64,000 nucleotides of DNA from Meghimatium bilineatum (lineage: Eukaryota; Mollusca; Gastropoda; Stylommatophora; Philomycidae), in assembly GCA_034231615.1 (NCBI GenBank), contig CM067316.1:29813714-29877713 (forward strand), read 5' to 3'. Positions 1-64,000 of the stretch are shown piece by piece (the stretch's first letter is position 1; the number at the start of each line of letters is the position of its first letter). The translations under genes and the position numbers were made by a program. The notes below the pieces were generated by a model. The model had not been told where the DNA came from and ran no database searches. It saw nothing but the letters and a program-made list of their open reading frames with translations.

Positions 1-240
1 TTGAATTGAGTCTATTCTGGCCTATTATACATCATTTCGTAGTAATGCAGCATAATACGTCAGAATACTGTCGTATTACACACAAATTAGGTCTTGCTGT
101 TTAGTACGTCAAAACTCAGTGTTTTGTGGCATATTACTCACAAATTGGGTGTACAAGCTTACTACACTTGAATTGAGTGTATTCTGACTTGTTACACATG
201 ACTGTTGTTTTGCAGCTTAATAACTAAGAACACTGGCGAA
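1..240 (+). repeat. Partial HOR at the left edge
   Basis: Starts inside s6 of a cut unit and ends with s14 at 240. It contains GTGTACAAGCTT at about 151, a 2-bp-shorter form of s11 otherwise seen near 37384 and 41279. It also has the 2-bp-shorter s13. Together with 241-1424 it belongs to the right-hand variant family. Confidence 0.85.
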
Positions 241-1424
241 TTATACACAAATTAGGTCTCTTGCTGTTTAGTACGTCAAAACTCAGTGTTCTATGGCATA
301 TTACTCACAAATTGGGTGTACTGCAGCTTACTAATCCAGAAATTGCAGTCTGGACACACGAATTTGGTGTATTCTAGCTAACTACGTTAGAACTCGGTGT
401 ATTCTATCATATTACTCACAAATTCATTGTTCTGAAGCTTACTACACTTGAATTGAGTCTATTCTGGCCTATTATACATCATTTCATAGTAATGCAGCAT
501 AATACGTCAGAATACTGTCGTATTACACACAAATTAGGTCTTGCTGTTTAGTACGTCAAAACTCAGTGTTTTGTGAAATATTACTCACAAATTGGGTGTA
601 CTGAAGCTTACTACACTTGAATTGAGTGTATTCTGGCCTGTTACACATGACGTCGTTGTTTTGGAGCTTAATAACTAAGAACACTGGCTAATTATACACA
701 AATTAGGTCTCTTGCTGTTTAGTAAGTCAAAACTCCGTGTTCTATGGCATATTACTCACAAATTGGGTGTACTGCAGCTTACTACACCAGAAATTGCAGT
801 CTGGACACACGAATTGGGTGTATTCCAGTTTAGTACGCCAAAACTCGTTGTATTCTGGCATATTACTCACAAATTCATTGTACTGAAGCATACTACACTA
901 GAATTGAGTGTATTCTGGCCTGTTACACATGACTTCGTTGTTTTGCAGCTTAATAACTAAGAACACTGGCGAATTATACACAAATTAGGTCTCTTGCTGT
1001 TTAGTACGTCAAAACTCAGTGTTCTATGGAATATTACTGACAAATTGGGTGTACTGCAGCTTACTACACCAGAAATTGCAGTCTGGACACACGAATTTGG
1101 TGTATTCTAGCTTACTACGTTAGAACTCGGTGTATTCTGGCATATTACTCACAAGTTCATTGTTCTGAAGCTTACTACTATTGAATTGAGTCTATTCTGG
1201 CCTATTATACATCATTTCGTAGTAATGCAGCATAATACGTCAGAATACTGTCGTATTACACACAAATTAGGTCTTGTTGTTTAGTAAGTGAAAACTCAGT
1301 GTTTTGTGGCATATTACTGACAAATTGGGTGTACTGAAGCTTACTACACTTGAATTCAGTGTATTCTGGCCTGTTACAGATGACTTCGTTGTTTTGCAGC
1401 TTAATAACTAAGAACACTGGCGAA
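241..1424 (+). repeat. Right-family block: HOR units 241, 692, 974
   Basis: Unit lengths are 451, 282 and 451. Boundaries and private variants align with units 37473, 37924 and 38206 at a constant offset of 37232. Shared marks are the preceding GTACAAGCTT, CTAACTACG in s3/s4, TTTGGAGCTT in s13, a GG-T-AATTATAC form of s14 and CCGTGTTC in s16. It is therefore a copy of a block whose other copies lie 37-42 kb away. Confidence 0.8.
692..973 (+). repeat. 282-bp chimeric unit, right subtype
   Basis: Order is s15, s16, s1, s2, short s3, a chimeric 31-mer, s5, s12, s13, s14, so s6-s11 (169 bp) are missing. The chimeric monomer begins like s16 (TTAGTACGCCAAAACTCG) and ends like s4 (TATTCTGGCA). Subtype marks are CCGTGTTC in s16, GTACTGAAGCATAC in s5 and CACATGACTT in s13. 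Siblings lie at 37924, 39910 and 61692. Confidence 0.88.
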
Positions 1425-1706
1425 TTATACACAAATTAGGTCTCTTGCTGTTTAGTACGTCAAAACTCAGTGTTCTATGGCATATTACTTACAAATTGGG
1501 TGTACTGCAGCTTACTACACCAGAAATTGCAGTCTGGACACACGAATTGGGTGTATTCCAGTTTAGTACACCAAAACTCGTTGTATTCTGGCATATTACT
1601 CACAAATTCATTGTACTGAAGCTTACTACACTAGAATTGAGTGTATTCTGGCCTGTTACAGATGACTTCGTTGTTTTGCAGCTTAATAACTAAGAACACT
1701 GGCGAA
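1425..1706 (+). repeat. 282-bp chimeric unit, left subtype
   Basis: Same monomer order as the unit at 692, but with the left-subtype marks TTACTTACAAATTG in s1, GTACTGAAGCTTAC in s5 and TTACAGATGACTT in s13. It has the private change GTACACCAAAACT where the others have GTACGCC. A 171-bp B unit (1707) with ACATGTCTTCG follows, then a full unit with CTATAGCATATTACTCAG. This trio recurs at 5488, 8655, 15597 and 18139. Confidence 0.88.
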
Positions 1707-3470
1707 TTATACACAAATTAGGTCTCTTGCTGTTTAGTACGTCAAAACTCAGTGTTCTATGGCATATTACTCACAAATTGGGTGTACTGAAGCTTACTAC
1801 ATTTGAATTGAGTGTATTCTGGCCTGTTACACATGTCTTCGTTGTTTTGCAGCTTAATAACTAAGAACACTGGCGAATTATACACAAATTAGGTCTCTTG
1901 CTGTTTAGTACGTCAAAACTCAGTGTTCTATAGCATATTACTCAGAAATTGGGTGTACTGCAGCTTACTACACCAGAAATTGCAGTCTGGACACACGATT
2001 TTGGTGTATTCTAGCTTACTACGTTAGAACTCGGTGTATTCTGGCATATTACTCACAAGTTCATTGTTCTGAAGCTTACTACACTTGAATTGAGTCTATT
2101 CTGGCCTATTATACATCATGTCGTAGTAATGCAGCAAAATACGTCAGAATACTGTCGTATTACACACAAATTAGGTCTTGCTGTTTAGTACGTCAAAACT
2201 GAGTGTTTTGTGGCATATTACTCACAAAATGGGTGTACTGAAGCTTACTACACTTGAATTGAGTGTATTCTGGCCTGTTACACATGACTTCGTTGTTTTC
2301 CAGCTTAATAACTAAGAACACTGGCGAATTATACACAAATTAGGTCTCTTGCTGTTTAGTACGTCAAAACTCATTGTTCTATTGCATATTACTCACAAAT
2401 TGGGTGTACTGAAGCTTACTACACTTGAATTGAGTGTATTCTGACTTGTTACACACGACTGTTGTTATGCAGCTTAATAACTAAGAACACTGGCGAATTA
2501 TACACAAATTAGGTCTCTTGCTGTTTAGTACGTCATAACTCAGTGTTCTATGGCATATTACTCACAAATTGGGTGTACTGCAGCTTACTACACCAGAAAT
2601 TGCAGTCTGGACACACGAATTTTGGTGTATTCTAGCTTACTACGTTAGAACTCGGTGTATTCTGGCATATTACTCACAAGTTCATTGTTCTGAAGCTTAC
2701 TACACTTGAATTGAGTCTGTTCTGGCCTATTATACATCATTTCGTAGTAATGCAGCATAATACGTCAGAATAATGTCGTATTACACACAAATTAGGTCTT
2801 GCTGTTTAGTAAGTCAAAACTCAGTGTTTTGTGGCATATTACTCACAAATTGGGTGTACTGAAGCTTAATACATTTGAATTGAGTGTATTCTGGCCTGTT
2901 ACACATGACTTCGTTGTTTTGCAGCTTAATAAGAACACTGGCGAATTATACACAAATTAGGTCTCTTGCTGTTTAGTACGTCAAAACTCAGTGTTCTATG
3001 GCATATTACTCACAAATTGGGTGTACTGCAGCTTACTACACCAGAAATTGCAGTCTGGACACACGAATTTGGTGCATTCTAGCTTACTACGTTAGAACTC
3101 GGTGTATTCTGGCATATTACTCACAAGTTCATTGTTCTGAAGCTTACTACACTTGAATTGAGTCTATTCTGGCCTATTATACATCATTTCGTAGTAATGC
3201 AGCATAATACGTCAGAATACTGTCGTATTACACACAAATTAGGTCTTGCTGTTTAGTACGTCAAAACTCAGTGTTTTGTGGCATATTACTCACAAATTGG
3301 GTGTACTGAAGCTTACTACATTTGAATTGAGTGTATTCTGGCCTGTTACACATGACTTCGTTGTTTTGCAGCTTAATAACTAAGAACACTGGCGAATTAT
3401 ACACAAATTAGGTCTCTTGCTGTTTAATACGTCAAAACTCATTGTTCTATTGCATATTACTCACAAATTG

Positions 3471-3509
3471 GGTGTACTGCAGCTTACTACACCAGAAATT
3501 GCAGTCTGG
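3471..3509. other. Two adjacent short dyads across s1/s2
   Basis: GGTGTA at 3471-3476 is the reverse complement of TACACC at 3488-3493. Immediately after it, CCAGA at 3492-3496 pairs with TCTGG at 3505-3509 around an 8-base loop. Both arms recur wherever s1 and s2 are intact, about once per full HOR. The stems are only 5-6 bp, so stable hairpins are doubtful. The regular recurrence is the reason for noting them. Confidence 0.45.
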
Positions 3510-3514
3510 ACACA

Positions 3515-3535
3515 CGAATTTGGTGTATTCTAGCT
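3515..3535 (+). repeat. Truncated 21-bp monomer s3
   Basis: s3 lacks the first nine bases of the 30-bp pattern (the TAYTAC-type head) and begins directly with CGAATTTGG. It is kept at 21 bp in almost every full unit, so the truncation predates spread of the HOR. In the 282-bp chimeric units it is replaced by a 20-bp form ending ATTCCAGT. Confidence 0.8.
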
Positions 3536-3565
3536 TACTACGTTAGAACTCGGTGTATTCTGGCA
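3536..3565 (+). repeat. Representative 30-bp monomer (s4)
   Basis: One of the nine exact 30-mers in the HOR. It shows the general pattern: TACTAC at positions 1-6, an A-rich stretch at 11-14, GGTGTATTCTGGC at 17-29. Aligning s1, s2, s4, s5, s6, s7, s11, s12 and s13 by eye gives strongest conservation at the first six bases (TAYTAC) and the last eight to ten. The middle is variable but A/T-rich. Thirty bp is about three helical turns, so the A/T centres fall on the same DNA face from monomer to monomer. Confidence 0.85.
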
Positions 3566-3655
3566 TATTACTCACAAGTTCATTGTTCTGAAGCTTACTA
3601 CACTTGGATTGTGTCTATTCTGGCCTATTATACATCATGTCGTAGTAATGCAGCA

Positions 3656-3676
3656 AAATACGTCAGAATACTGTCG
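3656..3676 (+). repeat. Truncated 21-bp monomer s8
   Basis: s8 carries the TAATACGTCAGAATACTGTCG pattern head and then stops, lacking the last nine bases of the 30-bp pattern. It is followed directly by s9. Common variants are AATAATGTCG and TCTGAATACTG. Together with s3 it is one of two old 9-bp-scale truncations fixed in the HOR. Confidence 0.8.
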
Positions 3677-3764
3677 TATTACACACAAATTAGATCTTGC
3701 TGTTTAGTACGTCAAAACTGAGTGTTTTGTGGCATATTACTCACAAAATGGGTGTACTGAAGCT
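3677..3764 (+). repeat. Shared 88-bp segment at the A-to-B junction (s9-s10-s11)
   Basis: Tail of module A plus the first monomer of module B. It is nearly the same as 3848-3935: both read ATTAGGTC, TTGCTGTTTA, GTACGTCAAAACT, then ATATTACTCACAAA. Diagnostic differences are TTACACAC versus TTATACAC, GGTCTTGC versus GGTCTCTTGC, GTTTTGTGGC versus GTTCTATGGC, and TGAAGC versus TGCAGC. Many irregular module orders have their switch inside this segment, so I read it as the preferred site of misaligned exchange. Confidence 0.8.
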
Positions 3765-3905
3765 TACTACACTTGAATTGAGTGTATTCTGGCCTGTTAC
3801 ACATGACTTCGTTGTTTTCCAGCTTAATAACTAAGAACACTGGCGAATTATACACAAATTAGGTCTCTTGCTGTTTAGTACGTCAAAACTCATTGTTCTA
3901 TTGCA
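3735..3905 (+). repeat. Module B (s11-s16, 171 bp)
   Basis: Six monomers. Diagnostic parts are s12 (GAGTGTATTCTGGCC), s13 (TGTTACACATGACTTCGTTG), s14 (TAATAACTAAGAACACTGG) and the tail s15-s16 ending TTCTATGGCA or TTCTATTGCA. A common 169-bp form has GACTTGTTACACATGACTG in place of the s12/s13 junction sequence and lacks 2 bp in s13. In 165- and 167-bp forms s14 often loses 4 bp (TAATAAGAACACTGG). Module B alone forms the 41 short units. Its length is close to nucleosomal DNA, but the sequence is not human alpha satellite. Confidence 0.9.
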
Positions 3906-3935
3906 CATTACTCACAAATTGGGTGTACTGCAGCT
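3848..3935 (+). repeat. Shared 88-bp segment at the B-to-A junction (s15-s16-s1)
   Basis: Counterpart of 3677-3764. An exchange between the two segments yields A followed by A (for example 36135-36220, where an s9-like start GGTCTTGC leads into TTCTATTGC and TGCAGC). It can also yield B followed by B (for example 44251-44340, where an s15 position leads into GTTTTGTGGC and then TGAAGC). Confidence 0.8.
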
Positions 3936-4749
3936 TACTACACCAGAAATTGCAGTCTGGAAACACGATTTTGGTGTATTCTAGCTTACTACGTTAGAAC
4001 TCGGTGTATTCTGGCATATTACTCACAAGTTCATTGTTCTGAAGCTTACTACACTTGAATTGAGTCTATTCTGGCCTATTATACATCATGTCGTAGTAAT
4101 GCAGCAAAATACGTCAGAATACTGTCGTATTACACACAAATTAGGTCTTGCTGTTTAGTACGTCAAAACTGAGTGTTTTGTGGCATATTACTCACAAAAT
4201 GGGTGTACTGAAGCTTACTACACTTGAATTGAGTGTATTCTGGCCTGTTACACATGACTTCGTTGTTTTCCAGCTTAATAACTAAGAACACTGGCGAATT
4301 ATACACAAATTAGGTCTCTTGCTGTTTAGTACGTCAAAACTCATTGTTCTATTGCATATTACTCACAAATTGGGTGTACTGAAGCTTACTACACCAGAAA
4401 TTGCAGTCTGGACACACGAATTTGGTGTATTCTAGCTTACTACGTTAGAACTCGGTGTATTCTGGCATATTACTCACAAGTTCATTGTTCTGAAGCTTAC
4501 TACTATTGAATTGAGTCTATTCTGGCCTATTATACATCATTTCGTAGTAATGCAGCAAAATACGTCAGAATACTGTCGTATTACACACACATTAGGTCTT
4601 GCTGTTTAGTACGTCAAAACTGAGTGTTTTGTGGCATATTACTCACAAATTGGGTGTACTGAAGCTTACTACACTTGAATTGAGTGTATTCTGGCCTGTT
4701 ACACATGACTTCGTTGTTTTGCAGCTTAATAACTAAGAACACTGGCGAA

Positions 4750-5487
4750 TTATACACAAATTAGGTCTCTTGCTGTTTAGTACGTCAAAACTCAGTGTTC
4801 TATTGCATATTACTCACATATTGGGTGTACTGCAGCTTACTACACCAGAAATTGCAGTCTGGACACACAAATTTGGTGTATTCTAGCTTACTACGTTAGA
4901 ACTCGGTGAATTCTGGCATATTACTCACAAGTTCATTGTTCTGAAGCTTACTACATTAGAATTGAGTGTATTCTGGCCTATTATACATCATTTCGTTGTA
5001 TTTTAGCATAATACGTCAGAATACTGTCGTATTACACACAGATTAGATCTTGCTGTTTAGTACGTCAAAACTCAGTGTTTTGTGGCATATTACTCACAAA
5101 TTGGGTGTACTGAAGCTTACTACACTTGAATTGAGTGTATTCTGGCCTGTTACACATGACTTTGGTGTATTCTAGCTAACTACGTTAGAACTCGGTGTAT
5201 TCTGTAATATTACTCACAAATTCATTGTTCTGAAGCTTACTACACTTGAATTGAGTCTATTCTCGCCTATTATAATTCATTTCATAGTAATGCAGCATAA
5301 TACGTCAGAATACTGTCGTATTACACACAAATTAGGTCTTGCTGTTTAGTACGTCAAAACTCAGTGTATTGTGGCATATTACTCACAAATTGGGTGTACT
5401 GAAGCTTACTACACTTGAATTGAGTGTATTCTTACTTGTTACACATGACTGTTGTTTTGCAGCTTAATAACTAAGAACACTGGCGAA
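4750..5487 (+). repeat. 738-bp hybrid-containing unit
   Basis: Layout is tail s15-s16 (4750-4807), module A (4808-5087), hybrid module (5088-5376), then the start of a 169-bp B module. Module A has GTGAATTCTGG in s4, ATTAGAATTGAGTG in s6, CGTTGTATTTTAGC in s7 and GATTAGATCTTGC in s9. These marks recur in the units at 11979, 14859, 17401 and 53448, which therefore share one origin. Confidence 0.88.
5088..5376 (+). repeat. 289-bp hybrid module (s11-s12-s13/s3-s4...s10), copy 1
   Basis: s13 runs normally to CACATGAC at 5160 and switches to s3 sequence (TTTGGTGTATTCTAGC) from 5161. The joined monomer is 30 bp long (13 + 17), so monomer register is kept. Downstream s4-s10 carry shared marks: CTAACTACG, CTGTAATATTACTC, CTCGCCTATTATAATTC and AGTGTATTGTGGC. 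The switch joins non-equivalent monomers and occurs seven times in the window. Confidence 0.88.
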
Positions 5488-7869
5488 TTATACATAAATT
5501 AGGTCTCTTGCTGTTTAGTACGTCAAAACTCAGTGTTCTATGGCATATTACTTACAAATTGGGTGTACTGCAGCTTACTACACCAGAAATTGCAGTCTGG
5601 ACACACGAATTGGGTGTATTCCAGTTTAGTACGCCAAAACTCGTTGTATTCTGGCATATTACTCACAAATTCATTGTACTGAAGCTTACTACACTAGAAT
5701 TGAGTGTATTCTGGCCTGTTACAGATGACTTCGTTGTTTTGCAGCTTAATAACTAAGAACACTGGCGAATTATACACAAATTAGGTCTCTTGCTGTTTAG
5801 TACGTCAAAACTCAGTGTTCTATGGAATATTACTCACAAATTGGGTGTACTGAAGCTTACTACATTTGAATTGAGTGTATTCTGGCCTGTTACACATGTC
5901 TTCGTTGTTTTGCAGCTTAATAACTAAGAACACTGGCGAATTATACACAAATTAGGTCTCTTGCTGTTTAGTACGTCAAAACTCAGTGTTCTATAGCATA
6001 TTACTCAGAAATTGGGTGTACTGCAGCTTACTACACCAGAAATTGCAGTCTGGACACACGATTTTGGTGTATTCTAGCTTACTACGTTAGAACTCGGTGT
6101 ATTCTGGCATATTACTCACAAGTTCATTGTTCTGAAGCTTACTACACTTGAATTGAGTCTATTCTGGCCTATTATACATCATGTCGTAGTAATGCAGCAA
6201 AATACGTCAGAATACTGTCGTATTACACACAAATTAGGTTTTGCTGTTTAGTACGTCAAAACTGAGTGTTTTGTGGCATATTACTCACAAAATGGGTGTA
6301 CTGAAGCTTACTACACTTGAATTGAGTGTATTCTGGCCTGTTACACATGACTTCGTTGTTTTCCAGCTTAATAACTAAGAACACTGGCGAATTATACACA
6401 AATTAGGTCTCTTGCTGTTTAGTACGTCAAAACTCATTGTTCTATTGCATATTACTCACAAATTGGGTGTACTGAAGCTTACTACACTTGAATTGAGTGT
6501 ATTCTGACTTGTTACACATGACTGTTGTTTTGCAGCTTAATAACTAAGAACACTGGTGAATTATACACAAATTAGGTCTCTTGCTGTTTAGTACGTCAAA
6601 ACTCAGTGTTCTATGGCATATTACTCACAAATTGGGTGTACTGCAGCTTACTACACCAGAAATTGCAGTCTGGACACACGAATTTGGTGTATTCTAGCTT
6701 ACTACGTTAGAACTCGGTGTATTCTGGCATATTACTCACAAGTTCATTGTTCTGAAGCTTACTACACTTGAATTGAGTCTATTCTGGCCTATTATACATC
6801 ATTTCGTAGTAATGCAGTATAATACGTCAGAATAATGTCGTATTACACACAAATTAGGTCTTGCTGTTTAGTACGTCAAAACTCAGTGTTTTGTGGCATA
6901 TTACTCACAAATTGGGTGTACTGAAGCTTAATACATTTGAATTGAGTGTATTCTGGCCTGTTACACATGACTTCGTTGTTTTGCAGCTTAATAAGAACAC
7001 TGGCGAATTATACACAAATTAGGTCTCTTGCTGTTTAGTACGTCAAAACTCAGTGTTCTATGGCATATTACTCACAAATTGGGTGTACTGCAGCTTACTA
7101 CACCAGAAATTGCAGTCTGGACACACGAATTTGGTGCATTCTAGCTTACTACGTTAGAACTCGGTGTATTCTGGCATATTACTCACAAGTTCATTGTTCT
7201 GAAGCTTACTACACTTGGATTGAGTCTATTCTGGCCTATTATACATCATGTCGTAGTAATGCAGCAAAATACGTCAGAATACTGTCGTATTACACACAAA
7301 TTAGGTCTTGCTGTTTAGTACGTCAAAACTGAGTGTTTTGTGGCATATTACTCACAAAATGGGTGTACTGAAGCTTACTACACTTGAATTGAGTGTATTC
7401 TGGCCTGTTACACATGACTTCGTTGTTTTCCAGCTTAATAACTAAGAACACTGGCGAATTATACACAAATTAGGTCTCTTGCTGTTTAGTACGTCAAAAC
7501 TCATTGTTCTATTGCACATTACTCACAAATTGGGTGTACTGCAGCTTACTATACCAGAAATTGCAGTCTGGACACACGATTTTGGTGTATTCTAGCTTAC
7601 TACGTTAGAACTCGGTGTATTCTGGCATATTACTCACAAGTTCATTGTTCTGAAGCTTACTACACTTGAATTGAGTCTATTCTGGCCTATTATACATCAT
7701 GTCGTAGTAATGCAGCAAAATACGTCAGAATACTGTCGTATTACACACAAATTAGGTCTTGCTGTTTAGTACGTCAAAACTGAGTGTTTTGTGGCATATT
7801 ACTCACAAAATGGGTGTACTGAAGCTTACTACACTTGAATTGAGTGTATTCTGGCCTGTTACACATGAC
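5161..7869 (+). repeat. 2.7-kb duplicated block, copy 1
   Basis: Matches 8328-11036 at a constant offset of 3167. It includes units 5488 (282), 5770 (171), 5941 (451), 6392 (169), 6561 (447), 7008 (451) and part of 7459. Shared private variants include CTATGGAATATTAC, TTAGGTTTTGC, GCAGTATAATACG and a 4-bp-shorter s14 before 7008. I noticed only a few differences (6557 T against 9724 C; CTATACCAG near 7550 against CTACACCAG), so the copies look recent. Confidence 0.85.
5488..5769 (+). repeat. 282-bp chimeric unit, left subtype
   Basis: Chimeric s16/s4 monomer, with s6-s11 missing. Starts with TTATACATAAATTAGG, a C-to-T change in s15 found before most left-subtype copies. Lies inside the 2.7-kb duplicated block. 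Confidence 0.88.
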
Positions 7870-8085
7870 TTTGGTGTATTCTAGCTAACTACGTTAGAAC
7901 TCGGTGTATTCTGTAATATTACTCACAAATTCATTGTTCTGAAGCTTACTACACTTGAATTGAGTCTATTCTCGCCTATTATAATTCATTTCATAGTAAT
8001 GCAGCATAATACGTCAGAATACTGTCGTATTACACACAAATTAGGTCTTGCTGTTTAGTACGTCAAAACTCAGTGTATTGTGGCA
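7797..8085 (+). repeat. 289-bp hybrid module, copy 2
   Basis: The s13-to-s3 switch is at 7869/7870. It carries CTGTAATATTACTC, CTCGCCTATTATAATTC and AGTGTATTGTGG, identical in these marks to copy 1. The host unit (7459-8196) differs from the other 738-bp units in having the CATGTCG/AAAATGGG type of module A, so the hybrid module was grafted into a different background. Confidence 0.85.
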
Positions 8086-8327
8086 TATTACTCACAAATT
8101 GGGTGTACTGAAGCTTACTACACTTGAATTGAGTGTATTCTTACTTGTTACACATGACTGTTGTTTTGCAGCTTAATAACTAAGAACACTGGCGAATTAT
8201 ACATAAATTAGGTCTCTTGCTGTTTAGTACGTCAAAACTCAGTGTTTTGTGGCATATTACTCACAAAATGGGTGTACTGAAGCTTACTACACTTGAATTG
8301 AGTGTATTCTGGCCTGTTACACATGAC
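7870..8327 (+). repeat. 458-bp direct repeat between the 2.7-kb copies
   Basis: Starts at the hybrid switch (7870) and ends just before the next identical switch (8328). Its first ~374 bp also match 5161-5534. After AACTCAGTGTT it continues TTGTGGC and s11 instead of CTATGGC and s1, which returns it to a second hybrid module. A single out-of-register exchange in the s10/s16 tail would produce it. Confidence 0.82.
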
Positions 8328-8543
8328 TTTGGTGTATTCTAGCTAACTACGTTAGAACTCGGTGTATTCTGTAATATTACTCACAAATTCATTGTTCTGA
8401 AGCTTACTACACTTGAATTGAGTCTATTCTCGCCTATTATAATTCATTTCATAGTAATGCAGCATAATACGTCAGAATACTGTCGTATTACACACAAATT
8501 AGGTCTTGCTGTTTAGTACGTCAAAACTCAGTGTATTGTGGCA
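8255..8543 (+). repeat. 289-bp hybrid module, copy 3
   Basis: Core of the only 458-bp unit (8197-8654 = tail 58 + hybrid 289 + B without its tail 111). It is a near-exact neighbour copy of 7797-8085 at 458-bp offset. Confidence 0.85.
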
Positions 8544-11036
8544 TATTACTCACAAATTGGGTGTACTGAAGCTTACTACACTTGAATTGAGTGTATTCTT
8601 ACTTGTTACACATGACTGTTGTTTTGCAGCTTAATAACTAAGAACACTGGCGAATTATACATAAATTAGGTCTCTTGCTGTTTAGTACGTCAAAACTCAG
8701 TGTTCTATGGCATATTACTTACAAATTGGGTGTACTGCAGCTTACTACACCAGAAATTGCAGTCTGGACACACGAATTGGGTGTATTCCAGTTTAGTACG
8801 CCAAAACTCGTTGTATTCTGGCATATTACTCACAAATTCATTGTACTGAAGCTTACTACACTAGAATTGAGTGTATTCTGGCCTGTTACAGATGACTTCG
8901 TTGTTTTGCAGCTTAATAACTAAGAACACTGGCGAATTATACACAAATTAGGTCTCTTGCTGTTTAGTACGTCAAAACTCAGTGTTCTATGGAATATTAC
9001 TCACAAATTGGGTGTACTGAAGCTTACTACATTTGAATTGAGTGTATTCTGGCCTGTTACACATGTCTTCGTTGTTTTGCAGCTTAATAACTAAGAACAC
9101 TGGCGAATTATACACAAATTAGGTCTCTTGCTGTTTAGTACGTCAAAACTCAGTGTTCTATAGCATATTACTCAGAAATTGGGTGTACTGCAGCTTACTA
9201 CACCAGAAATTGCAGTCTGGACACACGATTTTGGTGTATTCTAGCTTACTACGTTAGAACTCGGTGTATTCTGGCATATTACTCACAAGTTCATTGTTCT
9301 GAAGCTTACTACACTTGAATTGAGTCTATTCTGGCCTATTATACATCATGTCGTAGTAATGCAGCAAAATACGTCAGAATACTGTCGTATTACACACAAA
9401 TTAGGTTTTGCTGTTTAGTACGTCAAAACTGAGTGTTTTGTGGCATATTACTCACAAAATGGGTGTACTGAAGCTTACTACACTTGAATTGAGTGTATTC
9501 TGGCCTGTTACACATGACTTCGTTGTTTTCCAGCTTAATAACTAAGAACACTGGCGAATTATACACAAATTAGGTCTCTTGCTGTTTAGTACGTCAAAAC
9601 TCATTGTTCTATTGCATATTACTCACAAATTGGGTGTACTGAAGCTTACTACACTTGAATTGAGTGTATTCTGACTTGTTACACATGACTGTTGTTTTGC
9701 AGCTTAATAACTAAGAACACTGGCGAATTATACACAAATTAGGTCTCTTGCTGTTTAGTACGTCAAAACTCAGTGTTCTATGGCATATTACTCACAAATT
9801 GGGTGTACTGCAGCTTACTACACCAGAAATTGCAGTCTGGACACACGAATTTGGTGTATTCTAGCTTACTACGTTAGAACTCGGTGTATTCTGGCATATT
9901 ACTCACAAGTTCATTGTTCTGAAGCTTACTACACTTGAATTGAGTCTATTCTGGCCTATTATACATCATTTCGTAGTAATGCAGTATAATACGTCAGAAT
10001 AATGTCGTATTACACACAAATTAGGTCTTGCTGTTTAGTACGTCAAAACTCAGTGTTTTGTGGCATATTACTCACAAATTGGGTGTACTGAAGCTTAATA
10101 CATTTGAATTGAGTGTATTCTGGCCTGTTACACATGACTTCGTTGTTTTGCAGCTTAATAAGAACACTGGCGAATTATACACAAATTAGGTCTCTTGCTG
10201 TTTAGTACGTCAAAACTCAGTGTTCTATGGCATATTACTCACAAATTGGGTGTACTGCAGCTTACTACACCAGAAATTGCAGTCTGGACACACGAATTTG
10301 GTGCATTCTAGCTTACTACGTTAGAACTCGGTGTATTCTGGCATATTACTCACAAGTTCATTGTTCTGAAGCTTACTACACTTGGATTGAGTCTATTCTG
10401 GCCTATTATACATCATGTCGTAGTAATGCAGCAAAATACGTCAGAATACTGTCGTATTACACACAAATTAGGTCTTGCTGTTTAGTACGTCAAAACTGAG
10501 TGTTTTGTGGCATATTACTCACAAAATGGGTGTACTGAAGCTTACTACACTTGAATTGAGTGTATTCTGGCCTGTTACACATGACTTCGTTGTTTTCCAG
10601 CTTAATAACTAAGAACACTGGCGAATTATACACAAATTAGGTCTCTTGCTGTTTAGTACGTCAAAACTCATTGTTCTATTGCACATTACTCACAAATTGG
10701 GTGTACTGCAGCTTACTACACCAGAAATTGCAGTCTGGACACACGATTTTGGTGTATTCTAGCTTACTACGTTAGAACTCGGTGTATTCTGGCATATTAC
10801 TCACAAGTTCATTGTTCTGAAGCTTACTACACTTGAATTGAGTCTATTCTGGCCTATTATACATCATGTCGTAGTAATGCAGCAAAATACGTCAGAATAC
10901 TGTCGTATTACACACAAATTAGGTCTTGCTGTTTAGTACGTCAAAACTGAGTGTTTTGTGGCATATTACTCACAAAATGGGTGTACTGAAGCTTACTACA
11001 CTTGAATTGAGTGTATTCTGGCCTGTTACACATGAC
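8328..11036 (+). repeat. 2.7-kb duplicated block, copy 2
   Basis: Offset +3167 from 5161-7869. Units: 8655 (282), 8937 (171), 9108 (451), 9559 (169), 9728 (447), 10175 (451), 10626 (451, partly). The match ends at 11036/11037, where copy 1 enters a hybrid module but copy 2 continues through ordinary s13 (TTCGTTGTTTTCC). Confidence 0.85.
8655..8936 (+). repeat. 282-bp chimeric unit, left subtype
   Basis: Copy of 5488-5769 within the second 2.7-kb block; chimeric 31-mer with GTACGCCAAAACTCG, and TTACAGATGACTT in s13. Confidence 0.88.
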
Positions 11037-13505
11037 TTCGTTGTTTTCCAGCTTAATAACTAAGAACACTGGCGAATTATACACAAATTAGGTCTCTTGC
11101 TGTTTAGTACGTCAAAACTCATTGTTCTATTGCATATTACTCACAAATTGGGTGTACTGAAGCTTACTACACCAGAAATTGCAGTCTGGACACACGAATT
11201 TGGTGTATTCTAGCTTACTACGTTAGAACTCGGTGTATTCTGGCATATTACTCACAAGTTCATTGTTCTGAAGCTTACTACTATTGAATTGAGTCTATTC
11301 TGGCCTATTATACATCATTTCGTAGTAATGCAGCAAAATACGTCAGAATACTGTCGTATTACACACAAATTAGGTCTTGCTGTTTAGTACGTCAAAACTG
11401 AGTGTTTTGTGGCATATTACTCACAAAATGGGTGTACTGAAGCTTACTACACTTGAATTGAGTGTATTCTGGCCTGTTACACATGACTTCGATGTTTTCC
11501 AGCTTAATAACTAAGAACACTGGCGAATTATACACAAATTAGGTCTCTTGCTGTTTAGTACGTCAAAACTCATTGTTCTATTGCATATTACTCACAAATT
11601 GGGTGTACTGAAGCTTACTACACCAGAAATTGCAGTCTGGACACACGAATTTGGTGTATTCTAGCTTACTACGTTAGAACTCGGTGTATTCTGGCATATT
11701 ACTCACAAGTTCATTGTTCTGAAGCTTACTACTATTGAATTGAGTCTATTCTGGCCTATTATACATCATTTCGTAGTAATGCAGCAAAATACGTCAGAAT
11801 ACTGTCGTATTACACACACATTAGGTCTTGCTGTTTAGTACGTCAAAACTGAGTGTTTTGTGGCATATTACTCACAAATTGGGTGTACTGAAGCTTACTA
11901 CACTTGAATTGAGTGTATTCTGGCCTGTTACACATGACTTCGTTGTTTTGCAGCTTAATAACTAAGAACACTGGCGAATTATACACAAATTAGGTCTCTT
12001 GCTGTTTAGTACGTCAAAACTCAGTGTTCTATTGCATATTACTCACATATTGGGTGTACTGCAGCTTACTACACCAGAAATTGCAGTCTGGACACACAAA
12101 TTTGGTGTATTCTAGCTTACTACGTTAGAACTCGGTGAATTCTGGCATATTACTCACAAGTTCATTGTTCTGAAGCTTACTACATTAGAATTGAGTGTAT
12201 TCTGGCCTATTATACATCATTTCGTTGTATTTTAGCATAATACGTCAGAATACTGTCGTATTACACACAGATTAGATCTTGCTGTTTAGTACGTCAAAAC
12301 TCAGTGTTTTGTGGCATATTACTCACAAATTGGGTGTACTGAAGCTTACTACACTTGAATTGAGTGTATTCTGGCCTGTTACACATGACTTTGGTGTATT
12401 CTATCTAACTACGTTAGAACTCGGTGTATTCTGTAATATTACTCACACATTCATTGTTCTGAAGCTTACTACACTTGAATTGAGTCTATTCTGGCCTATT
12501 ATAATTCATTTCATAGTAATGCAGCATAATACGTCAGAATACTGTCGTATTACACACAAATTAGGTCTTGCTGTTTAGTACGTCAAAACTCAGTGTATTG
12601 TGGCATATTACTCACAAATTGGGTGTACTGAAGCTTACTACACTTGAATTGAGTGTATTCTTACTTGTTACACATGACTGTTGTTTTGCAGCTTAATAAC
12701 TAAGAACACTGGCGAATTATACACAAATTAGGTCTCTTGCTGTTTAGTACGTCAAAACTCAGTGTTCTATGGCATATTACTCACAAATTGGGTGTACTGA
12801 AGCTTACTACATTTGAATTGAGTGTATTCTGGCCTGTTACACATGTCTTCGTTGTTTTGCAGCTTAATAACTAAGAACACTGGCGAATTATACACAAATT
12901 AGGTCTCTTGCTGTTTAGTACGTCAAAACTCAGTGTTCTATAGCATATTACTCAGAAATTGGGTGTACTGCAGCTTACTACACCAGAAATTGCAGTCTGG
13001 ACACACGATTTTGGTGTATTCTAGCTTACTACGTTAGAACTCGGTGTATTCTGGCATATTACTCACAAGTTCATTGTTCTGAAGCTTACTACACTTGAAT
13101 TGAGTCTATTCTGGCCTATTATACATCATGTCGTAGTAATGCAGCAAAATACGTCAGAGTACTGTCGTATTACACACAAATTAGGTCTTGCTGTTTAGTA
13201 CGTCAAAACTGAGTGTTTTGTGGCATATTACTCACAAAATGGGTGTACTGAAGCTTACTACACTTGAATTGAGTGTATTCTGGCCTGTTACACATGACTT
13301 CGTTGTTTTCCAGCTTAATAACTAAGAACACTGGCGAATTATACACAAATTAGGTCTCTTGCTGTTTAGTACGTCAAAACTCATTGTTCTATTGCATATT
13401 ACTCACAAATTGGGTGTACTGAAGCTTACTACACTTGAATTGAGTGTATTCTGGCCTGTTACACATGACTTCGTTGTTTTGCAGCTTAATAAGAACACTG
13501 GCGAA
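11037..13505 (+). repeat. HOR units 11077-13505
   Basis: Units: 11077 (451), 11528 (451), 11979 (738), 12717 (171), 12888 (451), 13339 (167). From about 11.4 to 12.7 kb this matches 14.3-15.6 kb at offset 2880. Here the 738-bp unit is followed directly by the 171-bp unit with ACATGTCTTCG; the 282-bp chimeric unit that follows in the sister copy at 15597 is absent. Confidence 0.83.
12317..12605 (+). repeat. 289-bp hybrid module, copy 4
   Basis: Same s13-to-s3 switch. Private changes are TTCTATCTAAC (others TTCTAGCTAAC) and ACTCACACATTC in s5, and it has CTGGCC rather than CTCGCC before TATTATAATTC. Confidence 0.85.
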
Positions 13506-15596
13506 TTATACACAAATTAGGTCTCTTGCTGTTTAGTACGTCAAAACTCAGTGTTCTATGGCATATTACTCACAAATTGGGTGTACTGCAGCTTACTACA
13601 CCAGAAATTGCAGTCTGGACACACGAATTTGGTGCATTCTAGCTTACTACGTTAGAACTCGGTGTATTCTGGCATATTACTCACAAGTTCATTGTTCTGA
13701 AGCTTACTACACTTGAATTGAGTCTATTCTGGCCTATTATACATCATTTCGTAGTAATGCAGCATAATACGTCAGAATACTGTCGTATTACACACAAATT
13801 AGGTCTTGCTGTTTAGTACGTCAAAACTCAGTGTTTTGTGGCATATTACTCACAAATTGGGTGTACTGAAGCTTACTACATTTGAATTGAGTGTATTCTT
13901 GCCTGTTACACATGACTTCGTTGTTTTGCAGCTTAATAACTAAGAACACTGGCGAATTATACACAAATTAGGTCTCTTGCTGTTTAATACGTCAAAACTC
14001 ATTGTTCTATTGCATATTACTCACAAATTGGGTGTACTGCAGCTTACTACACCAGAAATTGCAGTCTGGACACACGAATTTGGTGTATTCTAGCTTACTA
14101 CGTTAGAACTCGGTGTATTCTGGCATATTACTCACAAGTTCATTGTTCTGAAGCTTACTACACTTGGATTGAGTCTATTCTGGCCTATTATACATCATGT
14201 CGTAGTAATGCAGCAAAATACGTCAGAATACTGTCGTATTACACACAAATTAGGTCTTGCTGTTTAGTACGTCAAAACTGAGTGTTTTGTGGCATATTAC
14301 TCACAAAATGGGTGTACTGAAGCTTACTACACTTGAATTGAGTGTATTCTGGCCTGTTACACATGACTTCGTTGTTTTCCAGCTTAATAACTAAGAACAC
14401 TGGCGAATTATACACAAATTAGGTCTCTTGCTGTTTAGTACGTCAAAACTCATTGTTCTATTGCATATTACTCACAAATTGGGTGTACTGAAGCTTACTA
14501 CACCAGAAATTGCAGTCTGGACACACGAATTTGGTGTATTCTAGCTTACTACGTTAGAACTCGGTGTATTCTGGCATATTACTCACAAGTTCATTGTTCT
14601 GAAGCTTACTACTATTGAATTGAGTCTATTCTGGCCTATTATACATCATTTCGTAGTAATGCAGCAAAATACGTCAGAATACTGTCGTATTACACACACA
14701 TTAGGTCTTGCTGTTTAGTACGTCAAAACTGAGTGTTTTGTGGCATATTACTCACAAATTGGGTGTACTGAAGCTTACTACACTTGAATTGAGTGTATTC
14801 TGGCCTGTTACACATGACTTCGTTGTTTTGCAGCTTAATAACTAAGAACACTGGCGAATTATACACAAATTAGGTCTCTTGCTGTTTAGTACGTCAAAAC
14901 TCAGTGTTCTATTGCATATTACTCACATATTGGGTGTACTGCAGCTTACTACACCAGAAATTGCAGTCTGGACACACAAATTTGGTGTATTCTAGCTTAC
15001 TACGTTAGAACTCGGTGAATTCTGGCATATTACTCACAAGTTCATTGTTCTGAAGCTTACTACATTAGAATTGAGTGTATTCTGGCCTATTATACATCAT
15101 TTCGTTGTATTTTAGCATAATACGTCAGAATACTGTCGTATTACACACAGATTAGATCTTGCTGTTTAGTACGTCAAAACTCAGTGTTTTGTGGCATATT
15201 ACTCACAAATTGGGTGTACTGAAGCTTACTACACTTGAATTGAGTGTATTCTGGCCTGTTACACATGACTTTGGTGTATTCTAGCTAACTACGTTAGAAC
15301 TCGGTGTATTCTGTAATATTACTCACAAATTCATTGTTCTGAAGCTTACTACACTTGAATTGAGTCTATTCTGGCCTATTATAATTCATTTCATAGTAAT
15401 GCAGCATAATACGTCAGAATACTGTCGTATTACACACAAATTAGGTCTTGCTGTTTAGTACGTCAAAACTCAGTGTTTTGTGGCATATTACTCACAAATT
15501 GGGTGTACTGAAGCTTACTACACTTGAATTGAGTGTATTCTTACTTGTTACACATGACTGTTGTTTTGCAGCTTAATAACTAAGAACACTGGCGAA
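13506..15596 (+). repeat. HOR units 13506-15596
   Basis: Units: 13506 (451), 13957 (451), 14408 (451), 14859 (738). The first two match 2946 and 3397 at offset 10560 (shared GGTGCATTC and TTTAATACGTC). The last two match 4299 and 4750 at offset 10109. The difference of 451 bp is exactly one HOR, unit 3848 being absent here. Confidence 0.83.
15197..15485 (+). repeat. 289-bp hybrid module, copy 5
   Basis: Switch at TGAC|TTTGG with CTGTAATATTACTC and CTGGCCTATTATAATTC. It keeps AGTGTTTTGTGGC in s10, where copies 1-4 have AGTGTATTGTGGC. Confidence 0.85.
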
Positions 15597-15878
15597 TTAT
15601 ACATAAATTAGGTCTCTTGCTGTTTAGTACGTCAAAACTCAGTGTTCTATGGCATATTACTTACAAATTGGGTGTACTGCAGCTTACTACACCAGAAATT
15701 GCAGTCTGGACACACGAATTGGGTGTATTCCAGTTTAGTACGCCAAAACTCGTTGTATTCTGGCATATTACTCACAAATTCATTGTACTGAAGCTTACTA
15801 CACTAGAATTGAGTGTATTCTGGCCTGTTACAGATGACTTCGTTGTTTTGCAGCTTAATAACTAAGAACACTGGCGAA
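15597..15878 (+). repeat. 282-bp chimeric unit, left subtype
   Basis: Identical in diagnostic marks to 5488 and 8655 (TACATAAATTAGG, TTACTTACAAATTG, chimeric GTACGCC monomer, ACAGATGAC). Confidence 0.88.
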
Positions 15879-17738
15879 TTATACACAAATTAGGTCTCTT
15901 GCTGTTTAGTACGTCAAAACTCAGTGTTCTATGGCATATTACTCACAAATTGGGTGTACTGAAGCTTACTACATTTGAATTGAGTGTATTCTGGCCTGTT
16001 ACACATGTCTTCGTTGTTTTGCAGCTTAATAACTAAGAACACTGGCGAATTATACACAAATTAGGTCTCTTGCTGTTTAGTACGTCAAAACTCAGTGTTC
16101 TATAGCATATTACTCAGAAATTGGGTGTACTGCAGCTTACTACACCAGAAATTGCAGTCTGGACACACGATTTTGGTGTATTCTAGCTTACTACGTTAGA
16201 ACTCGGTGTATTCTGGCATATTACTCACAAGTTCATTGTTCTGAAGCTTACTACACTTGAATTGAGTCTATTCTGGCCTATTATACATCATGTCGTAGTA
16301 ATGCAGCAAAATACGTCAGAATACTGTCGTATTACACACAAATTAGGTCTTGCTGTTTAGTACGTCAAAACTGAGTGTTTTGTGGCATATTACTCACAAA
16401 ATGGGTGTACTGAAGCTTACTACACTTGAATTGAGTGTATTCTGGCCTGTTACACATGACTTCGTTGTTTTCCAGCTTAATAACTAAGAACACTGGCGAA
16501 TTATACACAAATTAGGTCTCTTGCTGTTTAGTACGTCAAAACTCATTGTTCTATTGCATATTACTCACAAATTGGGTGTACTGCAGCTTACTACACCAGA
16601 AATTGCAGTCTGGACACACGAATTTGGTGTATTCTAGCTTACTACGTTAGAACTCGGTGTATTCTGGCATATTACTCACAAGTTCATTGTTCTGAAGCTT
16701 ACTACACTTGGATTGAGTCTATTCTGGCCTATTATACATCATGTCGTAGTAATGCAGCAAAATACGTCAGAATACTGTCGTATTACACACAAATTAGGTC
16801 TTGCTGTTTAGTACGTCAAAACTGAGTGTTTTGTGGCATATTACTCACAAAATGGGTGTACTGAAGCTTACTACACTTGAATTGAGTGTATTCTGGCCTG
16901 TTACACATGACTTCGTTGTTTTCCAGCTTAATAACTAAGAACACTGGCGAATTATACACAAATTAGGTCTCTTGCTGTTTAGTACGTCAAAACTCATTGT
17001 TCTATTGCATATTACTCACAAATTGGGTGTACTGAAGCTTACTACACCAGAAATTGCAGTCTGGACACACGAATTTGGTGTATTCTAGCTTACTACGTTA
17101 GAACTCGGTGTATTCTGGAATATTACTCACAAGTTCATTGTTCTGAAGCTTACTACTATTGAATTGAGTCTATTCTGGCCTATTATACATCATTTCGTAG
17201 TAATGCAGCAAAATACGTCAGAATACTGTCGTATTACACACATTAGGTCTTGCTGTTTAGTACGTCAAAACTGAGTGTTTTGTGGCATATTACTCACAAA
17301 TTGGGTGTACTGAAGCTTACTACACTTGAATTGAGTGTATTCTGGCCTGTTACACATGACTTCGTTGTTTTGCAGCTTAATAACTAAGAACACTGGCGAA
17401 TTATACACAAATTATGTCTCTTGCTGTTTAGTACGTCAAAACTCAGTGTTCTATTGCATATTACTCACATATTGGGTGTACTGCAGCTTACTACACCAGA
17501 AATTGCAGTCTGGACACACAAATTTGGTGTATTCTAGCTTACTACGTTAGAACTCGGTGAATTCTGGCATATTACTCACAAGTTCATTGTTCTGAAGCTT
17601 ACTACATTAGAATTGAGTGTATTCTGGCCTATTATACATCATTTCGTTGTATTTTAGCATAATACGTCAGAATACTGTCGTATTACACACAGATTAGATC
17701 TTGCTGTTTAGTACGTCAAAACTCAGTGTTTTGTGGCA

Positions 17739-18027
17739 TATTACTCACAAATTGGGTGTACTGAAGCTTACTACACTTGAAGTGAGTGTATTCTGGCCTG
17801 TTACACATGACTTTGGTGTATTCTAGCTAACTACGTTAGAACTCGGTGTATTCTGTAATATTACTCACAAATTCATTGTTCTGAAGCTTACTACACTTGA
17901 ATTGAGTCTATTCTGGCCTATTATAATTCATTTCATAGTAATGCAGCATAATACGTCAGAATACTGTCGTATTACACACAAATTAGGTCTTGCTGTTTAG
18001 TACGTCAAAACTCAGTGTTTTGTGGCA
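17739..18027 (+). repeat. 289-bp hybrid module, copy 6
   Basis: As copy 5, with the private change ACTTGAAGTGAGTG in s12. It is followed by a 169-type B and the chimeric unit at 18139. Confidence 0.85.
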
Positions 18028-18138
18028 TATTACTCACAAATTGGGTGTACTGAAGCTTACTACACTTGAATTGAGTGTATTCTTACTTGTTACACATGAC
18101 TGTTGTTTTGCAGCTTAATAACTAAGAACACTGGCGAA

Positions 18139-18418
18139 TTATACATAAATTAGGTCTCTTGCTGTTTAGTACGTCAAAACTCAGTGTTCTATGGCATATT
18201 ACTTACAAATTGGGTGTACTGCAGCTTACTACACCAGAAATTGCAGTCTGGACACACGAATTGGGTGTATTCCAGTTTAGTACGCCAAAACTCGTTGTAT
18301 TCTGGCATATTACTCACAAATTCATTGTACTGAAGCTTACTACACTAGAATTGAGTGTATTCTGGCCTGTTACAGATGACTTCGTTGTTTTGCAGCTTAA
18401 TAACTAAGAACTGGCGAA
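18139..18418 (+). repeat. 280-bp chimeric unit, left subtype
   Basis: As 15597, but s14 has lost 2 bp (TAAGAACTGGCG for TAAGAACACTGGCG). Confidence 0.88.
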
Positions 18419-20740
18419 TTATACACAAATTAGGTCTCTTGCTGTTTAGTACGTCAAAACTCAGTGTTCTATGGCATATTACTCACAAATTGGGTGTACT
18501 GAAGCTTACTACATTTGAATTGAGTGTATTCTGGCCTGTTACACATGTCTTCGTTGTTTTGCAGCTTAATAACTAAGAACACTGGCGAATTATACACAAA
18601 TTAGGTCTCTTGCTGTTTAGTACGTCAAAACTCAGTGTTCTATAGCATATTACTCAGAAATTGGGTGTACTGCAGCTTACTACACCAGAAATTGCAGTCT
18701 GGACACGATTTTGGTGTATTCTAGCTTACTACGTTAGAACTCGGTGTATTCTGGCATATTACTCACAAGTTCATTGTTCTGAAGCTTACTACACTTGAAT
18801 TGAGTCTATTCTGGCCTATTATACATCATGTCGTAGTAATGCAGCAAAATACGTCAGAATACTGTCGTATTACACACAAATTAGGTCTTGCTGTTTAGTA
18901 CGTCAAAACTGAGTGTTTTGTGGCATATTACTCACAAAATGGGTGTACTGAAGCTTACTACACTTGAATTGAGTGTATTCTGGCCTGTTACACATGACTT
19001 CGTTGTTTTCCAGCTTAATAACTAAGAACACTGGCGAATTATACACAAATTAGGTCTCTTGCTGTTTAGTACGTCAAAACTCATTGTTCTAATGCATATT
19101 ACTCACAAATTGGGTGTACTGAAGCTTACTACACTTGAATTGAGTGTATTCTGACTTGTTACACATGACTGTTGTTTTGCAGCTTAATAACTAAGAACAC
19201 TGGCGAATTATACACAAATTAGGTCTCTTGCTGTTTAGTACGTCAAAACTCAGTGTTCTATGGCATATTACTCACAAATTGGGTGTACTGCAGCTTACTA
19301 CACCAGAAATTGCAGTCTGCACACGAATTTGGTGTATTCTAGCTTACTACGTTAGAACTCGGTGTATTCTGGCATATTACTCACAAGTTCATTGTTCTGA
19401 AGCTTACTACACTTGAATTGAGTCTATTCTGGCCTATTATACATCATTTCGTAGTAATGCAGCATAATACGTCAGAATAATGTCGTATTACACACAAATT
19501 AGGTCTTGCTGTTTAGTACGTCAAAACTCAGTGTTTTGTGGCATATTACTCACAAATTGGGTGTACTGAAGCTTAATACATTTGAATTGAGTGTATTCTG
19601 GCCTGTTACACATGACTTCGTTGTTTTGCAGCTTAATAAGAACACTGGCGAATTATACACAAATTAGGTCTCTTGCTGTTTAGTACGTCAAAACTCAGTG
19701 TTCTATGGCATATTACTCACAAATTGGTTGTACTGCAGCTTACTACACCAGAAATTGCAGTCTGGACACACGAATTTGGTGCATTCTAGCTTACTACGTT
19801 AGAACTCGGTGTATTCTGGCATATTACTCACAAGTTCATTGTTCTGAAGCTTACTACACTTGAATTGAGTCTATTCTGGCATATTATACATCATTTCGTA
19901 GTAATGCAGCATAATACGTCAGAATACTGTCGTATTACACACAAATTAGGTCTTGCTGTTTAGTACGTCAAAACTCATTGTTCTATTGCATATTACTCAC
20001 AAATTGGGTGTACTGAAGCTTACTACACTTGACTTGACTGTATTCTGACTTGTTACACATGACTGTTGTTTTGCAGCTTAATAACTAAGAACACTGGCGA
20101 ATTATACACAAATTAGGTCTCTTGCTGTTTAGTACGTCAAAACTCAGTGTTCTATGGCATATTACTGACAAATTGGGTGTACTGCAGCTTACTACACCAG
20201 AAATTGCAGTCTGGACACACGAATTTGGTGTATTCTAGCTTACTACGTTAGAACTCGGTGTATTCTGGCATATTACTCACAAGTTCATTGTTCTGAAGCT
20301 TACTACACTTAAATTGAGTCTATTCTGGCCTATTATACATCATTTCGTAGTAATGCAGCATAATACGTCAGAATAATGTCGTATTACACACAAATTAGGT
20401 CTTGCTGTTTAGTACTTCAAAACTCAGTGTTTTGTGGCATATTACTCACAAATTGGGTGTACTGAAGCTTAATACATTTGAATTGAGTGTATTCTGGCCT
20501 GTTACACATGACTTCGTTGTTTTGCAGCTTAATAAGAACACTGGCGAATTATACACAAATTAGGTCTCTTGCTGTTTAGTACGTCAAAACTCAGTGTTCT
20601 ATGGCATATTACTGACAAATTGGGTGTACTGCAGCTTACTACACTAGAAATTGCAGTCTGGACACACGAATTTGGTGTATTCTAGCTTACTACGTTAGAA
20701 CTCGGTGTATTCTGGCATATTACTCACAAGTTCATTGTTC
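18419..20740 (+). repeat. HOR units 18419-20740
   Basis: Units: 18419 (171), 18590 (449), 19039 (169), 19208 (445), 19653 (449), 20102 (447), 20549 (451, continuing into the next block). There are 2-bp losses in s2 at about 18703 (TCTGGACACGATT) and 19319 (TCTGCACACG), and s14 is 4 bp shorter before 19653 and 20549. 19653 has the A tail start (GGTCTTGC) running into ATTGTTCTATTGC and then s11. Confidence 0.8.
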
Positions 20741-23700
20741 TGAACCTTACTACACTTGGATTGAGTCTATTCTGGCCTATTATACATCATGTCGTAGTAA
20801 TGCAGCAAAATACGTCAGAATACTGTCGTATTACACACAAATTAGGTCTTGCTGTTTAGTACGTCAAAACTGAGTGTTTTGTGGCATATTACTCACAAAA
20901 TGGGTGTACTGAAGCTTACTACACTTGAATTGAGTGTATTCTGGCCTGTTACACATGACTTCGTTGTTTTCCAGCTTAATAACTAAGAACACTGGCGAAT
21001 TATACACAAATTAGGTCTCTTGCTGTTTAGTACGTCAAAACTCATTGTTCTATTGCACATTACTCACAAATTGGGTGTACTGAAGCTTACTACACTTGAA
21101 TTGAGTGTATTCTGACTTGTTACACATGACTGTTGTTTTGCAGCTTAATAACTAAGAACACTGGCGAATTATACACAAATTAGGTCTCTTGCTGTTTAGT
21201 ACGTCAAAACTCAGTGTTCTATGGCATATTACTCACAAATTGGGTGTACTGCAGCTTACTACACCAGAAATTGCAGTCTGGACACACGAATTTGGTGTAT
21301 TCTAGCTTACTACGTTAGAACTCGGTGTATTCTGGCATATTACTCACAAGTTCATTGTTCTGAAGCTTACTACTATTGAATTGAGTCTATTCTGGCCTAT
21401 TATACATCATTTCGTAGTAATGCAGCAAAATACGTCTGAATACTGTCGTATTACACACACATTAGGTCTTGCTGTTTAGTACGTCAAAACTGAGTGTTTT
21501 GTGGCATATTACTCACAAATTGGGTGTACTGAAGCTTACTACACTTGAATTGAGTGTATTCTGGCCTGTTACACATGACTTCGTTGTTTTGCAGCTTAAT
21601 AATTAAGAACACTGGCGAATTATACACAAATTAGGTCTCTTGCTGTTTAGTACGTCAAAACTCAGTGTTCTATGGCATATTACTCACAAATTGGGTGTAC
21701 TGCAGCTTACTACACCAGAAATTGCAGTCTGGACACACGAATTTGGTGTATTCTAGCTTACTACGTTAGAACTCGGTGTATTCTGGCATATTACTCACAA
21801 GTTCATTGTTCTGAAGCTTACTACTATTGAATTGAGTCTATGCTGGCCTATTATACATCATTTCGTAGTAATGCAGCAAAATACGTCTGAATACTGTCGT
21901 ATTACACACACATTAGGTCTTGCTGTTTAGTACGTCAAAACTGAGTGTTTTGTGGCATATTACTCACAAATTGGGTGTACTGAAGCTTACTACACTTGAA
22001 TTGAGTGTATTCTGACTTGTTACACATGACTGTTGTTTTGCAGCTTAATAACTAAGAACACTGGCGAATTATACATAAATTAGGTCTCTTGCTGTTTAGT
22101 ACGTCAAAACTCAGTGTTCTATGGCATATTACATACAAATTGGGTGTACTGCAGCTTACTACACCAGAAATTGCAGTCTGGACACACGAATTGGGTGTAT
22201 CCCAGTTTAGTACGCCAAAACTCGTTGTATTCTGGCATATTACTCACAAATTCATTGTACTGAAGCTTACTACACTAGAATTGAGTGTATTCTGGCCTGT
22301 TACAGATGACTTCGTTGTTTTGCAGCTTAATAACTAAGAACACTGGCGAATTATACACAAATTAGGTCTCTTGCTGTTTAGTACGTCAAAACTCAGTGTT
22401 CTATGGCATATTACTCACAAATTGGGTGTACTGAATCTTACTACATTTGAATTGAGTGTATTCTGGCCTGTTACACATGTCTTCGTTGTTTTGCAGCTTA
22501 ATAACTAAGAACACTGGCGAATTATACACAAATTAGGTCTCTTGCTGTTTAGTACGTCAAAACTCAGTGTTCTATGGCATATTACTCAGAAATTGGGTGT
22601 ACTGCAGCTTACTACACCAGAAATTGCAGTCTGGACACACGATTTTGGTGTATTCTAGCTTACTACGTTAGAACTCGGTGTATTCTGGCATATTACACAA
22701 GTTCATTGTTCTGAATTTTACTACACTTGAATTGAGTCTATTCTGGCCTATTATACATCATGTCGTAGTAATGCAGCAAAATACGTCAGAATACTGTCGT
22801 ATTACACACAAATTAGGTCTTGCTGTTTAGTACGTCAAAACTGAGTATTTTGTGGCATATTACTCACAAAATGGTTGTACTGAAGCTTACTACACTTGAA
22901 TTGAGTGTATTCTGGCCTGTTACACATGACTTCGTTGTTTTCCAGCTTAATAACTAAGAACACTGGAGAATTATACACAAATTAGGTCTCTTGCTGTTTA
23001 GTACGTCAAAACTCATTGTTCTATTGCATATTACTCACAAATTGGGTGTACTGAAGCTTACTACACTTGAATTGAGTGTATTCTGACTTGTTACACATGA
23101 CTTCGTTGTTTTGCAGCTTAATAAGAACACTGGCGAATTATACACAAATTAGGTCTCTTGCTGTTTAGTACGTCAAAACTCAGTGTTCTATGGCATATTA
23201 CTCACAAATTGGGTGTACTGCAGCTTACTACACCAGAAATTGCAGTCTGGACACACGAATTTGGTGCATTCTAGCTTACTACGTTAGAACTCGGTGTATT
23301 CTGGCATATTACTCACAAGTTAATTGTTCTGAAGCTTACTACACTTGAATTGAGTCTATTCTGGCATATTATACATCATTTCGTAGTAATGCAGCATAAT
23401 ACGTCAGAATAATGTCGTATTACACACAAATTAGGTCTTGCTGTTTAGTACGTCAAAACTCAGTGTTTTGTGGCATATTACTCACAAATTGGGTGTACTG
23501 AAGCTTACTACATTTGAATTGAGTGTATTCTGGCCTGTTACACATGACTTCGTTGTTTTGCAGCTTAATAACTAAGAACACTGGCGAATTATACACAAAT
23601 TAGGTCTCTTGCTGTTTAGTACGTCAAAACTCATTGTTCTATTGCATATTACTCACAAATTGGGTGTACTGCAGCTTACTACACCAGAAATTGCAGTCTG

Positions 23701-25131
23701 GACACACGAATTTGGTGTATTCTAGCTTACTACGTTAGAACTCGGTGTATTCTGGCATATTACTCACAAGTTCATTGTTCTGAAGCTTACTACACTTGGA
23801 TTGAGTCTATTCTGGCCTATTATACATCATGTCGTAGTAATGCAGCAAAATACGTCAGAATACTGTCGTATTACACACAAATTAGGTCTTGCTGTTTAGT
23901 ACGTCAAAACTGAGTGTTTTGTGGCATATTACTCACAAAATGGGTGTACTGAAGCTTACTACACTTGAATTGAGTGTATTCTGACTTGTTACACATGACT
24001 GTTGTTTTGCAGCTTAATAACTAAGAACACTGGCGAATTATACACAAATTAGGTCTCTTGCTGTTTAGTACGTCAAAACTCAGTGTTCTATGGCATATTA
24101 CTCACAAATTGGGTGTACTGCAGCTTACTACACCAGAAATTGCAGTCTGGACACACGAATTTGGTGTATTCTAGCTTACTACGTTAGAACTCGGTGTATT
24201 CTGGCATATTACTCACAAGTTCATTGTTCTGAAGCTTACTACTATTGAATTGAGTCTATTCTGGCCTATTATACATCATTTCGTAGTAATGCAGCAAAAT
24301 ACGTCTGAATACTGTCGTATTACACACACATTAGGTCTTGCTGTTTAGTACGTCAAAACTGAGTGTTTTGTGGCATATTACTCACAAATTGGGTGTACTG
24401 AAGCTTACTACACTTGAATTGAGTGTATTCTGGCCTGTTACACATGACTTCGTTGTTTTGCAGCTTAATAATTAAGAACACTGGCGAATTATACACAAAT
24501 TAGGTCTCTTGCTGTTTAGTACGTCAAAACTCAGTGTTCTATGGCATATTACTCACAAATTGGGTGTACTGCAGCTTACTACACCAGAAATTGCAGTCTG
24601 GACACACGAATTTGGTGTATTCTAGCTTACTACGTTAGAACTCGGTGTATTCTGGCATATTACTCACAAGTTCATTGTTCTGAAGCTTACTACTATTGAA
24701 TTGAGTCTATGCTGGCCTATTATACATCATTTCGTAGTAATGCAGCAAAATACGTCTGAATACTGTCGTATTACACACACATTAGGTCTTGCTGTTTAGT
24801 ACGTCAAAACTGAGTGTTTTGTGGCATATTACTCACAAATTGGGTGTACTGAAGCTTACTACACTTGAATTGAGTGTATTCTGGCCTGTTACACATGACT
24901 TCGTTGTTTTGCAGCTTAATAACTAAGAACACTGGCGAATTATACACAAATTAGGTCTCTTGCTGTTTAGTACGTCAAAACTCAGTGTTCTATTGCATAT
25001 TACTCACATATTGGGTGTACTGCAGCTTATTACACCAGAAATTGCAGTCTGGACACACGAATTTGGTGTATTCTAGCTTACTACGTTAGAACTCGGTGAA
25101 TTCTGGCATATTACTCACAAGTTCATTGTTC
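20741..25131 (+). repeat. 4391-bp tandem duplication, copy 1
   Basis: Starts at TGAACCTTACTACACTTGG (s5/s6) and repeats from the same string at 25132. Contained unit starts: 21000, 21169, 21620, 22069, 22351, 22522, 22971, 23138, 23589, 24038, 24489, 24940. Private marks shared with copy 2 are TAATAATTAAGAAC, TCTATGCTGGCC, TTACATACAAATTG, CTGAATCTTAC, TATTACACAAG, CTGAATTTTAC, AAAATGGTTG and CACTGGAGAA. Confidence 0.9.
22069..22350 (+). repeat. 282-bp chimeric unit, left subtype (GTATCCC)
   Basis: Left subtype with TTACATACAAATTG in s1 and GTATCCCAGT in the short s3, a T-to-C change shared only with 26460 and 29780. Confidence 0.88.
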
Positions 25132-28100
25132 TGAACCTTACTACACTTGGATTGAGTCTATTCTGGCCTATTATACATCATGTCGTAGTAATGCAGCAAA
25201 ATACGTCAGAATACTGTCGTATTACACACAAATTAGGTCTTGCTGTTTAGTACGTCAAAACTGAGTGTTTTGTGGCATATTACTCACAAAATGGGTGTAC
25301 TGAAGCTTACTACACTTGAATTGAGTGTATTCTGGCCTGTTACACATGACTTCGTTGTTTTCCAGCTTAATAACTAAGAACACTGGCGAATTATACACAA
25401 ATTAGGTCTCTTGCTGTTTAGTACGTCAAAACTCATTGTTCTATTGCACATTACTCACAAATTGGGTGTACTGAAGCTTACTACACTTGAATTGAGTGTA
25501 TTCTGACTTGTTACACATGACTGTTGTTTTGCAGCTTAATAACTAAGAACACTGGCGAATTATACACAAATTAGGTCTCTTGCTGTTTAGTACGTCAAAA
25601 CTCAGTGTTCTATGGCATATTACTCACAAATTGGGTGTACTGCAGCTTACTACACCAGAAATTGCAGTCTGGACACACGAATTTGGTGTATTCTAGCTTA
25701 CTACGTTAGAACTCGGTGTATTCTGGCATATTACTCACAAGTTCATTGTTCTGAAGCTTACTACTATTGAATTGAGTCTATTCTGGCCTATTATACATCA
25801 TTTCGTAGTAATGCAGCAAAATACGTCTGAATACTGTCGTATTACACACACATTAGGTCTTGCTGTTTAGTACGTCAAAACTGAGTGTTTTGTGGCATAT
25901 TACTCACAAATTGGGTGTACTGAAGCTTACTACACTTGAATTGAGTGTATTCTGGCCTGTTACACATGACTTCGTTGTTTTGCAGCTTAATAATTAAGAA
26001 CACTGGCGAATTATACACAAATTAGGTCTCTTGCTGTTTAGTACGTCAAAACTCAGTGTTCTATGGCATATTACTCACAAATTGGGTGTACTGCAGCTTA
26101 CTACACCAGAAATTGCAGTCTGGACACACGAATTTGGTGTATTCTAGCTTACTACGTTAGAACTCGGTGTATTCTGGCATATTACTCACAAGTTCATTGT
26201 TCTGAAGCTTACTACTATTGAATTGAGTCTATGCTGGCCTATTATACATCATTTCGTAGTAATGCAGCAAAATACGTCTGAATACTGTCGTATTACACAC
26301 ACATTAGGTCTTGCTGTTTAGTACGTCAAAACTGAGTGTTTTGTGGCATATTACTCACAAATTGGGTGTACTGAAGCTTACTACACTTGAATTGAGTGTA
26401 TTCTGACTTGTTACACATGACTGTTGTTTTGCAGCTTAATAACTAAGAACACTGGCGAATTATACATAAATTAGGTCTCTTGCTGTTTAGTACGTCAAAA
26501 CTCAGTGTTCTATGGCATATTACATACAAATTGGGTGTACTGCAGCTTACTACACCAGAAATTGCAGTCTGGACACACGAATTGGGTGTATCCCAGTTTA
26601 GTACGCCAAAACTCGTTGTATTCTGGCATATTACTCACAAATTCATTGTACTGAAGCTTACTACACTAGAATTGAGTGTATTCTGGCCTGTTACAGATGA
26701 CTTCGTTGTTTTGCAGCTTAATAACTAAGAACACTGGCGAATTATACACAAATTAGGTCTCTTGCTGTTTAGTACGTCAAAACTCAGTGTTCTATGGCAT
26801 ATTACTCACAAATTGGGTGTACTGAATCTTACTACATTTGAATTGAGTGTATTCTGGCCTGTTACACATGTCTTCGTTGTTTTGCAGCTTAATAACTAAG
26901 AACACTGGCGAATTATACACAAATTAGGTCTCTTGCTGTTTAGTACGTCAAAACTCAGTGTTCTATGGCATATTACTCAGAAATTGGGTGTACTGCAGCT
27001 TACTACACCAGAAATTGCAGTCTGGACACACGATTTTGGTGTATTCTAGCTTACTACGTTAGAACTCGGTGTATTCTGGCATATTACACAAGTTCATTGT
27101 TCTGAATTTTACTACACTTGAATTGAGTCTATTCTGGCCTATTATACATCATGTCGTAGTAATGCAGCAAAATACGTCAGAATACTGTCGTATTACACAC
27201 AAATTAGGTCTTGCTGTTTAGTACGTCAAAACTGAGTATTTTGTGGCATATTACTCACAAAATGGTTGTACTGAAGCTTACTACACTTGAATTGAGTGTA
27301 TTCTGGCCTGTTACACATGACTTCGTTGTTTTCCAGCTTAATAACTAAGAACACTGGAGAATTATACACAAATTAGGTCTCTTGCTGTTTAGTACGTCAA
27401 AACTCATTGTTCTATTGCATATTACTCACAAATTGGGTGTACTGAAGCTTACTACACTTGAATTGAGTGTATTCTGACTTGTTACACATGACTTCGTTGT
27501 TTTGCAGCTTAATAAGAACACTGGCGAATTATACACAAATTAGGTCTCTTGCTGTTTAGTACGTCAAAACTCAGTGTTCTATGGCATATTACTCACAAAT
27601 TGGGTGTACTGCAGCTTACTACACCAGAAATTGCAGTCTGGACACACGAATTTGGTGCATTCTAGCTTACTACGTTAGAACTCGGTGTATTCTGGCATAT
27701 TACTCACAAGTTAATTGTTCTGAAGCTTACTACACTTGAATTGAGTCTATTCTGGCATATTATACATCATTTCGTAGTAATGCAGCATAATACGTCAGAA
27801 TAATGTCGTATTACACACAAATTAGGTCTTGCTGTTTAGTACGTCAAAACTCAGTGTTTTGTGGCATATTACTCACAAATTGGGTGTACTGAAGCTTACT
27901 ACATTTGAATTGAGTGTATTCTGGCCTGTTACACATGACTTCGTTGTTTTGCAGCTTAATAACTAAGAACACTGGCGAATTATACACAAATTAGGTCTCT
28001 TGCTGTTTAGTACGTCAAAACTCATTGTTCTATTGCATATTACTCACAAATTGGGTGTACTGCAGCTTACTACACCAGAAATTGCAGTCTGGACACACGA

Positions 28101-29522
28101 ATTTGGTGTATTCTAGCTTACTACGTTAGAACTCGGTGTATTCTGGCATATTACTCACAAGTTCATTGTTCTGAAGCTTACTACACTTGGATTGAGTCTA
28201 TTCTGGCCTATTATACATCATGTCGTAGTAATGCAGCAAAATACGTCAGAATACTGTCGTATTACACACAAATTAGGTCTTGCTGTTTAGTACGTCAAAA
28301 CTGAGTGTTTTGTGGCATATTACTCACAAAATGGGTGTACTGAAGCTTACTACACTTGAATTGAGTGTATTCTGACTTGTTACACATGACTGTTGTTTTG
28401 CAGCTTAATAACTAAGAACACTGGCGAATTATACACAAATTAGGTCTCTTGCTGTTTAGTACGTCAAAACTCAGTGTTCTATGGCATATTACTCACAAAT
28501 TGGGTGTACTGCAGCTTACTACACCAGAAATTGCAGTCTGGACACACGAATTTGGTGTATTCTAGCTTACTACGTTAGAACTCGGTGTATTCTGGCATAT
28601 TACTCACAAGTTCATTGTTCTGAAGCTTACTACTATTGAATTGAGTCTATTCTGGCCTATTATACATCATTTCGTAGTAATGCAGCAAAATACGTCTGAA
28701 TACTGTCGTATTACACACACATTAGGTCTTGCTGTTTAGTACGTCAAAACTGAGTGTTTTGTGGCATATTACTCACAAATTGGGTGTACTGAAGCTTACT
28801 ACACTTGAATTGAGTGTATTCTGGCCTGTTACACATGACTTCGTTGTTTTGCAGCTTAATAATTAAGAACACTGGCGAATTATACACAAATTAGGTCTCT
28901 TGCTGTTTAGTACGTCAAAACTCAGTGTTCTATGGCATATTACTCACAAATTGGGTGTACTGCAGCTTACTACACCAGAAATTGCAGTCTGGACACACGA
29001 ATTTGGTGTATTCTAGCTTACTACGTTAGAACTCGGTGTATTCTGGCATATTACTCACAAGTTCATTGTTCTGAAGCTTACTACTATTGAATTGAGTCTA
29101 TGCTGGCCTATTATACATCATTTCGTAGTAATGCAGCAAAATACGTCTGAATACTGTCGTATTACACACACATTAGGTCTTGCTGTTTAGTACGTCAAAA
29201 CTGAGTGTTTTGTGGCATATTACTCACAAATTGGGTGTACTGAAGCTTACTACACTTGAATTGAGTGTATTCTGGCCTGTTACACATGACTTCGTTGTTT
29301 TGCAGCTTAATAACTAAGAACACTGGCGAATTATACACAAATTAGGTCTCTTGCTGTTTAGTACGTCAAAACTCAGTGTTCTATTGCATATTACTCACAT
29401 ATTGGGTGTACTGCAGCTTATTACACCAGAAATTGCAGTCTGGACACACGAATTTGGTGTATTCTAGCTTACTACGTTAGAACTCGGTGAATTCTGGCAT
29501 ATTACTAACAAGTTCATTGTTC
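25132..29522 (+). repeat. 4391-bp tandem duplication, copy 2
   Basis: Unit starts are those of copy 1 plus 4391 (25391, 25560, 26011, 26460, 26742, 26913, 27362, 27529, 27980, 28429, 28880, 29331). Of the stretches compared by eye, the only clear difference is at 29507 (A; C at 25116). The junction lies in s5, where copy 1 ends GTGAATTCTGGC...TTCTGAA and copy 2 resumes with the CCTTACTACACTTGG variant. This is the youngest large duplication in the window. Confidence 0.9.
26460..26741 (+). repeat. 282-bp chimeric unit, left subtype (GTATCCC)
   Basis: Exact positional copy of 22069-22350 in the second 4391-bp block, with the same TTACATACAAATTG and GTATCCCAGT marks. Confidence 0.88.
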
Positions 29523-31581
29523 TGAAGCTTACTACATTAGAATTGAGTGTATTCTGGCCTATTATACATCATTTCGTTGTATTTTAGCATAATACGTCAG
29601 AATACTGTCGTGTTACACACTGATTAGATCTTGCTGTTTAGTACGTCAAAACTCAGTGTTTTGTAGCATATTACTCACAAATTGGGTGTACTGAAGCTTA
29701 CTACACTTGAATTGAGTGTATTCTGACTTGTTACACATGACTGTTGTTTTGCAGCTTAATAACTAAGAACACTGGCGAATTATACATAAATTAGGTCTCT
29801 TGCTGTTTAGTACGTCAAAACTCAGTGTTCTATGGCATATTACTTACAAATTGGGTGTACTGCAGCTTACTACACCAGAAATTGCAGTCTGGACACACGA
29901 ATTGGGTGTATCCCAGTTTAGTACGCCAAAACTCGTTGTATTCTGGCATATTACTCACAAATTCATTGTACTGAAGCTTACTACACTAGAATTGAGTGTA
30001 TTCTGGCCTGTTACAGATGACTTCGTTGTTTTGCAGCTTAATAACTAAGAACACTGGCGAATTATACACAAATTAGGTCTCTTGCTGTTTAGTACGTCAA
30101 AACTCAGTGTTCTATGGCATATTACTCAGAAATTGGGTGTACTGCAGCTTACTACACCAGAAATTGCAGTCTGGACACACGATTTTGGTGTATTCTAGCT
30201 TACTACGTTAGAACTCGGTGTATTCTGGCATATTACTCACAAGTTCATTGTTCTGAATTTTACTACACTTGAATTGAGTCTATTCTGGCCTATTATACAT
30301 CATGTCGTAGTAATGCAGCAAAATACGTCAGAATACTGTCGTATTACACACAAATTAGGTCTTGCTGTTTAGTACGTCAAAACTGAGTATTTTGTGGCAT
30401 ATTACTCACAAAATGGTTGTACTGAAGCTTACTACACTTGAATTGAGTGTATTCTGGCCTGTTACACATGACTTCGTTGTTTTCCAGCTTAATAACTAAG
30501 AACACTGGAGAATTATACACAAATTAGGTCTCTTGCTGTTTAGTACGTCAAAACTCATTGTTCTATTGCATATTACTCACAAATTGGGTGTACTGAAGCT
30601 TACTACACTTGAATTGAGTGTATTCTGACTTGTTACACATGACTGTTGTTTTGCAGCTTAATAACTAAGAACACTGGCGAATTATACACAAATTAGGTCT
30701 CTTGCTGTTTAGTACGTCAAAACTCAGTGTTCTATGGCATATTACTCACAAATTGGGTGTACTGCAGCTTACTACACCAGAAATTGCAGTCTGGACACAC
30801 GAATTTGGTGTATTCTAGCTTACTACGTTAGAACTCGGTGTATTCTGGCATATTACTCACAAGTTAATTGTTCTGAAGCTTACTACACTTGAATTGAGTC
30901 TATTCTCGCCTATTATACATCATTTCGTAGTAATGCAGCATAATACGTCAGAATAATGTCGTATTACACACAAATTAGGTCTTGCTGTTTAGTACGTCAA
31001 AACTCAGTGTTTTGTGGCATATTACTCACAAATTGGGTGTACTGAAGCTTACTACATTTGAATTGAGTGTATTCTGGCCTGTTACACATGACTTCGTTGT
31101 TTTGCAGCTTAATAACTAAGAACACTGGCGAATTATACACAAATTAGGTCTCTTGCTGTTTAGTACGTCAAAACTCATTGTTCTATTGCATATTACTCAC
31201 AAATTGGGTGTACTGCAGCTTACTACACCAGAAATTGCAGTCTGGACACACGAATTTGGTGTATTCTAGCTTACTACGTTAGAACTCGGTGTATTCTGGC
31301 ATATTACTCACAAGTTCATTGTTCTGAAGCTTACTACACTTGGATTGAGTCTATTCTGGCCTATTATACATCATGTCGTAGTAATGCAGCAAAATACGTC
31401 AGAATACTGTCGTATTACACACAAATTAGGTCTTGCTGTTTAGTACGTCAAAACTGAGTGTTTTGTGGCATATTACTCACAAAATGGGTGTACTGAAGCT
31501 TACTACACTTGAATTGAGTGTATTCTGACTTGTTACACATGACTGTTGTTTTGCAGCTTAATAACTAAGAACACTGGCGAA
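29523..31581 (+). repeat. Rearranged third relative of the 4391-bp block
   Basis: Units: 29780 (282), 30062 (451), 30513 (169), 30682 (451), 31133 (449). It shares CTGAATTTTAC, AAAATGGTTG, GAGTATTTTGTGG and CACTGGAGAA with the 4391-bp copies. It lacks the 171-bp unit that follows their chimeric unit, and keeps the full TATTACTCACAAG in s5 where both copies have lost 2 bp. It therefore preserves a state older than the 4391-bp duplication. Confidence 0.8.
29780..30061 (+). repeat. 282-bp chimeric unit, left subtype (GTATCCC)
   Basis: Has GTATCCCAGT like 22069 and 26460 but TTACTTACAAATTG in s1 like the older copies: an intermediate between the two left subgroups. Confidence 0.88.
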
Positions 31582-32819
31582 TTACACACAAATTAGGTCT
31601 TGCTGTTTAGTATGTGAAAACTCAGTGTTCTATTGCATATTACTCACAAATTGGGTGTACTGAAGCTTACTACACTTGAATTGAGTGTATTCTGACTTGT
31701 TACACATGACTGTTGTTTTGCAGCTTAATAACTAAGAACACTGGCGAATTATACACAAATTAGGTCTCTTGCTGTTTAGTACGTCAAAACTCAGTGTTCT
31801 ATGGCATATTACTCACAAATTGGGTGTACTGCAGCTTACTACACCAGAAATTGCAGTCTGGACACACGAATTTGGTGCATTCTAGCTTACTACGTTAGAA
31901 CTCGGTGTATTCTGGCATATTACTCACAAGTTAATTGTTCTGAAGCTTACTACACTTGAATTGAGTCTATTCTGGCATATTATACATCATTTCGTAGTAA
32001 TGCAGCATAATACGTCAGAATAATGTCGTATTACACACAAATTAGGTCTTGCTGTTTAGTACGTCAAAACTCAGTGTTTTGTGGCATATTACTCACAAAT
32101 TGGGTGTACTGAAGCTTACTACATTTGAATTGAGTGTATTCTGGCCTGTTACACATGACTTCGTTGTTTTGCAGCTTAATAACTAAGAACACTGGCGAAT
32201 TATACACAAATTAGGTCTCTTGCTGTTTAGTACGTCAAAACTCATTGTTCTATTGCATATTACTCACAAATTGGGTGTACTGCAGCTTACTACACCAGAA
32301 ATTGCAGTCTGGACACACGAATTTGGTGTATTCTAGCTTACTACGTTAGAACTCGGTGTATTCTGGCATATTACTCACAAGTTCATTGTTCTGAAGCTTA
32401 CTACACTTGGATTGAGTCTATTCTGGCCTATTATACATCATGTCGTAGTAATGCAGCAAAATACGTCAGAATACTGTCGTATTACACACAAATTAGGTCT
32501 TGCTGTTTAGTACGTCAAAACTGAGTGTTTTGTGGCATATTACTCACAAAATGGGTGTACTGAAGCTTACTACACTTGAATTGAGTGTATTCTGGCCTGT
32601 TATACATGACTTCGTTGTTTTCCAGCTTAATAACAAAGAACACTGGCGAATTATACACAAATTAGGTCTCTTGCTGTTTAGTACGTCAAAACTCATTGTT
32701 CTATTGCATATTACTCACAAATTGGGTGTACTGAAGCTTACTACACTTGAATTGAGTGTATTCTGACTTGTTACACATGACTGTTGTTTTGCAGCTTAAT
32801 AACTAAGAACACTGGCGAA
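31582..32819 (+). repeat. 1238-bp repeat, copy 1
   Basis: Units: 31582 (167), 31749 (451), 32200 (451), 32651 (169). It begins with the distinctive short unit TTACACACAAATTAGG, GGTCTTGC, GTATGTGAAAACTC, which reappears at 32820. 31749 and 32200 correspond to 27529 and 27980 at offset 4220. 32651 is preceded by TAACAAAGAAC in s14, shared with 34334. Confidence 0.8.
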
Positions 32820-34502
32820 TTACACACAAATTAGGTCTTGCTGTTTAGTATGTGAAAACTCAGTGTTCTATTGCATATTACTCACAAATTGGGTGTACTG
32901 AAGCTTACTACACTTGAATTGAGTGTATTCTGACTTGTTACACATGACTGTTGTTTTGCAGCTTAATAACTAAGAACACTGGCGAATTATACACAAATTA
33001 GGTCTCTTGCTGTTTAGTACGTCAAAACTCAGTGTTCTATGGCATATTACTCACAAATTGGGTGTACTGCAGCTTACTACACCAGAAATTGCAGTCTGGA
33101 CACACGAATTTGGTGTATTCTAGCTTACTACGTTAGAACTCGGTGTATTCTGGCATATTACTCACAAGTTCATTGTTCTGAAGCTTACTACACTTGAATT
33201 GAGTCTATTCTCGCCTATTATACATCATTTCGTAGTAATGCAGCATAATACGTCAGAATAATGTCGTATTACACACAAATTAGGTCTTGCTGTTTAGTAC
33301 GTCAAAACTCAGTGTTTTGTGGCATATTACTCACAAATTGGGTGTACTGAAGCTTACTACATTTGAATTGTGTATTCTGGCCTGTTACACATGACTTCAT
33401 TGTTTTGCAGCTTAATAAGAACACTGGCGAATTATACACAAATTAGGTATCTTGCTGTTTAGTACGTCAAAACTCAGTGTTCTATGGCATATTACTCACA
33501 AATTGGGTGTACTGCAGCTTACTACACCAGAAATTGCAGTCTGGACACACGAATTTGGTGCATTCTAGCTTACTACGTTAGAACTCGGTGTATTCTGGCA
33601 TATTACTCACAAGTTCATTGTTCTGAAGCTTACTACACTTGAATTGAGTCTATTCTGGCATATTATACATCATTTCGTAGTAATGCAGCATAATACGTCA
33701 GAATAATGTCGTATTACACACAAATTAGGTCTTGCTGTTTAGTACGTCAAAACTCAGTGTTTTGTGGCATATTACTCACAAATTGGGTGTACTGAAGCTT
33801 ACTACATTTGAATTGAGTGTATTCTGGCCTGTTACACATGACTTCGTTGTTTTGCAGCTTAATAACTAAGAACACTGGCGAATTATACACAAATTAGGTC
33901 TCTTGCTGTTTAGTACGTCAAAACTCATTGTTCTATTGCATATTACTCACAAATTGGGTGTACTGCAGCTTACTACACCAGAAATTGCAGTCTGGACACA
34001 CGAATTTGGTGTATTCTAGCTTACTACGTTAGAACTCGGTGTATTCTGGCATATTACTCAAAAGTTCATTGTTCTGAAGCTTACTACACTTGGATTGAGT
34101 CTATTCTGGCCTATTATACATCATGTCGTAGTAATGCAGCAAAATACGTCAGAATACTGTCGTATTACACACAAATTAGGTCTTGCTGTTTAGTACGTCA
34201 AAACTGAGTGTTTTGTGGCATATTACTCACAAAATGGGTGTACTGAAGCTTAATACACTTGAATTGAGTGTATTCTGGCCTGTTACACATGACTTCGTTG
34301 TTTTCCAGCTTAATAACAAAGAACACTGGCGAATTATACACAAATTAGGTCTTGCTGTTTAGTATGTGAAAACTCAGTGTTTTGTGGCATATTACTCACA
34401 AATTGGGTGTACTGAAGCTTACTACATTTGAATTGAGTGTATTCTGGCCTGTTACACATGACGTCGTTGTTTTGCAGCTTAATAAATAAGAACACTGGCG
34501 AA
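32820..34502 (+). repeat. 1238-bp repeat, copy 2, with one extra HOR
   Basis: Units: 32820 (167), 32987 (445), 33432 (451), 33883 (451), 34334 (169). Same order as 31582-32819, with an additional full unit. 32987 has ATTGTGTATTC (4 bp lost) in s12 and ACTTCATTG in s13; 33432 has GGTATCTTGC. The closing short unit at 34334 has GTATGTGAAAACTC again. Confidence 0.78.
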
Positions 34503-35847
34503 TTATACACAAATTAGGTCTCTTGCTGTTTAGTACGTCAAAACTCAGTGTTCTATGGCATATTACTGACAAATTGGGTGTACTGCAGCTTACTACACCA
34601 GAAATTGCAGTCTGGACACACGAATTTGGTGTATTCTAGCTTACTACGTTAGAACTCGGTGTATTCTGGCATATTACTCACAAGTTCATTGTTCTGAAAC
34701 TTACTACACTTGAATTGAGTCTATTCTGGCCTATTATACATCATTTCGTAGTAATGCAGCATAATACGTCAGAATACTGTCGTATTACACACAAATTAGG
34801 TCCTGCTGTTTAGTACGTCAAAACTCAGTGTTTTGTGGCATATTACTCACAAATTGGGTGTACTGAAGCTTACTACACTTGAATTGAGTGTATTCTGACT
34901 TGTTACACATGACTGTTGTTTTGCAGATTAATAACTAAGAACACTGGCGAATTATACACAAATTAGGTCTCTTGCTGTTTAGTACGTCAAAACTCAGTGT
35001 TCTATGGCATATTACTCACAAATTGGGTGTACTGCAGCTTACTACACCAGAAATTGCAGTCTGGACACACGAATTTGGTGTATTCTAGCTTACTACGTTA
35101 GAACTCGGTGTATTCTGGCATATTACTCACAAGTTCATTGTTCTGAAGCTTACTACACTTGAATTGAGTCTATTCTGGCCTATTATACATCATTTCGTAG
35201 TAATGCAGCATAATACCTCAGAATAATGTCGTATTACACACAAATTAAGTCTTGCTGTTTAGTACGTCAAAACTCAGTTTTGTGGCATATTACTCACAAA
35301 TTGGGTGTACTGAAGCTTACTACATTTGAATTGAGTGTATTCTGGCCTGCTACACATGACTTCGTTGTTTTGCAGCTTAATAAGAACACTGGCGAATTAT
35401 ACACAAATTAGGTCTCTTGCTGTTTAGTACGTCAAAACTCAGTGTTCTATGGCATATTACTCACAAATTGGGTGTACTGCAGCTTACTACACCAGAAATT
35501 GCAGTCTGGACACACGAATTTGGTGCATTCTAGCTTACTACGTTAGAACTCGGTGTATTCTGGCATATTACTCACAAGTTCATTGTTCTGAAGCTTACTA
35601 CACTTGAATTGAGTCTATTCTGGCATATTATACATCATTTCGTAGTAATGCAGCATAATACGTCAGAATACTGTCGTATTACACACAAATTAGGTCTTGC
35701 TGTTTAGTACGTCAAAACTCAGTGTTTTGTGGCATATTACTCACAAATTGGGTGTACTGAAGCTCACTACATTTGAATTGAGTGTATTCTGGCCTGTTAC
35801 ACATGACTTAGTTGTTTTGCAGCTTAATAACTAAGAACACTGGCGAA
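34503..35847 (+). repeat. HOR units 34503-35847
   Basis: Units: 34503 (449), 34952 (445), 35397 (451). From 34334 to about 35.3 kb this matches 51490 to about 52.4 kb (shared AACGTCGTT-type s13 with GACGTCG, TAATAAATAAG, TCTGAAACTTAC, GGTCCTGC and ACTCAGTTTTGTGG). It marks the changeover from left-family to right-family variants. Confidence 0.8.
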
Positions 35848-36856
35848 TTATACACAAATTAGGTCTCTTGCTGTTTAGTACGTCAAAACTCATTGTTCTA
35901 TTGCATATTACTCACAAATTGTGTGTACTGCAGCTTACTACACCAGAAATTGCAGTCTGGACACACGAATTTGGTGTATTCTAGCTTACTACGTTAGAAC
36001 TCGTTGTATTCTGGCATATTACTCACAAATTGGGTGTACGGAAGCTTACTACACTTGAATTGAGTCTATTCTGGCCTATTATACATCATTTCGTAGTAAT
36101 GCAGCATAATACGTCAGAATACTGTCGTATTACACACAAATTAGGTCTTGCTGTTTAGTACGTCAAAACTCAGTGTTCTATTGCATATTACTCACAAATT
36201 GGGTGTACTGCAGCTTACTACACCAGAAATTGCAGTCTGGACACACGAATTTGGTGTATTCTATCTTACTACGTTAGAACTCGGTGTATTCTGGCATATT
36301 ACTCACAAGTTCATTGTTCTGAAGCTTACTACATAAGAAGTGAGTGTATTCTGGCCTATTATACATCATTTCGTTGTATTGCAGCATAATACGTCAGAAT
36401 ACTGTCGTATTACACACAGATCAGATCTTGCTGTTTAGTACGTCAAAACTCAGTGTTCTATGGCATATTACTCACAAATTGGGTGTACTGCAGCTTAATA
36501 CACCAGAAATTGCAGTCTGGACACACGAATTTGGTGTATTCTAGCTTACTTCGTTAGAACTCGGTGTATTCTGGCATATTACTCACGTTCATTGTTCTGA
36601 AGCTTACTACACATGAATTGAGTCTATTCTGGCCTATTATACATCATTTCGTAGTAATGCAGCATAATACGTCAGAATACTGTTGAATTACACACAAATT
36701 AGGTCTTGTTGTTTAGTACGTCAAAACTCAGTGTTTTGTGGCATATTACTCACAAATTGGGTGTACTGAAGCTTACTACACTTGAATTGAGTGTATTCTG
36801 GCCTGTTACACATGACTTCGTTGTTTTGCAGCTTAATAACTAAGAACACTGGCGAA
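35848..36856 (+). repeat. 1009-bp unit with three A modules (A-A-A-B)
   Basis: 280 + 280 + 278 + 171 bp. A modules follow one another through tails that begin like s9 (GGTCTTGC or GATCAGATCTTGC) and end like s16 (TTCTATTGC or TTCTATGGC). Marks are ATTGTGTGTACTG, GGTGTACGGAAGC, ACATAAGAAGTGAG, ACAGATCAGATC and TATTACTCACGTTC (2 bp lost). Homologous units are at 58113 and 60517. Confidence 0.87.
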
Positions 36857-37923
36857 TTATACACAAATTAGGTCTCTTGCTGTTTAGTACGTCAAAACTC
36901 ATTGTTCTATTGCATATTACTCACAAATTGGGTGTACTGAAGCTTACTACACTTGAATTGAGTGTATTCTGTCTTGTTACACATGACTGTTGTTGTGCAG
37001 CTTAATAACTAAGAACACTGGCTAATTATACACAAATTAGGTCTCTTGCTGTTTAGTACGTCAAAACTCAGTGTTCTATTGCATATTACTCACAAATTGG
37101 GTGTACTGCAGCATACTACACCAGAAATTGCAGTCTGGACACACGAATTTGGTGTATTCTAGCTTACTACGTTAGAACTCGGTGTATTCTGGCATATTAC
37201 TCACAAGTTCATTGTTCTGAAGCTTACTACACTTGAATTGAGTCTATTCTGGCCTATTATACATCATTTCGTAGTAATGCAGCATAATACGTCAGAATAC
37301 TGTCGTATTACACACAAATTAGGTCTTGCTGTTTAGTACGTCAAAACTCAGTGTTTTGTGGCATATTACTCACAAATTGGGTGTACAAGCTTACTACACT
37401 TGAATTGAGTGTATTCTGACTTGTTACACATGACTGTTGTTTTGCAGCTTAATAACTAAGAACACTGGCGAATTATACACAAATTAGGTCTCTTGCTGTT
37501 TAGTACGTCAAAACTCAGTGTTCTATGGCATATTACTCACAAATTGGGTGTACTGCAGCTTACTACTCCAGAAATTGCAGTCTGGACACACGAATTTGGT
37601 GTATTCTAGCTAACTACGTTAGAACTCGGTGTATTCTGTCATATTACTCACACATTCATTGTTCTGAAGCTTACTACACTTGAATTGAGTCTATTCTGGC
37701 CTATTATACATCATTTCATAGTAATGCAGCATAATACGTCAGAATACTGTCGTATTACACACAAATTAGGTCTTGCTGTTTAGTACGTCAAAACTCAGTG
37801 TTTTGTGGCATATTACTCACAAATTGGGTGTACTGAAGCTTACTACACTTGAATTGAGTGTATTCTGGCCTGTTACACATGACTTCGTTGTTTTGGAGCT
37901 TAATAACTAAGAACACTGGTTAA

Positions 37924-38205
37924 TTATACACAAATTAGGTCTCTTGCTGTTTAGTACGTCAAAACTCCGTGTTCTATGGCATATTACTCACAAATTGGGT
38001 GTACTGCAGCTTACTACACCAGAAATTGCAGTCTGGACACACGAATTGGGTGTATTCCAGTTTAGTACGCCAAAAATCGTTGTATTCTGGCATATTACTC
38101 ACAAATTCATTGTACTGAAGCATACTACACTAGAATTGAGTGTATTCTGGCCTGTTACACATGACTTAATTGTTTTGCAGCTTAATAACTAAGAACACTG
38201 GCGAA
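37924..38205 (+). repeat. 282-bp chimeric unit, right subtype
   Basis: Like 692 (CCGTGTTC, GAAGCATAC, CACATGAC). Private changes are GCCAAAAATCG in the chimeric monomer and GACTTAATTG in s13. Confidence 0.88.
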
Positions 38206-39103
38206 TTATACACAAATTAGGTCTCTTGCTGTTTAGTACGTCAAAACTCAGTGTTCTATGGCATATTACTGACAAATTGGGTGTACTGCAGCTTACTACA
38301 CCAGAAATTGCAGTCTGGACACACGAATTTGGTGTATTCTAGCTTACTACGTTAGAACTCGGTGTATTCTGGCATATTACTCACAAGTTCATTGTTCTGA
38401 AGCTTACTACTATTGAATTGAGTCTATTCTGGCCTATTATACATCATTTCGTAGTAATGCAGCAAAATACGTCAGAATACTGTCGTATTACACACATTAG
38501 GTCTTGCTGTTTAGTACGTCAAAACTGAGTGTTTTGTGGCATATTACTCACAAATTGGGTGTACTGAAGCTTACTACACTTGAATTGAGAGTATTCTGGC
38601 CTGTTACACATGACTTCGTTGTTTTGCAGCTTAATAACTAAGAACACTGGCGAATTATACACAAATTAGGTCTCTTGCTGTTTAGTACATCAAAACTCAG
38701 TGTTCTATTGCATATTACTCACATATTGGGTGTACTGCAGCTTACTACACCAGAAATTGCAGTCTGGACACACGAATTTGGTGTATTCTAGCTTACTACG
38801 TTAGAACTCGGTGTATTCTGGCATATTACTCACAAGTTCATTGTTCTGAAGCTTACTACACTTGAATTGAGTCGATTCTGGCATATTATACATCATTTCG
38901 TTTTAATGCAGCATAATACGTCAGAATACTGTCGTATTACACACAAATTAGGTCCTGCTGTTTAGTACGTCAAAACTCAGTGTTTTGTGGCATATTACTC
39001 ACAAATTGGGTGTACTGAAGCTTACTACACTTGAATTGAGTGTATTCTGACTTGTTACACATGACTGTTTTTTTGCAGCTTAATAACTAAGAACACTGGC
39101 GAA

Positions 39104-39458
39104 TTATACACAAATTATGTCTCTTGCTGTTTAGTACGTCAAAACTCAGTGTTCTATGGCATATTACTCACAAATTGGGTGTACTGCAGCTTACTACACC
39201 AGAAATTGCAGTCTGGACACACGAATTTGGTGTATTCTAGCTTACTACGTTAGAACTCGGTGTATTCTGGCATATTACTCACAAGTTCATTGTTCTGAAG
39301 CTTACTACACTTGAATTGAGTCTATTCTGGCCTATTATACATCATTTCGTAGTAATGCAGCATAATACGTCAGAATAATGTCGTATTATAGAGTGTATTC
39401 TGGCCTTTTACACATGACTTCGTTGTTTTGCAGCTTAATAACTAAGAACACTGGCGAA
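39104..39458 (+). repeat. 355-bp deletion unit (s9 joined to s12)
   Basis: A 96-bp loss relative to the 451-bp unit. From 39384, s9 begins TATTA and runs directly into TAGAGTGTATTCTGGCC of s12; s10 and s11 are gone. The following s13 begins TTTTACACATGAC. The same junction recurs at 42381, so the deletion happened once and was then copied. Confidence 0.87.
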
Positions 39459-39909
39459 TTATACACAAATTAGGTCTCTTGCTGTTCAGTACGTCAAAAC
39501 TCAGTGTTCTATGGCATATTACTCACAAATTGGGTGTACTGCAGCTTACTACACCAGAAATTGCAGTCTGGACACACGAATTTGGTGTATTCTAGCTTAC
39601 TACGTTAGAACTCGGTGTATTCTGGCATATTACTCACAAGTTCATTGTTCTGAAGCTTACTACATAAGAAGTGAGTGTATTCTGGCCTATTATACATCAT
39701 TTCGTTGTATTGCAGCATAATACGTCAGAATACTGTCGTATTACACACAGATCAGATCTTGCTGTTTAGTACGTCAAAACTCAGTGTTCTATGGCATATT
39801 ACTCACAAATTGGGTGTACTGCAGCTTACTACACTTGAATTGAGTGTATTCTGGCCTGTTACACATGACTTCGTTGTTTTGGAGCTTAATAACTAAGAAC
39901 ACTGGTTAA

Positions 39910-40191
39910 TTATACACAAATTAGGTCTCTTGCTGTTTAGTACGTCCAAACTCCGTGTTCTATGGCATATTACTCACAAATTGGGTGTACTGCAGCTTAC
40001 TACACCAGAAATTGCAGTCTGGACACACGAATTGGGTGTATTCCAGTTTAGTACGCCAAAACTCGTTGTATTCTGGCATATTACTCACAAATTCATTGTA
40101 CTGAAGCATACTACACTAGAATTGAGTGTATTCTGGCCTGTTACACATGACTTCGTTGTTTTGCAGCTTAATAACTAAGAACACTGGCGAA
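39910..40191 (+). repeat. 282-bp chimeric unit, right subtype
   Basis: As 692, with GTACGTCCAAACTCC in s16. Preceded by the TTTGGAGCTT form of s13 and ACACTGGTTAATTA form of s14, also seen before 37924 and 41819. Confidence 0.88.
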
Positions 40192-41818
40192 TTATACACA
40201 AATTAGGTCTCTTGCTGTTTAGTACGTCAAAACTCAGTGTTCTATGGCATATTACTGACAAATTGGGTGTACTGCAGCTTACTACACCAGAAATTGCAGT
40301 CTGGACACACGAATTTGGTGTATTCTAGCTTACTACGTTAGAACTCGGTGTATTCTGGCATATTACTCACAAGTTCATTGTTCTGAAGCTTACTACTATT
40401 GAATTGAGTCTATTCTGGCCTATTATACATCATTTCGTAGTAATGCAGCATAATACGTCAGAATACTGTCGTATTACACACAAATTAGGTCTTGCTGTTT
40501 AGTACGTCAAAACTCAGTGTTTTGTGGCATATTACTCACAAATTGGGTGTACTGCAGCTTACTACACCAGAAATTGCAGTCTGGACACACGAATTTAGTG
40601 TATTCTAGCTTACTACGTTAGAACTCGGTGTATTCTGGCATATTACTCACGTTCATTGTTCTGAAGCTTACTACACATGAATTGGTTCTATTCTGGCCTA
40701 TTATACATCATTTCGTAGTAATGCAGCATAATACGTCAGAATACTGTCGTATTACACACAAATTAGGTCTTGCTGTTTAGTACGTCAAAACTCAGTGTTT
40801 TGTGGCATATTACTCACAAATTGGGTGTACTGAAGCTTACTACACTTGAATTGAGTGTATTCTGGCCTGTTACACATGACTTCGTTGTTTTGCAGCTTAA
40901 TAACTAAGAACACTGGCGAATTATACACAAATTAGGTCTCTTGCTGTTTAGTACGTCAAAACTCAGTGTTCTATTGCATATTACTCACAAATTGGGTGTA
41001 CTGCAGCTTACTACACCAGAAATTGCAGTCTGGACACACGAATTTGGTGTATTCTAGCTTACTACGTTAGAACTCGGTGTATTCTGGCATATTACTCACA
41101 AGTTCATTGTTCTGAAGCTTACTACACTTGAATTGAGTCTATTCTGGCCTATTATACATCATTTCGTAGTAATGCAGCATAATACGTCAGAATACTGTCG
41201 TATTACACACAAATTAGGTCTTGCTGTATAGTACGTCAAAACTCAGTGTTTTGTGGCATATTACTCACAAATTGGGTGTACAAGCTTACTACACTTGAAT
41301 TTAGTGTATTCTGACTTGTTACACATGACTGTTGTTTTGCAGCTTAATAACTAAGAACACTGGCGAATTATACACAAATTAGGTCTCTTGCTGTTTAGTA
41401 CGTCAAAACTCAGTGTTCTATGGCCTATTACACACAAATTGGGTGTACTGCAGCTTACTACTCCATAAATTGCAGTCTGGACACACGAATTTGGTGTATT
41501 CTAGCTAACTACGTTAGAACTCGGTGTATTCTGTCATATTACTCACACATTCATTGTTCTGAAGCTTACTACACTTGAATTGAGTCTATTCTGGCCTATT
41601 ATACATCATTTCATAGTAATGCAGCATAATACGTCAGAATACTGTCGTATTACACACAAATTAGGTCTTGCTGTTTAGTACGTCAAAACTGAGTGTTTTG
41701 TGGCATATTACTCACAAATTGGGTGTACTGAAGCTTACTACACTTGAATTGAGTGTATTCTGGCCTGTTACACATGACTTCGTTGTTTTGGAGCTTAATA
41801 ACTAAGAACACTGGTTAA

Positions 41819-42100
41819 TTATACACAAATTGGGTCTCTTGCTGTTTAGTACGTCAAAACTCCGTGTTCTATGGCATATTACTCACAAATTGGGTGTACT
41901 GCAGATTACTACACCAGAAATTGCAGTCTGGACACACGAATTTGGTGTATTCTAGCTTACTACGTTAGAACTCGTTGTATTCTGGCATATTACTCACAAA
42001 TTCATTGTACTGAAGCATACTACACTAGAATTGAGTGTATTCTGGCCTGTTACACATGACTTCGTTGTTTTGCAGCTTAATAACTAAGAACACTGGCGAA
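41819..42100 (+). repeat. 282-bp unit with ordinary s3/s4 inside right-subtype flanks
   Basis: Flanks are those of the right-subtype chimeric units (CCGTGTTC in s16, GTACTGAAGCATAC in s5, CACATGAC in s13). Between about 41936 and 41975, however, the short s3 and chimeric 31-mer are replaced by normal s3 and s4 (TTGGTGTATTCTAGC, TACGTTAGAACTCG), and CGTTGTATTC of the chimera resumes. A short patch of template switching is the simplest reading. Confidence 0.82.
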
Positions 42101-42455
42101 TTATACACAAATTAGGTCTCTTGCTGTTTAGTACGTCAAAACTCAGTGTTCTATGGCATATTACTGACAAATTGGGTGTACTTCAGCTTACTACACCAGA
42201 AATTGCAGTCTGGACACACGAATTTGGTGTATTCTAGCTTACTACGTTAGAACTCGGTGTATTCTGGCATATTACTCACAAGTTCATTGTTCTGAAGCTT
42301 ACTACTATTGAATTGAGTCTATTCTGGCCTATTATACATCATTTCGTAGTAATGCAGCATAGTACGTCAGAATAATGTCGTATTATAGAGTGTATTCTGG
42401 CCTTTTACACATGACTTCGTTGTTTTGCAGCTTAATAACTAAGAACACTGGCGAA
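42101..42455 (+). repeat. 355-bp deletion unit, second copy
   Basis: Same s9-to-s12 junction as 39384 (TATTATAGAGTG at 42381) and the same TTTTACACATGAC. It has CTACTATTGAATTG in s6 and CATAGTACGTC in s8, so the surrounding unit differs from the first copy. Confidence 0.87.
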
Positions 42456-43635
42456 TTATACACAAATTAGGTCTCTTGCTGTTCAGTACGTCAAAACTCA
42501 GTGTTCTATGGCATATTACTCACAAATTGGGTGTACTGCAGCTTACTACACCAGAAATTGCAGTCTGGACACACGAATTTTGTGCATTCTACCTTACTAC
42601 GTTAGAACTCGGTGTATTCTGGCATATTACTCCCAAGTTAATTGTTCTGAAGCTTACTACATAAGAAGTGAGTGTATTCTGGCCTATTATACATCATTTC
42701 GTTGTATTGCAGCATAATACGTCAGAATACTGTCGTATTACACACAGATCAGATCTTGCTGTTTAGTACGTCAAAACTCAGTGTTCTATGGCATATTACT
42801 CACAAATTGGGTGTACTGCAGCTTACTACACCAGAAATTGCAGTCTGGACACACGAATTTGGTGTATTCTAGCTTACTACGTTAGAACTCGGTGTATTCT
42901 GGCATATTACTCACGTTCATTGTTCTGAAGCTTACTACACATGAATTGAGTCTATTCTGGCCTATTATACATCATTTCGTAGTAATGCAGCATAATACGT
43001 CAGAATACTGTCGTATTACACACAAATTAGGTCTTGCTGTTTAGTACGTCAAAACTCAGTGTTTTGTGGCATATTACTCACAAATTGGGTGTACTGAAGC
43101 TTACTACACTTGAATTGAGTGTATTCTGGCCTGTTACACATGACTTCGTTGTTTTGCAGCTTAATAACTAAGAACACTGGCGAATTATACACAAATTAGG
43201 TCTCTTGCTGTTTAGTACGTCAAAACTCAGTGTTCTATTGCATATTACTGACAAATTGGGTGTACTGCAGCTTACTACACCAGAAATTGCAGTCTGGACA
43301 CACGAATTTGGTGTATTCTAGCTTACTACGTTAGAACTCGGTGTATTCTGGCATATTACTCACAAGTTCATTGTTCTGAAGCTTACTACACTTGAATTGA
43401 GTATATTCTGGCATATTATACATCATTTCATTTTAATGCAGCATAATACGTCAGAATACTGTCGTATTACACACAAATTAGGTCTTGCTGTTTAGTACGT
43501 CAAAACTCAGTGTTTTGTGGCATATTACTCACAAATTGGGTGTACTGAAGCTTACTACATTTGAATTGAGTGTATTCTGGCCTGTTACACATGACTTCGT
43601 TGTTTTGCAGCTTAATAACTAAGAACACTGGCGAA

Positions 43636-44081
43636 TTATACACAAATTAGGTCTCTTGCTGTTTAGTACGTCAAATTGTTCTATTGCATATTACTCACAA
43701 ATTGGGTGTACTGCAGCTTACTACACCAGAAATTGCAGTCTGGACACACGAATTTGGTGTATTCTAGCTTACTACGTTAGAACTCGGTGTATTCTGGCAT
43801 ATTACTCACAAGTTCATTGTTCTGAAGCTTACTACACTTGGATTGAGTCTATTCTGGCCTATTATACATCATGTCGTAGTAATGCAGCAAAATACGTCAG
43901 AATACTGTCGTATTACACACAAATTAGGTCTTGCTGTTTAGTACGTCAAAACTGAGTGTTTTGTGGCATATTACTCACAAAATGGGTGTACTGAAGCTTA
44001 CTACACTTGAATTGAGTTTATTCTGGCCTGTTACACATGACTTCGTTGTTTTCCAGCTTAATAACTAAGAACACTGGCGAA
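43636..44081 (+). repeat. 446-bp unit with 5-bp loss in s16
   Basis: GTACGTCAAATTGTTC replaces GTACGTCAAAACTCATTGTTC. The change moves the reading frame, so s16 through s9 stay open for 99 codons in one frame. Four units carry it (43636, 45598, 48011, 50875), one per cassette, so it marks the cassette family. Confidence 0.85.
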
Positions 44082-44419
44082 TTATACACAAATTAGGTAT
44101 CTTGCTGTTTAGTACGTCAAAACTCATTGTTCTATTGCATATTACTCACAAATTGGGTGTACTGAAGCTTACTACACTTGAATTGAGTGTATTCTGACTT
44201 GTTACACATGACTGTTGTTTTGCAGCTTAATAACTAAGAACACTGGCGAATTACAGACAAAGTAGGTCTTGCTGTTTAGTATGTGAAAACTCAGTGTTTT
44301 GTGGCATATTATTCACAAATTGGGTGTAATGAAGCTTACTACATTTGAATTGAGTGTATTCTGGCCTGTTACACATGACGTCGTTGTTTTGCAGCTTAAT
44401 AAATAAGAACACTGGCGAA
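44082..44419 (+). repeat. Tandem pair of 169-bp B units
   Basis: Two short units in direct succession. The second starts TTACAGACAAAGTAGG and passes through GTATGTGAAAACTC and GTTTTGTGGC into TGAAGC (s11), so B follows B without module A. Equivalent pairs are at 46044, 48457 and 51321, and related pairs at 32651, 56541 and 57328. Confidence 0.83.
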
Positions 44420-44868
44420 TTATACACAAATTAGGTCTCTTGCTGTTTAGTACGTCAAAACTCAGTGTTCTATGGCATATTACTGACAAATTGGGTGTAC
44501 TGCAGCTTACTACACCAGAAATTGCAGTCTGGACACACGAATTTGGTGTATTCTAGCTTACTACGTTAGAACTCGGTGTATTCTGGCATATTACTCACGT
44601 TCATTGTTCTGAAGCTTACTACACATGAATTGAGTCTATTCTGGCCTATTATACATCATTTCGTAGTAATGCAGCATAATACGTCAGAATACTGTTGTAT
44701 TACACACAAATTAGGTCTTGCTGTTTAGTACGTCAAAACTCAGTGTTTTGTGGCATATTACTCACAAATTGGGTGTACTGAAGCTTACTACACTTGAATT
44801 GAGTGTATTCTGGCCTGTTACACATGACTTCGTTGTTTTGCAGCTTAATAACTAAGAACACTGGCGAA

Positions 44869-46828
44869 TTATACACAAATTAGGTCTCTTGCTGTTTAGT
44901 ACGTCAAAACTCAGTGTTCTATTGCATATTACTGACAAATTGGGTGTACTGCAGCTTACTACACCAGAAATTGCAGTCTGGACACACGAATTTGGTGTAT
45001 TCTAGCTTACTACGTTAGAACTCGGTGTATTCTGGCATATTACTCACAAGTTCATTGTTCTGAAGCTTACTACATAAGAAGTGAGTGTATTCTGGCCTAT
45101 TATACATCATTTCGTTGTATTGCAGCATAATACGTCAGAATACTGTCGTATTACACACAGATCAGATCTTGCTGTTTAGTACGTCAAAACTCCGTGTTCT
45201 ATGGCATATTACTCACAAATTGGGTGTACTGCAGCTTACTACACCAGAAATTGCAGTCTGGACACACGAATTTGGTGTATTCTAGCTTACTACGTTAGAA
45301 CTCGGTGTATTCTGGCATATTACTCACGTTCATTGTTCTGAAGCTTACTACACATGAATTGAGTCTATTCTGGCCTATTATACATCATTTCGTAGTAATG
45401 CAGCATAATACGTCAGAATACTGTCGTATTACACACAAATTAGGTCTTGCTGTTTAGTACGTCAAAACTCAGTGTTTTGTGGCATATTACTCACAAATTG
45501 GGTGTACTGAAGCTTACTACACTTGAATTGAGTGTATTCTGGCCTGTTACACATGACTTCGTTGTTTTGCAGCTTAATAACTAAGAACACTGGCGAATTA
45601 TACACAAATTAGGTCTCTTGCTGTTTAGTACGTCAAATTGTTCTATTGCATATTACTCACAAATTGGGTGTACTGCAGCTTACTACACCAGAAATTGCAG
45701 TCTGGACACACGAATTTGGTGTATTCTAGCTTACTACGTTAGAACTCGGTGTATTCTGGCATATTACTCACAAGTTCATTGTTCTGAAGCTTACTACACT
45801 TGGATTGAGTCTATTCTGGCCTATTATACATCATGTCGTAGTAATGCAGCAAAATACGTCAGAATACTGTCGTATTACACACAAATTAGGTCTTGCTGTT
45901 TAGTACGTCAAAACTGAGTGTTTTGTGGCATATTACTCACAAAATGGGTGTACTGAAGCTTACTACACTTGAATTGAGTTTATTCTGGCCTGTTACACAT
46001 GACTTCGTTGTTTTCCAGCTTAATAACTAAGAACACTGGCGAATTATACACAAATTAGGTCTCTTGCTGTTTAGTACGTCAAAACTCATTGTTCTATTGC
46101 ATATTACTCACAAATTGGGTGTACTGAAGCTTACTACACTTGAATTGAGTGTATTCTGACTTGTTACACATGACTGTTGTTTTGCAGCTTAATAACTAAG
46201 AACACTGGCGAATTACAGACAAAATAGGTCTTGCTGTTTAGTATGTGAAAACTCAGTGTTTTGTGGCATATTATTCACAAATTGGGTGTAATGAAGCTTA
46301 CTACATTTGAATTGAGTGTATTCTGGCCTGTTACACATGACTGTTGTTTTGCAGCTTAATAAATAAGAACACTGGCGAATTATACACAAATTAGGTCTCT
46401 TGCTGTTTAGTACGTCAAAACTCAGTGTTCTATGGCATATTACTGACAAATTGGGTGTACTGCAGCTTACTACACCAGAAATTGCAGTCTGGACACACGA
46501 ATTTGGTGTATTCTAGCTTACTACGTTAGAACTCGGTGTATTCTGGCATATTACTCACGTTCATTGTTCTGAAACTTACTACACATGAATTGAGTCTATT
46601 CTGGCCTATTATACATCATTTCGTAGTAATGCAGCATAATACGTCAGAATACTGTCGTATTACACACAAATTAGGTCTTGCTGTTTAGTACGTCAAAACT
46701 CAGTGTTTTGTGGCATATTACTCACAAATTGGGTGTACTGAAGCTTACTACACTTGAATTGAGTGTATTCTGGCCTGTTACACATGACTTCGTTGTTTTG
46801 CAGCTTAATAACTAAGAACACTGGCGAA
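44869..46828 (+). repeat. 1960-bp cassette, copy 2
   Basis: Units: 44869 (729), 45598 (446), 46044 (169), 46213 (167), 46380 (449). Lacks the 451-bp unit with CATTTCATTTTAATGC. 46213 has GACAAAATAGG where the sister cassettes have GACAAAGTAGG, and GACTGTTG instead of GACGTCGTTG. Confidence 0.85.
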
Positions 46829-49694
46829 TTATACACAAATTAGGTCTCTTGCTGTTTAGTACGTCAAAACTCAGTGTTCTATTGCATATTACTGACAAAT
46901 TGGGTGTACTGCAGCTTACTACACCAGAAATTGCAGTCTGGACACACGAATTTGGTGTATTCTAGCTTACTACGTTAGAACTCGGTGTATTCTGGCATAT
47001 TACTCACAAGTTCATTGTTCTGAAGCTTACTACATAAGAAGTGAGTGTATTCTGGCCTATTATACATCATTTCGTTGTATTGCAGCATAATACGTCAGAA
47101 TACTGTCGTATTACACACAGATCAGATCTTGCTGTTTAGTACGTCAAAACTCCGTGTTCTATGGCATATTACTCACAAATTGGGTGTACTGCAGCTTACT
47201 ACACCAGAAATTGCAGTCTGGACACACGAATTTGGTGTATTCTAGCTTACTACGTTAGAACTCGGTGTATTCTGGCATATTACTCACAAGTTCATTGTTC
47301 TGAAGCTTACTACACTTGAATTGAGTTTATTCTGGCCTGTTACACATGACTTCGTTGTTTTCCAGCTTAATAACTAAGAACACTGGCGAATTATACACAA
47401 ATTAGGTATCTTGCTGTTTAGTACGTCAAAACTCATTGTTCTATTGCATATTACTCACAAATTGGGTGTACTGAAGCTTACTACACTTGAATTGAGTGTA
47501 TTCTGACTTGTTACACATGACTGTTGTTTTGCAGCTTAATAACTAAGAACACTGGCGAATTATACACAAATTAGGTCTCTTGCTGTTTAGTACGTCAAAA
47601 CTGAGTGTTCTATTGCATATTACTGACAAATTGGGTGTACTGCAGCTTACTACACCAGAAATTGCAGTCTGGACACACGAATTTGGTGTATTCTAGCTTA
47701 CTACGTTAGAACTCGGTGTATTCTGGCATATTACTCACAATTTCATTGTTCTGAAGCTTACTACACTTGAATTGAGTATATTCTGGCATATTATACATCA
47801 TTTCATTTTAATGCAGCATAATACGTCAGAATACTGTCGTATTACACACAAATTAGGTCTTGCTGTTTAGTACGTCAAAACTCAGTGTTTTGTGGCATAT
47901 TACTCACAAATTGGGTGTACTGAAGCTTACTACATTTGAATTGAGTGTATTCTGGCCTGTTACACATGACTTCGTTGTTTTGCAGCTTAATAACTAAGAA
48001 CACTGGCGAATTATACACAAATTAGGTCTCTTGCTGTTTAGTACGTCAAATTGTTCTATTGCATATTACTCACAAATTGGGTGTACTGCAGCTTACTACA
48101 CCAGAAATTGCAGTCTGGACACACGAATTTGGTGTATTCTAGCTTACTACGTTAGAACTCGGTGTATTCTGGCATATTACTCACAAGTTCATTGTTCTGA
48201 AGCTTACTACACTTGGATTGAGTCTATTCTGGCCTATTATACATCATGTCGTAGTAATGCAGCAAAATACGTCAGAATACTGTCGTATTACACACAAATT
48301 AGGTCTTGCTGTTTAGTACGTCAAAACTGAGTGTTTTGTGGCATATTACTCACAAAATGGGTGTACTGAAGCTTACTACACTTGAATTGAGTTTATTCTG
48401 GCCTGTTACACATGACTTCGTTGTTTTCCAGCTTAATAACTAAGAACACTGGCGAATTATACACAAATTAGGTCTCTTGCTGTTTAGTACGTCAAAACTC
48501 ATTGTTCTATTGCATATTACTCACAAATTGGGTGTACTGAAGCTTACTACACTTGAATTGAGTGTATTCTGACTTGTTACACATGACTGTTGTTTTGCAG
48601 CTTAATAACTAAGAACACTGGCGAATTACAGACAAAGTAGGTCTTGCTGTTTAGTATGTGAAAACTCAGTGTTTTGTGGCATATTACTCACAAATTGGGT
48701 GTAATGAAGCTTACTACATTTGAATTGAGTGTATTCTGGCCTGTTACACATGACGTCGTTGTTTTGCAGCTTAATAAATAAGAACACTGGCGAATTATAC
48801 ACAAATTAGGTCTCTTGCTGTTTAGTACGTCAAAACTCAGTGTTCTATGGCATATTACTGACAAATTGGGTGTACTGCAGCTTACTACACCAGAAATTGC
48901 AGTCTGGACACACGAATTTGGTGTATTCTAGCTTACTACGTTAGAACTCGGTGTATTCTGGCATATTACTCACGTTCATTGTTCTGAAGCTTACTACACA
49001 TGAATTGAGTCTATTCTGGCCTATTATACATCATTTCGTAGTAATGCAGCATAATACGTCAGAATACTGTCGTATTACACACAAATTAGGTCTTGCTGTT
49101 TAGTACGTCAAAACTCAGTGTTTTGTGGCATATTACTCACAAATTGGGTGTACTGAAGCTTACTACACTTGAATTGAGTGTATTCTGGCCTGTTACACAT
49201 GACTTCGTTGTTTTGCAGCTTAATAACTAAGAACACTGGCGAATTATACACAAATTAGGTCTCTTGCTGTTTAGTACGTCAAAACTCAGTGTTCTATTGC
49301 ATATTACTGACAAATTGGGTGTACTGCAGCTTACTACACCAGAAATTGCAGTCTGGACACACGAATTTGGTGTATTCTAGCTTACTACGTTAGAACTCGG
49401 TGTATTCTGGCATATTACTCACAAGTTCATTGTTCTGAAGCTTACTACACTTGAATTGAGTCTATTCTGGCCTATTATACATCATGTCGTAGTAATGCAG
49501 CAAAATACGTCAGAATACTGTCGTATTACACACAAATTAGGTATTGCTGTTTAGTACGTCAAAACTGAGTGTTTTGTGGCATATTACTCACAAAATGGGT
49601 GTACTGAAGCTTACTACACTTGAATTGAGTGTATTCTGGCCTGTTACACATGACTTCGTTGTTTTCCAGCTTAATAACTAAGAACACTGGCGAA
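46829..49694 (+). repeat. 2866-bp cassette, copy 3
   Basis: Units: 46829 (562), 47391 (169), 47560 (451), 48011 (446), 48457 (169), 48626 (169), 48795 (449), 49244 (451). The opening unit is module A (280) plus a 282-bp unit lacking s6-s11, joined as ACTTGAATTGAGTTTATTC. It carries an extra 169-bp unit and an extra closing 451-bp unit compared with copy 1. Confidence 0.85.
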
Positions 49695-52107
49695 TTATAC
49701 ACAAATTAGGTCTCTTGCTGTTTAGTACGTCAAAACTCAGTGTTCTATGGCATATTACTCACAAATTGGGTGTACTGCAGCTTACTACACCAGAAATTGC
49801 AGTCTGGACACACGAATTTTGTGCATTCTACCTTACTACGTTAGAACTCGGTGTATTCTGGCATATTACTCCCAAGTTCATTGTTCTGAAGCTTACTACA
49901 TAAGAAGTGAGTGTATTCTGGCCTATTATACATCATTTCGTTGTATTGCAGCATAATACGTCAGAATACTGTCGTATTACACACAGATCAGATCTTGCTG
50001 TTTAGTACGTCAAAACTCAGTGTTCTATGGCATATTACTCACAAATTGGGTGTACTGCAGCTTACTACACCAGAAATTGCAGTCTGGACACACGAATTTG
50101 GTGTATTCTAGCTTACTACGTTAGAACTCGGTGTATTCTGGCATATTACTCACGTTCATTGTTCTGAAGCTTACTACACATGAATTGAGTCTATTCTGGC
50201 CTATTATACATCATTTCGTAGTAATGCAGCATAATACGTCAGAATACTGTCGTATTACACACAAATTAGGTCTTGCTGTTTAGTACGTCAAAACTCAGTG
50301 TTTTGTGGCATATTACTCACAAATTGGGTGTACTGAAGCTTACTACACTTGAATTGAGTGTATTCTGGCCTGTTACACATGACTTCGTTGTTTTGCAGCT
50401 TAATAACTAAGAACACTGGCGAATTATACACAAATTAGGTCTCTTGCTGTTTAGTACGTCAAAACTCAGTGTTCTATTGCATATTACTGACAAATTGGGT
50501 GTACTGCAGCTTACTACACCAGAAATTGCAGTCTGGACACACGAATTTGGTGTATTCTAGCTTACTACGTTAGAACTCGGTGTATTCTGGCATATTACTC
50601 ACAAGTTCATTGTTCTGAAGCTTACTACACTTGAATTGAGTATATTCTGGCATATTATACATCATTTCATTTTAATGCAGCATAATACGTCAGAATACTG
50701 TCGTATTACACACAAATTAGGTCTTGCTGTTTAGTACGTCAAAACTCAGTGTTTTGTGGCATATTACTCACAAATTGGGTGTACTGAAGCTTACTACATT
50801 TGAATTGAGTGTATTCTGGCCTGTTACACATGACTTCGTTGTTTTGCAGCTTAATAACTAAGAACACTGGCGAATTATACACAAATTAGGTCTCTTGCTG
50901 TTTAGTACGTCAAATTGTTCTATTGCATATTACTCACAAATTGGGTGTACTGCAGCTTACTACACAAGAAATTGCAGTCTGGACACACGAATTTGGTGTA
51001 TACTAGCTTACTACGTTAGAACTCGGTGTATTCTGGCATATTACTCACAAGTTCATTGTTCTGAAGCTTACTACACTTGGATTGAGTCTATTCTGGCCTA
51101 TTATACATCATGTCGTAGTAATGCAGCAAAATACGTCAGAATACTGTCGTATTACACACAAATTAGGTCTTGCTGTTTAGTACGTCAAAACTGAGTGTTT
51201 TGTGGCATATTACTCACAAAATGGGTGTACTGAAGCTTACTACACTTGAATTGAGTGTATTCTGGCCTGTTACACATGACTTCGTTGTTTTCCAGCTTAA
51301 TAACTAAGAACACTGGCGAATTATACACAAATTAGGTCTCTTGCTGTTTAGTACGTCAAAACTCATTGTTCTATTGCATATTACTCACAAATTGGGTGTA
51401 CTGAAGCTTACTACACTTGAATTGAGTGTATTCTGACTTGTTACACATGACTGTTGTTTTGCAGCTTAATAACTAAGAACACTGGCGAATTACAGACAAA
51501 GTAGGTCTTGCTGTTTAGTATGTGAAAACTCAGTGTTTTGTGGCATATTACTCACAAATTGGGTGTACTGAAGCTTACTACATTTGAATTGAGTGTATTC
51601 TGGCCTGTTACACATGACGTCGTTGTTTTGCAGCTTAATAAATAAGAACACTGGCGAATTATACACAAATTAGGTCTCTTGCTGTTTAGTACGTCAAAAC
51701 TCAGTGTTCTATGGCATATTACTGACAAATTGGGTGTACTGCAGCTTACTACACCAGAAATTGCAGTCTGGACACACGAATTTGGTGTATTCTAGCTTAC
51801 TACGTTAGAACTCGGTGTATTCTGGCATATTACTCACAAGTTCATTGTTCTGAAACTTACTACACTTGAATTGAGTCTATTCTGGCCTATTATACATCAT
51901 TTCGTAGTAATGCAGCATAATACGTCAGAATACTGTCGTATTACACACAAATTAGGTCCTGCTGTTTAGTACGTCAAAACTCAGTGTTTTGTGGCATATT
52001 ACTCACAAATTGGGTGTACTGAAGCTTACTACACTTGAATTGAGTGTATTCTGACTTGTTACACATGACTGTTGTTTTGCAGCTTAATAACTAAGAACAC
52101 TGGCGAA
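49695..52107 (+). repeat. 2413-bp cassette, copy 4
   Basis: Units: 49695 (729), 50424 (451), 50875 (446), 51321 (169), 51490 (169), 51659 (449). Offset +7239 from copy 1. Differences seen include ACACAAGAAATTG near 50964, GGTGTATACTAGC near 51000, GAGTGTATTC (GAGTTTATTC in copy 1) and GGTCTCTTGC (GGTATCTTGC in copy 1). From about 51838 it leaves the cassette pattern (CACAAGTTC for CACGTTC) and follows the 34.5-kb pattern. Confidence 0.85.
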
Positions 52108-53447
52108 TTATACACAAATTAGGTCTCTTGCTGTTTAGTACGTCAAAACTCAGTGTTCTATGGCATATTACTCACAAATTGGGTGTACTGCAGCTTACTA
52201 CACCAGAAATTGCAGTCTGGACACACGAATTTGGTGTATTCTAGCTTACTACGTTAGAACTCGGTGTATTCTGGCATATTACTCACAAGTTCATTGTTCT
52301 GAAGCTTACTACACTTGAATTGAGTCTATTCTGGCCTATTATACATCATTTCGTAGTAATGCAGCATAATACGTCAGAATAATGTCGTATTACACACAAA
52401 TTAGGTCTTGCTGTTTAGTACGTCAAAACTCAGTTTTGTGGCATATTACTCACAAATTGGGTGTACTGAAGCTTACTACATTTGAATTGAGTGTATTCTG
52501 GCCTGTTACACATGACTTCGTTGTTTTGCAGCTTAATAACTAAGAACACTGGCGAATTATACACAAATTAGGTCTCTTGCTGTTTAGTACGTCAAAACTA
52601 TTGCATATTACTCACAAATTGGGTGTACTGCAGCTTACTACACCAGAAATTGCAGTCTGGACACACGAATTTGGTGTATTCTAGCTTACTACGTTAGAAC
52701 TCGGTGTATTCTGGCATATTACTCACAAGTTCATTGTTCTGAAGCTTACTACACTTGAATTGAGTCTATTCTGGCCTATTATACATCATTTCGTAGTAAT
52801 GCAGCATAATACGTCAGAATACTGTCGTATTACACACAAATTAGGTCCTGCTGTTTAGTACGTCAAAACTCAGTGTTTTGTGGCATATTACTCACAAATT
52901 GGGTGTACTGAAGCTTACTACACTTGAATTGAGTGTATTCTGACTTGTTACACATGACTGTTGTTTTGCAGCTTAATAACTAAGAACACTGGCGAATTAT
53001 ACACAAATTAGGTCTCTTGCTGTTCAGTACGTCAAAACTCAGTGTTCTATGGCATATTACTCACAAATTGGGTGTACTGCAGCTTACTACACCAGAAATT
53101 GCAGTCTGGACACACGAATTTGGTGTATTCTAGCTTACTACGTTAGAACTCGGTGTATTCTGGCATATTACTCACAAGTTCATTGTTCTGAAGCTTACTA
53201 CTATTGAATTGAGTCTATTCTGGCCTATTATACATCATTTCGTAGTAATGCAGCAAAATACGTCTGAATACTGTCGTATTACACACACATTAGGGCTTGC
53301 TGTTTAGTACGTCAAAACTGAGTGTTTTGTGGCATATTACTCACAAATTGGGTGTACTGAAGCTTACTACACTTGAATTGAGTGTATTCTGGCCTGTTAC
53401 ACATGACTTCGTTGTTTTGCAGCTTAATAACTAAGAACACTGGCGAA
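52108..53447 (+). repeat. HOR units 52108-53447
   Basis: Units: 52108 (449), 52557 (440), 52997 (451). 52557 has a 9-bp loss in s16 (GTCAAAACTATTGC). 52108 has ACTCAGTTTTGTGG (2 bp lost) shared with 35275. 52997 has TTCAGTACGTC in s16, ACGTCTGAATACTG in s8 and ATTAGGGCTTGC in s9. Confidence 0.82.
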
Positions 53448-53783
53448 TTATACACAAATTAGGTCTCTTGCTGTTTAGTACGTCAAAACTCAGTGTTCTA
53501 TTGCATATTACTCACATATTGGGTGTACTGCAGCTTACTACACCAGAAATTGCAGTCTGGACACACGAATTTGGTGTATTCTAGCTTACTACGTTAGAAC
53601 TCGGTGAATTCTGGCATATTACTCACGTTCATTGTTCTGAAGCTTAATACATTAGAATTGAGTGTATTCTGGCCTATTATACATCATTTCGTTGTATTTT
53701 AGCATAATACGTCAGAATACTGTCGTATTACACACAGATTAGATCTTGCTGTTTAGTACGTCAAAACTCAGTATTTTGTGGCA

Positions 53784-54072
53784 TATTACTCACAAATTGG
53801 GTGTACTGAAGCTTACTACACTTGAATTGAGTGTATTCTGGCCTGTTACACATGACTTTGGTGTATTCTAGCTAACTACGTTAGAACTCGGTGTATTCTG
53901 TCATATTACTCACAAATTCATTGTTCTGAAGCTTACTACACTTGAATTGAGTCTATTCTGGCCTATTATAATTCATTTCATAGTAATGCAGCATAATACG
54001 TCAGAATACTGTCGTATTACACACAAATTAGGTCTTGCTGTTTAGTACGTCAAAACTCAGTGTTTTGTGGCA
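53784..54072 (+). repeat. 289-bp hybrid module, copy 7
   Basis: The only hybrid module in the right half. Same s13-to-s3 switch, with CTGTCATATTACTC where the others have CTGTAATATTACTC. Confidence 0.85.
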
Positions 54073-54183
54073 TATTACTCACAAATTGGGCGTACTGAAG
54101 CTTGCTACACTTGAATTGAGTGTATTCTGACTTGTTACACATGACTGTTGTTTTGCAGCTTAATAACTAAGAACACTGGCGAA

Positions 54184-54465
54184 TTATACATAAATTAGGT
54201 CTCTTGCTGTTTAGTACGTCAAAACTCAGTGTTCTATGGCATATTACTTACAAATTGGGTGTACTGCAGCTTACTACACCAGAAATTGCAGTCTGGACAC
54301 ACGAATTGGGTGTATTCCAGTTTAGTACGCCAAAACTCGTTGTATTCTGGCATATTACTCACAAATTCATTGTACTGAAGCTTACTACACTAGAATTGAG
54401 TGTATTCTGGCCTGTTACAGATGACTTCGTTGTTTTGCAGCTTAATAACTAAGAACACTGGCGAA
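54184..54465 (+). repeat. 282-bp chimeric unit, left subtype
   Basis: Carries the left-subtype marks of 15597 (TACATAAATTAGG, TTACTTACAAATTG, GTACGCC, ACAGATGAC), 38.6 kb away from that copy. Confidence 0.88.
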
Positions 54466-54636
54466 TTATACACAAATTAGGTCTCTTGCTGTTTAGTACG
54501 TCAAAACTCAGTGTTCTATGGCATATTACTCACAAATTGGGTGTACTGAAGCTTACTACATTTGAATTGAGTGTATTCTGGCCTGTTACACATGTCTTCG
54601 TTGTTTTGCAGCTTAATAACTAAGAACACTGGCGAA

Positions 54637-55085
54637 TTATACACAAATTAGGTCTCTTGCTGTTTAGTACGTCAAAACTCAGTGTTCTATGGCATATTAC
54701 TCACATATTGGGTGTACTGCAGCTTACTACACCAGAAATTGCAGTCTGGACACACGAATTTGGTGTATTCTAGCTTACTACGTTAGAACTCGGTGTATTC
54801 TGGCATATTACTCACAAGTTCGTTGTTCTGAATCTTACTACACTTCAATTGAGTCTATTCTGGCCTATTACACATCATTTCGTAGTAATGCAGCATAATA
54901 CGTCAGAATACTGTCGTATTACACACAAATTAGGTCCTGCTGTTTAGTACGTCAAAACTCAGTGTTTTGTGGCATATTACTCACAAATTGGGTGTACTGA
55001 AGCTTACTACACTTGAATTGAGTGTATTCTGACTTGTTACACATGACTGTTGTTTTGCAGCTTAATAACTAAGAACACTGGCGAA
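54637..55085 (+). repeat. 449-bp HOR unit
   Basis: Full s15-s14 order with the 2-bp-shorter s13. Private changes are ACTCACATATTGG in s1, AAGTTCGTTG and CTGAATCTTAC in s5, and ACTTCAATTGAG in s6. GGTCCTGC in s9 links it to 34503 and 51659. Confidence 0.85.
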
Positions 55086-56258
55086 TTATACACAAATTAG
55101 GTCTCTTGCTGTTTAGTACGTCAAAACTCAGTGTTCTATGGCATATTACTGACAAATTGGGTGTACTGCAGCTTACTACACCAGAAATTGCAGTCTGGAC
55201 ACACGAATTTGGTGTATTCTAGCTTACTACGTTAGAACTCGGTGTATTCTGGCATATTACTCACAAGTTCATTGTTCTGAAGCTTACTACACTTTAATTG
55301 AGTCTATTCTGGCCTATTATACATCATTTCGTAGTAATGCAGCATAATACGTCAGAATAATGTCGTATTACACACAAATTAGGTCTTGCTGTTTAGTACG
55401 TCAAAACTCAGTGTATTCTGGCATATTACTCACAAGTTAATTGTTCTGAAGCTTACTACATAAGAAGTGAGTGTATTCTGGCCTATTATACATCATTTCG
55501 TATTGCAGCATAATACGTCAGAATACTGTCGTATTACACACAGATCAGATCTTGCTGTTTAGTACGTCAAAACTCAGTGTTCTATGGCATATTACTCACA
55601 AATTGGGTGTACTGCAGCTTAATACACCAGAAATTGCAGTCTGGACACACGAATTTGGTGTATTCTAGCTTACTACGTTAGAACTCGGTGTATTCTGGCA
55701 TATTACTCACGTTCATTGTTCTGAAGCTTACTACACATGAATTGAGTCTATTCTGGCCTATTATACATCATTTCGTTGTATTGCAGCATAATACGTCAGA
55801 ATACTGTCGTATTACACACAGATCAGATCTTGCTGTTTAGTACGTCAAAACTCAGTGTTCTATGGCATATTACTCACAAATTGGGTGTACTGCAGCTTAA
55901 TACACCAGAAATTGCAGTCTGGACACACGAATTTGGTGTATTCTAGCTTACTACGTTAGAACTCGGTGTATTCTGGCATATTACTCACGTTCATTGTTCT
56001 GAAGCTTACTACACATGAATTGAGTCTATTCTGGCCTATTATACATCATTTCGTAGTAATGCAGCAAAATACGTCAGAATACTGTCGTATTACACACACA
56101 TTAGGTCTTGCTGTTTAGTACGTCAAAACTGAGTGTTTTGTGGCATATTACTCACAAATTGGGTGTACTGAAGCTTACTACACTTGAATTGAGTGTATTC
56201 TGGCTTGTTACACATGACTTCGTTGTTTTGCAGCTTAATAACTAAGAACACTGGCGAA
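55086..56258 (+). repeat. 1173-bp rearranged unit
   Basis: Contains four A-type stretches and one B. After a first A, s10 (TCAAAACTCA at 55401-55410) runs directly into the end of s4 (GTGTATTCTGGC from 55411), skipping s11-s16 and s1-s3. Then s5 with TTAATTG, ACATAAGAAGTGAG and CATTTCGTATTGC (3 bp lost) follow, then two A modules with ACAGATCAGATC tails and TATTACTCACGTTC, ending in a normal B. The s10-to-s4 switch resembles the junction that defines the chimeric 282-bp units. Confidence 0.83.
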
Positions 56259-56800
56259 TTATACACAAATTAGGTCTCTTGCTGTTTAGTACGTCAAAAC
56301 TCAGTGTTCTATTGCATATTACTCACATATTGGGTGTACTGCAGCTTACTACACCAGAAATTGCAGTCTGGACACACGAATTTGGTGTATTCTAGCTTAC
56401 TACGTTAGAACTCGGTGTATTCTGGCATATTACTCACAAGTTCATTGTTCTGAAGCTTACTACACTTGAATTGAGTGTATTCTGGCCTGTTACAGATGAC
56501 TTCGTTGTTTTGCAGCTTAATAACTAAGAACACTGGCGAATTATACACAAATTAGGTCTCTTGCTGTTTAGTACGTCAAAACTCAGTGTTTTGTGGCATA
56601 TTACTCACAAATTGGGTGTACTGAAGCTTACTACACTTGAATTGAGTGTATTCTGACTTGTTACACATGACTGTTGTTTTGCAGCTTAATAACTAAGAAC
56701 ACTGGCGAATTATACACAAATTAGGTCTCTTGCTGTTTAGTACGTCAAAACTCAGTGTTTTGTGGCATATTACTCACAAATTGGGTGTACTGAAGCTTAC
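56259..56800 (+). repeat. 282-bp non-chimeric unit plus short units
   Basis: 56259 (282) lacks s6-s11 but has ordinary s3 and s4 and TTACAGATGAC in s13; a similar unit is at 62425. It is followed by 56541 (169) and the start of 56710 (167). Confidence 0.82.
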
Positions 56801-59204
56801 GACATTTGAATTGAGTGTATTTTGGCCTGTTACACATGACTTCGTTGTTTTGCAGCTCAATAAGAACACTGGCGAATTATACACAAATTAGGTCTCTTGC
56901 TGTTCAGTACGTCAAAACTCAGTGTTCTATGGCATATTACTCACAAATTGGGTGTACTGCAGCTTACTACACCAGAAATTGCAGTCTGGACACACGAATT
57001 TAGTGCATTCTAGCTTACTACGTTAGAACTCGGTGTATTCTGGCATATTACTCACAAGTTCGTTGTTCTGAAGCTTACTACACTTGAATTGAGTCTATTC
57101 TGGCATATTATACATCATTTCGTAGTAATGCAGCATAATACGTCAGAATACTGTCGTATTACACACAAATTAGGTCTTGCTGTTTAGTACGTCAAAACTC
57201 AGTGTTTTGTGGCATATTACTCACAAATTGGGTGTACTGAAGCTTACTACACTTGAATTGAGTGTATTCTGGCCTGTTACACATGACTTCGTTGTTTTGC
57301 AGCTTAATAACTAAGAACACTGGCGAATTATACACAAATTAGGTCTCTTGCTGTTTAGTACGTCAAAATTCATTGTTCTATTGCATATTACTCACAAATT
57401 GGGTGTACTGAAGCTTACTACACTTGAATTGAGTGTATTCTGACTTGTTACACATGACTGTTGTTTTGCAGCTTAATAACTAAGAACACTGGCGAATTAC
57501 ACACAAATTAGGTCTTGCTGTTTAGTACGTCAAAACTCAGTGTTTTGTGGCATATTACTCACAAATTGGGTGTACTGAAGCTTACTACATTTGAATTGAG
57601 TGTATTTTGGCCTGTTACACATGACTTCGTTGTTTTGCAGCTCAATAAGAACACTGGCGAATTATACACAAATTAGGTCTCTTGCTGTTCAGTACGTCAA
57701 AACTCAGTGTTCTATGGCATATTACTCACAAATTGGGTGTACTGCAGCTTACTACACCAGAAATTGCAGTCTGGACACACGAATTTAGTGCATTCTAGCT
57801 TACTACGTTAGAACTCGGTGTATTCTGGCATATTACTCACAAGTTCGTTGTTCTGAAGCTTACTACACTTGAATTGAGTCTATTCTGGCATATTATACAT
57901 CATTTCGTAGTAATGCAGCATAATACGTCAGAATACTGTCGTATTACACACAAATTAGGTCTTGCTGTTTAGTACGTCAAAACTCAGTGTTTTGTGGCAT
58001 ATTACTCACAAATTGGGTGTACTGAAGCTTACTACACTTGAATTGAGTGTATTCTGGCCTGTTACACATGACTTCGTTGTTTTGCAGCTTAATAACTAAG
58101 AACACTGGCGAATTATACACAAATTAGGTCTCTTGCTGTTTAGTACGTCAAAACTCATTGTTCTATTGCATATTACTCACAAATTGTGTGTACTGCAGCT
58201 TACTACACCAGAAATTGCAGTCTGGACACACGAATTTGGTGTATTCTAGCTTACTACGTTAGAACTCGGTGTATTCTGGCATATTACTCACAAATTGGGT
58301 GTACGGAAGCTTACTACACTTGAATTGAGTCTATTCTGGCCTATTATACATCATTTCGTAGTAATGCAGCATAATACGTCAGAATACTGTCGTATTACAC
58401 ACAAATTAGGTCTTGCTGTTTAGTACGTCAAAACTCAGTGTTCTATTGCATATTACTCACAAATTGGGTGTACTGCGGCTTACTACACCAGAAATTGCAG
58501 TCTGGACACACGAATTTGATGTATTCTAGCTTACTACGTTAGAACTCGGTGTATTCTGGCATATTACTCACAAGTTAATTGTTCTGAAGCTTACTACATA
58601 AGAAGTGAGTGTATTCTGGCCTATTATACATCATTTCGTATTGCAGCATAATACGTCAGAATACTGTCGTATTACACACAGATCAGATCTTGCTGTTTAC
58701 GTCAAAACCCAGTGTTCTATGGCATATTACTCACAAATTGGGTGTACTGCAGCTTAATACACCAGAAATTGCAGTCTGGACACGAATTTGGTGTATTCTA
58801 GCTTACTACGTTAGAACTCGGTGTATTCTGGCATATTACTCACGTTCATTGTTCTGAAGCTTACTACACATGAATTGAGTCTATTCTGGCCTATTATACA
58901 TCATTTCGTAGTAATGCAGCATAATACGTCAGAATACTGTTGTATTACACACAAATTAGGTCTTGTTGTTTAGTACGTCAAAACTCAGTGTTTTGTGGCA
59001 TATTACTCACAAATTGGGTGTACTGAAGCTTACTACACTTGAATTGAGTGTATTCTGGCCTGTTACACATGACTTCGTTGTTTTGCAGCTTAATAACTAA
59101 GAACACTGGCGAATTATACACAAATTAGGTCTCTTGCTGTTTAGTACGTCAAAACTCATTGTTCTATTGCATATTACTCACAAATTGGGTGTACTGAAGC
59201 TTAC
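56801..59204 (+). repeat. 2404-bp tandem duplication, copy 1
   Basis: Begins in s12 at the private TTACGACATTTG. Units: 56877 (451), 57328 (169), 57497 (165), 57662 (451), 58113 (1001), 59114 (167, continuing). Marks are GTGTATTTTGGCC, CAGCTCAATAAG, GAATTTAGTGC and AAGTTCGTTG. There is an internal 785-bp repeat (56815 and 57600). 58113 is an A-A-A-B unit like 35848 with extra losses: CTGTTTACGTC (3 bp), GGACACGAATTTGG (2 bp) and CATTTCGTATTGC (3 bp). Confidence 0.88.
58113..59113 (+). repeat. ~1000-bp unit with three A modules (A-A-A-B)
   Basis: Homologue of 35848-36856 (shared ATTGTGTGTACTG, GGTGTACGGAAGC, AAGAAGTGAG, ACAGATCAGATC and CACGTTC), shorter by 8 bp through three small losses. 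Confidence 0.85.
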
Positions 59205-61613
59205 GACATTTGAATTGAGTGTATTTTGGCCTGTTACACATGACTTCGTTGTTTTGCAGCTCAATAAGAACACTGGCGAATTATACACAAATTAGGTCTC
59301 TTGCTGTTCAGTACGTCAAAACTCAGTGTTCTATGGCATATTACTCACAAATTGGGTGTACTGCAGCTTACTACACCAGAAATTGCAGTCTGGACACACG
59401 AATTTAGTGCATTCTAGCTTACTACGTTAGAACTCGGTGTATTCTGGCATATTACTCACAAGTTCGTTGTTCTGAAGCTTACTACACTTGAATTGAGTCT
59501 ATTCTGGCATATTATACATCATTTCGTAGTAATGCAGCATAATACGTCAGAATACTGTCGTATTACACACAAATTAGGTCTTGCTGTTTAGTACGTCAAA
59601 ACTCAGTGTTTTGTGGCATATTACTCACAAATTGGGTGTACTGAAGCTTACTACACTTGAATTGAGTGTATTCTGGCCTGTTACACATGACTTCGTTGTT
59701 TTGCAGCTTAATAACTAAGAACACTGGCGAATTATACACAAATTAGGTCTCTTGCTGTTTAGTACGTCAAAATTCATTGTTCTATTGCATATTACTCACA
59801 AATTGGGTGTACTGAAGCTTACTACACTTGAATTGAGTGTATTCTGACTTGTTACACATGACTGTTGTTTTGCAGCTTAATAACTAAGAACACTGGCGAA
59901 TTACACACAAATTAGGTCTTGCTGTTTAGTACGTCAAAACTCAGTGTTTTGTGGCATATTACTCACAAATTGGGTGTACTGAAGCTTACTACATTTGAAT
60001 TGAGTGTATTTTGGCCTGTTACACATGACTTCGTTGTTTTGCAGCTCAATAAGAACACTGGCGAATTATACACAAATTAGGTCTCTTGCTGTTCAGTACG
60101 TCAAAACTCAGTGTTCTATGGCATATTACTCACAAATTGGGTGTACTGCAGCTTACTACACCAGAAATTGCAGTCTGGACACACGAATTTAGTGCATTCT
60201 AGCTTACTACGTTAGAACTCGGTGTATTCTGGCATATTACTCACAAGTTCGTTGTTCTGAAGCTTACTACACTTGAATTGAGTCTATTCTGGCATATTAT
60301 ACATCATTTCGTAGTAATGCAGCATAATACGTCAGAATACTGTCGTATTACACACAAATTAGGTCTTGCTGTTTAGTACGTCAAAACTCAGTGTTTTGTG
60401 GCATATTACTCACAAATTGGGTGTACTGAAGCTTACTACACTTGAATTGAGTGTATTCTGGCCTGTTACACATGACTTCGTTGTTTTGCAGCTTAATAAC
60501 TAAGAACACTGGCGAATTATACACAAATTAGGTCTCTTGCTGTTTAGTACGTCAAAACTCATTGTTCTATTGCATATTACTCACAAATTGTGTGTACTGC
60601 AGCTTACTACACCAGAAATTGCAGTCTGGACACACGAATTTGGTGTATTCTAGCTTACTACGTTAGAACTCGGTGTATTCTGGCATATTACTCACAAATT
60701 GGGTGTACGGAAGCTTACTACACTTGAATTGAGTCTATTCTGGCCTATTATACATCATTTCGTAGTAATGCAGCATAATACGTCAGAATACTGTCGTATT
60801 ACACACAAATTAGGTCTTGCTGTTTAGTACGTCAAAACTCAGTGTTCTATTGCATATTACTCACAAATTGGGTGTACTGCAGCTTACTACACCAGAAATT
60901 GCAGTCTGGACACACGAATTTGATGTATTCTAGCTTACTACGTTAGAACTCGGTGTATTCTGGCATATTACTCACAAGTTAATTGTTCTGAAGCTTACTA
61001 CATAAGAAGTGAGTGTATTCTGGCCTATTATACATCATTTCGTATTGCAGCATAATACGTCAGAATACTGTCGTATTACACACAGATCAGATCTTGCTGT
61101 TTAGTACGTCAAAACCCAGTGTTCTATGGCATATTACTCACAAATTGGGTGTACTGCAGCTTAATACACCAGAAATTGCAGTCTGGACACACGAATTTGG
61201 TGTATTCTAGCTTACTACGTTAGAACTCGGTGTATTCTGGCATATTACTCACGTTCATTGTTCTGAAGCTTACTACACATGAATTGAGTCTATTCTGGCC
61301 TATTATACATCATTTCGTAGTAATGCAGCATAATACGTCAGAATACTGTTGTATTACACACAAATTAGGTCTTGTTGTTTAGTACGTCAAAACTCAGTGT
61401 TTTGTGGCATATTACTCACAAATTGGGTGTACTGAAGCTTACTACACTTGAATTGAGTGTATTCTGGCCTGTTACACATGACTTCGTTGTTTTGCAGCTT
61501 AATAACTAAGAACACTGGCGAATTATACACAAATTAGGTCTCTTGCTGTTTAGTACGTCAAAACTCATTGTTCTATTGCATATTACTCACAAATTGGGTG
61601 TACTGAAGCTTAC
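59205..61613 (+). repeat. 2404-bp tandem duplication, copy 2 (2409 bp)
   Basis: Repeats copy 1 at offset 2404, growing to 2409 because it lacks the 3-bp and 2-bp losses at about 58698 and 58780. Another difference is TGCAGCTT here against TGCGGCTT near 58475. Units: 59281 (451), 59732 (169), 59901 (165), 60066 (451), 60517 (1006), 61523 (start). Because the losses are only in copy 1, they postdate the duplication. Confidence 0.88.
60517..61522 (+). repeat. 1006-bp unit with three A modules (A-A-A-B)
   Basis: Sister of 58113 in the second 2404-bp copy; retains GTTTAGTACGTC and GGACACACG. Ends with TTGTTGTTTAGTACG in the last A tail, as do 36857 and 59114 upstream regions. Confidence 0.85.
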
Positions 61614-61691
61614 TACACTTGAATTGAGTGTATTCTGACTTGTTACACATGACTGTTGTTGTGCAGCTTAATAACTAAGAACACTGGCGAA

Positions 61692-61973
61692 TTATACACA
61701 AATTAGGTCTCTTGCTGTTTAGTACGTCAAAACTCCGTGTTCTATGGCATATTACTCACAAATTGGGTGTACTGCAGCTTACTACACCAGAAATTGCAGT
61801 CTGGACACACGAATTGGGTGTATTCCAGTTTAGTACGCCAAAACTCGTTGTATTCTGGCATATTACTCACAAATTCATTGTACTGAAGCATACTACACTA
61901 GAATTGAGTGTATTCTGGCCTGTTACACATGACTTCGTTGTTTTGCAGCTTAATAACTAAGAACACTGGCGAA
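61692..61973 (+). repeat. 282-bp chimeric unit, right subtype
   Basis: CCGTGTTC, GTACGCCAAAACTCG, GAAGCATAC and CACATGAC, as in 692, 37924 and 39910. It is the rightmost chimeric unit. Confidence 0.88.
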
Positions 61974-62424
61974 TTATACACAAATTAGGTCTCTTGCTGT
62001 TTAGTACGTCAAAACTCAGTGTTCTATGGCATATTACTGACAAATTGGGTGTACTGCAGCTTACTACACCAGAAATTGCAGTCTGGACACACGAATTTGG
62101 TGTATTCTAGCTTACTACGTTAGAACTCGGTGTATTCTGGCATATTACTCACAAGTTCATTGTTCTGAAGCTTACTACTATTGAATTGAGTCTATTATGG
62201 CCTATTATACATCATTTCGTAGTAATGCAGCAAAATACGTCAGAATACTGTCGTATTACACACACATTAGGTCTTGCTGTTTAGTACGTCAAAACTGAGT
62301 GTTTTGTGGCATATTACTCACAAATTGGGTGTACTGAAGCTTACTACACTTGAATTGAGTGTATTCTGGCTGGTTACACATGACTTCGTTGTTTTGCAGC
62401 TTAATAACTAAGAACACTGGCGAA

Positions 62425-62706
62425 TTATACACAAATTAGGTCTCTTGCTGTTTAGTACGTCAAAACTCAGTGTTCTATTGCATATTACTCACATATTGGG
62501 TGTACTGCAGCTTACTACACCAGAAATTGCAGTCTGGACACACGAATTTGGTGTATTCTAGCTTACTACGTTAGAACTCGGTGTATTCTGGCATATTACT
62601 CACAAGTTCATTGTTCTGAAGCTTACTACACTTGAATTGAGTGTATTCTGGCCTGTTACAGATGACTTCGTTGTTTTGCAGCTTAATAACTAAGAACACT
62701 GGCGAA
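62425..62706 (+). repeat. 282-bp non-chimeric unit
   Basis: s15, s16, s1-s5, s12, s13, s14: s6-s11 are missing, with ordinary s3 and s4. Has TTACAGATGAC in s13 like 56259, its closest relative. Confidence 0.84.
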
Positions 62707-63526
62707 TTATACACAAATTAGGTCTCTTGCTGTTTAGTACGTCAAAACTCAGTGTTCTATGGCATATTACTCACAAATTGGGTGTACTGCAGCTTACTAC
62801 ACCAGAAATTGCAGTCTGGACACACGAATTTGGTGTATTCTAGCTTACTACGTTAGAACTCGGTGTATTCTGGCATATTACTCACACGTTCATTGTTCTG
62901 AAGCTTACTACACTTGAATTGAGTCTATTCTGGCCTATTATACATCATTTCGTAGTAATGCAGCATAATACGTCAGAATACTGTTGTATTACACACAAAT
63001 TAGGTCCTGCTGTTTAGTACGTCAAAACTCAGTGTTTTGTGGCATATTACTCACAAATTGGGTGTACTGAAGCTTACTACACTTGAATTGAGTGTATTCT
63101 GACTTGTTACACATGACTGTTGTTTTGCAGCTTAATAACTAAGAACACTGGCGAATTATACACAAATTAGGTCTCTTGCTGTTTAGTACGTCAAAACTCA
63201 GTGTTCTATGGCATATTACTCACAAATTGGGTGTACTGCAGCTTACTACACAAGAAATTGCAGTCTGGACACACGAATTTGGTGTATTCTAGCTTACTAC
63301 GTTAGAACTCGGTGTATTCTGGCATATTACTCACAAGTTCATTGTTCTGAAGCTTACTACACTTGAATTGAGTCTATTCTGGCCTATTATACATCATTTC
63401 GTAGTAATGCAGCATAATACGTCAGAATAATGTCGTATTACACACAAATTAGGTCTTGCTGTTTAGTACGTCAAAACTCAGTGTTTTGTGGCATATTACT
63501 CACAAATTGGGTGTACTGAAGCTTAC

Positions 63527-64000
63527 GACATTTGAATTGAGTGTATTTTGGCCTGTTACACATGACTTCGTTGTTTTGCAGCTCAATAAGAACACTGGCG
63601 AATTATACACAAATTAGGTCTCTTGCTGTTCAGTACGTCAAAACTCAGTGTTCTATGGCATATTACTCACAAATTGGGTGTACTGCAGCTTACTACACCA
63701 GAAATTGCAGTCTGGACACACGAATTTAGTGCATTCTAGCTTACTACGTTAGAACTCGGTGTATTCTGGCATATTACTCACAAGTTCGTTGTTCTGAAGC
63801 TTACTACACTTGAATTGAGTCTATTCTGGCATATTATACATCATTTCGTAGTAATGCAGCATAATACGTCAGAATACTGTCGTATTACACACAAATTAGG
63901 TCTTGCTGTTTAGTACGTCAAAACTCAGTGTTTTGTGGCATATTACTCACAAATTGGGTGTACTGAAGCTTACTACACTTGAATTGGGTGTATTCTGGCC
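63527..64000 (+). repeat. Start of a further 2404-type copy, cut by the window end
   Basis: TTACGACATTTG, GTGTATTTTGGCC, CAGCTCAATAAG, GAATTTAGTGC and AAGTTCGTTG reappear exactly as at 56801 and 59205, then the array leaves the window inside s12. The array therefore continues to the right. Confidence 0.88.

Follow-up and report, generated by a model that had tools for sequence, protein, structure and literature searches.

A probable centromeric satellite of an animal with 171-bp units, higher-order repeats and older flanking layers

We have analysed a 64,000-bp stretch of the chromosome-scale contig C19, hereafter the window, which lies wholly inside a satellite array. The array and its surroundings are best read as a centromeric satellite that is layered by age and whose higher-order repeats (HORs) are specific to individual chromosomes, and the window itself is probably the homogeneous-core part of the C19 centromere or of its immediate surroundings, laid out much as primate alpha satellite is. 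Subrepeats of ~30 bp build units of about 171 bp, and these build the HORs. The C19 core has older layers on both sides, unit types are common to two chromosomes that arrange them in differing orders, and 171-bp units occur on seven large contigs.

Anatomy of the window

The original prediction described one unbroken satellite array of ~30-bp subrepeats, and this is what we find: profile decomposition resolves the window into 2278 head-to-tail monomers, most commonly of 30 bp (1495), followed by 21 (265), 28 (190), 29 (142) and 22 bp (141). The whole window is non-coding satellite, and all 205 self-BLAST matches at ≥97% identity are on the plus strand. Ten monomers lie more than 25% off every slot, two of them being the cut window ends. 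The self-match is highest at a lag of 451 bp (0.516), with lower values at 169 (0.464), 60 (0.447), 111 (0.441), 171 (0.432) and 30 bp (0.424); 0.269 is expected, and one shuffled window gave at most 0.274 at lags 1–999. The HOR is the predicted 16-mer of 451 bp, and, also as predicted, diverged monomers sit inside near-identical HORs. Mean identity among the 16 slots is 0.60 and that of a monomer to its own slot 0.965, while the 77 h-H-T HORs, 36 of which measure exactly 451 bp and 26 of which measure 449 bp, have a mean pairwise identity of 0.959 (2926 pairs), that is, HOR counterparts are more than ~95% alike. We considered local homogenisation within the window and rejected it, as HOR identity is nearly flat with distance (0.965 at <500 bp apart, 0.957 at >48 kb) and there is no clear domain boundary.

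The subrepeats alternate between types A and B, and are grouped into two hexamer blocks, H (171 bp) and h (169 bp), and a tetramer block T (111 bp), which is best read as the 171-bp unit minus one 60-bp dimer. On C19 the order is h+H+T, giving 451 bp. Plain hHT is found in only 65 of the 128 T-delimited units, with 13 variant T and 8 variant H blocks labelled separately. The later duplication of HOR blocks that had been proposed is borne out by exact long duplicates (Table 1). Their offsets are many, however (for example 4391, 2404, 3167, 7229, 7239 and 10109 bp), with no fixed unit: super-repeats of 1.2–7 kb do not form a third regular level, and the duplicates are irregular segmental duplications.

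Table 1. Features of the window (positions within the window)
Feature	Position	Strand	Remarks
Uninterrupted HOR-core stretch	1..64000	+	C19:29813714-29877713; 2278 ~30-bp subrepeats, A/B alternating, in blocks h/H/T
Example of the 451-bp HOR	1142..1592	+	h 1142-1310, H 1311-1481, T 1482-1592; T belongs to the 13 variant T blocks, whose last monomer is nearest slot h6
Exact duplicate pair	5102..9723	+	5102-6556 = 8269-9723, 1455 bp, offset 3167
Exact tandem duplication	20709..29506	+	20709-25115 = 25100-29506, 4407 bp, offset 4391
Out-of-register junction, 244-bp block	39272..39515	+	h-type monomers 1-4 into H2, A/B order broken
Out-of-register junction, 244-bp block, second copy of the 39272..39515 type	42269..42512	+	
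Block H plus T	52443..52715	+	last H monomer 52584-52604 is 21, not 30 bp; further 9-bp loss within a monomer
Exact duplicate pair	56765..60880	+	56765-58476 = 59169-60880, 1712 bp, offset 2404

Layers on C19 and satellite on other contigs

We sampled 37 loci along C19 and scored the first 3000 bases of each against the slots. Fourteen core loci have identities of 0.96–0.98 and nine flank loci 0.84–0.86, while the 14 outer loci are at background; the 23 satellite loci all match best on the plus strand. By these samples, the window lies inside a HOR core of ~693 kb. At either end the core gives way to plain 171-bp tandem in the same orientation, ~161 kb long at one end and ~96 kb at the other, with non-satellite DNA beyond. 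The block totals ~950 kb in mid-chromosome, in a genome of 1.6 Gb. The tandem nature of the flanks is clear from the short monomer: in eight flank loci, 216 of its 228 spacings are six monomers long. The flank consensus is 171 bp long, and aligns to H with 149 matching positions, 19 mismatches and 6 gap positions, to h with 149, 20 and 2, and to T with 97, 14 and 60. Retrotransposon copies are present in this old layer, and none was seen in the core window.

The sampled loci of C19 have an architecture like that of alpha satellite, a uniform core between two older layers in which the ~171-bp unit is repeated in plain tandem. This amends the predicted hierarchy, in which a bare 30-mer gives rise to the HOR: the HOR exists, but its building unit is a hexamer of ~171 bp that comprises three A/B dimers.

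Besides C19, the 171-bp unit is found mid-contig on C24, C8, C23, C9 and C25, in one region each among the matches listed, and by point sampling on C13, so that it is seen on at least seven large contigs. The seven regions lie at relative positions of 0.36–0.66 along their contigs (on C13 the middle alone was sampled). The C13 HOR is hTHT, 562 bp long: self-match at lag 562 is 0.971 and 1.0 over 139 bp in two samples, and in a third the 562-bp fit is only 0.72, against 0.79 at 282. HOR order differs between the two chromosomes compared, hHT on C19 and hTHT on C13, with a weak fit in one of the three C13 samples; the putative specificity of hHT to C19 is based on 40 scored of 2778 candidates. 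Samples of C8, C25 and, in part, C24, C23 and C9 consist of 171-bp units or dimers and contain no multi-type HOR core, and the C19 plan may therefore not be general. The arrays of C23 and C24 have strand switches.

We built a tree of 51 hexamers (H and h of C13 and C19, and the 171-bp layer). H of both chromosomes forms one clade (support 0.918) and h another (0.856), separate from the intermixed 171-bp layer (0.993), and within them each chromosome's H and h form clades of their own (0.938–0.996).

The centromeric reading, its alternatives and its meaning

If the array is centromeric, it would have a kinetochore role. Satellites of similar size also form pericentromeres, and an alternative that we consider unlikely, though worth weighing, is a heterochromatic satellite near the centromere and not at it (a pericentromeric block or an interstitial knob), which would turn over in the same way but play no part in the kinetochore. 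A mid-contig position alone does not mark a centromere, and kinetochore binding is something we infer for this array; against a pericentromeric location speak the single region per contig, among the matches listed, on several contigs, and the uniform core between older layers, as in the live human centromeres described in PMC9549924. It is far less probable that the regularity of the HORs, or the exact duplication of 4.4 kb, is an assembly artefact of collapsed or falsely multiplied repeats. The perfect 4407-bp tandem copy could be a false join, but HOR copies differ by ~4%, flat with distance, and two-sided layers together with HORs that differ between contigs are unlike the product of a local mis-join; such an artefact bears more on the duplication at 20709-29506 than on the array. 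That the window is a gene, coding repeat or mobile element and not a satellite is hardly credible, and we found nothing in its favour: the window has no ORF of ≥150 aa (and 22 of ≥80 aa) and no Rfam family at gathering thresholds, a distant-mode search of a phage collection with one 2001-bp piece gave no match, exact 25-mers of the satellite are absent from prokaryote and viral collections, and all but 10 of the 2278 monomers are within 25% of a slot. In the literature searched we found nothing on this satellite, and no occurrence of six of its 15-mers; a paper on Donax 5S rDNA that came up does not concern it. The family may, as originally suggested, be undescribed.

For the centromeric satellite as we read it, the following order of events and turnover mechanism may be proposed. 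Subrepeats of ~30 bp with a 10-bp A/T phase would have given an A/B dimer, and three such dimers, in which a single monomer lacked 9 bp, the 171-bp unit, which would then have spread to the mid-regions of several chromosomes. There the units may have diverged into h, H and T, the last by dimer loss, and the types would have passed among chromosomes and become fixed in differing orders, hHT on C19 and hTHT on C13. Turnover through unequal exchange or break-induced replication would keep the centre uniform, leaving older 171-bp units at both edges.

Human live HOR cores are flanked by divergent and monomeric outer layers, as PMC9549924 and PMC5615363 describe. The likeness that we see between our satellite and primate alpha satellite concerns architecture: a ~171-bp unit, HOR copies >95% alike, HOR orders that vary by chromosome with unit types shared between chromosomes, a uniform core bordered at both ends by arrays of older units, and retrotransposons in the old layer with none seen in the core window. 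It differs in that its unit is itself composed of six subrepeats of ~30 bp, alternately A and B, of which one is short, in a HOR member (T) that lacks a 60-bp dimer, in having no CENP-B-box-like site beyond chance and a single old layer seen, and in a host that is probably not a vertebrate. HOR satellites outside primates (of beetles and others), as PMC5615363 describes them, are usually either dimers or complex HORs that include foreign or inverted segments; ours shares with them the head-to-tail HORs of a non-primate animal satellite, and differs in having HORs of three units (451 bp) and of four (562 bp) and a two-sided older layer.

It is possible, and we put it forward tentatively, that an invertebrate, probably a mollusc, has independently reached the whole alpha-satellite plan: a helically phased 171-bp unit on its chromosomes, unit types that pass from one chromosome to another, HORs specific to a chromosome, and age layers on either side of the core. 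In that case the plan would follow generally from nucleosome-size constraint and recombination, and would be neither a primate peculiarity nor a product of the CENP-B box. Models of HORs and age layers (unequal exchange, break-induced replication, centromere drive) rest heavily on primates, and a second system that agrees with them in unit length, layering and chromosome-specific HORs but has no CENP-B-box-like site beyond chance would offer an independent test of them. With the steps from 30 to 60, 171 and 451/562 bp still legible, a single array would also be a record of satellite assembly.

Helical phase, motifs and mutation

A/T dinucleotides in the satellite have a 10-bp period. That the 10.0-bp coherence persists through all 64 kb owes something to chance, because block lengths deviate by +1 and by -1 and these almost offset each other; a control with the columns of the 30-mer permuted gave 0.017. 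The same phase, here known from sequence alone, is reported for rice CentO, Drosophila centromeric and other satellites of different sequence and host, where it is thought to favour nucleosome wrapping (PMC8997354 and PMC5844345).

The best CENP-B-box-like site departs from the generally known pattern at 2 of the 9 fixed positions and occurs once per HOR, in T; it is also in the 171-bp flank consensus and is absent from H and h. Two-mismatch sites number 134 in the window against 31.6 in shuffles. This excess is one site copied once per HOR, and since 0.192 of 500 simulated 451-bp HORs hold an equally good site, we do not regard it as beyond chance. Some alphoid arrays, too, are without a CENP-B box. 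Cruciform-prone dyads are not enriched in the HOR consensus, either at arm length 5 (13 dyads where 9.1 are expected; 0.18 of 300 simulations have as many) or at other arm lengths.

Seven of the 30 columns of the 30-mer are invariant, against 2.8 in 2000 simulations on the slot tree (reached in 0.0185; 0.005 for the variance), while the nine columns at ≥0.9 are not unusual (6.8 simulated, 0.23). Constraint on single positions of the 30-mer is thus suggestive only.

Distinct core variants comprise 80 transitions and 150 transversions (60 and 126 after dropping 44 possible conversions), and flank variants 106 and 165. CpG positions in the core are no mutation hot spots, and those in the flank vary at 0.106 compared with 0.073 for other G/C; together, spectrum and CpG variation argue against strong CpG decay and point to no particular taxon. 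Elsewhere in the genome, a small contig carries an 18S rRNA that looks molluscan, or at any rate lophotrochozoan, and TTAGGG telomere repeats were counted 44290 times in forward and 51493 times in reverse orientation (controls 0).

Internal structure of the repeat

One satellite array fills the window, as the original prediction had it, by both self-match and profile decomposition. The predicted 30- and 451-bp periodicity is present: self-match reaches 0.516 at lag 451, with further peaks at 169, 60, 111, 171 and 30 (0.269 expected; maximum 0.274 in one shuffle). Wrap-around profile decomposition divides the window into 2278 monomers, of which 1495 have a length of 30 bp. Diverged monomers within similar higher-order repeats (HORs) had also been proposed, and monomers are 96.5% identical to their own slot, that is, their consensus subrepeat within the HOR, while the 16 slots match one another at a mean of 60%. 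The 451-bp 16-mer HOR is equally real, with 77 copies of order h-H-T, 36 of them exactly 451 bp; compared in 2926 pairs, the copies are on average 95.9% identical. All 205 self-matches of the window at 97% identity are on the plus strand, and the window contains no ORF of at least 150 aa and no match to Rfam.

Repeat blocks and positions of features (G000, the 1.612-Gb assembly of 32 contigs; C19, the contig holding the window)
Feature	Position	Details
Block H		six monomers, 171 bp
Block h		six monomers, 169 bp
Block T		four monomers, 111 bp
Window	G000:C19:29813714-29877713	
Longest exact (perfect tandem) duplication	window 20709-29506	4407 bp, offset 4391
Left flank on C19	outer edge ~29,258,900; edge to core ~29,419,600	from sampled loci
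Right flank on C19	edge to core ~30,113,000; outer edge ~30,209,100	from sampled loci
Reverse transcriptase/RNase H fragment	G000:C19:29275000-29294999	3 copies

Odd-numbered and even-numbered slots among the 16 make up two classes, A and B. The independent evidence is that odd versus even is the best separator among the 6435 possible 8+8 splits (identity 0.696 within and 0.567 between classes); the alternation itself is kept at 2274 of 2277 steps in the window, a count made with labels that carry the slot number. The contrast is weaker inside one hexamer (0.656 versus 0.530 in h; 0.636 versus 0.563 in H). The HOR is composed of h, H and T, and the 128 T-delimited units comprise 65 of plain hHT, 19 of hT and 14 of hHHT, the remainder having other orders. 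In an alignment of T to the 171-bp flank consensus 97 positions match, 14 differ and 60 are gaps, and on this alignment T is best read as a 171-bp unit minus one 60-bp A+B dimer; removing H monomers 2-3 (0.735) or 4-5 (0.742) fits about equally well.

A third level of 1.2-7 kb super-repeats did not hold up: self-comparison of the window finds no regular level, and long duplicates lie at many different offsets, the next longest exact ones measuring 1712 and 1455 bp. The A/B register is broken at three steps only, one junction occurring twice (39362, 42359) and the third being the window's cut end. Mostly in-register exchange or break-induced replication, on models set out in the excerpted text of PMC8997354, would leave so few breaks.

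Distinct variants of the three blocks in the window comprise 80 transitions and 150 transversions, or 60 and 126 without conversion-like variants; there is no transition bias, and the commonest class is C>A (and G>T).

Layers of the array on C19

We scored 37 sampled loci of C19 (66.95 Mb) against the slots. The match is 0.96-0.98 in 14 core loci (29.42-30.105 Mb) and 0.84-0.86 in nine flank loci (29.30-29.41 and 30.113-30.20 Mb); the 14 outer loci are at background (0.49-0.52). The layer edges thus delimit a core of ~693 kb, sampled at loci, sandwiched by an older layer of ~161 kb on one side and ~96 kb on the other. The best-scoring strand is the same in each of the 23 satellite samples.

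The older layer consists of 171-bp hexamers in plain tandem; a short monomer recurs at a six-monomer interval in 216 of 228 spacings (eight loci, one extending beyond the array edge). Mean pairwise identity of flank units is 0.903 (n = 225, the units of 165-175 bp among 233 cut). Embedded in the satellite of the left layer are three copies, 99.5-100% alike, of a ~2.2-kb retrotransposon-type fragment that bears two domains, reverse transcriptase (PF00078) and RNase H (PF00075); most simply, they are a single insertion, apparently duplicated afterwards together with the surrounding satellite. The 64-kb window holds no interruption of this type.

The satellite on other chromosomes

A 171-bp-layer query (208 matches; best 38 of 3244 candidates scored) matches C19, C24, C8, C23, C9 and C25, with one region each among the matches listed. 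The HOR query (122 matches; best 40 of 2778 candidates scored) matches C19 only, an indication, though short of proof, that this contig alone has the 451-bp HOR.

Twenty points of contig C13, the shortest large contig among those of known length, were sampled blind from 9.5 to 18.3 Mb (one all N, one 430/701 N). The satellite is present at two neighbouring ones, at 13.685 and 14.150 Mb, and at a third point added between them. Its HOR is h-T-H-T, 562 bp, with self-match at lag 562 of 0.971 and 1.0 over 139 bp in two samples; the third fits less (0.72 at 562, 0.79 at 282). In the C19 window the order hTHT occurs 0 times and HThT 13 times.

Samples from the other chromosomes were of 400-700 bases each. 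Eight 400-base points on C24 and C8 included two of non-satellite (50.50 Mb and 24.32 Mb, respectively); C8 samples consist of 170/171-bp units, and C24 has 171-bp units at 50.66 Mb and a 282-bp block of ten monomers at 50.58 Mb. C25 gave 171-bp tandems in three samples. In C9 and one of two C23 samples self-match is higher at ~335-345 bp than at ~171, hinting that these contigs may carry two-unit HORs; the second C23 sample has no strong period. Unlike in the single-strand C19 array (23 samples), the satellite switches strand inside the C23 region (samples at 39.45 and 39.60 Mb versus matches at 39.50-39.54 Mb) and the C24 region (samples at 50.58 and 50.66 Mb).

We built a FastTree tree of 51 aligned hexamers. 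C19 contributed a random draw of 10 units each of H and h and 12 from the flanks; the other chromosomes contributed 19, namely all the hexamers among 26 blocks cut there, the excluded seven having four monomers (six blocks) or ten (one block). Three of the 16 loci used were without a hexamer, one of these yielding just the ten-monomer block. Three clades emerge: the H units from C13 and C19 (support 0.918), the h units from these two contigs (0.856) and the 26 171-bp-layer units (0.993). The H clade and the h clade each divide by chromosome into separate clades (0.938-0.996); from C13 the tree has three units of H and two of h. Inside the 171-bp-layer clade C19, C25, C8 and C9 are not monophyletic, and the two C24 units are (0.761). 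These clades point to an old 171-bp layer common to the chromosomes and to h and H types that would predate the present C13 and C19 arrays, each chromosome having probably later homogenised its own version.

A/T phase and a proposed centromeric reading

The A/T dinucleotide period is 10.0 bp in the core, with power 32x shuffled (451-bp stretches), and 10.05 bp in three flank loci, with power over variance of 47-55; five non-satellite loci give 1.2-2.3 at 10.0 bp. A 10-bp A/T phase, found in many satellites, favours nucleosome wrapping, according to sections of PMC8997354 and PMC5844345. The seven satellite regions lie at relative positions 0.36-0.66 along their contigs, that of C13 not being independent, as sampling was confined to its middle. 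Given the phase, the 171-bp unit, the mid-contig place and the age layers on both sides, the array is most simply read as a centromeric satellite with the HOR core as its live part; this matches a description of human centromeres in part of PMC9549924. Kinetochores may assemble on the array.

What is new here seems to be the combination of features in a host that is probably an invertebrate. Layered HOR satellites are already known in primates. "Layered expansion" is also a term used for plant and other centromeres. HORs are reported in beetles, where they are usually dimeric (PMC5615363, in excerpt), and the searchable text of PMC12692304 has no passage on invertebrate HORs under that or related terms.

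The satellite is present on seven large contigs examined. Seventeen contigs among C1-C25 measure 27.9-135.7 Mb and C26-C32 at most 242.5 kb (C26), from which we infer a chromosome number of 25. The small contig C31 carries an 18S rRNA stretch at 1-1411, minus strand, that looks molluscan or lophotrochozoan, with 7500 N after it in the 10 kb examined, and the start of C1 (C1:1-3000) is a different tandem repeat, of the CACTGCTGCTACTAGTGTCGCTATCTCAGCTATGTC type.
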